NCBI GenBank assembly: GCA_001800285.1
Contig: MGVC01000078.1
Location: 1 to 64,000, forward strand
Reading direction: 5' to 3'
Source of the DNA: Elusimicrobia bacterium RIFOXYA2_FULL_39_19
Lineage (GTDB): Bacteria; Elusimicrobiota; Endomicrobiia; CG1-02-37-114; XYA2-FULL-39-19
DNA: 64,000 nt
A program made the position numbers and the translations under genes. Below the pieces are notes generated by a model. That model worked only from the letters and a program-made list of their open reading frames with translations. It was not told where the DNA came from and made no database searches. Numbering within the stretch: the stretch's first letter is position 1; each line of letters opens with the position of its first letter. This document shows positions 1-64,000 of this stretch, one piece after another.

Positions 1-493
1 CTATTGACTGCCCACTGCCCATTTCCTTGCGTAACTGGTTCCCACTTCCATCATACAGGTAATCCGTAGTTATATTTTCAGGGTTTACCGCGCCAATACC
101 GCTTCTTAAACTCACCGTTCCTGTTGAACCGGAAACATTAAAACCCGGATCAGAAATTTTATTACCACCCTGCGCCATAGACTGGGTAACCACATTCTGG
201 ATTAACTCATTTGCATTATTATACTGATAGTTTATGCTTCCATAAGTATCAACCATAGTAAGCCGGTTACCCACGTTATCATAAGTGTAGCTTTGTGTTG
301 TATTATCAGGGAATGTCACCCCTGTAAGCTGATAGAGCTTATCATAAGTATACCCTGTTTCCCCGTAACTATCAACCACATTAGTTCTGTTCCCTACAGA
401 GTCATACTCCGTTTTTCTCTTTTTTTTACTTTTAGACAAAATCCTACAATTCTGCGCAAACGCTTGCGCAACGGCATAAATAAAAAACGACAC
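1..493 (-). pseudogene. RHS/YD-repeat protein fragment, running off the left window edge; 5' end appears truncated
   Basis: Minus-strand frame is open and reads ...EYDSVGNRTNVVDSYGETGYTYDKLYQLTGVTFPDNTTQSYTYDNVGNRLTMVDTYGSINYQYNNANELIQ..., with classic YD repeats. It is not in the ORF track. The only nearby start is a GTG at 491-493, inside a terminator-like hairpin. Confidence 0.75.
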
Positions 494-509
494 CCTTCTT
501 TTGTCGTTT
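485..509. terminator. Hairpin AAACGACA-N9-TGTCGTTT
   Basis: Perfect 8-bp inverted repeat, T-rich on the minus strand after the stem. Confidence 0.5.
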
Positions 510-752
510 AATGGTAATATGTTAAATAACTAATTGCTTCATCAGTTTAAAAATCATTTTAATACTTTTTCGAATATTTTCGCGGGTCATAAATTTTGTT
601 ATAAAATATCTTGTCTGCTGATTTTATAATACATATCCTACACTTTGTCAACTATTTATGATTATTTTTTTATGAATATAATTATTCACTTTATTCAACT
701 CGTCCGATTCCAGCATTCGCTCCGGCGTATACTATAGTCCGATTTCATTGGG

Positions 753-1481
753 TTATTTTTTAATCCTTAATTTACCAGGTGTTTGATTAAAATGTTTTAT
801 AAATAGCCTATGGAAGGTGTCTTTGCTTTTAAAACCAATTCTTTTTGATATCTGCTCTATGCTTTGATTGGTTGATTTTAGCAAATGCTTTCCTATTAAC
901 ATGCGGTAAGTGTTAATGTACTCCTGTATTGTTTTCCCTGTTTGCAATATAAATATGCTTTTTATTTCAGCTTCTTTCATTTGAAAATGGACTGCTATGT
1001 CCCTGCAGGTTATTTTCTGTGTAAACCTTTCCTTTATGTACCCTATAATGTCATTTAATACTTTTCTTTCTCTTTCGCTTAAAGTAACGGCACTGGGATT
1101 TATTTTCTTTAATTCCACTTGATGCTCACCTAATATCTCGTTAACTAATTTTACTAATTCATCTACATCAAACAACTTACTTAAATAATAAACATTCTTT
1201 AATTTGCTTATATCACTGACAATCTTTTCAGTACCGTATGCCGTCATAAAAACAACAGGGAGATTTTGTTGTTTTTGTTTTAATTCCTTTAAATAGTCCA
1301 GTCCGTTTTTACCAGGCAATGAATAATCAAGCATCAATAAATCAATTACATTGTTTTTTAACTCTCTGTTTGCATTAACTGTATTTGATACCATAATTAC
1401 ATTGTAAGTATCTTCAAATACAGTTTTTATTGCTAACTGAATACTTGCTTCATCATCTACTACTAAAATAGTTTTATTCAT
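753..1481 (-). CDS. Response regulator: REC domain plus AraC-type HTH output domain
   Basis: ILVVDDEASIQ...LLMLDYSLPGKNGLDYL receiver; C-terminal IEQISKRIGFKSKDTFHRLFIKHFNQTPGKLR AraC signature. Confidence 0.85.
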   Translation of the reverse strand: MNKTILVVDDEASIQLAIKTVFEDTYNVIMVSNTVNANRELKNNVIDLLMLDYSLPGKNGLDYLKELKQKQQNLPVVFMTAYGTEKIVSDISKLKNVYYLSKLFDVDELVKLVNEILGEHQVELKKINPSAVTLSERERKVLNDIIGYIKERFTQKITCRDIAVHFQMKEAEIKSIFILQTGKTIQEYINTYRMLIGKHLLKSTNQSIEQISKRIGFKSKDTFHRLFIKHFNQTPGKLRIKK

Positions 1482-1523
1482 AATGAATTTATCAACTATT
1501 TTTTTAAAAAACGTTAACTATTT

Positions 1524-2708
1524 CTACAGTTCTTTTACTACAATTGCTGAATCGCCGGTTACGGGGCATTTGGTTTCACAAATACCGCAGCCTACGCATA
1601 ATGTTTTGTCTACATACGGTTTTTTTATGTTATCTATATCAATTTCCAGTTTTATGGCTTTATCCGGAATAGGGCAATGTTCTTCACAGACAAAACAATT
1701 TGTCTTTTCTGCCCACGGTAAACATACCCTTTTATTTATTTCTGCTAACCCTATTTTACATTTCTTTCTTTCATCTATCGGATAATTTGGTATAGCACCG
1801 GTAGGGCATACCTGCCCGCAAAGGTTGCAGTTATATTCACACCAGCCAAGGCGCATTTTAAATACCGGAGAATATATGCCCTCAGCACCTGTTTCAAATA
1901 TTGCCGGGTATAGTGCTTTGTTCGGGCATACTTTCCAGCATTCTCCGCATCTTATGCATTTTCTTAGAAAGTCTTTCTTGTCAGCGCCCGGCGGCCTTAA
2001 TGCCGGAATAAAAGGATTTCTATTTTTTATGCTTTTTATTACAGGTAAAACAAATACAGCCCCTGCCAGGCTCAAAAGCACAGACCTTTTTGATAATGAT
2101 AAATTCTCATAATGAAGTTTTTTTTCTTTTACTTTCAGCTTTGCAGTCAATGAGTATATGGCGCCCAGCGGGCATATGCCGTTGCACCAGGCACGTTTGC
2201 CAAACAGATTTAATAGCATCAACAATACAAAAAATATTATTGCTGTTGCCCTATATATTTCAGAGTATTGGTTTTTTTCAACAAAAAATACTGATAAGGT
2301 TCTAATTAATATGGAATTTGGGTCAAACAGCCATGTAAACTGCAGGGTAAGCAATGATGAGGCGGTAACAAATATTAAAACATAATATTTCAAGTTAGGC
2401 GGAATAAGCCTTTTTTTTCTTAATGACGTGTAATCAAACAGAGTTCCCAGCGGACAGACCCACCAGCAGTAAAACCTGCCAAGAAAAAGTGATAGAATGA
2501 TAATAATAAGCGACAGCAGGCAAATATGTGCAATTGTACGGGATGCAATAGAGGCGTTTAAAAATACCAGCGGGTCAAATCTGAAGAAAAGGTTTACCGG
2601 ATATTTCAAAAGATCTTCACCATTATATCCTGTTTGAATAAACAAGAATATAAAAAGGAAAAGAAAAATAAACTGGCTTAGTAATTTAAATATTTGTTTC
2701 CTGAACAT
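1524..2708 (-). CDS. Membrane 4Fe-4S polyferredoxin (NapH/YccM-like)
   Basis: Several TM segments, CPLG motifs and CxxCxxCxxxCP ferredoxin motifs. Confidence 0.8.
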   Translation of the reverse strand: MFRKQIFKLLSQFIFLFLFIFLFIQTGYNGEDLLKYPVNLFFRFDPLVFLNASIASRTIAHICLLSLIIIILSLFLGRFYCWWVCPLGTLFDYTSLRKKRLIPPNLKYYVLIFVTASSLLTLQFTWLFDPNSILIRTLSVFFVEKNQYSEIYRATAIIFFVLLMLLNLFGKRAWCNGICPLGAIYSLTAKLKVKEKKLHYENLSLSKRSVLLSLAGAVFVLPVIKSIKNRNPFIPALRPPGADKKDFLRKCIRCGECWKVCPNKALYPAIFETGAEGIYSPVFKMRLGWCEYNCNLCGQVCPTGAIPNYPIDERKKCKIGLAEINKRVCLPWAEKTNCFVCEEHCPIPDKAIKLEIDIDNIKKPYVDKTLCVGCGICETKCPVTGDSAIVVKEL

Positions 2709-3639
2709 TAAGTTTCTTAAGGTTTATTTCCCCCAATTTTTGTTCAAAAGCATAGCGTATATAAGTTACATCATCCGGTGTTTTGTTAAATAATCTGGTA
2801 GTATAAGCATCACAGGCAACAGGGTCTACTGAAGCAATTATAGTGTTTTTTTCCTGTACATCCGCCAGATTTCCGCCTGTAGGACCGTGTCTAAGCAGTA
2901 TTCTTGTAGCATCCATAACTATAAGTTTAGGTACTACTACTTTAGCTATATCCGCTATCCACTGGTCAATATCTGCCGCATGAAATTTGCCCCTGTTACC
3001 GCCGACTACACCCATCAAGTTTTTCATAGAAAGCGTAAGTTCTGTTGAACCGTGCTGTTTTGCAATAGGTACGTTTATAAAACAATCACAGGCAAGTACA
3101 TCTTTATGAATAGGCCAGTCTTCAAGGTCCATACCGTTTATTTTTGTGTTTATATAATCAGATTCATTTTCAGCATATTGCACTATGGCGCCTGCATCTT
3201 TTGCTGCTTTTTCAATACCTGAATTTGCATAACATCTTTTAGCATTGTGGCAGGTTCTGTCAAACACTTTTACTTCTTTTGCGCCTGCTTCTAAAGCCAT
3301 TTTTACAAGAGTGGCTACTACGATAGGATTTGTAGTTGCTGCCTGCTCCGGATTTCTGTCCCAGCCGATATTTGGTTTCACTACTACTTTGTCGCCATTT
3401 TTTACAAATTTATCCATTCCGCCAAGCATTTCTACCGCAGCCCGGGTATTTTTTTCCGGGTCTTTTGAATGGATGACGGCAATATCAGGTATTTTTTTTA
3501 TTGTTTTTGCTTTTACTGGTTTTTTGTTTTGGGAAAACAAACTGGTTTTTAAGAATGCTGTTAATAAGGAACCCGACGCAAGTGCCAGGCCAAGCTTTAC
3601 GCCTTTTGATAAAAATTCTCTTCTTGTAATTTTTGACAT
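2686..3639 (-). CDS. DUF362 family protein with Tat-like signal
   Basis: N-terminal RREFLSKGVKLGLALASG; VVKPNIGWDRNPEQAATTNP; MKNLMGVVGGNRGKFHA. Confidence 0.8.
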   Translation of the reverse strand: MSKITRREFLSKGVKLGLALASGSLLTAFLKTSLFSQNKKPVKAKTIKKIPDIAVIHSKDPEKNTRAAVEMLGGMDKFVKNGDKVVVKPNIGWDRNPEQAATTNPIVVATLVKMALEAGAKEVKVFDRTCHNAKRCYANSGIEKAAKDAGAIVQYAENESDYINTKINGMDLEDWPIHKDVLACDCFINVPIAKQHGSTELTLSMKNLMGVVGGNRGKFHAADIDQWIADIAKVVVPKLIVMDATRILLRHGPTGGNLADVQEKNTIIASVDPVACDAYTTRLFNKTPDDVTYIRYAFEQKLGEINLKKLNVQETNI

Positions 3640-3670
3640 TTTTCCCCCTATAATAAAACTCTTAAATGCT

Positions 3671-3764
3671 AAACTAAAATAATCAGTGATTAGGTGGATA
3701 AGTGGTTAGGTGTTTTGCTAAATCTTTAACTAATCACATAAAGACTTAATCACTTTTTTAGTTT
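3671..3764. repeat. Dispersed intergenic inverted repeat, copy 1
   Basis: Outer arms AAACTAAAA/TTTTAGTTT, inner AGTGATTA/TAATCACT and GTGGTTAG/CTAATCAC; contains GTGATTAGGTGGATAAGTGGTTAGGTG. Confidence 0.7.
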
Positions 3765-3801
3765 AAATTTCAACCTTTAGCGTTTATAGTTTAGAATTAT
3801 A

Positions 3802-5799
3802 CTACCGCCACGGATAAAATTCTTTTTCATGTTCCGGATTATAAACCTGTTTTTCAGGCTTTGGCGCGCTTATCTTCATGCCGATATTAAAAAAGTATTC
3901 TTCTACTTCTCCAATTTTGTTATAAGTAGCGCTGGTTTCCCAGCAATGTAAATCTCTGTATACTTTTACGCTTTGTTCCATTATTTTGGTTTCCCGGCCA
4001 AACATTCCCATAACGCTTAAAATTAACTGCCACTTGTTTGTAGGCCAAAAACTGACCGAACTTCTTAACTGGACGCCTGTAGTGCTTGTTTCAATGTAAT
4101 AATACCCAAAACTTAGATTTGTTTTGCCGTTTGGCGTAAACTTAAGTTCAGTCTGAAAAGAAACTGTTGTTGAATATTCTATATTGTACTGATGGTTAAC
4201 ATACACATTAAGGTACCTGTTTATAGGAGTTCCCACTTCTGAAACCAGGGCTGAAACCCGTGATATATTATTCCTGAAAGTGTAGTTTCTGTATTCTCTT
4301 AAATCATAGTTTGTGCTCATGCGGAAATACTGATTGCTTTTTTGTGAAATATAGAATATGCCCCGCAGGCTGTTATTTTCTATTCCATAATCAATAGCAG
4401 GCTCATCAATATCTGAACTGTTTATTTTTGTTCTGTTTTTATAATAATGTATCAAATCTATGTGCGTAAACCAGTTTATACGCTGGCGTACTGATAATTC
4501 AGTGTACTTATTAGTCCAAAAATCATTCTGGCCGTTTAATTCATACCAGTTTTCAATAATACCCGCTTTGGGTGTTATTGTAGTTCTGATAGATACTGGA
4601 AACTGCCTCATAATAAACAGGTCACTTGAAGAATTCCAGGTAGTAGTAGCTAAAACACGGGTATAGGTCCTGTAAAGGGTAGTGTTAAACCCATAATAAA
4701 AAGGCAGATACTTCGGCCTTATAGTAAATATTGTAAAGTTAACTCTGGGTAAGGTGTAATTATCTGTAACAAAACCGTTGCTTGCCAGGTCAAAAACATC
4801 TGTTTTGTCAAAAGATATCTGAAGATTTGTTTTACTTGTTTGTTTGGTAAATGAAATATCTGATTTTGACTGCCTGTTTAACCTGTTCCAACTTTCTGTA
4901 AAGTAATATCTGTTAAAATCCTCATCGCTTAAGTAGTTCATATTGCCCTGCAAAGACCAGGTTTTAGACAGTTTCTGCCAGTGCGATGCCTTGGCAGTAT
5001 ATCTTTCTTTCTGTGCCTTTTCTTCTTTTATATGATAAAGGTAAATTGTGCCTTTATGTTTTGACGGCACATTGTAATTAAATTCAACGCCTTTACCTAT
5101 GCCCTGTTCCCAAAGCACGTCCAGGTATAATTTTGTGTAGGTATACTTTGATGTTGCTCTGCCGAATACTGTTTTAATTTGTATGCCGTCCCGTGTGTTA
5201 TAACCGGGGTATATTTCCATTGAATTCCCTGTATTCTTCAATGCATAATAAAATGAAGGATAATAAAAAACAGGTATATCATGTATCTTCAAAACTGCTT
5301 TTTTGCCTTTAATGTATTCTCCGGGTTTTATTTCAGCATTTTTTACAGAAACGTAATAATGAGGATTTTGTAATATACAGGTTGTCAGCCTTGATTTTTC
5401 CAGGTTAAGCATTTCTTTGGTTCTGTAGGTTTTTTCACTATTAAATCCCCATGGATAAAAATACCCGTAAGCATTTTCAACATAACCGGTGCTGGAATTA
5501 AAATCATATACGCTTCTATCACCCATTAACAGAGAATCCTTATCCTGTAAAGTTACCGACCCCTGGGCTATTGCGTACCCCTTTTTCAGGTCAATATTTA
5601 TTTTCTGGCCTTTCATTTTAAAATTTCCGGAAGTTATTTCTACATCAACTTCTGCAAATATTTTATTGTTGTCTTCTTCATAGGTAAGTTTCTGGGCTTT
5701 TATTTCTATGGGTTCTGCCGCATAAAGGGCAGCCAGCAGGCTGGCTGCTGGTATAAAGAAGCTGATTTTTGCAATAATTATTTTTAGCTTATTTGACAT
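3802..5799 (-). CDS. lptD: LPS-assembly protein LptD (OstA family)
   Basis: N-terminal OstA-like IEIKAQKLTYEEDNNKIFAEVDVEITSGNFKMKGQKINIDLKKGYAIAQGSVTL, then beta-barrel-like C-terminus. Confidence 0.8.
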   Translation of the reverse strand: MSNKLKIIIAKISFFIPAASLLAALYAAEPIEIKAQKLTYEEDNNKIFAEVDVEITSGNFKMKGQKINIDLKKGYAIAQGSVTLQDKDSLLMGDRSVYDFNSSTGYVENAYGYFYPWGFNSEKTYRTKEMLNLEKSRLTTCILQNPHYYVSVKNAEIKPGEYIKGKKAVLKIHDIPVFYYPSFYYALKNTGNSMEIYPGYNTRDGIQIKTVFGRATSKYTYTKLYLDVLWEQGIGKGVEFNYNVPSKHKGTIYLYHIKEEKAQKERYTAKASHWQKLSKTWSLQGNMNYLSDEDFNRYYFTESWNRLNRQSKSDISFTKQTSKTNLQISFDKTDVFDLASNGFVTDNYTLPRVNFTIFTIRPKYLPFYYGFNTTLYRTYTRVLATTTWNSSSDLFIMRQFPVSIRTTITPKAGIIENWYELNGQNDFWTNKYTELSVRQRINWFTHIDLIHYYKNRTKINSSDIDEPAIDYGIENNSLRGIFYISQKSNQYFRMSTNYDLREYRNYTFRNNISRVSALVSEVGTPINRYLNVYVNHQYNIEYSTTVSFQTELKFTPNGKTNLSFGYYYIETSTTGVQLRSSVSFWPTNKWQLILSVMGMFGRETKIMEQSVKVYRDLHCWETSATYNKIGEVEEYFFNIGMKISAPKPEKQVYNPEHEKEFYPWR

Positions 5800-7120
5800 C
5801 AGTTTTTCCCAAATATTCCAGTACTTCTGCGCAGAAGTACAAGGAGCCCGTAAAAATTACAATTTTGTGATTTTCTACTGCCTCAAAAACCTTTTTTAAG
5901 CCCTCTACCGTAGAAACCTTAATCTCCGGCGCATTTTTTTTCAATATATTATACAAAATATTTGTATCTACAGCCCTTTTATTTGAAGTTTTATAAAGGA
6001 TTATACGTTTTGTAATTATTGAAAGCAATGCCATCATATCAAAATACTTCTTTTCTTTCATCACCGCTGTTACTACTGCAGGCTTTTGGTAAAGATATGG
6101 AGAGGTTTTTAGTGCAAGGATTAGCGCTCTAAGCCCATTAGGGTTATGTGCGCCGTCAATTATAATAGTTTGGTTTTTACCTGAAGTGCTTTTGCGTTTA
6201 ATTACCTGCAGCCTTGCGGGCCAGAAAACTTTACTGAATGCTTTTCTGATATACGCCTCGTTTACTCTTTTAAACTGATTCTTCAATACATCTAATGTTT
6301 TTAACGCTAATCCGGCATTTATCAGTTGATGCGCACCCATAATAGATATTTCAATGTTTTTAATAAGTGTTTTATTCTTTATATCAATATAATTAAATTG
6401 CTGAGTGTTTTTTTCCCAGTCTTCTTTTAATAAAAGACATCCGAATTCATGGCCCGAAACATATATTTTTGCTTTTTGTTTTCCAGCTTCCTGTTTAAGA
6501 ACGTTTTGTACTTCCTGTATTTGCATTGACGATACAACGCAAATAGAAGGTTTTATTATTCCCGCCTTTTCCTTTGCAATTGCTTTTATATTGTTGCCCA
6601 ATAATTCCATATGGTCATAATCTATGGTAGTTATTACGCTGACAAGAGGTTTTTCAACTGTGTTTGTGGCATCAAATCTCCCGCCAAGGCCGACTTCAAT
6701 AACGGCTATATCGACTTTCTGTAATTCAAAGTATTTGAAAGCAATAAGGGTAATAAGTTCAAAATAGGTCAGAGGGCAGACATTGATATTTTTGTAAGCC
6801 GGGTTTTCTTTAAGAAAAGATTTAATTACTGTACAGGTTTCAGCATCTTTTATGAAATTATTGTTTACTCTGATGCGTTCATTGTATTTAAGCAGGTGAG
6901 GTGACGTGTAAAGTGCGGTTTTGTAGCCGGATTGCTTTAAAACTTCAAAAAGCAGACGGGCAGTGGAGCCTTTGCCGTTTGTTCCCGCAATGTGTATTAC
7001 CGGGTATTGGTTCTGGGGATTACCGAAGTTTTTTAAAGCCGCGGCAATATTTGTGAGGCTGGGGTTTAGGCTTGAGTACTCTTTTGAGGCTAATTTATTA
7101 AGCCACTTTATATAATTCAT
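5789..7120 (-). CDS. folC: Folylpolyglutamate/dihydrofolate synthase
   Basis: IHIAGTNGKGSTARLL; YTSPHLLKYNERIRVN; IIIDGAHNPNGLRAL. Confidence 0.93.
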   Translation of the reverse strand: MNYIKWLNKLASKEYSSLNPSLTNIAAALKNFGNPQNQYPVIHIAGTNGKGSTARLLFEVLKQSGYKTALYTSPHLLKYNERIRVNNNFIKDAETCTVIKSFLKENPAYKNINVCPLTYFELITLIAFKYFELQKVDIAVIEVGLGGRFDATNTVEKPLVSVITTIDYDHMELLGNNIKAIAKEKAGIIKPSICVVSSMQIQEVQNVLKQEAGKQKAKIYVSGHEFGCLLLKEDWEKNTQQFNYIDIKNKTLIKNIEISIMGAHQLINAGLALKTLDVLKNQFKRVNEAYIRKAFSKVFWPARLQVIKRKSTSGKNQTIIIDGAHNPNGLRALILALKTSPYLYQKPAVVTAVMKEKKYFDMMALLSIITKRIILYKTSNKRAVDTNILYNILKKNAPEIKVSTVEGLKKVFEAVENHKIVIFTGSLYFCAEVLEYLGKTDVK

Positions 7121-8001
7121 TTATTGGCAGCTTTTGTATAATCAAGAAACGTAAGCAGTTTGTTTAGTGTACTTTTCATTTCTTTGCGCGTCACAATAAT
7201 ATCTATCATTCCGTGGTTCTGTACGAATTCAGAAAGCTGGAAACCTGCCGGCAGTTTTTCCCTGATAGTCTGCTCAATAACTCTGGGACCCGCAAACCCG
7301 ATAAGGGCTTTGGGCTCTGCCATATTTATATCTCCCAGCATAGCAAAAGACGCTGTTACGCCGCCAGTTGTAGGGTCTACCATTATGGAAATAAACGGCA
7401 ATCCTGCTTTTGAGAGTTCTGCAAGAGCCGCTGATGTTTTGGCCATCTGCATAAGAGAGAATATGCCTTCCTGCATTCTGGCTCCGCCGCTGGCTGAAAC
7501 AATAATTACCGGGCATTCTTTCTTTATGGCTTTTTCTACCGCGCGGGTTATTTTTTCCCCGCATACAGAACCCATACTGCCGCCCATAAAATCAAAATCC
7601 AGCACGCAGATAACTATTTTATGTTCTCCCAGCATTGCTTCACCGGAAACCAGGCATTCGTTCATACTCATTTTTTTTCTGGCGCCCTCATATCTTTTGG
7701 TGTAATCAGGGAAATTAAGCCTGTTTACGGACTTCATTTCTACATCGTATTCTTTGAAACTTTCCGGCTCTGTCAGCAGGCTTATTCTTTCTCTGGCTGT
7801 CATTCTGAAGTAATAGCCGCACTTAGGGCAGATTTTTGCATTGGCAATGAGTTCTTTGGTGTAAATTATATGTTCACAAGGCTTGCATTTTACCCATAAA
7901 CCATGCGGAGCTGCTGCCGGTTTTTCTGCCGGCTTTACAGCCGGCGCACTTTCCGGAGTTGTTTCCTTTACTTTTTTTAATGAGCTGTCTTTTTTAGGCA
8001 T
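7117..8001 (-). CDS. accD: Acetyl-CoA carboxylase carboxyltransferase beta subunit
   Basis: Zinc ribbon CKPC..CPKC; GGARMQEG; MVDPTTGGVTASFAMLGD. Confidence 0.95.
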   Translation of the reverse strand: MPKKDSSLKKVKETTPESAPAVKPAEKPAAAPHGLWVKCKPCEHIIYTKELIANAKICPKCGYYFRMTARERISLLTEPESFKEYDVEMKSVNRLNFPDYTKRYEGARKKMSMNECLVSGEAMLGEHKIVICVLDFDFMGGSMGSVCGEKITRAVEKAIKKECPVIIVSASGGARMQEGIFSLMQMAKTSAALAELSKAGLPFISIMVDPTTGGVTASFAMLGDINMAEPKALIGFAGPRVIEQTIREKLPAGFQLSEFVQNHGMIDIIVTRKEMKSTLNKLLTFLDYTKAANK

Positions 8002-8015
8002 ATTTCCTCCGTAAA

Positions 8016-8816
8016 TTATCTATCCAGTTCCCTGCGGAATGGCTTTATAAATTTATCAATATTTGATTTCAAAGTATTTTTGTTTGAATTTTCTATTGCT
8101 TTTATCAGCGCTGAGCCTATAATAATACCGTCAATAGATTTTTTAATTGATTTTATCTGCTGGGGGTTTGAAATACCGAAACCAAGCATAAGCGGTTTTT
8201 TTGTCTGTTTTTTCAGGCCCTTAACAAAGTTTTCTATGGAGCCGTCAAATTTGCTTCTGGGCCCGGTAACCCCTGTAAGAGAAACAATGTATACAAACCC
8301 GGTACTGCGGTTTATGATAAGTTTCTGCCTGTTTTTTACAGTAGTAGGCGCTAAAAGATAAATGACGGATATATTATACTTTCTGGCAGTTTTTTCAAAT
8401 ATTCCGGCAGATTCCGGTGTAGCGTCCGGCACTATAAGCCCTGAAACACCCGCCGTTTGTGCCGCTTTGAAAAACCTTTCTATGCCGTATTTAAAAACAG
8501 GGTTAAGATAGGTCATGATGATTACAGGCATAGCAGTTTTTTTAGTTACTTTTGAAACCAGCGTAAATATTTTGTCTGTATTCACACCTTTTAAAAGAGC
8601 TTTATGCGATGAAGCCTGGATAACAGGGCCGTCTGCAATAGGGTCGCTGAAAGGAAGGCCTATTTCTACAATGTCTGTGCCTGACTCATAGAGGTATTCA
8701 ATTATTTTTTCTGAGGTATTTAAATCCGGGTGCCCTGCTGTAATATAGCAGATAAGCGCTTTGCGGTTTGCTTTTTTTAAGGAATCTAATTTTATTTCTA
8801 AATTGTTTTTCATCAT
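8016..8816 (-). CDS. trpA: Tryptophan synthase alpha subunit
   Basis: ICYITAGHPDLNTS; DIVEIGLPFSDPIADGPVIQ; GVTGPR. Confidence 0.95.
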   Translation of the reverse strand: MMKNNLEIKLDSLKKANRKALICYITAGHPDLNTSEKIIEYLYESGTDIVEIGLPFSDPIADGPVIQASSHKALLKGVNTDKIFTLVSKVTKKTAMPVIIMTYLNPVFKYGIERFFKAAQTAGVSGLIVPDATPESAGIFEKTARKYNISVIYLLAPTTVKNRQKLIINRSTGFVYIVSLTGVTGPRSKFDGSIENFVKGLKKQTKKPLMLGFGISNPQQIKSIKKSIDGIIIGSALIKAIENSNKNTLKSNIDKFIKPFRRELDR

Positions 8817-8819
8817 AGA

Positions 8820-8891
8820 TGGTGGTTAGTGGTTATGTTGTTAGGTGGTTAGTAAAGACTTTACCAATCACTTAATCACTTATCCACTGCC
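8820..8891. repeat. Dispersed intergenic inverted repeat, copy 2
   Basis: GTGGTTAGTGGTTATGTTGTTAGGTGGTTAGT...ACCAATCACTTAATCACTTATCCAC; between trpB and trpA. Confidence 0.6.
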
Positions 8892-8909
8892 TTCATGTTG
8901 TTTAAGCGT

Positions 8910-10085
8910 TTAGAGTTGATTATTCACTATATCCAGGTCTTTATCTCCCCTGCCTGATAAACATACCACTATCACGTCATTTTTCTTAAATGCACGGGCA
9001 TTTTTTATCAGATACGCAATTGCATGCGCAGGTTCAAGGGCAGGGATAATACCTTCAATTTCTGAAAGCAGGTGAAACGCATTTAAAGCTTCTTTATCAT
9101 TTACAGCCTTATATTCGGCTCTTTTAGAATCATTATAAAATGAATGTTCCGGCCCTACTCCCGGATAATCCAGCCCTGCTGAAATAGAATGAGTCGGCAG
9201 AACCTGGCCGTATTTATCCTGCAGCAAATAGGTTTTTGTACCGTGTAATATGCCAACCGAGCCCCCGGTTATGGAAGCAGAATGTTTGTTTGTATTTACA
9301 CCCAGTCCGCCGGCTTCAACACCTACCATTTTTACTTTTTTATCATTATAAAACGGGGCAAACAAACCCATAGAGTTTGAGCCTCCGCCAACACACGCAA
9401 CAAGATAATCAGGCAGTTTTCCTTCCGCTTGCATTATTTGTTTTTTTGCTTCTTTGCCTATTATGCTTTGAAAAGTTCTTACCATCAGCGGGTATGGATG
9501 CGGGCCGATTACAGAACCGATAACGTAAAATGTATTTTCTACGTTGGTTACCCAGTCTCTCATGGCCTCATTTATAGCATCTTTTAGTGTTTTTGTGCCG
9601 GATTTTACAGGCACTACAGTTGCACCAAGCAGTTTCATTCTCTCTACATTCATAGCCTGGCGGGCCACATCTTCCTCGCCCATATACACTTCGCACTTCA
9701 TAGAAAACAAGGCCGCGGCTGTAGCGGTGGCTACCCCGTGCTGGCCGGCGCCTGTTTCAGCAATTATTCTTGTTTTGCCTATTTCTTTTGCCAGCAAAAC
9801 CTGGCCTATGGTATTGTTTATTTTATGCGAGCCGGTATGGCACACATCTTCTCTTTTAAGGTATATTTTGGGGCCTTTCAAATGTTTGGTAAGGTTTTCT
9901 GCGTAGTATAACGGGGTAGTCCTGCCAATGAAATGTTTGTGATAGTAGGCTAACTTGCTGTTAAAAGCTTTGTTTTTTAACTCTCTGGTATATACTGCGG
10001 TCAGCTCATCAAGAGCCTTAACCAGCGTTTCCGGAACAAACCTTCCGCCAAACTGCCCGAAATAACCGTTTTTTGTAGGATTCAT
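8910..10085 (-). CDS. trpB: Tryptophan synthase beta subunit
   Basis: [43 protein letters not shown]. Confidence 0.97.
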
Positions 10086-10171
10086 AATAGCCTTTTATAT
10101 TCAGTAAAACTAAATATTTTTTCGTCTGATTATGATACAAAATAATGATGTTTTTGTAAAGATTTTATTAA

Positions 10172-10897
10172 TTAGTAGCCTTTGGAGGAGGTGATAAACT
10201 TTTTCAGCTTATCATAGTCTTTTCTGCGGGGCAAACGCTCTACGCCGGTAGCTACATCTACTGCAAAAGGAAGCACTTTTTCTATGGCTTCTTCTACATT
10301 GTCCGGTGTTAAACCGCCTGCTAAAAATATTGGTTTGTTAAACTTTTTTGCTTCTATTGCCAAATCCCAGCCGGAGAGTTCCGGTTTTTCCGGGGTTGTC
10401 TGCTCATTTTGCGCCGGTTGTTCATCAGGATTTGCGGCAGGAATCAGCTGGTCCTGCATAGATACACCCGTGCCTCCTGCTTCCCCTTCTACATAAGAGT
10501 CAATCAGGAAATAATCTGCCGAATCAATGTATTTTTCCATTTGTGCCAGTGTTTCTGCGCCTTTCATATTAAACGCTTTTATTATTTTTACGTTCTGAGG
10601 TTTAAGCTGTGCAGAAAGTTCTGTGCAGTATTCCGGGGTTTCATTGCCATGGAGCTGTACTGCGTTAAGTTTGCATTTCTGTACAATCTGCATAATAGTG
10701 TTCATTTCATCATCTACAAAAATGCCTACCGGAGAAAATACCGGCGGAAGTTTTGTAATAATTTCTAAAGCGTTATCAAGTGAAAGTTTTCTTTTGCTTT
10801 TTTTATAGAAGTTAAAACCTAAAAAATCCGCACCCAGCATAACAGCATCTGAGGCGTCCTGAAAATTTGTAATACCGCATATTTTTACTTTTGCCAT
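10172..10897 (-). CDS. trpF: Phosphoribosylanthranilate isomerase with Pro/Gln/Glu-rich insertion
   Basis: VKICGITNFQDA; VQLHGNETPEYC; GGTG; FLAGGLTPDNVEEAI; insertion QLIPAANPDEQPAQNEQTTPEKPELSG. Confidence 0.9.
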   Translation of the reverse strand: MAKVKICGITNFQDASDAVMLGADFLGFNFYKKSKRKLSLDNALEIITKLPPVFSPVGIFVDDEMNTIMQIVQKCKLNAVQLHGNETPEYCTELSAQLKPQNVKIIKAFNMKGAETLAQMEKYIDSADYFLIDSYVEGEAGGTGVSMQDQLIPAANPDEQPAQNEQTTPEKPELSGWDLAIEAKKFNKPIFLAGGLTPDNVEEAIEKVLPFAVDVATGVERLPRRKDYDKLKKFITSSKGY

Positions 10898-10906
10898 AGT
10901 TTCCCC

Positions 10907-11686
10907 TCAGGAAGTAAATTCCATTACTTTACTTTTAATATTGCCACTTCTCATTAAAGCTTCGCCTATTAACGCGGCGTTTATGCCAGCTTCTTTTAAT
11001 TTGTAAATATCCGCTCTGGTTTTCATGCCGCTTTCTGAAACAATAATCTTATCAGCAGGAAGGAGTTTTTTGATTTTCAGAGTTGTTTTTAAGTCTACCT
11101 GAAATGTATCCAGGTCACGGTTATTAATTCCTATAATATCCGGGTTGGCGTTTAATACTTTTTCTACCTGGGCTTCATTGTGCAGTTCTACTATGGCATC
11201 TAACCCCAGCTTACGGCTTAAAGCCAGATAATCCGTTAACTGCTGTTGTGAAAGCAGTTCGGCAATAAGCAATACTGCATCTGCAAAATATACCCTGGCT
11301 TCAATAATCTGATATTCGTCAATTATAAAATCTTTCCTTAATATAGGTACGATGACTGAGTCATACACTCTTATCAGATGAAACAGGTCTCCGTGAAAAT
11401 ATTTTTCTTCCGTAAGCACAGAGATAGCTGACACACCCGCCTCTTCCAGCTCTTTTGAAAGCTTGCCTACTTCATAAGCATGGCGTATAATGCCTGCTGA
11501 AGGAGAGGCTTTTTTTACTTCACCGATAATATTAAATTTATTGGGGTTAGTTATGGCATTTTTGAAACCGCGCACTTTGGGAATACGCGTCAGCATATGT
11601 TCAAGCTGAGAGACGGGTTGTTTTACTTTTTTGCTTCTTAAAGATTCTTTTTTTTCACTTACTATTTTTTCAATAAAATTATTCAT
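10907..11686 (-). CDS. trpC: Indole-3-glycerol phosphate synthase
   Basis: GEVKKASPSAG; SVLTEEKYFHGD; PILRKDFIIDEYQI; IGINNRDLDTF. Confidence 0.96.
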   Translation of the reverse strand: MNNFIEKIVSEKKESLRSKKVKQPVSQLEHMLTRIPKVRGFKNAITNPNKFNIIGEVKKASPSAGIIRHAYEVGKLSKELEEAGVSAISVLTEEKYFHGDLFHLIRVYDSVIVPILRKDFIIDEYQIIEARVYFADAVLLIAELLSQQQLTDYLALSRKLGLDAIVELHNEAQVEKVLNANPDIIGINNRDLDTFQVDLKTTLKIKKLLPADKIIVSESGMKTRADIYKLKEAGINAALIGEALMRSGNIKSKVMEFTS

Positions 11687-11708
11687 TATATAGCCGGGTG
11701 TGATTTTT

Positions 11709-12734
11709 TTATTGTAATTTTGAGGTAAAATCTTTCAGGAGTTCAACTTTTTTCAGGGCATTTCCCGAATCAATGGATTTTTCCGCCAGTTTTATTCCAT
11801 CGTTAATATTTTTTGCCTTACCCGCGCACACTAAAGCAGCCGCCGCATTTATCAGCACAAAATCTCTTTTTGGGCCAACTTGTCCTGATAGAATATCAAG
11901 CAATATCTGTTTATTGCAGGCAGTATCCCCTCCCGTTAAATCTTCCAGCTTTGAACGCTCCATGCCGAAATCTTCAGGGCGGATTGTGTATTGTTTTATT
12001 TTGTTATTTGTCAGTTCGCAGATTTTTGTTTCATCTGATACGGATATTTCATCCAGTCCGTCTCTTGAATGCACTACAAAAGCCTGTTTGAGCCCTATGT
12101 TTTTAAGCACATACGCCAGTGGTTCAATTAAATCCAGGGAATAAACACCTAAAACCTGGCCTGCGGGATTTGCCGGGTTTGAAAGAGGGCCCAATATATT
12201 AAATATTGTTCTTATGGCTATCTGTTTTCTCACAGGCATGGCATATTTCATTGCGCTATGCCAGGCAGGTGCAAACAAAAACACTATTCCCACATCTGCA
12301 AGACACTTCTCTGCCTGTTCTTTGTTAAGTTCCAGTTTTACTCCTAAGGCTTCAAATAAGTCAGCGCTCCCGCAGGAAGAGGTGACAGCCCTGTTGCCGT
12401 GTTTTACTACATAAGCGCCCGCTCCGGCACAGACAAAAGCAGAAAGAGTGGAAACATTAAATGTTTTACTTGAATCTCCGCCGGTTCCGCAGGTATCTAT
12501 TATTTTTTCACCTTTGGGTGCCTTGGATTCAAATGGCGTCGCAAACTGTCTCATTATTTTGGCACAACCCGTTATTTCTTCAATAGTTTCACCCTTCATT
12601 CTCATGGCAGTTATAAATGCCGCTATCTGTGACTCCGTGGCCTGCCCGGACATTATTTCCGTCATAGTGTCCATAGCTTCTTTTTCTGTAAGATTTTTTA
12701 CCGTTACTGCTTTCCCAATAGCTTCTTTTATCAT
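11709..12734 (-). CDS. trpD: Anthranilate phosphoribosyltransferase
   Basis: [43 protein letters not shown]. Confidence 0.96.
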
Positions 12735-13327
12735 TTTTTCTTTCCCTGAAATTTTATAAAATTTCTTAAAAGCTGTTTTCCTTCGGTAGTTAATATGGAT
12801 TCCGGATGAAACTGCACGCCTTCAACCGGTATTTTATGGGTTTTGCTTCTTATACCCATTATTTCACCGTCTTTTGTCCAGGCAGATATTTCCAGATTTT
12901 TCGGCAAAGATTTTTTTTCTGCTATTAAAGAATGGTATCTGGTGGCAACAAACGGGTTTGATAAGCCTGAAAATATGGTTTTTTTATCGTGGTAAATTTC
13001 CGAAGTTTTGCCGTGCATTAAGTTTTTTGCACGGATAATATTCCCGCCAAAGGCATAAGCCAGGCACTGATGGCCCAGGCAAACGCCCAAAATGGGCACC
13101 CTGCCGGCAAACTTTTTTATAACTTCAACGGAAATCCCAGCTTCCTTTGGTGTACAGGGCCCCGGTGAAATAATAATGTAATCCGGTTTCATCTTTTCAA
13201 TTTTATCCAGCGATATTTTATTGTTTCTATAGACTTTAATTTCGTGTTTGGTACCCTGAACTATTTCACCCAAGTATTGGACCAGGTTGTAGGTAAACGA
13301 ATCGTAATTGTCTATTACCAGAATCAT
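12731..13327 (-). CDS. trpG: Anthranilate synthase component II (glutamine amidotransferase)
   Basis: [47 protein letters not shown]. Confidence 0.95.
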
Positions 13328-13337
13328 TTTCTTTTCC

Positions 13338-14843
13338 TTAACGGTTATTTTCTATGTTTTCAGCCAAAGCAATAGCATTAAACAATGCACCGGCTTTGTT
13401 TGTAGTTTCAATATATTCCTGTTCCGGGTCAGAGTCTGCCACTATGCCGGCACCTGCCTGCACATAAGCTGTATGATTTTTAAAAAGTATGGTTCTTATG
13501 GTTATGGCCATATCCATATTTCCTGAGTATGAGAAGTAACCAACTGCGCCGGCATAACTGCCGCGGGGTAGTTTTTCCAGTTCTGCAATAATTTCCATAG
13601 CACGTATTTTAGGCGCACCGGATACCGTGCCTGCCGGAAAACAGGCCGCAAAAAGGTCAAAAGCGTCTTTCCCTTTCTTCAGCGTGCCGGTAACAGAAGA
13701 TACCAGGTGTATAACATGCGAATATTTTTCCATTACCATTAATTCCGGTATCTTTACGCTATTGTATTCACAGACCCGGCCTATATCGTTTCTGCCTAAA
13801 TCTACCAGCATTATATGTTCGGCGCGTTCTTTATCCGAAGAAATAAGCTCTTTTTCATTTTTTATATCTTCTTCCGATGTTTTACCTCTTGGTTTTGTGC
13901 CTGCAATAGGCCGGAGAATTGCGCGGTTTTCTTCTTTGCGCACCAGTATTTCCGGAGATGAACCTACCAGCTGAAAATCATTGAAGTTTAAATAAAGCAT
14001 ATATGGTGAAGGATTAAGCGTTCTGAGCACTCTGTAAATTGAAAACGGGTGAGCTTTCATTTTCTTTTCAAATCTCTGTGACAATACGGTCTGAATAATG
14101 TCTCCTGCCTTAATATACTCTTTTGCTTTGCACACGCTATCCATGTATTGGTGTTTTGTTAAATTGGATTTCATGCCGGAAAACCCTGCTTTAGGTTTGT
14201 TTAAATCCAGAAAGTTTGATATTTCAAGGTTCTTTTTCTGCCTTAATTCTTCAATTATTGAATTTATTTTTTTACAGGCATCCTTATAATGTTTTTCAAT
14301 ATTCTGTTTGCCCAAAGACATATCCGCGCAGGCAACTATTTTTGTTTTGTGCGTAAAATGGTCAAAAATTACTATGGTGTCAGTCAGCAGAAGAGCCGCA
14401 TCATCCTGATCGGATGTTTTGCCTGCAATAGGCGGAATTTCTTCAAAGTTATGAATCATTTCATAACCAATGTATCCTACCGCACCGCCCCAGAACCTGG
14501 GCAGGCCTTTTATATGCACGGGTTTATAAACAGACATGATTTTCTTTAATTCATTTAAAGGATTATCTGCCGTACCGTGCTGTGTTTTACTGTTTTTTGT
14601 GATAGTAAACGTTTTGCCTTTGGATTTAAAGATCAGTTTGGGAGCCCAGGAAAGAAAAGAATATCTACCCCATCTTTCACTGCCTTCTACACTTTCAAGC
14701 AGATAGGAATATTCTTTATTGAGCGCAAGTTTTGAGTAGGCGGAGACAGGTGTTTCACAGTCTGCCAGGATTTCCTTGTAGACTGGAATGATATTGTATT
14801 TTTTTGACAGGTTTTTAAATTCTTTTATATCAGGATAAAACAT
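13338..14843 (-). CDS. trpE: Anthranilate synthase component I
   Basis: [44 protein letters not shown]. Confidence 0.96.
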
Positions 14844-14859
14844 AATTTAATTTTTGCCG

Positions 14860-15255
14860 TTATTTGCTTTTTTTATATACTTTTTCAGGGTCAAAAACCG
14901 GTTTTCCCTTTGTTTTAAGCGAATTGCTTTCAACCTTTCTGTAGAAACAGGTCCTGAAGCCGGTATGGCAGGCGGCATCTCCTATTTGTTTAACTTTCAC
15001 TAAAACGCAGTCCGCGTCACAATCAACGTAAATTTCTTTTACCTTCTGTACATTGCCGGATGATTCGCCTTTTAACCATAATTTCTGTCTGGACCTGCTG
15101 TAAAAACAGGCTTTTTTGTTTTTTAAGGTAAGCTCAAAGGATTCTTTGTTCATATAAGCCACCATAAGTATGGTGCCGTCATCTGCATCCTGGATTACGG
15201 CCGGGATAAGCCCTTTATCATCAAATTTTAATGTTTCGGATAGTTTTTTTGCCAT
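14860..15255 (-). CDS. hisI: Phosphoribosyl-AMP cyclohydrolase (no HisE domain)
   Basis: LMVAYMNKESFELTL; YSRSRQKLWLKGESSGN; DCDADCVL; CHTG. Confidence 0.95.
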   Translation of the reverse strand: MAKKLSETLKFDDKGLIPAVIQDADDGTILMVAYMNKESFELTLKNKKACFYSRSRQKLWLKGESSGNVQKVKEIYVDCDADCVLVKVKQIGDAACHTGFRTCFYRKVESNSLKTKGKPVFDPEKVYKKSK

Positions 15256-15297
15256 TTTATCTCCTTACTTATTAAGTATTTCTGTAGAATTTATAAT

Positions 15298-15535
15298 TAA
15301 AAATAATTGAAAAACATTTTCTATGTGAGCCTAAGCGATACAAATTGCTTGATTTTCGCAAATGAGAGGCCGGGGCTCCTCCGCTGTAAGCGGGAATCAG
15401 GAGAACACGGCGAGGCATATCCTCTTTAGTGTCTGCTGGGAGATTACAGGATAATCTAGCAGGCCTCGTTTATGAATAAGCAATTTGTGATTGAGCGTTA
15501 AGCGAACGAGAAAATTGTTTTTCATGTTATTTTTT
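15298..15535. other. Long imperfect palindrome with two internal hairpin domains (structured RNA or MITE-like element)
   Basis: Arms TGAAAAACATTTTCT.../...AGAAAATTGTTTTTCA and ACAAATTGCTT/AAGCAATTTGT; internal CTCCT-CCGC-tgtaa-GCGG-gaatc-AGGAG closed by GCCG/CGGC, and CGAGGC...CTGCTgggAGATTAcaggaTAATCTAGCAGGCCTCG. Confidence 0.7.
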
Positions 15536-15538
15536 ACA

Positions 15539-16261
15539 TTACTTATTAAGTGCAACCAGGTCTTCATATTTTATTGCATCATTATACAGGGCTTTTCCTA
15601 TAATTGCCCCTGCCAGCCCTTCGTTTTCAAGAGCTTTAATTTTTTTAATGTCTTCCATTGAACCTATTCCACCGGAAGTATAAACCACAAGGCCGCTTTC
15701 TTTGATAATCTGTTTTATGTCTTCCAGATTCGGGCCTTCAAGAGTACCATCCCTGGTTACATCGGTTACTATTATTTCCTGCACACCTTCACCTTTTAGT
15801 TCTTTTACAAACTCAACAGCATCTCTATCAGTTACTTCTTTCCAGCCGCCAATGGCAATTTTGCCTTTTACTATATCAATGGCACCTATTATGTTTTTTC
15901 CGTGTTTCTTTAATATCTTTCTTGTAAGTTCCGGGTCATAAACCATTAAAGTGCCTAAAATAAGTTTATCAATACCTTTTTCAATAAGCTGTTCAACAAC
16001 TTTTAGATCTCTTATCCCGCCGCCAAGCTGGATAACACCGTTGTAAGCAGCCCTGATTTGCGCTACACAATCTGAGTGCTGAGGAGTGCCTCTGAAAGCA
16101 CCGTCAAGATCAACGACATGCAAACGTTTTGCGCCTTTAGCCTGCCAGAGTTTTGCCATGAAAACAGGATCGTTGGAGTAAATGGTTTCTTTTTCAATTT
16201 TTCCCTGGGTAAGCATTACACATTTTCCTGCGCGGATATCAATAGCCGGTATAAAAATCAT
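15539..16261 (-). CDS. hisA: ProFAR isomerase (HisA)
   Basis: IFIPAIDIRAGKCVMLTQG; LHVVDLDGAF; IQLGGGIRDL; YTSGGIGSMEDI. Confidence 0.96.
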   Translation of the reverse strand: MIFIPAIDIRAGKCVMLTQGKIEKETIYSNDPVFMAKLWQAKGAKRLHVVDLDGAFRGTPQHSDCVAQIRAAYNGVIQLGGGIRDLKVVEQLIEKGIDKLILGTLMVYDPELTRKILKKHGKNIIGAIDIVKGKIAIGGWKEVTDRDAVEFVKELKGEGVQEIIVTDVTRDGTLEGPNLEDIKQIIKESGLVVYTSGGIGSMEDIKKIKALENEGLAGAIIGKALYNDAIKYEDLVALNK

Positions 16262-16279
16262 TTTTTTGTACCTTTCCGT

Positions 16280-16861
16280 TTAGAGTTTCCCTTTTGTAGA
16301 AGGGACTTTATTGGATTTACTTTCTTTTTTTACTGCCTGTTTTAACGCTCTGGCAAAACCTTTAAAAATTGATTCAGCCATATGATGATTATTTCTGCCG
16401 TGTTTGATTTCAATATGCAGAGTGATGCCGGCATTAGCAGAAAAAGCCTGAAAAAAATCTTCCAACAAATCAAAATTAAATTTTTCTTTGTACGCTTTGC
16501 TGTATTTTACTTTATAAACAAGGCATGGCCGGGATGAAATATCTAAGGCAACGTATGAAAGTGCTTCATCCATAGGCAAAAGAAAATTTCCGTACCTGTT
16601 TATGCCTTTTTTATCTCCCAGTGCTTTTTTTACGGCCTGGCCTAAAGTAATGCCTATATCTTCCACAAGGTGATGTTCGTCAATTTCTGTATCGCCTTTG
16701 GCGGAAAGTTCTATATTAAATCCGCTGTGCGCGGTAAAAAGCGTAAGCATGTGGTCCATAAATGGAATTGTGGTTTTTATTTTGTATTTTCCCTGTCCGT
16801 TTAAGTTAAGCGAAATACTTATCTGTGTTTCTTTGGTTTCTCTTTTAAGTTTAACTATCAT
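16280..16861 (-). CDS. hisB: Imidazoleglycerol-phosphate dehydratase
   Basis: IPFMDHMLTLFTAHSGF; DEHHLVEDIGITLGQA; GRNNHHMAESIFKGFARAL. Confidence 0.97.
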   Translation of the reverse strand: MIVKLKRETKETQISISLNLNGQGKYKIKTTIPFMDHMLTLFTAHSGFNIELSAKGDTEIDEHHLVEDIGITLGQAVKKALGDKKGINRYGNFLLPMDEALSYVALDISSRPCLVYKVKYSKAYKEKFNFDLLEDFFQAFSANAGITLHIEIKHGRNNHHMAESIFKGFARALKQAVKKESKSNKVPSTKGKL

Positions 16862-16876
16862 TGGTTTCTCCAGAAG

Positions 16877-18097
16877 TTATTCAACCCTGACTTTTATAGA
16901 TTTGGCATGCATTTTCAGCCCTTCAGAGAGCGCCAGTTCCTGAATATTGGAAGCATCTTTTATTAAGGCTGATTGTGAATACCTGATCACGCTTATTTTC
17001 TTTAAAAATGTCTGTACTGACAAGCCCGACGAAAACCGGGCAGTACCGTTTGTGGGCAAGGTGTGTGACGGGCCCGCATAATAATCACCCGTTACTACAG
17101 GCGTATATTTGCCTAGGAATACGGCGCCGGCATTTTTTATCCTGCTTAAAATATAACTTTCTTTTTTGTGGATTATCTGCAGGTGTTCCGGGGCAATTTT
17201 ATTAACTTCTTCAACAGCCTTTTCCGTACTGCAATTGTAAAAAGATAACTGTTTTTTCAAAGACAGGTAAGGCAAAGAACTTCTGTTTTCTTTTATTTCT
17301 ATTTCAATAAGTTTTTTTACTTTATTTATTAAACCGACGGAAGAGCAAAACAAGTAACCCCTGGCATCCGGTGAATGTTCTATTTGGGATAATAAATCAT
17401 AGGCAAGCTGTTTTGGCTGTGCTGTTTCATCGCAGATTATGCCTACTTCACTGGGCCCGGCAATTAAATCAATGCCGGTAATTCCGTAAAGCTGTCTTTT
17501 TGATTCAGTTACGTAACTGCTTCCCGGCCCTACTATCATATCCGCTTTGGGTATGGTTTTGGTGCCGAAAGCAAAAGCCGCTACTGCCTGAGGGCCGCCG
17601 ATGCGGTATACAGTATTTACTCCCGTTATTTTTGCCGCATACATTACTGAAGGAGTAATATTATTCGGTGGTGTGGTTATGGTAATATTTTTAACACCCG
17701 CTATTTTTGCAGGGATCACGCTCATAAGTACTATTGACGGGTAGAAGGCATATTTTCCGCCGGCTATATAAACACACAAGTTATCAACCGGGTTTATTAT
17801 CTGGCCCAGTATTTTCCCATTGGTTTTAATCTGCCAGGTTTTCTTAATTCTCTGATATTCCTGTTTATGGAAATACTCTATGTTTCTGGCAGCATTTTTT
17901 ATGGCAGTCTTTAATTTCTGAGGCGTTTTTTCCGCCAGTTCATTTACCTGTTTCGGGGTTAACCTGAAAGAAGCAGAGGAAAGACGGATTTTATCAAATT
18001 TATAAGTATAATCAGTGACTGCTTTGTCACCTTTATTTTTTACTTTTTCTAAAATTTTTGAAATATTTTTATTGTACATAATATGTTCGTTTATCAA
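16877..18097 (-). CDS. hisD: Histidinol dehydrogenase
   Basis: CVYIAGGKYAFYPSIVLM; VGPGSSYVTESKRQLYG; IDLIAGPSEVGII; GPSHTLPTNGTARFSSGLSV. Confidence 0.96.
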   Translation of the reverse strand: MINEHIMYNKNISKILEKVKNKGDKAVTDYTYKFDKIRLSSASFRLTPKQVNELAEKTPQKLKTAIKNAARNIEYFHKQEYQRIKKTWQIKTNGKILGQIINPVDNLCVYIAGGKYAFYPSIVLMSVIPAKIAGVKNITITTPPNNITPSVMYAAKITGVNTVYRIGGPQAVAAFAFGTKTIPKADMIVGPGSSYVTESKRQLYGITGIDLIAGPSEVGIICDETAQPKQLAYDLLSQIEHSPDARGYLFCSSVGLINKVKKLIEIEIKENRSSLPYLSLKKQLSFYNCSTEKAVEEVNKIAPEHLQIIHKKESYILSRIKNAGAVFLGKYTPVVTGDYYAGPSHTLPTNGTARFSSGLSVQTFLKKISVIRYSQSALIKDASNIQELALSEGLKMHAKSIKVRVE

Positions 18098-18127
18098 GCC
18101 TTTTTATTATACAAAATACGTGTTATT

Positions 18128-19390
18128 TTAACCAATTTCCCTGAAAATTTTGGCACCCAGAGTCCTAAGCTTATTTTCCAGGTGTTCATAACCGCGGTCT
18201 AAATGGTATATGTGAGATATTGTGGTTTTTCCTTCTGCCGCCAAACCTGCCAGTACAAGAGCCGCGCCGGCGCGTAAATCAGACACCATTACCTGGGCTC
18301 CTGTTAACCGGCTTTCACCGGTTACTGTTACAACATCTGCGTTTACGGTAAGGTCAGCGCCCAAACGCTGTAACTCGGATACGTGTATGAACCTGTTTTC
18401 AAATACTTTTTCTGCTATTTCGCTTTTGCCGTCAGCATTGCACATTAAAGCCATCCACTGAGCCTGCAAATCTGTAGGAAATCCGGGATAGGGCTGGGTT
18501 TTAATGCTTACGGGTTTTATTTTACCGATATATTTTACCGTTATGGAATCTTTATTTTCCGCAACTTCCAGGCCTGCCTTTCTGAAGTTAACCAACAGCG
18601 CTTTCAGGTGGCTGCTTAAACATTTATTTACCGTCACGCAACCCTTGGTAATAGCGCCTGCTACCAGATAAGTGCCGGCTTCAATTCTGTCCGGGATAAT
18701 TGAGTAATAAGGAGTGCCGTGAAGTTTTTCAACACCATGTATTTCTATTTTTGCTTTGCCGGCATCAATCACCCTGGCGCCTAAGGCGTTTAAAAAATCC
18801 GCTAAGTCCACTATTTCCGGTTCTCTGGCGGCATTTTCTATAATGGTTTTTCCCTTCGCAAGAGCAGACGTAATCATTAAATTTTCTGTAGCACCTACGC
18901 TGGGAAACCTGAGTTTTATTTTTGTCCCTTTCAATTTTGAACAGGTTATATTCATATATCCGGATTTAAAGGTTACTTTTGCACCAAGTTTTTCAAACCC
19001 CTTTAAATGTATATCTACCGGCCGCACACCTATAGCACAACCTCCGGGCAGGGCTACTTTTATTCTACCGTAACGCGCCAATAGAGGGCCCGCTACAATA
19101 AAACTGGCACGCATTTTTTTTACCAGTTCGTAAGGCGCTTCAAGCGGTGTTTTAACCTGCCTGTTATGAGTAATTTCTATCTTGTTGCCGTTTTTAGTTA
19201 TGATTTTACCGAAATATTCAAGCAATGCGGTTGTGGTTTCAATGTCTTTTAATTCAGGCACATTATCAAGCACGCATTTTTCATCAGTAAGCAGTGTTGC
19301 TATTAAAATGGGTAGGGCGGCATTTTTTGAACCGGAAACATTTACCTCACCCGAAAGTTTATAAGCGCCTTCAATGATAATTTTATCCAT
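18128..19390 (-). CDS. murA: UDP-N-acetylglucosamine 1-carboxyvinyltransferase
   Basis: GEVNVSGSKNAALPIL; RASFIVAGPLLARYGRIKVALPGGCAIGVRPVD; YPGFPTDLQAQWMAL. Confidence 0.97.
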   Translation of the reverse strand: MDKIIIEGAYKLSGEVNVSGSKNAALPILIATLLTDEKCVLDNVPELKDIETTTALLEYFGKIITKNGNKIEITHNRQVKTPLEAPYELVKKMRASFIVAGPLLARYGRIKVALPGGCAIGVRPVDIHLKGFEKLGAKVTFKSGYMNITCSKLKGTKIKLRFPSVGATENLMITSALAKGKTIIENAAREPEIVDLADFLNALGARVIDAGKAKIEIHGVEKLHGTPYYSIIPDRIEAGTYLVAGAITKGCVTVNKCLSSHLKALLVNFRKAGLEVAENKDSITVKYIGKIKPVSIKTQPYPGFPTDLQAQWMALMCNADGKSEIAEKVFENRFIHVSELQRLGADLTVNADVVTVTGESRLTGAQVMVSDLRAGAALVLAGLAAEGKTTISHIYHLDRGYEHLENKLRTLGAKIFREIG

Positions 19391-19401
19391 TTGCTATTCC
19401 T

Positions 19402-20277
19402 TTATTTTACCCAGCGTACTACCAGCACCCGGTGGTAACCGCTGTAATCTTCTATAACTTTATAAATGCAATATTTATTGTTTTCAAATATTCTTTTTAC
19501 GCTTTTTAACTGGTTGTAGCCAATTTCCAGAACAATGTAACCGTTTTTATTAAGATGTTCTTTTGCGGTGGCGGCAATATATTCATAAAATATCAGCCCA
19601 TCAACCCCGCCATCAAGCGCCTGGCGCGGTTCATAAAAGATTTCCGGCTGTAAATCATTAAACTCACGTTCTGCGATGTACGGCGGATTTGATACTATCA
19701 GGTCATATTTTGGCAGATTGGAAAACTCAGGACTGAAAAGGTCAATACAATCAAAGGTAACTTTCTCACGGACTTTATTTATTCGTGCATTTTCTTTTGC
19801 TATCCGCACGGCTTCCTTTGAAACATCTATACCCGTAACATGTTTACAATTGGACAATTTTGCTATTGAAACGGCTATGTTTCCGCTGCCAACGCCTATT
19901 TCCATAACTGTAGAGATATTCTGGTTATGAATAAGTTTTACCGCTTCTTCTACAAGTATTTCTGTTTCCGGTCTGGGAATAAGCACGGTATCTTCAAGCA
20001 TAAAATCAAAACCCATAAATTCTTTTTTGCCTAAAATATAATCTACTGGTATTCTGGCCAGCCGTTGGACAAGCTTTCGTGAATATTCTTTTTCAATATG
20101 CAGGTCTATGGTTTCGTGAAACCTCATTATCAGTTTAAGACGGTTGCAGTTTAAGGCATCGGCCATGATAAGCTGGACATCCAGCTCAGCATTTGGAATG
20201 CCTTTTTGTTCCAGGAGGGTTTTGCCCTCATTCAGCAATTCGCTTATTGTTCTCAATTTATTCGGCCTTTTTTCCAT
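19402..20277 (-). CDS. prmC: Release factor glutamine methyltransferase
   Basis: LIPRPETEILVE; VMEIGVGSGNIAVSIAK; YDLIVSNPPYIAERE. Confidence 0.95.
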   Translation of the reverse strand: MEKRPNKLRTISELLNEGKTLLEQKGIPNAELDVQLIMADALNCNRLKLIMRFHETIDLHIEKEYSRKLVQRLARIPVDYILGKKEFMGFDFMLEDTVLIPRPETEILVEEAVKLIHNQNISTVMEIGVGSGNIAVSIAKLSNCKHVTGIDVSKEAVRIAKENARINKVREKVTFDCIDLFSPEFSNLPKYDLIVSNPPYIAEREFNDLQPEIFYEPRQALDGGVDGLIFYEYIAATAKEHLNKNGYIVLEIGYNQLKSVKRIFENNKYCIYKVIEDYSGYHRVLVVRWVK

Positions 20278-21356
20278 TATTCGTCTGTTTCATCATCTAC
20301 GGGTGTGTCATTTTTCTTTAATTCTATTTCTTTTTTGACTGTCATAATCAAATCGTTTAGTTCGCCTTCCATTACAGTTTCCAGGTTATGAAAGGAAACG
20401 CCCGCTCTGTGATCCGTAATGCGGTTCTGCGGATAATTATAAGTACGGATTTTTTCAGACCTTTTTGCGGAACCTATCTGAGTCCTGCGCTCCTGCGACA
20501 GTTCTGATGCCTGCGTTTTTTCTCTTAAGTCCGTTAACCTGACTAAAAGCAAACGGAAAGCTTTCTGTCTGTTTCTTCCCTGGGAACGTTCATCCTGGCA
20601 CTGAACCACCAGTCCTGATGGAATATGCGTAATTCTAACAGCAGAATCTGTTTTCTGCAGATGTTGCCCGCCGTGGCCGGAAGCACGATAGGTGTCTATT
20701 CTTAAATCTTCTGTTTTAATTTCCAGGTCTACTTCTTTGGGTTCCGGTAAGACAGCCACTGTGGCTGTACTGGTATGAATTCTGCCGGAAGCTTCGGTTA
20801 ACGGTATTCTCTGTACCCGGTGTGCGCCGCTTTCATTTTTGAAGTAACTGTATATATCATCACCTTCAAGGCTGAAGATTATTTCTTTTAATCCTTTCAG
20901 TCCCGTTGCATGACTGCTTAACAACTCCATTTTAAAACCTTTTCTTTCGCAGTACCTTGTATACATTCTAAATAAATCTGCGGCAAAAAGCGCGGCCTCA
21001 TCTCCGCCGGTACCTGCCCGAATCTCCATAACAATGCTGTTTACGGCTTCCTGTTTATCTTTTTGACTTAAAACATTTTCAATTTCTGCCTCAATGGTTT
21101 TTAACTGTAGATTTAATTCTTTGTTTTCTTCTTCGGTTAGCTGTGCCAGCTCTACATCTTCAATAAGCAACAGGTCAGACAACTGCTGTTTGATGCGTTT
21201 ATATTCCCTGTATTTGCCGGCAAGCGGCATTATTGTACCGTGTTCTTTGAGATAACTTGAATAGTTGGGGTCAGTGGCTATAACGGAAGCGTTTGTTATG
21301 AGAGATTCCAGTTCAGTAAAACGTTTTTCGGTTTGTTCTAAAAAGTTTATATCCAT
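20277..21356 (-). CDS. prfA: Peptide chain release factor 1
   Basis: EIRAGTGGDEAALFAADL; RASGHGGQHLQKTDSAVRITHIPSGLVVQCQDERSQGRNRQKA. This copy reads GGQ as expected. Confidence 0.97.
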   Translation of the reverse strand: MDINFLEQTEKRFTELESLITNASVIATDPNYSSYLKEHGTIMPLAGKYREYKRIKQQLSDLLLIEDVELAQLTEEENKELNLQLKTIEAEIENVLSQKDKQEAVNSIVMEIRAGTGGDEAALFAADLFRMYTRYCERKGFKMELLSSHATGLKGLKEIIFSLEGDDIYSYFKNESGAHRVQRIPLTEASGRIHTSTATVAVLPEPKEVDLEIKTEDLRIDTYRASGHGGQHLQKTDSAVRITHIPSGLVVQCQDERSQGRNRQKAFRLLLVRLTDLREKTQASELSQERRTQIGSAKRSEKIRTYNYPQNRITDHRAGVSFHNLETVMEGELNDLIMTVKKEIELKKNDTPVDDETDE

Positions 21357-21391
21357 GGGTGCAATCTTTTTCGGCCTTGCTAGAAAAACAA

Positions 21392-21425
21392 AAAGACAGA
21401 GTAAATATATTGTTACTCTGTCTTT
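21392..21425 (-). terminator. Rho-independent terminator downstream of rpmE
   Basis: Perfect 13-bp stem AAAGACAGAGTAA/TTACTCTGTCTTT followed on the minus strand by TTGTTTTT. Confidence 0.85.
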
Positions 21426-21444
21426 CTATAATATTATGTTAAAG

Positions 21445-21777
21445 CTACTTTTTTTCTGTCTTTGCTGCCTTTGCCGGTGCCTCTTTTTTCTTTGCCGGTG
21501 TGGAAGTTAATATTTTCAGGCCTTTTTTCTTTGCTACCTTTACTATTTTAACTTTTTTTACTCTCTTTGTATCAACATTAATTTCTTTAAATTTCTTCTT
21601 GAATTTTTCTATTCTTCCTGCGGTATCAACAAGCCTCTGTTTGCCTGTGAAAAACGGGTGGCAGGCGGAACAAATATCAAGTTTTATAACCGGCTTTGTG
21701 GATCTGGTGATAAAATTGTTTCCGCAAGCGCAGGAAACTGTACACTGAACGTAATTCGGGTGGATTCCTTCTTTCAT
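21445..21777 (-). CDS. rpmE: 50S ribosomal protein L31 (zinc type) with basic Lys/Ala-rich C-terminal extension
   Basis: [27 protein letters not shown]...[27 protein letters not shown]. Confidence 0.95.
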
Positions 21778-21840
21778 TTTAATCTCCTGTTTTAATTATT
21801 TTTGCTAGTTTATTATATAAAATACTTCGGTGAATTTCAA

Positions 21841-23121
21841 TTAATTCGGAATTTCCATGGATTTCAGGAAATCCTTGTTTGATTTGGTAGCAGTAATCTT
21901 TTCAAGAAGCAGTTCCATGGCTTCTATGGAATTAAGAGAAGTTAACACTTTCCTTAATATCCAGATTTTATTTAATTCGTCCTGATCAAGCAATAATTCT
22001 TCTTTTCTGGTGCCGGAGCGGGTAATATCAATGGAAGGGAATATTCTTCTGTCAGCAAGTTTTCTGTCAAGATAAATTTCCATATTACCTGTACCTTTGA
22101 ACTCTTCGAAAATCACTTCATCCATCCTGGAACCGGTTTCTACAAGCGCTGTTCCTATGATAGTTAAACTGCCACCCTGTTCAATTTTTCTTGCGGCACC
22201 GAAAAATCTTTTGGGCCTCTGTAATGCCGTGGCATCAATACCGCCGGACAGCACTCTTCCGCTAGCCGGTGTAATTGTATTATAAGCTCTGGCAAGGCGT
22301 GTTATTGAATCCAACAGAATTACCACATCTCTGCCGTGTTCTACAAGCCTTTTGGCTTTTTCTATTACCATTTCCGCTACCTGTACGTGCCTGTCTGCCG
22401 GTTCATCAAAAGTGGATGCTACAACTTCCCCCTTTACTGAACGCTGCATATCGGTAACTTCTTCAGGCCTTTCATCAATCAACAGTACCAGCAGGTCAAC
22501 TTCCGGAGAATTTTTTGTAATAGAATTGGCTATTTTTTGAAGCATAACAGTTTTACCGGTTCTAGGCGCGGCGTTAATTAACGCTCTCTGGCCTTTGCCA
22601 ATAGGTGAAACAAGGTCAATTATTCTTGTAAGGTTGTCATCTTTGGAAGTTTCAAGGCGCAGCCTTTCGCAGGGATAAAGCGGAGTTAAGTCATCAAAGT
22701 ACATTCTTTCACGCACTTTTTCCGGATCTGTTTTGTTTACTGCTTTTATCTGCAATAGGGCATAAAATCTTTCCCCTTCTTTGGGCGGCCTGACATATCC
22801 GGAAACGGTATCTCCCTTGCGGAGCCCGAACTTTTTAATCTGTGAAGGAGATATATAAATATCTTCCTGGCTGGGCAGGTAGTTATAGTTGGTTGACCTT
22901 AAAAAACCAAACCCGTCCGGCAGAACTTCAAGAACTCCTTCATTATATATAAGCCCGTTTTCCTTTGCCTGCGCTTCAAGGATTTTTGCTATAATTTCCT
23001 GTTTGCGCAAACCGGCAAAGGACTCTATCTTCATATCCTTTGCTGTTTTTGAGAGCTCGCTTAACGTCATTTTGTTAAGCGCTGTAATGTCCATCATTTT
23101 GTCAATTAATTGCTGATCCAC
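21841..23121 (-). CDS. rho: Transcription termination factor Rho
   Basis: [62 protein letters not shown]. Confidence 0.98.
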
Positions 23122-23378
23122 TGTTTAAATCCTCCTGAAATTTTTGGTATTTATCAAAAGATATCCCGTTTAAGGGTTCATTTGTTCATTAGAGAGTTTT
23201 TAGTTATTTTTCATCTCGGGTAAGCTATTATGCGAATGTACTAAAAAGAGAAGATGTTTTTGTTTCTTTGCTGCTGTATTTTGTTGATTTTTAATAAGAT
23301 TTTTTTGATTTTACTGCAAGTCAGCCTGGCTGGTTAATTCTGTTTGACGCCATTATTATACAAAATCAATTGTTTTTG

Positions 23379-24005
23379 TCAATAGGGCCCTAACAGTTGT
23401 TTAAAAAGCAGGTTCATCCAGAATGTTTTGGCAAGATTCAGTGTGTTTTCAATATCCCCTGTGTTATCTATCACATAATCTGCAAGTTTTTTCTTTTTTT
23501 CTATGTCTATTTGAGCGGCAATTTTTTTAAGCGCTTCCTGTTTTGATATTTTATCCCTTTCCATCAGCCTATGGGCCTGCTGGCTTACCGGGGTATAAAC
23601 AACAATAATCTTATCAAACAAGCTTTGTATTTTTGCTTCAAAAAGAAGCGGGGCATCAACTACTACTATGGAATTATCCTTTGAAAGTGTTTTAATTTCA
23701 TGTTTTATCTCTTTTATTATTTCAGGATGCGTTATTTTTTCAAGGATTACGCGTTTTTTTGCATCTGCAAAGATAAGCTCACCCAGCTTTTTGCGGTCTA
23801 CTTCCTTATTATTAGCTAATATGGCAGGGCCGAAGGCTTTTAATATCTTTTTATAGGCCGGTTTGTTTTTCTGGTATACTTCATGGGCTATTTTATCTGC
23901 ATCAATTATTTTTGCGCCAAGCGCTGATAACTCTAATGCCACCAGAGACTTTCCTGTGGCTATACCACCCGTCAATCCTAAAATTACCGTTTTTCCCTTT
24001 TTCAT
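23379..24005 (-). CDS. coaE: Dephospho-CoA kinase; start moved to the internal ATG (MKKGKTVILGLTGG)
   Basis: LGLTGGIATGKSLV P-loop; DADKIAHEVY. The ORF-track N-terminal extension (24006-24068) is encoded by the REP inverted repeat of the neighbouring element. Confidence 0.93.
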   Translation of the reverse strand: MKKGKTVILGLTGGIATGKSLVALELSALGAKIIDADKIAHEVYQKNKPAYKKILKAFGPAILANNKEVDRKKLGELIFADAKKRVILEKITHPEIIKEIKHEIKTLSKDNSIVVVDAPLLFEAKIQSLFDKIIVVYTPVSQQAHRLMERDKISKQEALKKIAAQIDIEKKKKLADYVIDNTGDIENTLNLAKTFWMNLLFKQLLGPY

Positions 24006-24026
24006 AGTTTTTCCATTATAGTTATC

Positions 24027-25098
24027 GGGGACGTAGTTAGGTAATACGATATTCATTTTCCCGGGCAATTATGCACCCTCGTTTTACTGCTGTGCTTATT
24101 GAAGATTTTGTTATTCCGAAATATTTTGCAAGTTCAACACCCGTAATTCCCAGTTCCTTGTTGCCCCAATACGCCACCAAACTTCTTGCCTGCGCTAAGT
24201 TACTATTCCTGCTTTCATGCTTTATTTCCCGTTCATCTACATTCAGCAGTTCGCAGGCTTTTTTTACTAGTTTATCTATGTTCCAGCCTTCTTTCTTTAA
24301 TTTTTCTTTTCTGTGCATTTCTTCATCGGATTGTTTGAGAGTTGAACTTACAAAATCACCGTCACCTAATATCCGTTCATCAGCCAGCCACTTTTCTTTT
24401 GACTGCCTCAAACTCAACACTTCTTTCCAGCCGCCAGCGCTCCTTATTAAACCGCCGCCTGTTAAATCCTCGCGTTTTGCCATATCCTTTGCTTCTGATA
24501 CAAATTTCTCATATTTATTTACTGCATCAGGTTTTGTTTTACCAAACCGTTCTAATATCTCGCCGGTACTCTGCCATTTAATTTCGCTGTTACCCATTAA
24601 TACGCAGTGCCCGCTCCATTTATATTTACTTAAACCCTTCATATCCTGTACCAGTTTGGCTCTTAATGGATTTAAATGTATATATCTTAATAATTCCAAT
24701 AAATATTCCTCTTCCTGGCATAATATTGATTTGTACCTGCCCTGATATAAATAACCGCTGCGTTTGTATGTTTTATTAAAATACAGGGCGTATCCTGTTA
24801 AGAGTTTTCTCATTAAATCACTTAATGGTTTTGTAGTGGTTCTTATCAATAAATGAAAATGGTTGGGCATCAGCACCCAACCGTAGCATTTGTGTCCGGT
24901 AACTTCCAATCCTTCTGATAATCTGCGAAGAAATTCCTCTCTGTCTTCGTCATCTTTATATATTTTACGGCGCTCAAGGCCGCGCTGTATTACGTGATAA
25001 AGGCCGCCTTCTATATTTATTCTTCCTTGTCTTGGCATATTTCAATGTTACTATTTGCAATCCATTTTGTCAATATCGTATTATCTAACTACGTCCCC
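24027..25098. mobile_element. REP-type element: tyrosine transposase gene bounded by 24-bp inverted repeats
   Basis: Left ggggacgtagttaggtaatacgat (24027-24050); right atcgtattatctaactacgtcccc (25075-25098): one mismatch. Both contain GTAG, typical of REP ends. Confidence 0.85.
24037..25038 (-). CDS. REP-associated (Y1/HUH) tyrosine transposase with C-terminal DnaA-domain-IV-like HTH
   Basis: MPRQGRINIEGGLYHVIQRG; MPNHFHLLIRT HUH motif; LLRYIHLNPLRAKLV; C-term ARSLVAYWGNKELGITGVELAKYFGITKSSISTAVKR. Confidence 0.9.
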   Translation of the reverse strand: MPRQGRINIEGGLYHVIQRGLERRKIYKDDEDREEFLRRLSEGLEVTGHKCYGWVLMPNHFHLLIRTTTKPLSDLMRKLLTGYALYFNKTYKRSGYLYQGRYKSILCQEEEYLLELLRYIHLNPLRAKLVQDMKGLSKYKWSGHCVLMGNSEIKWQSTGEILERFGKTKPDAVNKYEKFVSEAKDMAKREDLTGGGLIRSAGGWKEVLSLRQSKEKWLADERILGDGDFVSSTLKQSDEEMHRKEKLKKEGWNIDKLVKKACELLNVDEREIKHESRNSNLAQARSLVAYWGNKELGITGVELAKYFGITKSSISTAVKRGCIIARENEYRIT

Positions 25099-26511
25099 AA
25101 TATATTGAAAATCATAGTAATCATAATTATAACCCTGAGCTAATATTACCGTTACTCCTGTTCCATCTGTGTTTGTCACTACAAGTTGATAATATGTAGT
25201 ATTCCCCTTAAAAGAATAAGCAATTTTTGATCCATCAGGTGATAGTTTTATTGTTCCCATATTTCCATATATTGATTGATCTATAACTTGATGATTATTT
25301 GCCCCTGTTTCATCCATGATGTAGTATTTGAATGTATTATTTGTTTGGTATCCATATAGTATTTTGTTATTTTTAGCATCAAATAATTCATAATATGGCG
25401 AAGTATCAGTTGTTGCTTTTTGTTTTGTAAAACTATTTAAATCATATGTTCCAATATCGTCATTTTGTAAATAAGCAATTTTTGTATTTGAAATCCAAGA
25501 TAGTGATGTGTAATTATCAAGCTCTATCATATTAAATGAACCATTTGATAAATTGACTATCACAAAGTAGTACTCTGTTGTTGAAGCATAATAATAAGTA
25601 TCTAAATAAATTATCTTTGTTTCATCTGGGGATATATAAAAAGAAGAAATATATCTTGAGGTGCTAAATAAAACCGTATAATTAGTACCATCAGAGTTTA
25701 ATGTGACTATTTCATATTTTGAACCATTTAATCTCCTAAATAATATTTTACCATTACTTAAAGCATATATCGATGTTCCGCTTACAGAATAAGTAGTAAT
25801 ATAAATTAAATTTGTCCCATCTGCATCTATTCTTAGCAGTTGCTTACTTGAATAATTTATAAAATACAATTTTGAGGAGTCTGGGGAATATGAAAATCCG
25901 TATTGATAGTCAACAATATTTTTCGTCATTGTAGAACCATTATGTTTATAAACTGATATATCTACAGGTTCTACCGCTATATCTGAAGCAATTTTGGCTG
26001 GATTTTCTGATGAACTATTATAATTTAGTGTTCTTACACCAGTTCCATCAAAATTCATGGTATAAAGTGTACCGTTTGTATTTCCTGATTCTATTACTAC
26101 AAAAGATATTTTATTTCCATCCGGAGAAATTCTTAAACTATAAATTCTGTTTGTTGTGTTGTATATACTTTGTTTATTGGTTCCATCAGAATTCATGGTA
26201 TAAATGTAATCTATATCATTTGATTTTTTAATCAGCGCTATTTTTGTTTTATCTGAATTAAATTGTGCATTTGATTCATACAATTCGTCAAAAGTTAATT
26301 GTGTTACACCGGTGCCATCTTCATTCATTCTAAATAAATCCACGTAACCGGCTGTTTGATGTTTTCTGAAATATATTTTACCTGAACCACCAGAATTTTC
26401 TATAAAATATAAATTATGGTTTGTTAGTCTTGTTTGAGTAGCATGACCTAAAGAACAAAAAATAGTTGTAATTGATGTAATGAATAGTAATATATTTATT
26501 ATCTTTTTCAT
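25081..26511 (-). CDS. Secreted TolB-like beta-propeller protein
   Basis: Signal peptide and repeated MN.DGT... motifs (MNEDGTGVTQLTF, MNSDGTNKQSI, MNFDGTGVRTL, TNTDGTGVTVIL). Confidence 0.7.
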   Translation of the reverse strand: MKKIINILLFITSITTIFCSLGHATQTRLTNHNLYFIENSGGSGKIYFRKHQTAGYVDLFRMNEDGTGVTQLTFDELYESNAQFNSDKTKIALIKKSNDIDYIYTMNSDGTNKQSIYNTTNRIYSLRISPDGNKISFVVIESGNTNGTLYTMNFDGTGVRTLNYNSSSENPAKIASDIAVEPVDISVYKHNGSTMTKNIVDYQYGFSYSPDSSKLYFINYSSKQLLRIDADGTNLIYITTYSVSGTSIYALSNGKILFRRLNGSKYEIVTLNSDGTNYTVLFSTSRYISSFYISPDETKIIYLDTYYYASTTEYYFVIVNLSNGSFNMIELDNYTSLSWISNTKIAYLQNDDIGTYDLNSFTKQKATTDTSPYYELFDAKNNKILYGYQTNNTFKYYIMDETGANNHQVIDQSIYGNMGTIKLSPDGSKIAYSFKGNTTYYQLVVTNTDGTGVTVILAQGYNYDYYDFQYIGDVVR

Positions 26512-27413
26512 CAGAATTTCACTCCCAGGTTCAGCCTGTGCGTATGCGCCAGGTATCTTGCAGGCAGAAAGGCGTAACTAAAGTTCATGTTCCGGTTTAT
26601 TCCAAAGGAAAGGCCGGCCTGTAACTGTGATTCTTCTACGTTTAGTTTATAACCTATATCAAACGCTATTTTGCCCAGGCAGTACTCTACCGCTAAATTT
26701 GGGGTAACACGCCCTTCCTTTATTATATAGGGCACTTCTACGCCAAACGCCAGGTAACTGTTTTCATTATTAATTGAAAAATATGATATGCCGGCAGATG
26801 CTGTGGTGGGCAGTTCTTCTGCTTTGGTTATAAACTTACTTGAAGAACCTATGTTTTGGCCTGATACTGATACGTTTATTTTACTGTTTACCACATATAT
26901 CAAACCTATATCACCAGCATAGGCAACGGCTTCCTGCGTTTCTGCTATATTACTGTTTGCGTATTTAACTGTTATACCTGTATATAATCTATCTGAAAAA
27001 TGTTTGCCGTAGGCTATTATTGCCAGTACGTCTCTTTGAGATGTTACTGTGCGGGTATGCTCTGTAGTGCCTTCCATCCAAAACAGGTCCATTTTACCGG
27101 CATCATAATAAAGGGCTCCTGCGCACAGTCCGGATTTTTCCCCTACCGGTGTACCATATAATACACCGCCAAACATATCATTTGATGCACCTGTTTCACT
27201 GATAAAAAATGCTTCTTTGCTTTTAAGTGTTCCTAAAACAGCTGAATTGTAAAACACGCCTGATAAATCACTTTTCATATAAACGCTGTTATTTATTGCC
27301 TGGGGCCTTGCAGACTGGGGTTTACGCAGTATTTGCCAGCCAGCTTGCCCTACTTCTGCAAAACAGTTTGAAATACCAATAATCAGGGTAAGTGCTATTA
27401 ACGCGGGTTTCAT
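26511..27413 (-). CDS. PorV/PorQ-like outer-membrane beta-barrel protein
   Basis: Signal peptide; AGWQILRKPQSARPQAINNSVYMKSDLSGVFYNSAVLG resembles the N-terminus of PorV-family proteins. Confidence 0.65.
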   Translation of the reverse strand: MKPALIALTLIIGISNCFAEVGQAGWQILRKPQSARPQAINNSVYMKSDLSGVFYNSAVLGTLKSKEAFFISETGASNDMFGGVLYGTPVGEKSGLCAGALYYDAGKMDLFWMEGTTEHTRTVTSQRDVLAIIAYGKHFSDRLYTGITVKYANSNIAETQEAVAYAGDIGLIYVVNSKINVSVSGQNIGSSSKFITKAEELPTTASAGISYFSINNENSYLAFGVEVPYIIKEGRVTPNLAVEYCLGKIAFDIGYKLNVEESQLQAGLSFGINRNMNFSYAFLPARYLAHTHRLNLGVKF

Positions 27414-27599
27414 TTTATTCCCTTTTTTAAAAATTTTTATTAAGCCTTTATTATAGCACAGAATTTTAAAATATTTGTTTATTCAATGTAAATATAAAAT
27501 GAATTTTAAGTCATTATTTATTTTCCTACAATGTTTTTTAGGTTAAATTATTTATGGGTCAAATTACGCTTTGACAGCTTTTAGGTATTTTTGAGGTAT

Positions 27600-30272
27600 T
27601 TATCGGAGTTTTTGCATTTCCTGCCAGTTTTTGCCAAATTTCATATCCACAACTAAAGGCACGCTAAGTTTTAGGGCGCCTTCCATCTCTTTTTTTACCA
27701 GCGGTATAAATATATCCAGGCTTTTTTCAGCTACTTCAAACACCAGCTCGTCATGCACCTGCAGGAGCATGCCGGCTTTAAGCGTATTTTCTTTTAATTT
27801 TAGGATTTTGTGAATGTTTATCATAGCCAGTTTTATAATATCTGCCGCGGTTCCCTGGATAGGCGTGTTAAGCGCCATTCTTTCAGCAAAAGAACGCATC
27901 TGGCCGTTATTTGAGTTTATTTCGGGCAGGTACCTTATGCGGTTTAGTAAAGTGGTCACATAGCCGTTTGCCGAGGCAAATTTTATAATATCTGCGGTCC
28001 ACTGTTTTACACCGGAATATTTTTTGAAGTAACTGTCTATGTATTTCTGCGCGTCATCATTGTTTATTTCCAGTTGCTGCGCCAGGCCGTAAGCTGACAT
28101 GCCGTAAATAATGCCGAAATTAATGGTTTTGGCTATACGGCGCATATTCACATCTACTTTTTCCAGGGGCACGCCGAATATTTCACCGGCAGTTGCCTTG
28201 TGTATATCCAAATTTTCGTTAAATGCTTTGGTAAAAAGCTCATCTTTTGAAAAATGCGCCATTACCCTTAACTCAATCTGGGAATAATCCGCAGAAAGCA
28301 GTACATTTCCCTTTTCACAGGAAAAAGCGTTTCTTATTTTCTGGCCCAGCTCTGTTCTGATAGGGATATTCTGTATATTCGGGTTGCTGGAAGACAGCCT
28401 GCCAGTAGCAGTAACCGCCTGATTGAATGATGTATGCACCCTATTAGTATTAAAGTCACGCAGTTCAAGCAGAGAGTCTATATAAGTGGTTTTAAGTTTC
28501 ACTACTTCGCGGTAATCAAGTATTTTTTTAGGCAGCGGGTAGTTTTTACCCAGGGTAAAAAGCACCTCTTCATCTGTAGAGAAACCTGTTTTTGTTTTTC
28601 TGGCAGGCGGGAGTTTGAGTTTTTCAAAAAGAATGTACTGCAGCTGCTTTGGCGAATTTATGTTAAACTGTTCCCCGCTAAGTTCAAATATTTCTTTTTC
28701 CAGGGAAGACATTTTTTCTATTATGCTTTTATCCAGCGTTTTTAAGTATTCCACATCAATATAGATTCCCTTTTCCTCCATTTCTGCCAGTACGGAAACT
28801 AAGGGCATTTCAATGTTATGAAAAAGATTATCCAGCTGTTTTTCTTTAAGCAGGCTGCGCATAATTTTTGTCAGCTGGTATACCACATCGCTGTCTGCAC
28901 AGGCGTAAGGGCTGACTTTTTCTATTTCAACAAGGTCTATGGTCTGCTGCTTTGCGCCTTTGCCTATCAATTCATTAATTTCTGTCATCTTTCTGCCTAA
29001 AAATTCCAGAGCCAGGTCTTTAAGGCCGTGGCTGGCGCGGGACGGGTTTATGCAGTAGGAGCCAATCATAGTGTCAAATTCTATACCTTCAAGCACTACA
29101 CCTGCGTGTTTAAACACAAGGAAATCATACTTAATATTTTGCCCCAGTTTTGCAATCTGCGGGTTTTCAAGCAGAGGTTTTATTTTTTCTAATACATAAT
29201 CCAGGGTTAATTGCTGCGGACAGCCCAGATAATTATGTGAAACGGGTATATAAAAAGCGGTATTTTCTTTATAAGAAAGGCTGATGCCCACTATTTTGGC
29301 TACGGCTGTATTAACACTGGTGGTTTCCAGGTCAACGGATATTTCTTTCTGCAAAGCCAGGTCTTTAAGCAATTTTTCAAAATCAGATTTAGTGAAAATT
29401 GTTTTATAATCGCGGGCTGTATTTTCAACTTTTATAAATTCTTTTGCCAGCCCCAGCGCTTCTATGCGTTTTAGAAACTCAATAAGCACAGACTGGTCCG
29501 GGTTTTTTACTAACAGGTCTTCTATGGCTATACTTACCGGCACGTCATACCTGAGCGTTACCAGATACCTGCTTTGTATCAGGTTTTCTCTGCTTTTAAT
29601 TATTTTTTCCTTTATTTTTTCCGGCAGGGTATCCAATTTTTCTAAAATATTATCTACGGAACCGTATTCATTTATAAGTTTCTCTGCAGTTTTCTCACCT
29701 ATGCCGTAAACACCGGGCACATTATCTGAAGCATCACCGCAGAGAGCTAGTAAGTCAATAATGTTTTCCGGATAGACGCCGTACTTTTCTTTTACTTCTT
29801 CCCGCTTGAAAATAATATTTTTCGGTTCGTTTAATACACTGACTTTTTCATTTACCAGCTGAAGGCAGTCTTTGTCACCCGTAACTATTACGGTTTCTAT
29901 GCCGTTATCCGTAGCAATTTTTGAGTATGTGGCTATAAGGTCATCTGCTTCAAATCCTTCCAGTTCAATGGACTGGATATTCAGGGCTTTCACGGACTCT
30001 TTTGCTATAGGAAACTGGCTTTTAAGCGAATCATCAGTTTCTTTACGCTGGGCTTTATATTCCTTGAATTCTATGTGCCGAAACGTTGGGGCTTTGTGGT
30101 CAAAACAAACCAGCAAATAATCAGGAGTGTAATCTTTTTTGATTTTTAAAAGCATTTTTATAAGGCCGTAAACTGCATTTACCTGTTCACCTTTGGAAGT
30201 AGTAAGCGGGGGTATGGCATGATAGGCCCTGTGGAGATAGGAATTGCCGTCAATTATGAAAAGTTTTTTCAT
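27600..30272 (-). CDS. polA: DNA polymerase I
   Basis: FIIDGNSYLHRAYHAIPPLTTSKG; DYSQIELRVMAHFS; RRIAKTINFGIIYGMSAYGLA; LQVHDELVFEV. Confidence 0.98.
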   Translation of the reverse strand: MKKLFIIDGNSYLHRAYHAIPPLTTSKGEQVNAVYGLIKMLLKIKKDYTPDYLLVCFDHKAPTFRHIEFKEYKAQRKETDDSLKSQFPIAKESVKALNIQSIELEGFEADDLIATYSKIATDNGIETVIVTGDKDCLQLVNEKVSVLNEPKNIIFKREEVKEKYGVYPENIIDLLALCGDASDNVPGVYGIGEKTAEKLINEYGSVDNILEKLDTLPEKIKEKIIKSRENLIQSRYLVTLRYDVPVSIAIEDLLVKNPDQSVLIEFLKRIEALGLAKEFIKVENTARDYKTIFTKSDFEKLLKDLALQKEISVDLETTSVNTAVAKIVGISLSYKENTAFYIPVSHNYLGCPQQLTLDYVLEKIKPLLENPQIAKLGQNIKYDFLVFKHAGVVLEGIEFDTMIGSYCINPSRASHGLKDLALEFLGRKMTEINELIGKGAKQQTIDLVEIEKVSPYACADSDVVYQLTKIMRSLLKEKQLDNLFHNIEMPLVSVLAEMEEKGIYIDVEYLKTLDKSIIEKMSSLEKEIFELSGEQFNINSPKQLQYILFEKLKLPPARKTKTGFSTDEEVLFTLGKNYPLPKKILDYREVVKLKTTYIDSLLELRDFNTNRVHTSFNQAVTATGRLSSSNPNIQNIPIRTELGQKIRNAFSCEKGNVLLSADYSQIELRVMAHFSKDELFTKAFNENLDIHKATAGEIFGVPLEKVDVNMRRIAKTINFGIIYGMSAYGLAQQLEINNDDAQKYIDSYFKKYSGVKQWTADIIKFASANGYVTTLLNRIRYLPEINSNNGQMRSFAERMALNTPIQGTAADIIKLAMINIHKILKLKENTLKAGMLLQVHDELVFEVAEKSLDIFIPLVKKEMEGALKLSVPLVVDMKFGKNWQEMQKLR

Positions 30273-30285
30273 TAAGGGTAAAGCC

Positions 30286-31215
30286 TTATGCGGAATGGTT
30301 TTCTACGTACTTTTCTGCGGAAAATACTGCTGTTGCGCCTTCACCGCAGGCAGTAATGACCTGTCTGAACGGTTTTTTTCTGCAGTCCCCGGCGGCAAAA
30401 ATGCCTTCTGCGGAAGTTTGCAGGTTTTCATCTGTAATTATGTAGCCCTGCTCATCAAGTGTCAGTGTGTTTTTCAAAAAAGCGGTATTCGGGTCTGTGC
30501 CGACAAAAATAAATACACCGCTTGTTTCCAGGGTTTGTTCTGTGTTTGTTTTTACGTTTTTTACTTTTATGGATTCTACTTTCTGGGTGCCGGTAATTGA
30601 CAGCGGTACAGTATCACCAATAAAAACAATTTTTGGGTTGGAAAACATTCTTTCCTGCAGTATTTTTGCCGCTCTTAGCTCTGCTCTGCGGTGTATAACT
30701 GTTACTTTTTTGGCAAAACGGGTTAAAAAAATGGCTTCTTCTATGGCGGAATCCCCTCCGCCTATTACTACAACGTCTTTATTTCTGAAAAAAGGGCCGT
30801 CGCAGGTAGCGCAGTAGGATACACCTTTGCCAGTCAGTTCTATTTCGCCGGGAATATTTAATTTGCGGAAGTTTGCGCCGGTAGTAATGACAATTGCTTT
30901 TGTATTATAAGTATTTCCTGATGAAGCGGTAATAGTTTTTGTACTGCCGTTTACGGTTATGGCTGAAATTTCATCTGCAACGGTAACCATACCGAAACTT
31001 TCTGCCTGTTTACGCATATTTTCTATAAGCTCAAAGCCGTTTATGCCTTCAGGAAAGCCGGGGTAATTTTCTATTTTCTCTGTTATAATTACCTGCCCGC
31101 CTACGGAAGCTTTTTCAATAAGAAGCGTATTTAACCGCGCCCTGCAGGCATAGATAGCGGCTGTTAAACCTGCCGGACCAGCACCTATAATAATGATGTC
31201 GTAATTGGTATTCAT
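30286..31215 (-). CDS. trxB: Thioredoxin reductase
   Basis: IIIGAGPAGLTAAIYACRA; GVSYCATCDGPFF; VIGGGDSAIEEAIFL. Confidence 0.95.
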   Translation of the reverse strand: MNTNYDIIIIGAGPAGLTAAIYACRARLNTLLIEKASVGGQVIITEKIENYPGFPEGINGFELIENMRKQAESFGMVTVADEISAITVNGSTKTITASSGNTYNTKAIVITTGANFRKLNIPGEIELTGKGVSYCATCDGPFFRNKDVVVIGGGDSAIEEAIFLTRFAKKVTVIHRRAELRAAKILQERMFSNPKIVFIGDTVPLSITGTQKVESIKVKNVKTNTEQTLETSGVFIFVGTDPNTAFLKNTLTLDEQGYIITDENLQTSAEGIFAAGDCRKKPFRQVITACGEGATAVFSAEKYVENHSA

Positions 31216-31334
31216 GGATTAATTGATTTGTGTTTTTTTAGGTAAGTTATTTTATATAAATAAGGAAAGATTGTAAAGAATTTGAAAACAAACGCTAAAT
31301 TACGAATGTTAAACACTGAAAGTTAAACTAGAAA

Positions 31335-31412
31335 AGTGATTAAGTGTTTATGTGATTAGTTAAAGATTTTGCAAAGTATCAAACCACCTATCCACCTAAT
31401 CACTTAATCACC
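31335..31412. repeat. Dispersed intergenic inverted repeat, copy 3
   Basis: GTGATTAAGTGTTTATGTGATTAG...CCACCTATCCACCTAATCACTTAATCAC. Confidence 0.7.
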
Positions 31413-31425
31413 GGACTTTAGGCTT

Positions 31426-33273
31426 TTATCTTCTATTTTCAAGAAAGTTTATGCGTTTAAGAAGCTCTGCTATTTCTTTGTCTTTTGTCTGTATGTCGCG
31501 CTCTGCATGAATCAGTTTCATGGTGAGGTCTTGAATAGACCTTTCTATCTGTTTCATCTCTCTGTCACGTTCTGTCATAAGGGCATTCTGGCGTGTAAGC
31601 AGTTCGTTTTTATGGCTTTCCCAGTTTTTCTGTTCGCTATTTAGCAGAGACTGCCATTCTTTTCTTTCAGAATCAGACTGTTCCAGCAATTTCTGCACTT
31701 CAGCTTCCAGTTCATATATTCTTGATTTCTGCGTATAGTTTTCTACTTTAGTTTCCTGATAAATAATCCTCAGTTCATTAAACTGACCGTGAATGGTTTC
31801 TATTTCACTGTTAAGGCCTTTTATTTCCTCATCACGGGCCACCCTCAACTTTTCAAGCATCCCGGTAATTTCTTGTATTCTTGATTCTGACCTGGATTGC
31901 TCTTCTATGAAAGTCCTGCGCCAGTCAATTCTGTCCTGGTCAATCTGAACAACTAATTTATGTTTGTCCTCTTTGAGCATCTCGTTATGATATTTCAAAG
32001 TCTGATTCTGTGTTTTCTCAAGCTGGAAAAGCCTTTCTTCTTCGTTTAGGCTTGCTCTTAATTCCAATATTTCGGCATTAATTCTTTGAGTGTCATTTTC
32101 TTTTGATTTTTTGTAATTTTCATACTGAGCCAGAATTTCATTTTTCTGGTTTTCGTAATAATCTTTCTGACCGGCAATCTGTAAATCCAGCTTCTGGCGT
32201 TGTTCCTCGGTTATTTTCTGCAGCATGTCCAGTTCTTCCATGAGCAGTTTAATCTGGCCTTCTTTGTCACTATTGCGCTGTGTTAGCTCTTCATTGGTTT
32301 TCTTTTCCTGGGTTAGCTGCAGCTCAAGTATCTGAAGCATAGCCGAAACCCTGGATATTTGTTCTTCGGTTGAAAACTTTAGTGTTTGTTCTTTTTCTAT
32401 AAGATCTCTTTTGTAGTTTTCCCATTCTCTTTGTTCTATTTCCCATTTTTCATGCCATTTTTTTCTTTCAGCTGATATTTCATCATGATTTTTCTTGTTA
32501 AGCTGTTCCAGCTCCGTTATGGCATTGGCTTTCTGCTGAGTTTCATGTTTTAGCTCTTCATTTTTTTGTATTTCCTCTGTTAATTTTACTGATACTTCCT
32601 GCAAAGCCCTGGAAATTCTGGTAGTGCCCTCGTCTTTATCAGCCACGATTTTCAAGTGGTTTTGTTTCTGGTTCTGGATTACCTGTTCATAATTTTTTAT
32701 TTTATCCTGCAGGTTTACTAATTCCTTGTCAAAAATCTGCCGTTGCTTGCTCCAGTCATCCTCTTTTTTTAGCAGAGTTTCCTGCAAAGAAAGGATTTTT
32801 TCTTCGTTTTTTGCAATCAGGTCCCTTAAAGTTTTTTCTTCTGCAATATGGCGTTCGCGGAATTTTGTAAGAGAAGCCTGTTCCTGGATAAGCTTAAACT
32901 GCAATTCTTCGGCAATACTGCGGAACGTTTTTACCCTGTCTTCTATGGAGTTCCATTTTTCCGTTTCATTAAGTTTACGGACTTTGTTTTCAGTAATGGT
33001 ATTTTTAAGTTTTTCTACTTCTTCCAGGCGATCCTGGGTAAAGTTATCCTTAAGTCTTTTAATTCTTACTTCTGTTTCGTTTAATTTACCACGCAGATTA
33101 TTTATTTCCTCTTCCTTATTTTCGTAAATTTTTGACCACTGGTCTTTTTCATTGCGGTACCTGTTTCGCAATACCTGCAAAGTCTGCTGGGATAACTGGT
33201 TTTCGGTTTCTATTAATTCTTTTAAAAAGTCTGTTTCTCGCTTTAAGCTTTCATTCATTTTTATAAGCTCCAT
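31426..33273 (-). CDS. 615-aa coiled-coil protein, divergent from the MotA operon
   Basis: Almost entirely E/K/Q/L-rich heptad-like sequence with no signal peptide; recurrent Trp-containing segments (KWHEKWEIEQREWENYKRDL, EWQSLLNSEQKNWESHKNEL). Confidence 0.75.
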   Translation of the reverse strand: MELIKMNESLKRETDFLKELIETENQLSQQTLQVLRNRYRNEKDQWSKIYENKEEEINNLRGKLNETEVRIKRLKDNFTQDRLEEVEKLKNTITENKVRKLNETEKWNSIEDRVKTFRSIAEELQFKLIQEQASLTKFRERHIAEEKTLRDLIAKNEEKILSLQETLLKKEDDWSKQRQIFDKELVNLQDKIKNYEQVIQNQKQNHLKIVADKDEGTTRISRALQEVSVKLTEEIQKNEELKHETQQKANAITELEQLNKKNHDEISAERKKWHEKWEIEQREWENYKRDLIEKEQTLKFSTEEQISRVSAMLQILELQLTQEKKTNEELTQRNSDKEGQIKLLMEELDMLQKITEEQRQKLDLQIAGQKDYYENQKNEILAQYENYKKSKENDTQRINAEILELRASLNEEERLFQLEKTQNQTLKYHNEMLKEDKHKLVVQIDQDRIDWRRTFIEEQSRSESRIQEITGMLEKLRVARDEEIKGLNSEIETIHGQFNELRIIYQETKVENYTQKSRIYELEAEVQKLLEQSDSERKEWQSLLNSEQKNWESHKNELLTRQNALMTERDREMKQIERSIQDLTMKLIHAERDIQTKDKEIAELLKRINFLENRR

Positions 33274-33362
33274 AATTATAATAATTAGTGTTGTACTATA
33301 AATATAGCCTATTTTGGCGGAATTTCAAGGGTTTTTTTAAAAAAAGCATTGAATTGCACAAG

Positions 33363-33391
33363 TTGACAAATATAGGCCAACTTTATATAAT
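33363..33391 (+). promoter_or_regulatory. Perfect sigma70-type consensus promoter TTGACA-17-TATAAT upstream of motA
   Basis: TTGACA 33363-33368, 17-nt spacer, TATAAT 33386-33391; GGAG Shine-Dalgarno at 33414-33417. Confidence 0.85.
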
Positions 33392-33426
33392 TTTTTAACT
33401 AATATTTACTAACGGAGATGAAAAAC

Positions 33427-34200
33427 ATGATTGATTTAATGTCATTATTGGGATTAACCCTTGGAGTCGGAGCAATTTACATAGTTATGTACTGGGGCGG
33501 AACCGTACACCTACTCTGGCATAAAGACGCATTTGTACTGGTATTCGGCGGTACGTTTGCTTCTATAATGATTGCCACACCGTGGTCAATTTTTAAAAAT
33601 GTTCCCAGAGCTCTGATGAATGTGTTTTTTCTGCGTGCTACACTTACCCCCAGGCAGGTTATTACTCTGCTTGTAGGTTATGCAGAAAAATCAAAAAGGT
33701 CAGGCATTGGAAGTTTACAGGAAGATGTGGGTCAGTTAAAGGACAGGTTTTTAAGTGACGGTATTATGATGGCTATTGACGGGCTTGATACGGAATTAAT
33801 AAGAGAAAATTTGATGAAAGAAATTATATTTATCCGCAAAAGGCATTATCAGGTAAGCAATGTAGTGCGTACCATGGGTACCTTTGCCCCCATTTTCGGA
33901 CTATTAGCCACTCTTTTGGGCGTTGTACAGGTACTTAGAGGTATTAGCGATCCGAAAAGCCTTGGGGCATCCATGGCTATTGCCGTTACCGGTACATTTT
34001 ATGGTATCTGCAGTGCGAACTTTTTATTTCTGCCAGTTGCCAACAAACTTGAAGCGCACACGGAATCTGAACTTCTTTTAAAAGAAGTTATTATTGAAGG
34101 TATATTGTCAATCCAACAAGGCGATATTCCTTTGATTGTCAGCAGAAAATTACAGGCCTTCCTTGCTTACCAACTGCGTGAAAAACGCAAAAGCAGTTAA
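33427..34200 (+). CDS. motA: MotA/PomA-type proton/sodium channel subunit (start moved to second ATG)
   Basis: APIFGLLATLLGVVQVL...LGASMAIAVTGTFYGICSANFLFLPVANKLE; cytoplasmic KRSGIGSLQED loop. The first ATG (33418) directly abuts GGAG, so ATG 33427 is better spaced. Confidence 0.9.
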   Translation: MIDLMSLLGLTLGVGAIYIVMYWGGTVHLLWHKDAFVLVFGGTFASIMIATPWSIFKNVPRALMNVFFLRATLTPRQVITLLVGYAEKSKRSGIGSLQEDVGQLKDRFLSDGIMMAIDGLDTELIRENLMKEIIFIRKRHYQVSNVVRTMGTFAPIFGLLATLLGVVQVLRGISDPKSLGASMAIAVTGTFYGICSANFLFLPVANKLEAHTESELLLKEVIIEGILSIQQGDIPLIVSRKLQAFLAYQLREKRKSS

Positions 34201-34214
34201 TTTCAGGTAAAAAA

Positions 34215-34871
34215 TTGAACATTTACGAAGACGAGGACTCTAACGAACAGGAAGAATCAGGCGGTCATAGCAGCCCGTTATGGATGATTATCTATACGGA
34301 CATGATAACCAACCTGATGATATTTTTCCTTTTATGTTACTGCCTTACCTGGTTAAGCAAAGAAGAAAGAGAAATAGCCGCCGCCTCGTTTGATAAAACC
34401 TTTTCCGGAAAAGATACTGTAGTGGAACAGATGGTGCAGAAACAGGAAGAAAAAGTTGCTGAAGAGAAAATAAAAGAAGAGTTTGATAACGTAGAAATAA
34501 ACGAAGAAAAAATAAAAATCACACTGCCCAGCCCGGTGCTTTTTGATTCCGGAAAAGCGGAACTTAAACCCCAGGTAATTACCAGTCTTCATGAAATAGC
34601 TAAAGTTATAAAAAGCATGCCCAACCGCATCATTGTAGAAGGCCATACCGACAACAAACCTATAAAAATGAAAGAATTTAAATCCAATTGGGAGCTTTCC
34701 AGCGCCAGGGCTTTCAGTGTTATCAGATATTTTATTGACAAAGAAAACATAGACCCGAAAAGGCTGATAGCTCTTGGTTACGGCGAATACCGCCCCAAGA
34801 CTGATAATGATACACCTGAGCACTGCGCTGAAAATCGCAGAATAGAACTTAATATCTTAAGAGTAAAATAA
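34215..34871 (+). CDS. motB: MotB-like stator protein 1 (TM plus OmpA-like peptidoglycan-binding domain), TTG start
   Basis: PLWMIIYTDMITNLMIFFLLCYCL (conserved Asp) and IIVEGHTDNKPI...NWELSSARAFSVIRYF...RRIELNIL. Confidence 0.88.
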   Translation: MNIYEDEDSNEQEESGGHSSPLWMIIYTDMITNLMIFFLLCYCLTWLSKEEREIAAASFDKTFSGKDTVVEQMVQKQEEKVAEEKIKEEFDNVEINEEKIKITLPSPVLFDSGKAELKPQVITSLHEIAKVIKSMPNRIIVEGHTDNKPIKMKEFKSNWELSSARAFSVIRYFIDKENIDPKRLIALGYGEYRPKTDNDTPEHCAENRRIELNILRVK

Positions 34872-34873
34872 AT

Positions 34874-35680
34874 ATGCGCTTACCTATACAACAGAAAATA
34901 CAACCAAAGAAAAAAAAGATGGTCTTAAAAGAACCCAAACCAATGGACATTTCCGGACTCTGGATTATCCCCTATGCTGACTTTATGACTGTATTGATGA
35001 TATTTTTTCTGCTGATGTTTGCTTTCGCCTATTCCATGAAAGGTTCTAAATATAAAAAAATTGTCACGCAAATTCAGGAAGAAATGGGCGGAGAAGTAAA
35101 AAAAGAAATTATTGAAAACATGATTAATGAACAGAAAGACCAGGAAACTGCGGATAAAATTGACGAAATTATTACAAAACAGAACTTAAAAAACTTTGTA
35201 AACGTCACCACAGACTCAGAGCAGATTAAAATTGTCTTTGCTAATCCAATATTGTTCGAATCCGGAGCAGCAGAGCTTAAACCCACAGCTCTTGAAATAT
35301 TAAAGGGCGTGGCCCAGGTTATAAAATTCATGGACAATGAAGTAATAGTTGAAGGGCACACGGACAACGTGCCTGTATCAGGTATCAAATATAAATCAAA
35401 CTGGGATTTATCTGTTGCCAGAGCTATGAGTGTAATAAGATATTTCGCTGATACTGAAGGGCTGGCGTACAACAGATTTGCAGCTGCAGGTTATGGAGAA
35501 TACAGACCTATGTTTCCGAATACTACAGAAGAAAACAGGGCACAAAATAGAAGAATTGAAGTAAATATTATAAGAAAAGCCAAAACCGAAGAGAGTGAAA
35601 TGGAAGAAGATGTAAACACTACTCAGGAAGAAACACCAACACCGTCAGAAAAACAACCCGCCCCAGTAACTACACATTAA
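34874..35680 (+). CDS. MotB-like stator protein 2 (TM plus OmpA-like domain)
   Basis: GLWIIPYADFMTVLMIFFLLMFAF (conserved Asp); VIVEGHTDNVPVSGIKYKSNWDLSVARAMSVIRYF. Confidence 0.9.
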   Translation: MRLPIQQKIQPKKKKMVLKEPKPMDISGLWIIPYADFMTVLMIFFLLMFAFAYSMKGSKYKKIVTQIQEEMGGEVKKEIIENMINEQKDQETADKIDEIITKQNLKNFVNVTTDSEQIKIVFANPILFESGAAELKPTALEILKGVAQVIKFMDNEVIVEGHTDNVPVSGIKYKSNWDLSVARAMSVIRYFADTEGLAYNRFAAAGYGEYRPMFPNTTEENRAQNRRIEVNIIRKAKTEESEMEEDVNTTQEETPTPSEKQPAPVTTH

Positions 35681-35768
35681 TTTAAATCTATCTATAAAAT
35701 CATCCTTTTCTATCGCTGTAATCGATTCTTTTATACCCTACTCGGTTTCTTTTATTGCTGTAATGCTC

Positions 35769-37268
35769 TTATGAAGTAAAATCTTCTGTAGTTACAGGTA
35801 CTTCCTCGGCACTGATTACATCTATTTTTGCTTCAAGGATAGTCTGTTTCTTTGAGCGATCAATAATTATATCGCCGTTTTTCTCCAGCTCCCTCACTAC
35901 ATTTGCTATGGCCTTCTGCTCTTCCTGAACTCTTTTTAAAGATACTTCTCCCAACAGGTCAATCTGTTCTGCCAGCATAGCTCTAGCGCCTTCTGTTAAA
36001 ACGTCCATAATTTTCTGTTTAATATCTTCCGTAGTATTTTTAAGCGACAGCGCCAGTGAAATACCGAGTTTCTGCACTTCTCTGATTACTTTCTGCATAA
36101 CCTGCTTGTCAAGAATAACAATATCTTCAAAGAAGAAGAGAGACTGTTTGAGTTTTGCTGCCAGTGCCGGATTGGTCTGTTCCAGGCTTTTTAAAATATT
36201 TTCCTGGCCTTCTCTGTCTACCTGATCTAATAAATTCAGGAAGTATTCCTCGCCACCGACTAAATAATCTATTTTTTGTTTAATTTCCTTCTCAATCTTA
36301 TTTACTTCGTCAGGATCAATGATTTTGGGTGTCGTTAATGCAAGAGCAACCTTTGACTGCACTACAGGAGCAAGTGAATTAATTATGAGAGATGTAAAAT
36401 CTGGAGGCAGATAACTTGCAATAATGGATATTTTCTCTGGATCTTCATTTTTTAGTAAGAATATCAGATTTTTAAAATTCTCTTTGTTTATAAATCCAAA
36501 TTTTTTCATGCTTTCATCTCCCTTTCCTTTATCTAACTGCGGCCTGCGCCTGTCTAATGTAAGCTCCAGAGAACCACCTCCGGGCAAGCCTGCCGGCAAC
36601 CCGGGCCCCGCCATGGCAGTATTTTCAAAACCGCCCCTTATTCTTGTATCTGCCTGAATACGTATTTCCATGGCTTTCACTATAGTACTGAAAAAATGCC
36701 TGAGCGGCCCGAATAAAAACAACGCCAAAAGAAGAATGGTAAATATCCAGTAAATCTGTGAGCTATAAAGCGTCAGGTAATCCTTCCACATCATCTTTTT
36801 TTCATAGAAAGCTATTTTCTGGACATCCACCACGTCTCCCCGTATATTGTCCAGGGAAAGCAGTGTATTGACTTCCTTTTTTATACGGTCAACAACTATC
36901 TGTGAAACTTTCTGGTCTACCGTCACAGAAATAGTGATTTTTTTTATGATTACGTTTTTGGAGGCGCTTCCTTCGTTGGGCATGTAGGAATAGGTGATGC
37001 CGGGCAAGTATTCCTCTTCCTGGGTTGTCATTCCCGGATACGCCTGGGTCTGGGTCGTTTTTGCAGGTTCATCATAAGCCAGCTCGGCATTTACCAACAC
37101 CACCATATCTTTGGTACCGGTTATTTTTTCAACCAGTCTTTCTGTCCGTTCCTGCAAAGACCTTTCAAGGCTAAGCTTCTGTTCCATCAAAGCTTGCGGC
37201 AATAGTGTCTGTGTTTGCGTAAAAACCATAAGCAAACTTAATGCAAGATAAAGTATTGTCTTTTTCAT
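35769..37268 (-). CDS. Natural FliF(C-terminal ring-building domain)-TM-FliG(middle + C domain) fusion protein with signal peptide
   Basis: N-term signal; FliF/YscJ-like IIKKITISVTVDQKV...LLSLDNIRGDVVDVQKIAF; TM YWIFTILLLALFLFGPL; FliG-like LLKNEDPEKISIIASYLPPDF...LFFFEDIVILDKQVMQKVIREV...ISLALSLKNTTEDIKQKIMDVL...VSLKRVQEEQKAIANVVRELEKNGDIII. Confidence 0.85.
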   Translation of the reverse strand: MKKTILYLALSLLMVFTQTQTLLPQALMEQKLSLERSLQERTERLVEKITGTKDMVVLVNAELAYDEPAKTTQTQAYPGMTTQEEEYLPGITYSYMPNEGSASKNVIIKKITISVTVDQKVSQIVVDRIKKEVNTLLSLDNIRGDVVDVQKIAFYEKKMMWKDYLTLYSSQIYWIFTILLLALFLFGPLRHFFSTIVKAMEIRIQADTRIRGGFENTAMAGPGLPAGLPGGGSLELTLDRRRPQLDKGKGDESMKKFGFINKENFKNLIFLLKNEDPEKISIIASYLPPDFTSLIINSLAPVVQSKVALALTTPKIIDPDEVNKIEKEIKQKIDYLVGGEEYFLNLLDQVDREGQENILKSLEQTNPALAAKLKQSLFFFEDIVILDKQVMQKVIREVQKLGISLALSLKNTTEDIKQKIMDVLTEGARAMLAEQIDLLGEVSLKRVQEEQKAIANVVRELEKNGDIIIDRSKKQTILEAKIDVISAEEVPVTTEDFTS

Positions 37269-37288
37269 TTGTTTTTTATACCCTTCAT

Positions 37289-38935
37289 TTATTTCATTTT
37301 TCTTATAAACTCTTCAAGTTTCGGGTCCGGCTGTATGTTCAATGATTTCCGCCATATTTCTTTAGCTTTTTCTTTTTCACCTAACGCATAAAAAGCTGAA
37401 CCCATTCTCTTTAACGCCGCTACGTTTTCAGGTTCAAGCACCAGAATCTGTTCGCAAATGCTTATAGCAGTCCAGAAATCACGTTTACGGAAACTTATAA
37501 GGCATTCGTAAAGTTTCTGGTCTACTACAGTCAACCCTGCCATGGGTGAAACCTTTTCAGCTTTGATGCTGGTTTTTTCTTCAAGTCTGTTTAAAAGGCG
37601 TTCTATTGTAAAGTTTTCAGGGACTATAGACAATGCATAGGCAATAGTTTTCACGGCGTTTTTACCATCGCCGTCAACATAATAACTTACACCTCTTCTC
37701 ACCAGGTCACCTTCTTTACCTGGTGACATATACTGGGATATTACTTCCGTTACAGTTTTTAACCTTTCTATGTACAGCGGAATTAATGAATCATCCGGGA
37801 ACAGCTCGCTGGCTTTAGTAAATTTCTCATACGCCGTAGAGAACATGCCGCGGTTATAATCCTGTATGGCTTCCTGGTAAAGCATTTTGAATTTATCTTC
37901 TTTAAGCTGCCTTGCTTCAGCATCCATGTCATTTTCTGCTTCAACTACTTTTTCCTTTGCTTCTTCTTCTTTCTTAAGTTTTATTGTTTCCAGGCTTTCT
38001 CCGAATTTATATGCATAAGATAATCTATGTGACGGCCCGAGGTAATCATTCATGGCTATTGCGTAATCAAAACCCATGGTTTTATAAGTAATGCCAAAAC
38101 CTGTTGTCAGCTCTTGATTATTTTTACCAAGCCTCAATTTTATAAATTTATAAACCAATGACTCTAAACCTACGGAATAATAATCTATTAAACTTCCGGA
38201 ATTCATTGAATTTTTATTCATATCGAAAGCCAGTAGCAATTTGTCCCCGAAAATTCTATAACCCAAACCGAGTTTTATGGATACAGGTAATTTGTCATCC
38301 GTGTCACCCAATTGCAGAGAAATCAGATTTGAAATATTTGTGCCCAGTGACAATTTCTGGTTCATTTTGTAATATCCGCCGATATCAAAGGAAAAATAAT
38401 TTATATTGCTTGTGCTTAAAGTTGAATTCAATATCTTGCCATTTATCCCAAAATATACCTTCGGAATTAGTTCTTTGCCATAAGCAAAACACAATGCCAT
38501 TTTTGAATGGTCAAAACTTCCCGTAGGCAGATTATTATCATCCCTGCCCTGGGCCCCGCCGGAATAAAGGCGCACAAAATTAAAACCAAAAACACCTTTA
38601 TTATAAGCCGGATGAACATATCCCAGAAAACTGTAATTTGTTTCTTCCCACAGAATAGAATAAGAAGCCAGCATTTCCTTGTATTGAAGGGCGCCAAGGG
38701 CACCACTATTGTAGTAAGGGGCAGATACATCTTCTGCTATGCCTGTATAAGCTCCGCCAAGTGCAAAAGCGCGCGCATTAGATCCAAATGATAAAAATGA
38801 AGACGGGTCAGTACCAGCTCCATAAATAATTGATGATTTAACATACAGGCAAAGAATCATTAATACAACAAAACAGATGCTGCATGTTTTTGAATTTGCA
38901 TGCACAGAAGTATTTCTCAGTGTGTTATTTGGCAT
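37289..38935 (-). CDS. PorV/PorQ-like outer-membrane protein with C-terminal TPR region
   Basis: FLSFGSNARAFALGGAYTGIAEDVSAPYYNSGALGAL; C-terminal ALKRMGSAFYALGEKEKAKEIWRKSLNIQPDPKLEEF. Confidence 0.8.
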   Translation of the reverse strand: MPNNTLRNTSVHANSKTCSICFVVLMILCLYVKSSIIYGAGTDPSSFLSFGSNARAFALGGAYTGIAEDVSAPYYNSGALGALQYKEMLASYSILWEETNYSFLGYVHPAYNKGVFGFNFVRLYSGGAQGRDDNNLPTGSFDHSKMALCFAYGKELIPKVYFGINGKILNSTLSTSNINYFSFDIGGYYKMNQKLSLGTNISNLISLQLGDTDDKLPVSIKLGLGYRIFGDKLLLAFDMNKNSMNSGSLIDYYSVGLESLVYKFIKLRLGKNNQELTTGFGITYKTMGFDYAIAMNDYLGPSHRLSYAYKFGESLETIKLKKEEEAKEKVVEAENDMDAEARQLKEDKFKMLYQEAIQDYNRGMFSTAYEKFTKASELFPDDSLIPLYIERLKTVTEVISQYMSPGKEGDLVRRGVSYYVDGDGKNAVKTIAYALSIVPENFTIERLLNRLEEKTSIKAEKVSPMAGLTVVDQKLYECLISFRKRDFWTAISICEQILVLEPENVAALKRMGSAFYALGEKEKAKEIWRKSLNIQPDPKLEEFIRKMK

Positions 38936-38938
38936 AAA

Positions 38939-41900
38939 TTAATGAATAACGCCTATTTTCCAGTTTTTCCTTATAGACTTATTTTCAGTTTTTACTTCAA
39001 CCATCATTATGTACATACCCTGTGCTACTTTCTCGCCGTTATCGTTTGTTCCATCCCAGAAAATATTGTTTACTCCCTGAATACCTCCGGGATTAGCGAA
39101 CCTGGGGTATTTAGCGGTTTTAATTATATTTCCAAACAAATCAAATATTCTTATGGTTACTTCATAATCATTTTTAAGTACATAAGTGATTGTGGTATTT
39201 TTATATCTTGAATCAAACGGGTTTGGATAATTAGCTATCTGGGATATGTTATCTTCCGGCAAAGATAGATAAATAGATTGTGATGCATCTGAATAAGAAC
39301 CCCAGGAACCGGTAAAATTTTGTGCTCTTACCCGGTAATAATAAAACCGGCCGTCTTCACTGTCTGTAATCTGATAAATGTTTTGAGCCGGAGCTATGGA
39401 ACTGCTAATTGTAACCCATATAGGAGAAGTATCAAGCCGTTTTTGAAGTTCAAAATATAGCAGGCCTGATTCCAAATCCGTAACCGAAGACCAGGCTACC
39501 AAGTAAGAGGTGTACATTGATGCATCCGATACTTCAAGAGCCGCATGCCTGATATTGCTTGTAGGGGCTTCTGGTGAAGGCGGGACAGTAACATCAATTT
39601 TAAACTCTATGCTTTTTCTTCTTTTAAACGTTGTGTTTGAAGCGTTAATTGCCTCTACCCACAAATAGTATACTTTATTATGTTCAAGGTTAATGTTTGA
39701 AAAATCTACATTCTGCGTTGTTATACTCCGCCAGTCAATTACATCCGGAGTATCTGTAGAACTGGTTAAGTTATAACTGGATATACCGTATCTGAACTCA
39801 CCAATATCAGCCACTCCAGTATTTACCAAAGAGTACCAGTTAAAACTGAACCCGTATTGAGTATTCATATAATATCTGGTATTGCCTTCAATTTCCTGCG
39901 GCATAGGATTGTCTATAAACAGGGTTATAACAGGAACCAGAGGAGTACGTTTATCAAGCAACGGAAATGTTTTGGTTGTTTTAAAACCGAAATTATAACC
40001 ACTGTTGGGCAGGTTATAGGAAAATCCTGTATAGGCAACACCCAGGCCCAATGTTCTGTCTGGATTTGCGTCAGCATTTAAATCATAGACAATGAAAAAA
40101 GCCTGGGTTGCGTCAACGATCAGTGTTGAACTGGTATATCTCAAAAGATTTCTGTCAGTCGTATCAAAATTTGAGGAATCAGGAAACTGGATAAGCGCAT
40201 TCCCCAGAGAATCGTAAACCCCGGTGGAAATTACCAGATCCGTAGCAGAATCAAACTTGCCGTTGCCGTTAGTATCCTTACATATTTTTATCTGTTTTAC
40301 CGCATTATAATCAGACGTCCCCAGGTGAGACATTCTTATGCTTTGCCAAAAAGCATCGCAATAGGCGGTTAACTGCATTTTAAGCACGCCAACATTTATT
40401 TCATCTATCCTGGCATCAAGCATGGGAATTTCATTCATTACGGGGTTAATAGTGTCAGGGAAATCTTTTATGGTAGCGGTTGATGAAACAATCGGGAAAT
40501 TGCCTGTAGCTACTTTATCTACATCATTGCCAAGTTTTACAGAGGTATTATCTGCAACTCTTATGCTTAATTCTTTGTTTATAGCTGCCCTTTTTGACAT
40601 AGTAAGAGTAACATAGTAAAGCTGATATTCCGGCAATGATTTGGATATTACTTCCGTGTTTGAGAAGTTTATAACAGCAGAGCCATTTATAAATACACCG
40701 GTTCCCATAAAAGTATCTATTCGAATATCAAACGAAGCATTATTGTCCGCATCCCGGTAAACAGAAATTGCCGCCACATCACTATCTTCACTATCCCCTG
40801 TTCTGTCAACTTTCAACTGCTGCCAGGGTGTTGTGTTTGAATCAATGGATACCTTAAACTCCAAAAACGGTTTTGTTTCGCTTTGGTATATTTCCGGAAC
40901 CGCCAACGATACCTGCTCACAGGTAACAGTATTTCTTGCCTGGTTAATTTTTATCTGCGAAGAAGCAACAGTATCTCCGGACGGACTTATACCGTCAGAA
41001 CCTTCCTCTCCGAGAAGGTTTATCAGTTTAATATAATCTGTAGTTGACAATAAACTCAATCCCAGCGTAGCATTCTGGGTGAGAGACGAATATTTGGAAT
41101 TCGGCGACACGTCTACCGTTACATAAAAAAGCTTGCTGGTATTGGTTATTGTCTGGGTATCTATTGAGATTAAGGCATTGGATGCGGCAAAAGTACCCGT
41201 GCCGATAAGATAATCAGACCTGATATCATCATGATAAATATTAATACGGGAAATATCATCGTCAACTGTATTTAATCCGGTGCGGATTATTTTTATACTT
41301 CGCCAGTTTGTCTGCGTGCCAAAAGCGTCGGTCCTCATTGTAAAGGAAAGCATGGGAACATCTTTGGCGCCCTGTTTTACTGATTCAGAACTGACCCCGC
41401 CTAAAGCATAATCCGAAGAAAGGTCATTATAAGTCAGCAATACGGTAGTTGAGCTCTGTACTATAGTTGCGGGGGCAAACACATTCGGCAGATTATTTCT
41501 TGCAAAAGGTATGCCTCCGGGAATAATTGTAAAAGCATCTTGCGGAATGGTTAAACCCAGGCTGTCTCCTACTTTGGCGGTATATGATACATCGTAAACA
41601 ATATAATAATAACCTGTAGTTTCAGTAACGGTTTCAGCGCTGAAAGTTAAATTTACCGCTCCTGAAGTAAAACTTCCCTGTCCTTTAAATGTATCTGAAT
41701 TTTTGTTAAATACTCGGTCGCCGTTATCACGATATAGTTTAACCGCCGCTACCGCATCATCCGTAGCTGTACCTGTTTTTTGTATGGTCATATTGGTCCA
41801 GCTGGCCTGCCCGCCGTACATAGTCCTTACGGCGAACAAACAGATATCCTGATTTTGCTTGCCCTGTATAATTGGCCTGGTAGTAGCTGATACGGGTGTT

Positions 41901-44900
41901 AACACAGTGCCGTTCCAGTATAACGGGTCTGACACACCGCTCATGGCAAATTTTGTCCAGCTTCCACCCTGGTCTTCAGTTTTTAAAATATAACCTTCCG
42001 CACCCAGCGCAAACCCGGCATTAGTAAAATCTGCCGCATAAAATGTCTTGCTTGAAGAGTAAACACTCCAGTTGGCTCCAGCATTTGCCGTTTTTAATAT
42101 AACACCATTTGCGCCTGCGGCAAGGCCCGTATTAAGATCATTAAAATCTATGTCATATAAAGTAACAGTGGTTGAGCTTGCCTGGGCTGACCAGTTTGCA
42201 CCGGCATCTACGGTTTTATAGATTGATCCGCTTGAACCTACGGTAAAACCAATATTTGTATCTGAATCCATAAACCTTATGGCGTTTAAATCTTTAACAC
42301 CTAATGATGGTAGTAAGGCAGATGAATCTACCCAGTTTGCTCCGTTATCAGTAGTTTTATAGATTACTCCGCCTTTACCGGTCACCCAGCCTACACTGCT
42401 GGACCCGATTATGTAAAGGGATGTTAATTCAGGGGTACCGCTTATGCCGGTGTTACTATTTATCCAGGAGGTACCGCCATTAATTGTTTTCTTCAGCGTG
42501 CCATTTTTACCGGCTATAAAACCAATATTAGAATCTATCATAAATATAGCGTTGAGATCTTCTGTTGTACCTGATGCCTGTTCCTGCCAGCTCATACCGG
42601 CGTCCGTGGTTCTGGATATCAGCCCGCCTTTTCCTACCGCCAGGGCAATACTTTGAGTTACCGGAGAAATGTATACACCTGAAAATCCTCTGGCTGTAGT
42701 GGTACCGTAAACCTGTGAAATCCAGCTGGTACCGCCGTTACCGGTTTTCTTTATGGTACCTTTGTCTCCCACTGCCCAGCCGGTGTTTGCGTTAAAGAAA
42801 CAAACATCTTTTAAGTTTTCATCTGTTACTTCTTCAACCCTTGCATAAGCGGGGCCAGCGATATAGTTATTAGAGAGGACAATATTCTTTAGACCTAAAT
42901 CTTCTGAAGTAAATGTATTGGTACTCGGGTTCATTCTCTGTTCGCCCGGAGTAGCTGTGGAAATAATATTACCCAGGTATGAATTAGCCCTGTTACCGAA
43001 TTCATCTATGGCTTCTACTGTACCTAAAACGCTGTCTAATTGTATTCTGGCGCTTCCTGAATGTGTTATTCTGAAACCTGTAGCCAGGCCTGGAATTACC
43101 GTGACGGATGCTAAACCCACAGACCAGTTGAAACTGGGTGTTTCATCGCAGGTAATTGAAGGCGTGCCGGCAGATTCGTCCGAATAATAGAACTGCTTCT
43201 GGTTTTCTCCTCGGAATATCTGAATAGAACCGGGTGATGGCGTCCAATCTATTAAATCTTTTGAAAAATATCCCTTGATTGAATCTGTATATAAATAAAC
43301 AACTGAGTCCTGATCCAGCATTAACGGATTGTTATTTATATCTTGTGCCTGAAGAGTAATAGCGGCATAACTTGAATGGTCCCTGCTGGCGTAAAAGGTT
43401 TGAGGTGCTACTGAAGTAACAACAAGCTTTGAAACCTTGGCAGCAGCGGTAACAGCATACACAGTAAATTCTGAAGTATTTTGTGAACTATCTTCTGTTT
43501 TTATGGCAAAACAATAAGGCTGGCCTGGGTTTAATCCTGTAAGATTCCAAGTTAGCCTTGTCCCTGCAGGAATACTGCCGGTGGTTATAGTAACTCCCGG
43601 TGACGCCTCATAGACCGTATCATTAAGTATGAGTGTATTGCTGTACTTAATTTTTATTCTTCCGCTTGTTACGTTGTTAAGTGTAGCATCTGCCGTAGGC
43701 GCCGTCCAGGTTAGTTTCACTTCACCTTCTCTTGTTATTGAAGGAGCGGCATCAATATCTGTGATGGGTGCGGGAGAACCATTGAAAAGAAACGGACCTA
43801 ATACTACTGAAGTACTTATTTCATTGTCACCGTTAAAACTTGCACAGTGAAAGTACCAGTCATCCCGGTTAAGGGTTGCGGGAAGTAAAATGTCCGGTTT
43901 TTTTATAAGTACGGTTCCTGAAGGAATAGACCCGCCTACACCCAAATCAGCATAGGTGCTTGTATTTAACTGATAACTACCGCCGCTGCCCCAGACTATT
44001 TCATCCGGGCTTGCAGCAGATGAGCTGGCCCAGATGTGTGTTGAAGAGGTACCCCACCAGATGTGGTAATATTCCACTTTACCGGGGCCTGAACTTACAT
44101 TGCTTGTAAAATTGCCGGTTGGAATAACTGTATGAGAGGAATAACTCCTTAAATACTTATCCTGATAATAAATACCCGTAGTTGCCTTCACATACCAGGG
44201 CACAGACTCTGCGGATTTTGCAGGGTCCGTAATTTCATCAATAAAATATTCCGCATTTACTGCCGGAGGAACTGCCTGGGTATATTTTGTAGTTGCCAGA
44301 AGCAAACTGTCCATTCTTGTCCCCGCGTTACCTCCCACTTCGTTTGCAGCAACAACAAACCTTGAATAAGCCCTGTTGGCAATCAACCCGGTTTCAATCC
44401 AGTAAGTTACTTCACCGGTTAATTCAGTAATAAGCCCTACTGAAGTAGTGGCATTCGTAAGATACCCGCCGGATGGATATTCCCTGGAACTTGAATAAAT
44501 TCTATACACATAGCTATTGGTTGATATAAACGCGCTGGCATTATCTTTCCACTGCCACATAATGGCAAATGTTGAGATAGCGGTACCAAAAAATTCCGTA
44601 GGCCTGGCTGGAGGAGAATTATATTGAATTGATATATCGTTTAAAACAGGCGTATTATTTCCGGGACCGGTAAATACTATCTTGTACTGCAGGTATTTAC
44701 CTAATGCAGCAGGATTGTCTCCGCTGAAAGAAAGCTGTACCCAGGCCGGGGTGGATTCAATTATTCCAAATATTTCGTTTCTGGCTCTCACATAAACATC
44801 TACACTGCCCGAATAAGTCCAGGAAGTTATTATCACATCAGTATTTTCGCCCAATGTAGTAACTACATCTGAATAGTATTCTGCAAATGTGTAGTAGTCG

Positions 44901-45928
44901 GTTTTTGATTCCTCAGTTACGCTTGGTGCTACGGATGGTTCGGGAGTAGTGTATTTTCTGACTATTATTTTATCTACCCAGCCTCTTTCCGGGCCGGATA
45001 TACCTTTATCAGTTCTGAAAAAATTCCACCTAAAAGCAAAAGATGTTCCCAGTGAAGAAAAATATTCCCTTTCTTCCCACGCCCTGTTGCCATAGAGATA
45101 ATTTTGTATTGAACCTTCAGGAAACTGAAAGTTAAGATTGCTTGCGTTGGTATAAGGCGGAACCACGGCGCTGCCGTATGAATAGGTACTCCACTGGAAT
45201 TTAATTCTTATCTGAACATTCTGGCCAAAACTAAAATCTCTTCTTAAGTATGAATTCTGATTAATATTTATCGTAGAATTACATACGGAAAAATTGCCGT
45301 CATAAACCCTGTCTTCAGCTATACTGGTAGAGCTGGCAATTCTAAACGGGGCATCCCCGCCTACTGCCCAGGGTGCGTTGATTGCGCCGGATTCCCAGTC
45401 TTCATACAAGTCAAATACCTGGCTCCTGATTGATAAACTGGTTGTTGAAACAGCATCATCGTAATACATGAATATGTCTTTTCTGGAGTTAGCGGGAATA
45501 TTCGGGATTTTTACCCAGAATTTAGTTCCTGTTGAAGACCAGATGTTCCAATTTTCATTCCAGTGAGGAATTAACGTTATACCATCAGAATCTGTAAAAC
45601 GCACGGTTGTCCCTAATGCATCAAGTTTAATTTCATCAAACATTCTTTTAGTATTGGTAGTGAAAGTAATCTGGTAATCTACGAGGTTGCTTGCATTTGA
45701 CAGGTTATCTATGGTAATTGTTACGCGGTATTTCCAGCTGGGATGGTACCAGTTAAGCCAGGAAGAAATTCTTAAGTCATAAGTGGTAGCTGTTGAACGG
45801 TAAAAGTAGCCATTGTTCCAGTCACTGGAAGATGTCTCTACCCACCAAATTGCATGTAGTGGTTTAGAAATAGAAAGAAGTGCAGTGAAAATTAGTAAGG
45901 GTATTAGATATTTTTTTATGTTTTTCAT
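38939..45928 (-). CDS. Giant (2329-aa) secreted/surface protein: DUF2341-like N-terminus, FN3-like modules, 7-repeat YCF48-like propeller, FlgD-Ig-like C-terminal domain
   Basis: WKYRVTITIDNLSNASNLVDYQI...FWVKIPNIPANSRKDIFMYYDD; seven GxxxGxxGxIxKTxxxGxxW units; C-term NYPNPFDSRYKNTTITYVLKNDYEVTIRIFDLFGNIIKTA...NNIFWDGTNDNGEKVAQGMYIMMVEV. Confidence 0.85.
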   Translation of the reverse strand: MKNIKKYLIPLLIFTALLSISKPLHAIWWVETSSSDWNNGYFYRSTATTYDLRISSWLNWYHPSWKYRVTITIDNLSNASNLVDYQITFTTNTKRMFDEIKLDALGTTVRFTDSDGITLIPHWNENWNIWSSTGTKFWVKIPNIPANSRKDIFMYYDDAVSTTSLSIRSQVFDLYEDWESGAINAPWAVGGDAPFRIASSTSIAEDRVYDGNFSVCNSTININQNSYLRRDFSFGQNVQIRIKFQWSTYSYGSAVVPPYTNASNLNFQFPEGSIQNYLYGNRAWEEREYFSSLGTSFAFRWNFFRTDKGISGPERGWVDKIIVRKYTTPEPSVAPSVTEESKTDYYTFAEYYSDVVTTLGENTDVIITSWTYSGSVDVYVRARNEIFGIIESTPAWVQLSFSGDNPAALGKYLQYKIVFTGPGNNTPVLNDISIQYNSPPARPTEFFGTAISTFAIMWQWKDNASAFISTNSYVYRIYSSSREYPSGGYLTNATTSVGLITELTGEVTYWIETGLIANRAYSRFVVAANEVGGNAGTRMDSLLLATTKYTQAVPPAVNAEYFIDEITDPAKSAESVPWYVKATTGIYYQDKYLRSYSSHTVIPTGNFTSNVSSGPGKVEYYHIWWGTSSTHIWASSSAASPDEIVWGSGGSYQLNTSTYADLGVGGSIPSGTVLIKKPDILLPATLNRDDWYFHCASFNGDNEISTSVVLGPFLFNGSPAPITDIDAAPSITREGEVKLTWTAPTADATLNNVTSGRIKIKYSNTLILNDTVYEASPGVTITTGSIPAGTRLTWNLTGLNPGQPYCFAIKTEDSSQNTSEFTVYAVTAAAKVSKLVVTSVAPQTFYASRDHSSYAAITLQAQDINNNPLMLDQDSVVYLYTDSIKGYFSKDLIDWTPSPGSIQIFRGENQKQFYYSDESAGTPSITCDETPSFNWSVGLASVTVIPGLATGFRITHSGSARIQLDSVLGTVEAIDEFGNRANSYLGNIISTATPGEQRMNPSTNTFTSEDLGLKNIVLSNNYIAGPAYARVEEVTDENLKDVCFFNANTGWAVGDKGTIKKTGNGGTSWISQVYGTTTARGFSGVYISPVTQSIALAVGKGGLISRTTDAGMSWQEQASGTTEDLNAIFMIDSNIGFIAGKNGTLKKTINGGTSWINSNTGISGTPELTSLYIIGSSSVGWVTGKGGVIYKTTDNGANWVDSSALLPSLGVKDLNAIRFMDSDTNIGFTVGSSGSIYKTVDAGANWSAQASSTTVTLYDIDFNDLNTGLAAGANGVILKTANAGANWSVYSSSKTFYAADFTNAGFALGAEGYILKTEDQGGSWTKFAMSGVSDPLYWNGTVLTPVSATTRPIIQGKQNQDICLFAVRTMYGGQASWTNMTIQKTGTATDDAVAAVKLYRDNGDRVFNKNSDTFKGQGSFTSGAVNLTFSAETVTETTGYYYIVYDVSYTAKVGDSLGLTIPQDAFTIIPGGIPFARNNLPNVFAPATIVQSSTTVLLTYNDLSSDYALGGVSSESVKQGAKDVPMLSFTMRTDAFGTQTNWRSIKIIRTGLNTVDDDISRINIYHDDIRSDYLIGTGTFAASNALISIDTQTITNTSKLFYVTVDVSPNSKYSSLTQNATLGLSLLSTTDYIKLINLLGEEGSDGISPSGDTVASSQIKINQARNTVTCEQVSLAVPEIYQSETKPFLEFKVSIDSNTTPWQQLKVDRTGDSEDSDVAAISVYRDADNNASFDIRIDTFMGTGVFINGSAVINFSNTEVISKSLPEYQLYYVTLTMSKRAAINKELSIRVADNTSVKLGNDVDKVATGNFPIVSSTATIKDFPDTINPVMNEIPMLDARIDEINVGVLKMQLTAYCDAFWQSIRMSHLGTSDYNAVKQIKICKDTNGNGKFDSATDLVISTGVYDSLGNALIQFPDSSNFDTTDRNLLRYTSSTLIVDATQAFFIVYDLNADANPDRTLGLGVAYTGFSYNLPNSGYNFGFKTTKTFPLLDKRTPLVPVITLFIDNPMPQEIEGNTRYYMNTQYGFSFNWYSLVNTGVADIGEFRYGISSYNLTSSTDTPDVIDWRSITTQNVDFSNINLEHNKVYYLWVEAINASNTTFKRRKSIEFKIDVTVPPSPEAPTSNIRHAALEVSDASMYTSYLVAWSSVTDLESGLLYFELQKRLDTSPIWVTISSSIAPAQNIYQITDSEDGRFYYYRVRAQNFTGSWGSYSDASQSIYLSLPEDNISQIANYPNPFDSRYKNTTITYVLKNDYEVTIRIFDLFGNIIKTAKYPRFANPGGIQGVNNIFWDGTNDNGEKVAQGMYIMMVEVKTENKSIRKNWKIGVIH

Positions 45929-46107
45929 TCTTTTAAATATTTTAAATTATTAAAAGAATTAATATATACTATAATAATACCCTTTTTTTGGCTTAAAGTC
46001 AATAATTTTGTTGTTTTTGTCATTTAAAATTGAAAAGTGGACACTTTTTCAATGATTTAAAGTTGAAAAGTGGACACCCCTTTTTAGGCAAATTACCTTT
46101 GCTTAAA

Positions 46108-46179
46108 CCTAAACGATTCTTTTATCGTTTAGGCACGCATAGTCCCCTTTCAAGGGGACGTTCCGATGTTGTTTCGGAA
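46108..46179 (+). promoter_or_regulatory. Three consecutive hairpins in IS leader
   Basis: CCTAAACGAT-tctttt-ATCGTTTAGG; GTCCCCTT-tc-AAGGGGAC; TTCCGA-N7-TCGGAA. Confidence 0.75.
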
Positions 46180-46226
46180 TGCGGAAAGGGGTTGTTATAA
46201 TCTAAAGAAAAAGGAGGATTTAGATT

Positions 46227-47486
46227 ATGACACAAATACACAAAAGATTTACAGATGAGCAGATCAAGAATCTCGTAGAACGGTATTTAAAAAAGGAAAT
46301 TGAAAGAAAGTATATCCAGGAAATTCTTGGAATAGGCAAATCAAGATTCTTTAAATTAGTGGCCGAATACAAAAAATGTCCGGACAAATTCTCGATAAAA
46401 TATGAAAGAGCTACAAGTACGAAAATACCTCAAGACATAGAACATAATATCATTAAGGAACTCAATATCGAAAAAAAGCTTATTGAAGACAAAAATGTCC
46501 CATTAAAATCATACAACTATAGCTACATCAAGGACCGTCTGAAAAATGATTATCACCAGGAGATATCTTTGCCTACAATCATTGACCGGGCTAAAAAGAA
46601 CGACTTTTATCTTAACAGACCTAAAAGAAAGGCTCATGACAGAGAAGTATTAACCAATTATGCCGGTGAACTTATCCAGCATGATTCGTCACATCATCAA
46701 TGGAGTCCTTACGCCTCAGAAAAATGGTATTTGATAACTTCCTTAGACGATTACAGCAGGTTCATGCTGCATGCCAGCCTTGTTAAACATGAAACTTCCT
46801 GGAACCACATCCTTGCCATGGAATCCATATTCCTGAAATATGGATTACCTTATTCTTTTTATGTAGATTCCCATTCAATTTTCAGATTCGTTCAAGGCAG
46901 GGATTCCGTATGGCGGGAACATATCAAGCTCACTGACCAGGCCAATCCTCAATGGAAGCAGGTTTTAACTGATTGCAATGTGAAAATTATTTATGCTTTG
47001 TCCCCTCAAGCTAAAGGAAAGATTGAGCGTCCTTATGGATGGCTGCAGGATAGAATTGTCAGAACCTGCGCCAGGGAAAATGTTTCAGATATTAAACAAG
47101 CCCAAAACATCTTGAATCATGAAATTCACCGGTATAATTACCGGCAGGTACACAGCACTACCCTAGAAGTGCCGTATTTCAGATTTAAAAAAGCTTTAAG
47201 TGAAAATAAAACATTGTTCAGGGACTTCAGCCTGAAACAGCCGTTTGTTTCATCTAAGGATATCTTCTGCTTAAGATTTCAAAGAACTACTGATGCCTAT
47301 AGAAAAATATGTTTTAATGACTTGTCTTTAAGAATTAATGCTGACCCTCACAAAGATATTGAATTACGTATTTCACCCGTAAATAACACCGTTTCAGAAG
47401 TCAGGTGTTGGTTCCAAAATAAGCTTATTGATGTCCTTAAAATCAAAAATATTGATTTAGATTTGGTGTCCACTTTTCATCTTTAA
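46227..47486 (+). CDS. DDE (rve integrase core) transposase
   Basis: ELIQHDSSHHQWSP; LITSLDDYSRFMLHA; FYVDSHSIF; IIYALSPQAKGKIERPYGWLQDRIV. Confidence 0.9.
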   Translation: MTQIHKRFTDEQIKNLVERYLKKEIERKYIQEILGIGKSRFFKLVAEYKKCPDKFSIKYERATSTKIPQDIEHNIIKELNIEKKLIEDKNVPLKSYNYSYIKDRLKNDYHQEISLPTIIDRAKKNDFYLNRPKRKAHDREVLTNYAGELIQHDSSHHQWSPYASEKWYLITSLDDYSRFMLHASLVKHETSWNHILAMESIFLKYGLPYSFYVDSHSIFRFVQGRDSVWREHIKLTDQANPQWKQVLTDCNVKIIYALSPQAKGKIERPYGWLQDRIVRTCARENVSDIKQAQNILNHEIHRYNYRQVHSTTLEVPYFRFKKALSENKTLFRDFSLKQPFVSSKDIFCLRFQRTTDAYRKICFNDLSLRINADPHKDIELRISPVNNTVSEVRCWFQNKLIDVLKIKNIDLDLVSTFHL

Positions 47487-47548
47487 AGTGTCCACTTTTC
47501 AATTTTCGCTAACATAATTTTGTTGTTTTTTATGGTTTCTGGGTTAAT

Positions 47549-47911
47549 TTAGATAAATCTGCTTATTTTCTCAAGAAAGGTTTTTACATCAAAGGGTTTT
47601 GGCAGGTAATCATCTATACCAAGTGAAAATATTTCTTTTCTCATTTTTGGTGAGTCATAACCGGTAATAACCATAACTATAGTGTTTTTTAACCGCGGAT
47701 TTGAACGGACATATTTGCAGATATCAAAACCGGATATATTGGGCATCATCAAATCCATGATTATAATATCCGGTGATTCTTTTGGTATTTCCAGCACGGC
47801 AATTGATGAAGATGAAAAAAACCTTGCTTCAATATTCTTCATCATAAAAACATCTTTTATAAGCAATGCCACGTCCGGATCATCTTCTATTACAAATATT
47901 TTCTTGTTCAT
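47549..47911 (-). CDS. Single-domain response regulator
   Basis: KIFVIEDDPDVALLIKD...DIIIMDLMMPNISGF...VITGYDS...DDYLPKPFD. Confidence 0.92.
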   Translation of the reverse strand: MNKKIFVIEDDPDVALLIKDVFMMKNIEARFFSSSSIAVLEIPKESPDIIIMDLMMPNISGFDICKYVRSNPRLKNTIVMVITGYDSPKMRKEIFSLGIDDYLPKPFDVKTFLEKISRFI

Positions 47912-47920
47912 TTTTTACGG

Positions 47921-49336
47921 TTAGACTGCTGGAAGAATTACTATAAACTCTGCGCCTTTTCCTTCACCTTCGCTCCTTGCTACAATTGAACCATTGTGTT
48001 TCTGAATAATTCCGTAACTTACCGTTAAACCCAGGCCGGTGCCCTTACCAATGTCTTTCGTAGTAAAAAACGGGTCAAATACATGCCCAACATTTTCTTT
48101 TTTTATACCAATACCGCTGTCTTTGAAAGATACCATTAAATTATTTTTATCCAGAGCTGCGGTGATTATCAGCCTGCCGCCGCCGCGCGGAGCCATGGCG
48201 TGTATTGAATTACTGACGATGTTCAAGAATACCTGCTGAACATGGCTTGCAGATATTTTTATATTTGGCAGGTTTTTGGGAACATTTTTTATAACTTCAA
48301 TATTCGAGGACCTCATTTCAGTTTCACAAAAATTCAAAGTTTCAATAATCAACATTTCAATATTTGCCGGCTGGAAAACATAATTTTTTTCACGGGCAAA
48401 ATCAAGCAGGGCTCTTACAATTTTTCTGCAGCGCTGGGCTGCCTGCTCTATTCTTTGAAGGTGCGACACACTGGGGTCATCCTTGGGAAGCTTTTCCAGC
48501 AATAACTGTGCCTGCCCCAATACCCCTGTCAGCGGATTATTGATTTCGTGTGCCACTCCTCCTGCCAGCTGTCCTATGCTTGACATGCGGTCCATTTGAA
48601 CAATCTGTAACTGCAGTTTTCTTAAATTGTCAACCATCTTATTAAAACTTTCAGCCAATTTTCCCATTTCGTTTGTAGGGGTTACCGTTATTCTGTAGTC
48701 AAGATTTCCTTCACCTATTACTTTTGTGCCTTCAATCAATGCTTTTAAAGGGTTCCATATAGAAGTAAACGTAATCACACCAAGTAATATGCCGACGAAT
48801 ATAGCTACGGCGCCAAAAGAAGCAGATATGATAAGGTTTCTCTTGCTTATTGTTTTTACTGTTTCTTCATAGTTACTTAATAACGTGTAATGGTTATCAA
48901 TAACAATTACAAGTTTTTCCTGCAGGTTTTTTTCGTCGGAAAGAATTGAGTTTTCATAAACACCGAATCTTTTTTCTCTTTGCGCTGAAAATATTTCATT
49001 ACAGGCTTTGAGGTATAAGAGGTAGCGGCTGTTTATGTCTGTTTTATCAGGGCCTTCCGGTATTTTTTTTATTTTTGACTGAATGGTTTCGGTTTGTTCT
49101 ATGAATTTATCTTTTTCTGTTGAATCGTTTAGAATGATGAAGTAACTGATGCTTTTTGTCTGTCGTTCAAAGGAAAGGTTTATTTCCCGCCAGAGAGTAA
49201 GTGTTTCAGAAATAGCAAGGCTTTTATCAAGAAGGGTTTTAGACTGCTGCGTATAGGAAACGAACATAACACTGATTGACAAAACCAGCGACACAAGTAC
49301 ACCAAACGCGATGAATAGCCGTATTTTTATTGACAT
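47921..49336 (-). CDS. Membrane sensor histidine kinase (HAMP, HisKA, HATPase)
   Basis: LAGGVAHEINNPLTGVLGQAQLLL; HAMP-like region after TM2; DSGIGIKKENVGHVFDPFFTTKDIGKGTGLGLTVSYGI. Confidence 0.93.
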   Translation of the reverse strand: MSIKIRLFIAFGVLVSLVLSISVMFVSYTQQSKTLLDKSLAISETLTLWREINLSFERQTKSISYFIILNDSTEKDKFIEQTETIQSKIKKIPEGPDKTDINSRYLLYLKACNEIFSAQREKRFGVYENSILSDEKNLQEKLVIVIDNHYTLLSNYEETVKTISKRNLIISASFGAVAIFVGILLGVITFTSIWNPLKALIEGTKVIGEGNLDYRITVTPTNEMGKLAESFNKMVDNLRKLQLQIVQMDRMSSIGQLAGGVAHEINNPLTGVLGQAQLLLEKLPKDDPSVSHLQRIEQAAQRCRKIVRALLDFAREKNYVFQPANIEMLIIETLNFCETEMRSSNIEVIKNVPKNLPNIKISASHVQQVFLNIVSNSIHAMAPRGGGRLIITAALDKNNLMVSFKDSGIGIKKENVGHVFDPFFTTKDIGKGTGLGLTVSYGIIQKHNGSIVARSEGEGKGAEFIVILPAV

Positions 49337-49360
49337 GCCAAATTTAAAATATCCGTCTTT

Positions 49361-49759
49361 CTATTGTGCTACTATTATGGTTCCGTTATAAACTTTGTTT
49401 TTTGCTTCCATTACGTAAAGATAAACACCAGGGTTTACGCGGGATCCTGCAGAATCCAAGCAATTCCATTTGAAACACCAGTCAAAACTGTTTGCTTTAG
49501 GCGTTCTTTCATAAGAATCAATTTCCCTTATATTACGCCCGTCTATAGTGTAAATTTTTACCCGTACATTTTCATATTGCGGGTCAGAAAATTCAAATAT
49601 CACGCAATTATTATCATTCGTTCCGTAGTAAGGTGTTACTATTTTAGGATACACCTTTTTAAGCTGCAAGTCAAACTCATCCGAGAAGCAGTTAGTACTA
49701 TTGTGCACATAAACCAACATAACTGTCAGTACCGCAAAAAACCATAAAACTCTTTTCAT
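49361..49759 (-). CDS. Small secreted protein consisting of signal peptide plus a FlgD-Ig/CTD-like domain only
   Basis: VYPKIVTPYYGTNDNNCVIFEFSDPQYENVRVKIYTIDGRNIREIDS...PGVYLYVMEAKNKVYNGTIIVAQ; same end as the 1012-aa protein (KVFNGTIVVAR). Confidence 0.7.
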   Translation of the reverse strand: MKRVLWFFAVLTVMLVYVHNSTNCFSDEFDLQLKKVYPKIVTPYYGTNDNNCVIFEFSDPQYENVRVKIYTIDGRNIREIDSYERTPKANSFDWCFKWNCLDSAGSRVNPGVYLYVMEAKNKVYNGTIIVAQ

Positions 49760-49840
49760 TTTACTCCCCCCATTATTTTATTTTTGTTTTTTTACTGCCT
49801 ATTAACTTCCTTTATTGATAAACACTGATATCAGTGTTAA

Positions 49841-49911
49841 CGTGATTAATCGTTAAGTAATTAACAGTTTATTTTTCTAACCACTTAACAACTTAATCAC
49901 TTATCCACCGA
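49841..49911. repeat. Dispersed intergenic repeat, copy 4
   Basis: GTGATTAATCGTTAAGTAATTAAC...CTAACCACTTAACAACTTAATCACTTATCCACCG. Confidence 0.6.
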
Positions 49912-49915
49912 CTTC

Positions 49916-51601
49916 TTATTTGCCTATCGCATCCAGTTCTTTCTGCGCTTCAGACACATCAATACCGAACTGTTCATATCTGCTTATAATTTTCTTTAAC
50001 AGGTCTGACTGCGTTTTCTGGTCTATCCCTTTTGCAACCATCTTTCTGTAGTATGTTAAGCTGTCAGTATACATTCTGCCCTGGTTTTTCTGTTCTTCAA
50101 GCAGGATCTTGTATTCGCCCTGAGCAGAAGAAGTATCAATCTTTTTGTCTTTAAATCTGACAACAATCTGTTTTATCTTTTCAACACGGTCATTAAATAT
50201 AAGCTTATCTGCTGTTTTTCTGTAAGTATTATATTCACCCAGATACTGTCTTTCCGGATTGTCGGAAGATACCGGTGCAAGTTCTTTGGATGCAGACGGT
50301 TTGCCGGTTTCTTTTGTCTCTTTTGACGGCTTCTGTTCCGCCGGAACGGGTATAACTGGTATCGGCCTCTTAAGCAGTTCTTCCAGCTGGTCTTTAAGCT
50401 TTTCAATTTCAACTTTTGCAATTTCAAGTTCTCTGTTTGTGGTTTCAAGTACTTTGTTAGTAGTATCAAGTTCTTTACTGGCCTTATCAAGCTGTTTGCT
50501 CTTTTCGTCCAATTTCTGTTCTGTTTCAATTCTGACTTTCTGTTCTTTTGCATAAGCCATTTGCAGTTCCGCATCAAGGCTGTCGTGGAGCACCGGCCCG
50601 AATTTCAGAACCATGGATACTTTATGGTTGCCCATGGTGTTTTTTATTCCGCTAAACGGATATTCTATGGCATAATCAAACTGTATTCCTTCGGTTTTAA
50701 AACCTACACCTACCGCCAGATTCATAAGTTCTCTGCTTCCAAATACAATTCCGGACCTGAGGCCCATGCCGAAAGGCAAGTATTTTTCTCCGGAAACAGC
50801 AATTTTATAATCACTGATTTTATTAGTCTGTTTAGTCATATAATCCAGGCCTAGGGCATAGCTTTTACCGGTATGGGCAAAACCAATATTGTAAACTGCC
50901 GGCAATTTTGATTCCACTGTATCGTCCAGGGCAATATTCGGCTGGGTAATATTCTGAATCATAAACGCTACTTTATAGTTTGAAAAAATTGAATACTTCA
51001 TTCCAAAATCCACTGTTGACGCTGTTTTAGTAAAACCATATTTATCAAACAAAGCGTCTGCTCTGGCAGTACCTGTTTCAAGGGAAGAGGCGATACCGTC
51101 ATTGTTTAGCGTATCGTAAGTGTACGTATCTTCACCGTAACCAATAGACAATGTTTTCAGATTAAAACCAACATCGAGTTTTCTCACGCCGCCTATAGTA
51201 AAGTTCTTGCCGTAGGAAAGAATAAATGTGCTTTCCTTATAGAGATTATCAGCATTAAAGTTCAGCACGGAAACACCGATGGTGCCAAAGTCACGTTTTA
51301 TCCTAAGCGGCTGGGCTATGCCCACAAAGGAATAGCTTAAATTTGATTTATCCCACAAACCCATATACATCTGGGAATACTGAGCGGTGAATTCACCTCT
51401 TGGAATAAGAGACAATCCTGCGGGGTTATAGTACACCGCATAGATATCATCAGCCAGGGCCGTATAAGCCCCGCCCAGGCCTGCCGGCCTGGCGCCGATG
51501 GCTATGGGCTCAAAGGCCGCATAGCTTACAGCGGTCATTATAAAACTGACCGTTAACATTAAAATTACGTTGATGCAGATTCTTAAGTGTTTTGCATTCA
51601 T
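49916..51601 (-). CDS. PorV-like outer-membrane protein with C-terminal coiled coil; start moved to MNAKHLR
   Basis: FEPIAIGARPAGLGGAYTALADDIYAVYYNPAGLSLIPRGEFTAQYSQMY; heptad region EQKLDEKSKQLDKASKELDTTNKVLETTNRELEIAKVEIEKLKDQLEEL. The ORF-track extension is encoded by a stem-loop repeat. Confidence 0.85.
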   Translation of the reverse strand: MNAKHLRICINVILMLTVSFIMTAVSYAAFEPIAIGARPAGLGGAYTALADDIYAVYYNPAGLSLIPRGEFTAQYSQMYMGLWDKSNLSYSFVGIAQPLRIKRDFGTIGVSVLNFNADNLYKESTFILSYGKNFTIGGVRKLDVGFNLKTLSIGYGEDTYTYDTLNNDGIASSLETGTARADALFDKYGFTKTASTVDFGMKYSIFSNYKVAFMIQNITQPNIALDDTVESKLPAVYNIGFAHTGKSYALGLDYMTKQTNKISDYKIAVSGEKYLPFGMGLRSGIVFGSRELMNLAVGVGFKTEGIQFDYAIEYPFSGIKNTMGNHKVSMVLKFGPVLHDSLDAELQMAYAKEQKVRIETEQKLDEKSKQLDKASKELDTTNKVLETTNRELEIAKVEIEKLKDQLEELLKRPIPVIPVPAEQKPSKETKETGKPSASKELAPVSSDNPERQYLGEYNTYRKTADKLIFNDRVEKIKQIVVRFKDKKIDTSSAQGEYKILLEEQKNQGRMYTDSLTYYRKMVAKGIDQKTQSDLLKKIISRYEQFGIDVSEAQKELDAIGK

Positions 51602-51644
51602 TGAAGTGCCCTCCGTAAAGGCTGATAATAATTTATAATTGCGT

Positions 51645-51708
51645 GCGGGAAGCACGTAAAGCATAACTTTACCCCCGTAAAGGCAGACTTCCGTGCTCCC
51701 GCAGGATA
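51645..51708 (-). repeat. GGGGG-loop stem-loop element, copy E
   Basis: Minus strand TGCGGGAGCACGGAAGTCTGCCTTTACGGGGGTAAAGTTATGCTTTACGTGCTTCCCGCA; in the 5' region of the PorV/coiled-coil gene. Confidence 0.7.
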
Positions 51709-51761
51709 TTTTTTCTATTAAACAATTAAAAAACAATTTTATTCTTTTCATATTTTTACCC

Positions 51762-54700
51762 TTATCTGGCCACCACTATAGTGCCGTTAAATACTTTTCC
51801 TTCGCCTTCCAACTGATAAATATAAGTTCCCGGTATCACTACACTGCCGATTGTATCTGTGCCATCCCAGTACATATAACCGCCGGGAGTATTTGAGTTA
51901 TCGCTTGTTCTGTCAATTTCCTTTACCAGCTGGCCGTTCATATCAAATATTTTTATTCTGATTTCAGTGGTTTTTGGGTTATCAAATCTAAACAGCGCGC
52001 GGTCATTCTGGCCGTCATTGTTAGGCGTAATTATTTTCGGCTTTACTTCATAGTAAGTAAATTCTGTGGCTTTTAACGCATATCTTATCTGGTACATACC
52101 AAGATATTTAACATCGGATTTTACGCCCTGGTTTACGGCATCTACCGCAGAAGACAGCTTGCTCCATTCTTTGCCGTTGAAATAGAACAGAGACAACCAT
52201 TTTTCCGGTTCCTGAAGGACTTTGTTCATCTGCGCGCCTCTGGAAGCAATAGTCTGATTGTCATATTTTATGGAAACCTGAGCTTTGGGTTTTTCAAAGC
52301 TGAACCCTGCTGATAATTTCAGCTGGCCATCAACTATTTTGTAAGGTTCAATTACAAAAGATCTGAAAATCGGGCCTTTTTCGCTTACCGCATCTCTTGT
52401 CCATTTTATAAATGTGTCTTTTACGGTATCTTTAACATCTTTACCCATTTTAACATAAGAATTGTCAGATATTACTGAATACAGATTTAAGTCCTGGGAA
52501 TCATCAACCACCATAGAGTCATTATAGTTGCCGCAAATATCTACGGCTCTTATCTTATAATATTTTACTTCATCGGTAACAGTAAGGCTTACATAGGGCT
52601 GGGGCACATTCGGTTTTGTAGATACGGCAAGTGTCCAGTTTGCCATATCGGCTGAAGTAAGCACCTGGTATCTGTATATTTCAGATGACCTAAACGATGT
52701 TTGGTTAAGCGTCACAAGTGTTGTCTGGCTGGTGGTGTACTGCTGATACTGTACCGGCAGCCAGCTAACGGTAAAGGCATTTCCGTCTCTTGTGTTGGTT
52801 ATGTTAAGCGGAGGGAGCGGCACAGTATCATCTTTAGGTATGTTAACAAAACCAACTTTTGTCATAGAAGAGAAATTGTTTGACCAGTCACTTAAGAAGA
52901 AACCAAAGTAGTATGAAGTATTGCCCACAAGTTCCTTAATAGTTAAAGAATCTGCGGTTAATTTCATTGGGGTTTTAAAGAAATAGGCCCCGTCAAAAGC
53001 ATTTTCAGGAAGCCTGTCTGTTCTGTAGGTGACATACATTTTATCAAGGTCTGAGCTGTCCGGATAGTTCCAAGACAGGTTAATTATACAACCTTCATTT
53101 ATGTCTTCAGACCAGGTAGAAGTTACTGAAGTGCTGGATATTCCAGCTGGCGGCAATACATCTTTCCAGACATATATGGAAGTTGTGGCTATTGAGAAAT
53201 TATTCACTTCATCAACGGTCATAATTTCAAAATAATATGTATTTTGGGGCTGGAGCTGGTTAATCTGGTAACAGGTTGCAGAGGTAAGCAGTTCTACCGG
53301 CGATTGGTAAGGATACCCGCCGTTAGCAAGATAGTTATCCGTACTGACGGTTACTACTGTTTTCACCCAGCCTCTGTTCTGGTACTGTGTTTTATCAAAA
53401 TCAGGATGAGTCCAATTCAGGTTTACGTAAGAACCAATGGCATCATTGGCTTCCGCAAGAGCCGTAAGGTTTGTTACCGCATCTGGCGCAGTAACGTCAT
53501 AAGCCGTGTATACTGAAGCAACGGTTCCGGTTCCGGAATAGAGTACCGGGTCAGAAGTATCAAAAGTATACATTTTATAGTAATAAGTTGTTCTTGGTTC
53601 CAGTTTCAGATGCAAATAAGTTGTCCAATAATGCGGTGTAAGTCCTGAAAGAGTAATACTCTGAGAATGTGACAAATCAGACGGATAAGTTTCCGTGCTA
53701 TAGAGTATTTTCACACCGTCAAATCCCCTCACATCGCTAACCTGCGGGTTTCTCCAGGTAAGAGCTACATAAGTAGCAGAGCTTATATCCGTTGAAGCAT
53801 AAGTATCAATCAGCAGGTTATTTATTTCATCCGGAGGATAATAATTGAACGCTCTTGAAGCGCCTGTATTTGACTGATAAGACCAGTTATTTCTGCCAAA
53901 CCATTCGTCACTGGTCCAGCTCAGGAAATAGTAAGTAACACCCGTGTTCAGATTATTAATATATACAGTCTGGTTTTCTCCCGGATATACATTGGATGTA
54001 GAAATGATTATCTGCTGAGCATAATTCCAGTAAGCAAGAGGATCCTGTTTAAGCTGTTCGGCATCAATTAAAGGCGGAACAACTGTTGAATAAACTATTC
54101 TGTATTTTCCGTCAATTATTCTGTTTGATGTATAGTCATTACCCATGGCAGTCCAGGTAAGTTTTATTGAACCCGGCACACCGTCTGTCGGCTGGGCCAG
54201 CAGGTCAGACAAAGGAGCCGGCGGCTGCGAAGATGTAGAAGCATAAGTGCTTGATTGATAGGTTATGTATCTGGCTTTATCATCCAAAGCGCTGTGATTA
54301 AACACATTATCCAGAGACTGGATACCAAACCAGTAAAGCTGGGAAGGATTAAGACCTGTTAAAGTGTAAGACTGATAAGAATGCGGCAGTCCTGTTGCCG
54401 GAATACCCCAGATGGGGTCTTTTATGGGAGACGTAATAGTTTTCACAGAAGCATGATTCCACCAGGCTGTAGTATCACTGCTTACATCATAAATGCTGAA
54501 TGTTGCATATCTGATGATATATGAATAAACCGGCCTTTCATCAGGCATATCTACAGGAGCAGTCCATTCTAACCTAATCTTTCCGCCGCCTTCATCATTT
54601 AATCCGGTTACAAATTCAGGAGTTGAATTAAGGTCAGTTACCGGTGTAGGAGGAGTAGTATCAATAATGGCTCCGCCGACTCTCAACACAAGAAATGCCG

Positions 54701-54800
54701 TATCGCTTGCATACAATGCAGGCACATAACACCCCTGTCCCAATAGGGCTACTATTAAGACAAGACGGCAGAGTTGGTTTAGAATCGACCTTTTATTCAT
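51762..54800 (-). CDS. 1012-aa secreted protein: multiple FN3-like domains and FlgD-Ig/CTD-like C-terminus
   Basis: Repeated TPPTPVTDLNSTP / APDAVTNLTALAE / SGLTPHYWTTYLHL patterns; C-term VKPKIITPNNDGQNDRALFRFDNPKTTEIRIKIFDMNGQLVKEI...VIPGTYIYQLEGEGKVFNGTIVVAR. Confidence 0.85.
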   Translation of the reverse strand: MNKRSILNQLCRLVLIVALLGQGCYVPALYASDTAFLVLRVGGAIIDTTPPTPVTDLNSTPEFVTGLNDEGGGKIRLEWTAPVDMPDERPVYSYIIRYATFSIYDVSSDTTAWWNHASVKTITSPIKDPIWGIPATGLPHSYQSYTLTGLNPSQLYWFGIQSLDNVFNHSALDDKARYITYQSSTYASTSSQPPAPLSDLLAQPTDGVPGSIKLTWTAMGNDYTSNRIIDGKYRIVYSTVVPPLIDAEQLKQDPLAYWNYAQQIIISTSNVYPGENQTVYINNLNTGVTYYFLSWTSDEWFGRNNWSYQSNTGASRAFNYYPPDEINNLLIDTYASTDISSATYVALTWRNPQVSDVRGFDGVKILYSTETYPSDLSHSQSITLSGLTPHYWTTYLHLKLEPRTTYYYKMYTFDTSDPVLYSGTGTVASVYTAYDVTAPDAVTNLTALAEANDAIGSYVNLNWTHPDFDKTQYQNRGWVKTVVTVSTDNYLANGGYPYQSPVELLTSATCYQINQLQPQNTYYFEIMTVDEVNNFSIATTSIYVWKDVLPPAGISSTSVTSTWSEDINEGCIINLSWNYPDSSDLDKMYVTYRTDRLPENAFDGAYFFKTPMKLTADSLTIKELVGNTSYYFGFFLSDWSNNFSSMTKVGFVNIPKDDTVPLPPLNITNTRDGNAFTVSWLPVQYQQYTTSQTTLVTLNQTSFRSSEIYRYQVLTSADMANWTLAVSTKPNVPQPYVSLTVTDEVKYYKIRAVDICGNYNDSMVVDDSQDLNLYSVISDNSYVKMGKDVKDTVKDTFIKWTRDAVSEKGPIFRSFVIEPYKIVDGQLKLSAGFSFEKPKAQVSIKYDNQTIASRGAQMNKVLQEPEKWLSLFYFNGKEWSKLSSAVDAVNQGVKSDVKYLGMYQIRYALKATEFTYYEVKPKIITPNNDGQNDRALFRFDNPKTTEIRIKIFDMNGQLVKEIDRTSDNSNTPGGYMYWDGTDTIGSVVIPGTYIYQLEGEGKVFNGTIVVAR

Positions 54801-54854
54801 ATATTCCTCAAGGCGCCCGTTTCAGACAGCACACCGGCGCTTATTGTTTCAATA

Positions 54855-55290
54855 GGCAGGTAAGAGATACCAGCTACCCCCGTAGAGGTAAACTCTGTAC
54901 CTGCCAAAATAATTCCGTTTAGAGATAAAGACAGGGGCGCAGCAAATCCTAAGAACTTTACCCCCGTAAAGGTAGAACTTCTGCGCCCCTTGTTTATGAT
55001 TGCAGGCGGATAAGAACCATCTGCTACCCCCGTAGAGATAGACTCTGTATCCGCCGTATTTATAATTGCAGGCAGGTAAGAGATACCAGCTACCCCCGTA
55101 GAGGTAAACTCTGTACCTGCCAAAATGATTCCGTTTAGAGATAAAAACAGGGGCGCAGCAAATCCTAAGAACTTTACCCCCGTAAAGGTAGAACTTCTGC
55201 GCCCCTTGTTTATGATTACAAAAGAAAAAGGCCAATTAGCTGAAGTGTCTGACTTTACCCCCGTAAAGGTAGAACTTCTGTAATTAGCCT
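54855..55290 (-). repeat. Tandem array of six stem-loop elements (A1, B1, A2, A3, B2, C)
   Basis: A1 54855-54905, B1 54933-54990, A2 55005-55055, A3 55071-55121, B2 55149-55206, C 55229-55290; conserved minus-strand core CAGARGTYTAYCTYTACGGGGGTA enclosed by different, fully complementary closing stems. Confidence 0.85.
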
Positions 55291-55308
55291 TATTTATTGC
55301 TATATAAT

Positions 55309-55338
55309 AAAAAAACCCTGAAAACGGTGTTTCCAGGG
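55309..55338 (-). terminator. Rho-independent terminator upstream of the stem-loop array
   Basis: Minus strand CCCTGGAAAC-acc-GTTTTCAGGG followed by TTTTTTT. Confidence 0.8.
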
Positions 55339-55564
55339 TGCTAAATATGCTGTTATTATCCCTAATTATTATAATAATAGGGCTAATATAAAATAACAAA
55401 CCAACCTGTTGCTGCTTACATATAATATAAGCTGGCACAGAAGTCTACCTCTACGGGGGATTTTGGTAACTTTTTTACTAATCTATGGAGCCCCACACTT
55501 TCTGTGGGGTACCATCGACCAGCAGTTTTGCTATTGGCCAATGCATTACTCTTGCTTACTCAGA

Positions 55565-55630
55565 CTTGTGAACCTGGAACAAGGCCCCTGCATGCAATTC
55601 CCGGGAGAGACATTCTTCCTGGTTCACAAG
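55565..55630. other. 66-nt hairpin in the intergenic region
   Basis: CTTGTGAACCTGGAA / TTCCTGGTTCACAAG, 14 of 15 paired. Confidence 0.7.
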
Positions 55631-55748
55631 CAGCCGCTCTTACACTTCAGAGGACTGTGGAACCCAGATTTTGACAGACTGCAAAAATGAAAGATCATTT
55701 ACGGCTATCAAGTGAAGCCCGATACCATTCTCCGGGCCCACTCAATTT

Positions 55749-56465
55749 TTACAGACCTTCTGCTGCTGTTACTCTTACTGCAATTCTGCGGTATCTCTGA
55801 TCAGTTACGGCTGATGGTGTACCTACTCTGAAATACAGATTTCTTACCGACGTTGGCGATACCATGTTGTAATTGTTACCGCTTACTATTGCTGTTGCAT
55901 ACTGGCTACCGCCTGTTACTGGGCCGTATGTTAGAGCTGCGGTTTCAAAGTATCTGCCAGTACCATCTAAAATGTCACCATCAGCAAAATCTGCTTCTGC
56001 TGCTTGAGCACTTGCAAACACTGCTGTAAGTGCAACTTTATTGTCACCCCAGTCATCTTTTGTAGCACCATAGGTCCATGCAGGATACACACCGTCGGTT
56101 GCGGCCCAGTCACCTACTGTAGCAGACTGTTCCTGACCTGTAACCTGAAGCGTCCAGTTTGTAATTATACCCGTTCCATTGTTTGTTACTGCAATGGCAG
56201 AAGATATAACCACTGTTGCAACACCGGCTTCAATGGTAATTTCATCACTGGTATCGTTTACTATGCCATCAATATCACCAACCTTAACTGACATGGTACC
56301 TGAACATTTAACAACTACGTAACCGGTATCATTACTTGCGGCAAATATTGGCGCCATTACTCCAGCTACTAAACCAAGAACCAAAACTAAACCTAACAGT
56401 TTTCTCATACGATTCACCCCCTCTTTATTAAATTTTTTACTTAAATTTCCTTTTAATCCGTCCAT
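55749..56465 (-). CDS. Small secreted structural/surface-like protein; signal peptide MRKLLGLVLVLGLVAGVMAPIFAA (possible alternative start 56408)
   Basis: Signal peptide plus beta-rich, Cys-poor sequence; two ATGs with RBS (AGGAGG before 56465; GGGGGTG before 56408); strong upstream promoter. Confidence 0.7.
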   Translation of the reverse strand: MDGLKGNLSKKFNKEGVNRMRKLLGLVLVLGLVAGVMAPIFAASNDTGYVVVKCSGTMSVKVGDIDGIVNDTSDEITIEAGVATVVISSAIAVTNNGTGIITNWTLQVTGQEQSATVGDWAATDGVYPAWTYGATKDDWGDNKVALTAVFASAQAAEADFADGDILDGTGRYFETAALTYGPVTGGSQYATAIVSGNNYNMVSPTSVRNLYFRVGTPSAVTDQRYRRIAVRVTAAEGL

Positions 56466-56519
56466 CTTAATCCTCCTAACAATCCTGAAGTTAAAGTGTG
56501 CTTCTTGCTTTCCAATATG

Positions 56520-56548
56520 ATTATAGTACGTTTGTTTAGAAAAGTCAA
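56520..56548 (-). promoter_or_regulatory. Strong sigma70-like promoter TTGACT-17-TATAAT
   Basis: Minus-strand CCCTTGACTTTTCTAAACAAACGTACTATAATC upstream of the 238-aa secreted protein, followed by TTAGGAGGATTAAGATG. Confidence 0.8.
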
Positions 56549-56632
56549 GGGTTTTTTTTAATTTGTTTGAAATGTGAGAAAAGTCACGGGTTTTGGTAGT
56601 TGGTTATGGCTGGTTATTCAAACAGGCAAATA

Positions 56633-57547
56633 CTACTTTACAGGTTCAACATATATCCTGGTATAGTACCTTACGTTTCTGATTTCTGAATTTACATCTA
56701 CAGATACTATAAAATACCATTTTTCCCCTTTCTTGTCTTCCGGTATGTTAATAAATACGGGTATTTCCTTGATTGAGTTCTTATTAATTATTATATCACT
56801 CTTTGAAAAAGTGAGCCATTCCGGGTTTTCAGCTTCTTTATAACCCGCCGGGGCAAAAAATCCGTCTTTCACAACATTTAATGATTTTAATGTTATTTTT
56901 AATTTTCTATCTGATGAATTTACTATTTTAATAGTTTCATTATATTTTGATTTAATATTAACTTTTTTGCCAAGAGGAAAGTCCATTAAAAACATTCTTT
57001 CCGGTGTTACCAGCACAGACACAACACCGCCAAGCTGCTGTTTTCTGATATTCATTATCTCCTGCGCACTTGGTGGTTTCGCAGCTATTTCAAGGTCAAG
57101 TTTACATTTTAATCCCACCCCGAACGCTATGCCCGGGCCGCTTTCTTTAGGCACACCTGAGTATGGGTATATAAGAATCCTGTATTTCTTTCCCATCAGT
57201 TTTTCATCATTTGGGATAGTGATAAGTGCGTCCGTCTCTGCAGTTTGCCCTGGATCCAGAGAGAAATTATCTTTTTGAATACTAACCCACTTCAGGTCAG
57301 GGATAGGTTCAAACCCGTCAGCAGAAGTGGTAGTAGGTGCCTGTAATTCCAGCTTAATATCTGCCATAGACTGGCCGTTGTAAGTAACATTAAACGGAAA
57401 GCCTAAACACTGCTGAAGGCTGTAGGTCTGGCCTATTTTAAGATTTCCCAGATACATAGCTCCACACGGGGTAGATAATCCGGCTGAAAATGCAGGGTTA
57501 TACAACCCGGAGGTAAGTAGTACCGAAATAATGAGTTTTTTTATCAT
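56633..57547 (-). CDS. Secreted protein with immunoglobulin-like/chaperone-like domains; family uncertain
   Basis: Signal peptide; beta-rich; DNFSLDPGQTAETDALITIPNDEKLMGKKYRILIYPYSG resembles extracellular Ig-like or pilus-chaperone-like modules. Confidence 0.5.
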   Translation of the reverse strand: MIKKLIISVLLTSGLYNPAFSAGLSTPCGAMYLGNLKIGQTYSLQQCLGFPFNVTYNGQSMADIKLELQAPTTTSADGFEPIPDLKWVSIQKDNFSLDPGQTAETDALITIPNDEKLMGKKYRILIYPYSGVPKESGPGIAFGVGLKCKLDLEIAAKPPSAQEIMNIRKQQLGGVVSVLVTPERMFLMDFPLGKKVNIKSKYNETIKIVNSSDRKLKITLKSLNVVKDGFFAPAGYKEAENPEWLTFSKSDIIINKNSIKEIPVFINIPEDKKGEKWYFIVSVDVNSEIRNVRYYTRIYVEPVK

Positions 57548-58152
57548 TTCTTTTCAATCCCCAGCAGGCCGTTTACTTTTTCTACCAGAACATGGATATC
57601 CATAGGTTTTGCCAAATAGTCATTTGCGCCTGCTTCCATGATTTTCTGCTTGTTTTCTATAGAATCATAACCCGTCATAGCAAGAATTTTGGTGTTTTTC
57701 ATATAGGGCAGGTTATGAATTTGTTTGCAGATTTCAAACCCATTAACCCCGGGAAGCATGATGTCAAGAACTATCAAGTCAGGCAGATGTTCCGTAATAA
57801 GCCTGCCGGCGCTAAACCCGTCATAAGCGGTCCAAACCTCTGCATCTACTTTTTCTTTAATGACCTGCTCTACCAGCTGGGCTACTTCGGGCTCATCATC
57901 TATAACAATTACTTTTTTTCTTTGCAGGGTTTTTACCAGTTCCTGCTTTATGGCATCAATGGAAAGACCTTTTTTGCTTAAAAATCCTATATGGTTTAAC
58001 TTCTTAAGGGTTATGTCTTCATCATATAACCGGTGGCCGCCGGTAGTCTGGGTAGCTACCTGCAGCAACCCCATATCTGTGTAATATCTGATTTTTGAGG
58101 GTAGTACCCCCGCTTTTTTTGCTATTTCTGAAATCCTTAGATGCTCACCCAT
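57544..58152 (-). CDS. MerR-type HTH fused to response-regulator receiver domain
   Basis: LRISEIAKKAGVLPSKIRYYTDMGLLQVATQTTGGHRLYDE then VIVIDDEPEVAQLVEQ...LIVLDIMLPGVNGFEI...DYLAKPMD. Confidence 0.9.
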   Translation of the reverse strand: MGEHLRISEIAKKAGVLPSKIRYYTDMGLLQVATQTTGGHRLYDEDITLKKLNHIGFLSKKGLSIDAIKQELVKTLQRKKVIVIDDEPEVAQLVEQVIKEKVDAEVWTAYDGFSAGRLITEHLPDLIVLDIMLPGVNGFEICKQIHNLPYMKNTKILAMTGYDSIENKQKIMEAGANDYLAKPMDIHVLVEKVNGLLGIEKK

Positions 58153-58316
58153 GGTTTAATCCTTCCGTTTGGCTGCTTTTTATTACAATTATTAGTAATT
58201 AAACATCTTACTTGTATTTATTAATATAATTTTAGTCTATTTTATATTTTAAGTCAAGGGAAATTATAATGACTTGGTGATAAATTAATACTTAATAAAC
58301 AGCTGATTGAAACATA

Positions 58317-59402
58317 CTATTTCAGAAGTTTATAAAGGGCGGTGGCAGGTGTGGACGCTTTAAATTTCAAAGCCTCCCTGTATTCTACAGACGTTTTGGT
58401 GCTGCCGTCAGGTAAAATGGAGGTTTTGTTTTTCCCTTTGGCAGACCGGGCAAGTTTGGTGCGGTCTACTATTTGTTTTCTTACGCCAATTGTTGTAGTT
58501 TCTTTAAAAAGCAGATCAAGCACTTTTGATTCATCAGCTATTTCACATAGAACAGAAAGTTTTACAGCGGGACGGCCTTTTTTCATAATGATATTTGTCA
58601 GCCATACATCCAAAGCGCCTGCTTCAAACAATTTTTCTGAAACGTACGGATAAACGCGCGGGTCTAAATCATCAATATTGGTTTCTATCAGCATTACACT
58701 GTCCTGCTGATAATTATCTTTCATTTCACCAATTTGCAGGGTGAGTTTGTTGGATAGTTTTGGCACGTCAAAAGTACCGGCACCGAAACCGTATTGTTTG
58801 ATTTCAAATACCGGCCGTAAACTCTGAGGCTGCATGATAGTAGAAACCAGCGCTATGCCCGTTGGCGTTGCTAACTCGTATTCAACGGTTGTGCTATAAA
58901 TAGATATATTATTTTTACTGAGCATTTCAATGGTAGCCGGTTCCGGCCTGCCCACGTTTATATCTGAAACAAATATTTTTTCTATACCCAGCATGAAAAA
59001 CCCTGATATAGCACCCGAAATATCTATAATGGTATCAATAGAACTTAACTCATGAAAATGAGTCTGGCCTCTGGGTATGCCGTGAATTTTTGATTCAGCT
59101 GTTATCAGCAAATCCAGAGTTCTAATTGCATCTGCTTTTATTTTTTCCGGAAGGGTGCTTTTTTTCAGGACTTTCAGCATATCAAATGGCGAATGAAAAT
59201 GAAAATCACTGTCTACTACCGTATTTATTGCGTCCGTATGGCCTTTTTGCACTCTTTTTATTTTAAATTTCCAGTTTTTTAGTTTTAGATGTTTTTTTAG
59301 ATAGTTTTCAAGCTGGGCGCTTTTCAGTCCGCAGTCAAAAATGGAAGAAAGAATCATGTCACCAGCTATGCCTGATGAACAATTAAAATATGCAATTTTC
59401 AT
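58317..59402 (-). CDS. larC: Nickel-pincer cofactor biosynthesis protein LarC
   Basis: AYFNCSSGIAGDMILSSIFDCG; HFHELSSIDTIIDISGA; ETNIDDLDPRVYPYVSEKLFEAGALDVWLTNIIMKKGRPAVKLSVL. Confidence 0.92.
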   Translation of the reverse strand: MKIAYFNCSSGIAGDMILSSIFDCGLKSAQLENYLKKHLKLKNWKFKIKRVQKGHTDAINTVVDSDFHFHSPFDMLKVLKKSTLPEKIKADAIRTLDLLITAESKIHGIPRGQTHFHELSSIDTIIDISGAISGFFMLGIEKIFVSDINVGRPEPATIEMLSKNNISIYSTTVEYELATPTGIALVSTIMQPQSLRPVFEIKQYGFGAGTFDVPKLSNKLTLQIGEMKDNYQQDSVMLIETNIDDLDPRVYPYVSEKLFEAGALDVWLTNIIMKKGRPAVKLSVLCEIADESKVLDLLFKETTTIGVRKQIVDRTKLARSAKGKNKTSILPDGSTKTSVEYREALKFKASTPATALYKLLK

Positions 59403-59413
59403 GAATTAGAACC

Positions 59414-60091
59414 TCACTTCTTTTTATTTATTAAGTGCGCTATTACACCGGCACCTATGCCGTCATCAATATTTACTACACACACATTTACCGCACAGGA
59501 ATTAAGCATTGCTAAAAGAGCTGAAAAACCTTTCAGGTTTGAACCGTAACCCACCGAAGTAGGCACACCTATTACCGGGCAGCTTACTATGCCGCCAAGT
59601 ATTGAAGGCAAAGCACCTTCCATCCCGGCACACACAACTACACAGGAAGCATTATCCAATTTTTTCTGATGTTCAAACAAGCGGTGTACACCCGCCACAC
59701 CTACATCAAACACGCGCTCTACGCGGCTGCCCAACGTTTCTGCCATTACAGAGGCTTCTTCCGCTACGGGGATATCTGTTGTGCCTGCGGTAACTACGCA
59801 AACATAGTCCATTGATTTGTTTTTTTGCAGTATAATATCCGTGTTTTTTACTACTACCATTTTAGCGGCTTTATGATATACTGCTTTTTTAAATGGTTTT
59901 TTAACTGCTTTGTAAACTGCTTCTTCAGCGCGGGAACAAATAACTATACCGCATTCATCGTACAATCGTTTTGAAATATTAACTATCTGCTCTATAGTTT
60001 TTCCCGGGCAGTAAATAATTTCAGGAAAACCCTGCCGTTGCAGCCGGCCCGGGTCAGGATGAGCGTAATGATGTACGTTATGTTTAGACAT
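59414..60091 (-). CDS. larB: Nickel-pincer cofactor biosynthesis protein LarB
   Basis: GFPEIIYCPGKTIEQI; VTAGTTDIPVAEEA; DVGVAGVHRL; VVCAGMEGALPSILGGIVSCPVIGVPTSVGYG. Confidence 0.93.
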   Translation of the reverse strand: MSKHNVHHYAHPDPGRLQRQGFPEIIYCPGKTIEQIVNISKRLYDECGIVICSRAEEAVYKAVKKPFKKAVYHKAAKMVVVKNTDIILQKNKSMDYVCVVTAGTTDIPVAEEASVMAETLGSRVERVFDVGVAGVHRLFEHQKKLDNASCVVVCAGMEGALPSILGGIVSCPVIGVPTSVGYGSNLKGFSALLAMLNSCAVNVCVVNIDDGIGAGVIAHLINKKK

Positions 60092-61130
60092 TCCAATCCT
60101 CCAATTCCATGTTTGGGTCAGGGTATTTCTTAAATTTACTTATCTTATAGGCTTTTGCGGATTTATATTTATAATATCCTACGGAAGCTATCATGGCGGC
60201 ATTGTCTGTACATAACCCTCTGGAAGGCACGTACACATGTATTTTATTCGCTTTTCCCCTTGAAATAAAGGTATCTTTTAAAAATCCGTTGGCGGTTACT
60301 CCCCCGCCTATAACCACATTTTTCATTTTAAATTTTTTGGCTGCTTCTATAGTTTTATCTACCAGTGTGTCTACTACCGCAGATTGAAAAGAAGCGCAGA
60401 TATCGTTTACATGGGTTTTATCTTTAGCAATTTTAGCGGCATTATCGCGGACATAATACACCACTGCTGTTTTTAACCCGCTGAAACTAAAATCCCAGTT
60501 TTCCCATAAATACGGCCTGGTAAATTTTACCGCAGAAGCATTGCCCCCTCTGGCCGATTTCTCTATTACAGGCCCGCCGGGATAGGTAAGATTAAGCAGT
60601 TTTGCCACTTTGTCAAAAGCTTCACCTGCGGCATCATCACGGGTTTTACCTAATACTTTATAACTGCCAAAATTTTTTACCAGGACCAGTTCTGTATGTC
60701 CGCCGGAAACTATTAAACTTAAAAAAGGCGGTTTTAACTGCGGGTGTTCAAGAAGAATACCGAAGATATGGCCTTCAAGATGATTTACAGGCACCAGAGG
60801 TTTTTTGTAAAGGTAAGAAATTGTGTTTGCAAAGGTCCAGCCCAGAAGAAGAGAACCCATTAATCCCGGGCCCGCGGTAACAGAAATGGCTGACACTACA
60901 TCTTTTTTATGCAAATCAACAAGAGTGAACCCTGCATCAGTTACCGCTTTTTCAAATACATAATTTATATTTTCCAGGTGCGCCCTGCTGGCAAGTTCCG
61001 GCACAACACCAAAATACTGCGCGTGCATTTTCTGCTGTGATGAAACTACATTTGATAGTATTTTCCTACCGTTTTCTATTAATGCTACTGCAGTTTCGTC
61101 ACAAGATGTTTCAATACCTAATGTTATCAT
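60084..61130 (-). CDS. tsaD: tRNA threonylcarbamoyladenosine biosynthesis protein TsaD
   Basis: LGIETSCDETAVALIE; VNHLEGHIFG; SGGHTELVLV; VIGGGVTANGFLK. Confidence 0.97.
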   Translation of the reverse strand: MITLGIETSCDETAVALIENGRKILSNVVSSQQKMHAQYFGVVPELASRAHLENINYVFEKAVTDAGFTLVDLHKKDVVSAISVTAGPGLMGSLLLGWTFANTISYLYKKPLVPVNHLEGHIFGILLEHPQLKPPFLSLIVSGGHTELVLVKNFGSYKVLGKTRDDAAGEAFDKVAKLLNLTYPGGPVIEKSARGGNASAVKFTRPYLWENWDFSFSGLKTAVVYYVRDNAAKIAKDKTHVNDICASFQSAVVDTLVDKTIEAAKKFKMKNVVIGGGVTANGFLKDTFISRGKANKIHVYVPSRGLCTDNAAMIASVGYYKYKSAKAYKISKFKKYPDPNMELEDWNV

Positions 61131-62233
61131 TTCTTTAACCGTTTGACTGTATTTTTTGTTTCAAGCAGTTTATCAAGATAAACCAGCTCTATGCCTTCCT
61201 GCTCAAACACCGGCTGCATTTCTATAAGCACGGAAAGCAGGTATTTCTTATGAATATGGCCTATGGCTACTGCACTACCATTCATTTTGGCTATTCTTAC
61301 TATTTGCATACACTTTGCTTTTGTTGCCTGCGTACTGTCTTCCACATCAAGAAACAAATCATTTTTTACAAACGGTTCATTTATTTTTTTTGCTAAAAAT
61401 TCACCGCTGGAATCTATGGCTGTTACTGAATCAAGAAAAAAAACATTTTGTTTTTTAAGTTCCGATAAAAGCACGTGCATGCCATAGCGTTCTCTTGTAA
61501 AAGCGGAACCCATGTGGTTATTTACACCGGCAGGAGCACCAATGGCTTTTAAGCTGTCGCGCACAATAGCCAGTATTTCTTTTTTCTTCATAGAAAGAAG
61601 AAGCGCCTGTTTGCCGGGATTAATTTTCGGATAGCCTTTTGGCTCCATGGAAAGATGAAGCAGGTAAGGAATTTTTCTTTCCTGAAGCAGGGCTGCTATT
61701 TTTTTTGAATATCTTTCTTTTGGAAACAAAGAATAGCTAAAAGGAATCCCGGAACTTAAGAATTCTTCAACTTTTTTCTCATCATAACCCAGGTCATCTA
61801 TTACAAGCGCCAGGCGGGCTTTGATATCCATACGGAAAACCAGATGAACCAACATCTTTTTGTCTTTGCCTAAATATAAATGAACAGTTCTTGTTTCTTT
61901 ATCCCGTTTTAAACTTATCTCCGGCTGCAATGCATCTGTAGCTTTTGTAATTTCTTCCTGTAACTGGTCTATTCTTATTTTTTTCGGCTGGCGGATTTCC
62001 TTGGTAATTACAATCCAGCTGAAAAAACCGCTTCTTTTTTCCTGCCAAGTGTGACTGAGTACATCTGCATCTGTAATACCGTTTTTTAAAAGTGTTTCAT
62101 TTACTTTTTCATCCAATTTAAGCGTATAACCGGAATAGTCTTTTTCAATTACGAAATAGTAAACACCGGCTGAAAGAACAAGCAACAAAACAATAATCAG
62201 TACCGGCCTTAGATATTTCATTTCCTTCTTCAT
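61127..62233 (-). CDS. Divergent polysaccharide deacetylase family protein (YibQ-like)
   Basis: ARLALVIDDLGYDEKKVEEFLSSGIPFSYSLFPKERYSKKIAALLQ; GVNNHMGSAFT; FFLDSVT; AIGHIHKKYL. Confidence 0.85.
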   Translation of the reverse strand: MKKEMKYLRPVLIIVLLLVLSAGVYYFVIEKDYSGYTLKLDEKVNETLLKNGITDADVLSHTWQEKRSGFFSWIVITKEIRQPKKIRIDQLQEEITKATDALQPEISLKRDKETRTVHLYLGKDKKMLVHLVFRMDIKARLALVIDDLGYDEKKVEEFLSSGIPFSYSLFPKERYSKKIAALLQERKIPYLLHLSMEPKGYPKINPGKQALLLSMKKKEILAIVRDSLKAIGAPAGVNNHMGSAFTRERYGMHVLLSELKKQNVFFLDSVTAIDSSGEFLAKKINEPFVKNDLFLDVEDSTQATKAKCMQIVRIAKMNGSAVAIGHIHKKYLLSVLIEMQPVFEQEGIELVYLDKLLETKNTVKRLKK

Positions 62234-62247
62234 TTCACTCCCAAAAA

Positions 62248-62423
62248 CAATGAAATAGTTTTAAGTGATATAAATGATTTTAGGTGAAATTAAACCTTAA
62301 AATTTTCAACTGTCCGAAGCAGCCAGTTTCTGGATGCAAGTTTTGAAAATTTAGGGTTAATGAACCGATGACCGAATGTTTCTGTCAAAAATCATTAAAA
62401 ATCATGTAAAAACTGTTTCATTG
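62248..62423. other. Long imperfect intergenic palindrome (~176 bp)
   Basis: CAATGAAATAGTTTT / AAAACTGTTTCATTG, AATGATTTT / AAAATCATT, TTAAACCTTAAAATTTTCAA / TTTTGAAAATTTAGGGTTAA. Confidence 0.7.
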
Positions 62424-62429
62424 TTTCAC

Positions 62430-63668
62430 TCACCCTTCTTTCTGCTGCATAAACACTTTTCTTGCTTTTAAAAGCTCGATGGCGCGTTTTAATACTTCAT
62501 CTTCTATTTTTGTTTCTTTTTTATCCTTAGGTTCTTTGCCTTTTGGATAAACCGTCTCTTCCTGCATCATCAGCTTTGATTCCACTTCAGGAGTAACTTC
62601 AATATTTACATCCGGCTCAATGCCGCCTTTTTTTGTTTCCGTATCTACCTGTATTAATCTGCCTGACGGCGTATAATACTTTGCCGTAGTAAGTTTTAAC
62701 GCACAGCCGTCCTGGAGCGGTATTACGCTCTGCACACTGGCTTTCCCGAAACTTCTGGAACCTACAATAAGCGCTCTCTTATGATCCTGCAGGGCGCCTG
62801 AAACAATTTCTGAAGCAGAAGCAGAACCCCTGTTTATAAGCACAACCACCGGAACATCTTTCCATAAAGCTTCTTTATTGGCCCTGTATTCACGGTAACT
62901 TTCAGGTATTCTTCCTTTGGTATAGACTACCATTTTGTTTTCACCCAGAAAAAGGCTTGACACTTCCACAGCCACATCCAGCAGTCCTCCGGGATTGTTT
63001 CTTAAATCGAAAACAACGCTGTCCATACCTTTTTCTTTCAGTTCGTTATAAGCTTTTTTAAGGTCACCCGCACTGGTCTGGTTAAATTCCAGCAAATGTA
63101 GATAGCCTACGTTATCTGTAAGCATTTTTGAACGCACATTTTCAAGTTTAATTATTTCACGGATTATTTCATAATCAATTGGTTCTTTTGACCCTTCACG
63201 GGCTACGGTGATTTTTACTTTTGTGCCCGGGTCCCCGCGGAGTTTTTTCACTGCATCTTCCATGGTTATATCCATTGTGCTTTCACCTTCAATTTTGACA
63301 ATTTTATCGTCCGGCAGCAGCCCCAACCTGTAAGCGGGCGTGCCCGGCATAGGTGAAATAATGGTAAGCCAGTTATCTTTTATTGAAATTCTTATACCCA
63401 GTCCGCCGTACTTTCCCTCTGTTTCTATTTTCATTTCTTTATAAATTCTGGGTTCAAGAAACGCGGTGAAAGGATCCAGGGGTTTTAACATGCCGCTGGC
63501 AGCCGAATAAATTAGTTTCTGCGTATCTACTTCTGTAACATACTTTTCCTGCGTATGCGTAAGCACATCAAGCAGAAGCTTGAGCTGGTCATAGGTTTTG
63601 TCTTCTTTTGCGAAAGAAAACACACATATGTTTAACAACATTGCTGCGGTAACTAAAAATCTTAACAT
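62430..63668 (-). CDS. ctpA: S41 family C-terminal processing peptidase
   Basis: PDZ LGIRISIKDNWLTIISPMPGTPAYRLGLLPDDKIVKIEG; LVLINRGSASASEIVSGALQDH-like catalytic region (VVVLINRGSASASEIVSGALQDHKRALIVGSRSFGKASVQ). Confidence 0.96.
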   Translation of the reverse strand: MLRFLVTAAMLLNICVFSFAKEDKTYDQLKLLLDVLTHTQEKYVTEVDTQKLIYSAASGMLKPLDPFTAFLEPRIYKEMKIETEGKYGGLGIRISIKDNWLTIISPMPGTPAYRLGLLPDDKIVKIEGESTMDITMEDAVKKLRGDPGTKVKITVAREGSKEPIDYEIIREIIKLENVRSKMLTDNVGYLHLLEFNQTSAGDLKKAYNELKEKGMDSVVFDLRNNPGGLLDVAVEVSSLFLGENKMVVYTKGRIPESYREYRANKEALWKDVPVVVLINRGSASASEIVSGALQDHKRALIVGSRSFGKASVQSVIPLQDGCALKLTTAKYYTPSGRLIQVDTETKKGGIEPDVNIEVTPEVESKLMMQEETVYPKGKEPKDKKETKIEDEVLKRAIELLKARKVFMQQKEG

Positions 63669-63680
63669 TATTGCCTCCTG

Positions 63681-64000
63681 TTATTTTTGCAGCCATTCCA
63701 GAGGATCCTGGGGCTGGCCGTTGACCGAAATTTCAAAATAAAGCGTATTATTGCCGGATTTCCCCAATTTTCCCACAACATCACCCGATTTTATTTGTGC
63801 GTCGTTATCAACAAGAATTTCATTTAATTGACCATAAATTGAATAAATCCCGCCGCCATGATCTACAATAACGGTATTGCCGTAAGATCTGAAAGTTTTT
63901 GCGTATACCACTTCACCCTTATCAATGGCAGTAATCTGAGCGCCTGTCTGTGCCTGAATTTTAATTCCATTTGATATGACATAAGTATCAAATTCTGCAT
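63681..64000 (-). CDS. M23 peptidase/EnvC-like C-terminus, truncated by the window edge
   Basis: Frame is open to base 64000: ...GAQITAIDKGEVVYAKTFRSYGNTVIVDHGGGIYSIYGQLNEILV...GDVVGKLGKSGNNTLYFEISVNGQPQDPLEWL. Confidence 0.9.
   Translation of the reverse strand, partial: AEFDTYVISNGIKIQAQTGAQITAIDKGEVVYAKTFRSYGNTVIVDHGGGIYSIYGQLNEILVDNDAQIKSGDVVGKLGKSGNNTLYFEISVNGQPQDPLEWLQK

Follow-up and report, generated by a model that had tools for sequence, protein, structure and literature searches.

Gene content and organisation of the locus

The window, the whole stretch of 64,000 nucleotides that we analysed, lies on a contig of 89.6 kb in a genome of 3.09 Mb that is approximately 98 % complete. 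The features of the locus are listed in Table 1. Running from 54800 down to 35769 on the minus strand are the genes for an FN3 surface protein with a CTD, a 611-aa PorV-family protein, a 132-aa CTD protein, a histidine kinase and a response regulator, then an insertion sequence, and then the genes for a giant surface protein, a PorV-TPR protein and a FliF-FliG fusion (FliFG). Only 3 bp separate the giant gene from the PorV-TPR gene, and 20 bp separate the latter from the FliFG gene. The motA-motB-motB genes are convergent with the strand of FliFG, and the gene for a 615-aa coiled-coil protein is divergent from motA. All genes named in a preceding sequence-only reading of this DNA were found at their positions, its estimates of the two short gaps agree with our measurements, and the insertion sequence that it had noticed is real, being bounded by terminal inverted repeats. 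Its gene order was correct for the genes listed and lacked two, those of the 611-aa PorV-family protein and the 1012-aa FN3/CTD protein. The insertion sequence separates the response regulator gene from the giant gene and may affect the expression of the giant operon; its 419-aa ORF had no Pfam match.

Table 1. Features of the locus, with positions in the window and the evidence for each assignment
Feature	Position	Strand	Evidence
Candidate cytosolic coiled-coil scaffold/adaptor of the motor, 615 aa	31426..33273	-	hydropathy scan; homologue in G148
MotA stator subunit, flagellar class	33418..34200	+	PF01618 2.6e-21; solved flagellar MotA 9lu9 4.9e-44
MotB-1, ion-binding Asp (residue 29) kept	34215..34871	+	MotB_plug 2.8e-11, OmpA 1.1e-20
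MotB-2, Asp36 present	34874..35680	+	MotB_plug 4.6e-12, OmpA 6.9e-19
FliF-FliG fusion, 499 aa	35769..37268	-	Pfam FliG_C 1.7e-25, FliG_M 7.6e-10, FliF_C weak
PorV-TPR, 548 aa, PorV-family outer-membrane barrel + C-terminal helix + TPR	37289..38935	-	NF033709
Giant surface protein, 2329 aa	38939..45928	-	DUF2341, YCF48/BNR propeller, FlgD_ig
Insertion sequence	46015..47517	.	double terminal inverted repeats, 33 and 23 nt
ORF inside the insertion sequence, 419 aa	46227-47486	+	
Single-domain (CheY-like) response regulator	47549..47911	-	PF00072 3.4e-24
Histidine kinase with HAMP domain	47921..49336	-	HATPase_c 3.1e-21, HisKA 7.2e-16
132-aa protein, signal peptide + CTD-like domain	49361..49759	-	CHU_C 2.8e-4
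Second PorV-family protein, 611 aa	49916..51751	-	NF033709 2.3e-12, below cut-off
FN3 surface protein with CTD (T9SS type B/A-like), 1012 aa	51762..54800	-	fn3 1.7e-8, CHU_C 1.6e-6

The FliF-FliG fusion and the stator

In the 499-aa protein, the last periplasmic domain and TM2 of FliF are naturally fused to the M and C domains of FliG. It consists of a signal/TM1 segment, an RBM3-like periplasmic domain, TM2, a linker, and FliG M and C. The earlier identification as FliF-FliG stands, with the qualification that an RBM3-like domain and TM2 are all that is present of FliF and that the FliG part has no N domain. A profile of the fusion family built from 31 sequences matched the solved structures of FliG M-C (1lkv, E 7.5e-68) and FliF (9yh6, E 1.5e-9), and a profile search with the flagellar gene pair aligned the first half of the fusion with approximately residues 232-505 of FliF and the second half with approximately residues 104-340 of FliG. 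The AF2 model (mean pLDDT 76) displays an alpha-beta-beta-alpha-beta domain at 24-152, TM2 and a long helix at 161-212, and FliG helices at 262-487; the arrangement of these domains is unreliable because of the low pTM of 0.37. Foldseek searches with this model recovered FliG 1lkv and the RBM3/collar part of FliF.

The fusions share near-invariant residues, namely FLFGP following TM2, an LPG in the periplasmic portion and a GG within FliG, and the xFxFED motif of FliG is also kept. The HPQ of the EHPQ motif, which binds FliM, is gone from the fusions together with FliM itself. The torque-helix arginine, at the position of R281 in E. coli FliG, is replaced by Gly, Ala or Ser in nearly all of them, so torque may arise differently or be weak.

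The MotA of the window aligned over its full length with the solved flagellar MotA. Its best models were MotP/MotA/PomA, with scores below the equivalog cut-offs, and the torque-interface motif EKaKRxGixSLQxD is conserved across the MotA family. Taken together, the model and structure matches point away from the Agl stator group. Among 19 loci with paired MotBs, the ion-binding Asp is kept in 18 of the MotB-1 proteins and is replaced by Asn, Thr or Ser in 11 of the MotB-2 proteins (L037, L041, L044, L045, L052, L181 and L190-L194); the window has Asp in both. This pattern suggests a MotB1/MotB2 heterodimer in which the second ion site would often be dispensable.

Outer-membrane, surface and SprA-like proteins

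The PorV-TPR protein scored 111 bits against the PorV/PorQ family NF033709 (cut-off 90). Its AF2 model comprises a barrel at 86-311, a helix of 48 residues at 315-362 and TPRs at 365-546. The top Foldseek match of the model was chain F of the T9SS complex 8gl6, which we take to be PorV; as the TM-scores of these matches are low, they support the fold class only. Homologues of the 611-aa PorV-family protein are present in the G035 and G102 loci, and so is the 1012-aa FN3/CTD protein (TIGR04131 1.7e-5; TIGR04183 22.8 against a cut-off of 23 bits). The giant protein ends in a FlgD_ig/T9SS-CTD-like domain with a weak TIGR04183 match below cut-off, and its homology to proteins of G035, G102 and G052 extends over most of the sequence. 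Overall, the CTD matches of the putative cargo proteins (TIGR04131, TIGR04183, CHU_C, FlgD_ig) were weak and mostly at or below cut-off. PorV-family genes are numerous, with up to at least 10 per genome among the matches listed.

Surface-protein ORFs lie beside all three fusion clusters of the window's genome and measure 2329, at least 9603 and 6863 aa. The one of at least 9603 aa is directly upstream of a PorV-TPR/FliFG/coiled-coil cluster of type 2 (see below; G000:C75:8002-36813, L066 and L034), and the one of 6863 aa, a signal-peptide protein with a CTD-like end, adjoins a type-3 cluster (G000:C14:5665-26256, L064 and L035).

SprA-like proteins of approximately 1760-1960 aa were identified in 129 of the 150 sampled Elusimicrobiota, including the window's genome (G000:C81), from TIGR04189 matches below cut-off. 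A profile of 11 of these sequences matched F. johnsoniae SprA (6h3i) with an E-value of 4.4e-26 in three colinear stretches. Genomes without the fusion also contain SprA-like genes, so the motor would either not be the only power source of SprA or act on a subset of the cargo. The sequence-only reading had proposed a search for further T9SS parts, which yielded this SprA homologue; the GldM model matched none of the 150 genomes and the GldL model nothing in the window's own genome, and the control genomes were likewise silent for both.

Coiled-coil and regulatory partners

By hydropathy scan, the 615-aa coiled-coil protein has no TM segment and no signal peptide. Its divergence from motA had been described correctly in the sequence-only reading, to which we add that the protein belongs to the set: its homologue in G148 (L045; 40 % over 272 aa) is encoded directly downstream of MotB2. 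In other cluster types, coiled-coil proteins of 1000-1900 aa adjoin FliFG. A homologue of the histidine kinase is retained in the loci of G035, G102, G012, G052 and G088, and G035 and G012 encode homologues of the 132-aa CTD protein at the equivalent position. Two loci of another fusion group (L012 in G086 and L020 in G037) have a histidine-kinase gene that extends a few bases into the start of FliFG, another hint of two-component control.

Conservation of the cluster in Elusimicrobiota and in a second phylum

Fusion homologues were identified in 48 of the 150 sampled Elusimicrobiota, namely 47 genomes and the flagellate G032. At no fewer than 58 of 111 fusion loci (at least 41 of 47 genomes), a lower bound tallied by hand from match coordinates, a PorV(-TPR) gene shares the strand of the fusion and lies less than 5 kb upstream of it, and the control positions at the same 111 loci gave 1 downstream and 0 on the opposite strand among the matches listed. 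On this strand and position control we rejected a chance neighbourhood, and the spread of the fusion across 48 genomes led us to reject an assembly error or single-genome oddity.

The phylogenetic tree separates four operon types. Type 1, to which the window belongs, has PorV-TPR/FliFG/MotA/MotB/MotB, type 2 has giant/PorV-TPR/FliFG with its own TPR tail/long coiled coils, and type 3 has FliFG/MotA/MotB/MotB/TPR protein. Type 4 is a further type-1-like locus; its G012 copy has PolA, CTD, HK and PorV genes as neighbours and in this resembles the window. Type-2 fusions mostly retain the acidic pair of their torque helix. In G035 the genes for FN3-CTD, PorV, CTD, HK, giant, PorV-TPR, FliFG, MotA, MotB and MotB follow each other in this order on one strand. 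A 289-aa protein of the type-3 cluster was considered as a PorV candidate and rejected, since Pfam recognised TPR only. The type-2 cluster of the window's genome is without motAB, and a third, more distant motA-motB pair with no fusion or TPR gene nearby (G000:C84:14108-14851, L036) is a possible stator for its rotor.

Contigs L136 and L142 belong to a second, smaller phylum, separate from that of the window, of which 16 genomes were sampled. The fusion is present in 13 and the SprA-like protein in 15 of them; given these 13, we rejected the idea that L142 ('Ca. Sumerlaeota') is a mislabelled member of Elusimicrobiota. L180 encodes giant/PorV-TPR/FliFG/coiled coil (approximately 1300 aa)/MotA/MotB on one strand, L183, L184, L186 and L187 have the same order on one strand minus the giant, and L192 and L194 have FliFG/MotA/MotB/MotB/TPR. 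In the tree, the type-2 sequences of both phyla form one clade (100/99) and so do the type-3 sequences (97/93), while two other sequences of the second phylum, type 3 by gene order, are placed elsewhere. The fusion types thus either predate the split of the phyla or moved as units, and their grouping across phyla indicates that they are old and retained by selection. The wider contig search was dominated by ordinary flagellar FliG, and the range of the fusion is accordingly given as at least two phyla.

Absence of flagella

FlhA was detected in one of the 150 Elusimicrobiota, the flagellate G032, and not in the window's own genome; FliM/N (PF01052) was likewise found only in G032, and the controls matched in both searches. 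None of the 16 genomes of the second phylum has FlhA. The sole flagellate in the Elusimicrobiota sample carries FlhA, FliM/N, a separate FliG and MotAB (G032:C2:105001-145000, L069 and L070). On these counts, a canonical or degraded flagellum was rejected as the source of the fusion clusters.

Proposed function and alternative explanations

The sequence-only reading had suggested an ion-driven motor that uses flagellar-type parts to export or move large adhesins, and had staked this on two points, that the neighbourhood recurs in relatives and that no standard flagellar cluster together with a standard T9SS elsewhere accounts for the genes. The neighbourhood is conserved in many families and in the second phylum, mostly in flagella-free genomes, and no flagellar cluster explains the genes; an ion-driven adhesin motor is therefore the best-supported reading, within which we infer the rotation, the coupling and the choice between export and movement. 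We assign a probability of about 0.62 to the proposal that the locus encodes a rotary motor which is independent of flagella and is coupled to a surface-protein system of the outer membrane. The broader claim has even odds in our judgement: a new class of rotary nanomachine, present in at least two phyla, in which a FliF-FliG ring without rod, export gate or switch is driven by MotA and two different MotBs, of which often just one bears the ion-binding Asp, and acts on the PorV carriers of a SprA translocon, exporting or moving adhesins of 2,000 to more than 9,000 residues.

Such a motor could work as follows. FliF-FliG would form a ring in the inner membrane, with the RBM3-like part oligomerising on the periplasmic side and the FliG M/C part serving as a cytosolic torque track, and a peptidoglycan-anchored MotA/MotB1/MotB2 stator would turn this ring by ion-motive force. 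The periplasmic side of the ring may engage the TPR tail of PorV-TPR or, in type 3, a separate TPR protein, and through this contact force would reach the outer membrane without a rod. In the Bacteroidota model, energy from the inner-membrane motor forces cargo-bound PorV off SprA (PMC10994853). On that model, PorV-TPR would be pulled or carried by the FliFG ring, and the force would drive PorV-type carriers that take over giant CTD adhesins at a SprA-like translocon whose gene lies elsewhere. The outcome might be release or export of the adhesins, their movement along the surface (gliding), or both. The cytosolic coiled-coil proteins could scaffold the ring or tie it to a cytoplasmic track, and the histidine kinase and the CheY-like regulator would control the motor.

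A gliding machine like Agl/Glt of Myxococcus, in which adhesion complexes are moved by the motor along a cytoplasmic coiled-coil track and the task of PorV/SprA is limited to adhesin delivery, would leave the motor no role in secretion. The combination of one MotA with two MotB-type subunits, which resembles AglRQS, would fit it, as would the long cytosolic coiled coils encoded next after FliFG in type 2, and the persistence of SprA-like genes without FliFG suggests that secretion is not always motor-dependent. Unlike Agl, however, the MotA belongs to the flagellar class and has a FliG track as its counterpart, the position of PorV-TPR immediately upstream of the rotor gene points to a direct link to an outer-membrane carrier, and surface motility of these lineages is not reported in the literature searched. 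We consider this explanation rather unlikely. Some other work in the envelope, such as moving peptidoglycan or lipids or sensing load, would make the nearby surface genes a habit of the genome; with PorV/CTD genes so abundant, some proximity could be incidental, and type-3 clusters have a TPR protein and not a PorV barrel. Against this stand the strictly upstream, same-strand PorV (at least 58 loci versus 1 and 0 among the matches listed), the dedicated TPR tail of PorV-TPR and the very large surface proteins next to all three clusters of the window's genome, which make it quite improbable.

A remnant of a lost flagellum, with no specific function or as a passive ring in the envelope, is strongly disfavoured and hardly credible to us. 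Flagellar fragments are known in non-flagellated species, and rotor proteins without a filament occur in 11 % of non-motile species, where remnants have been discussed (PMC12199754). Nevertheless, several old paralogue types of the domain-trimmed fusion are conserved across the two phyla, most of them accompanied by a dedicated stator or TPR partner in rearranged operons, and the invariant residues are retained.

Relation to known systems

The flagellar motor shares with this system homologous FliF RBM3 and TM2, FliG M and C, a flagellar-class MotA, and MotB with the plug Asp and OmpA domain. It differs in that here FliF and FliG are fused, RBM1/2, the FliG N domain, FliM/FliN and FlhA are missing, two different MotBs are present, and the motor is probably coupled to giant surface proteins and a PorV-TPR barrel. 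AglRQS/Glt of Myxococcus xanthus, with one MotA-type and two MotB-type subunits, appears analogous in this composition, in its cytosolic coiled-coil partner and in operating without a flagellum. To our knowledge the Agl system has no FliF/FliG rotor, whereas the stator described here is of the flagellar class and has a true FliG track. Agl proteins have been grouped with generic ion transporters (PMC12505986).

The T9SS and gliding machinery of Bacteroidota has in common with our system a (distant) SprA homologue and a PorV-family carrier and, probably, CTD-like cargo domains (weak matches here) and an ion-driven inner-membrane motor; in contrast, the motor here would consist of FliFG with MotAB in place of GldLM, and a TPR is fused to PorV. 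According to a review, GldLM is not homologous to MotAB (PMC13104615), and in the literature the T9SS is restricted to Bacteroidota (PMC4793230). The best reading is that the FliFG/MotAB rotor does in Elusimicrobiota what GldLM does in Bacteroidota. We found no description of a FliF-FliG/PorV system in the literature searched, the scope of which lay outside preprints and most subscription papers, and this suggests that FliFG/MotAB with SprA/PorV is a previously undescribed adhesin machine.

If this is true, torque based on FliG is not confined to flagella, and a true FliG/MotAB motor is placed on a SprA/PorV surface system for which Bacteroidota use the unrelated GldLM. It would give a concrete answer to the use of half a flagellar motor, rotor proteins having been noted in 11 % of non-motile species with no known role (PMC12199754), and a testable outgroup for reconstructing the origin or the dismantling of the flagellar motor. 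Lineages recorded as lacking flagella (PMC7031533, PMC11257099) would gain a candidate machine for motility or adhesin export, and the fusion could serve as a natural minimal rotor for structural work.

In one further locus (L121:9194-12820) the FliFG frame runs on via TPR into a coiled coil, giving 1208 aa, although masked Ns may hide a stop; if real, this frame would join rotor and coiled coil in one polypeptide.
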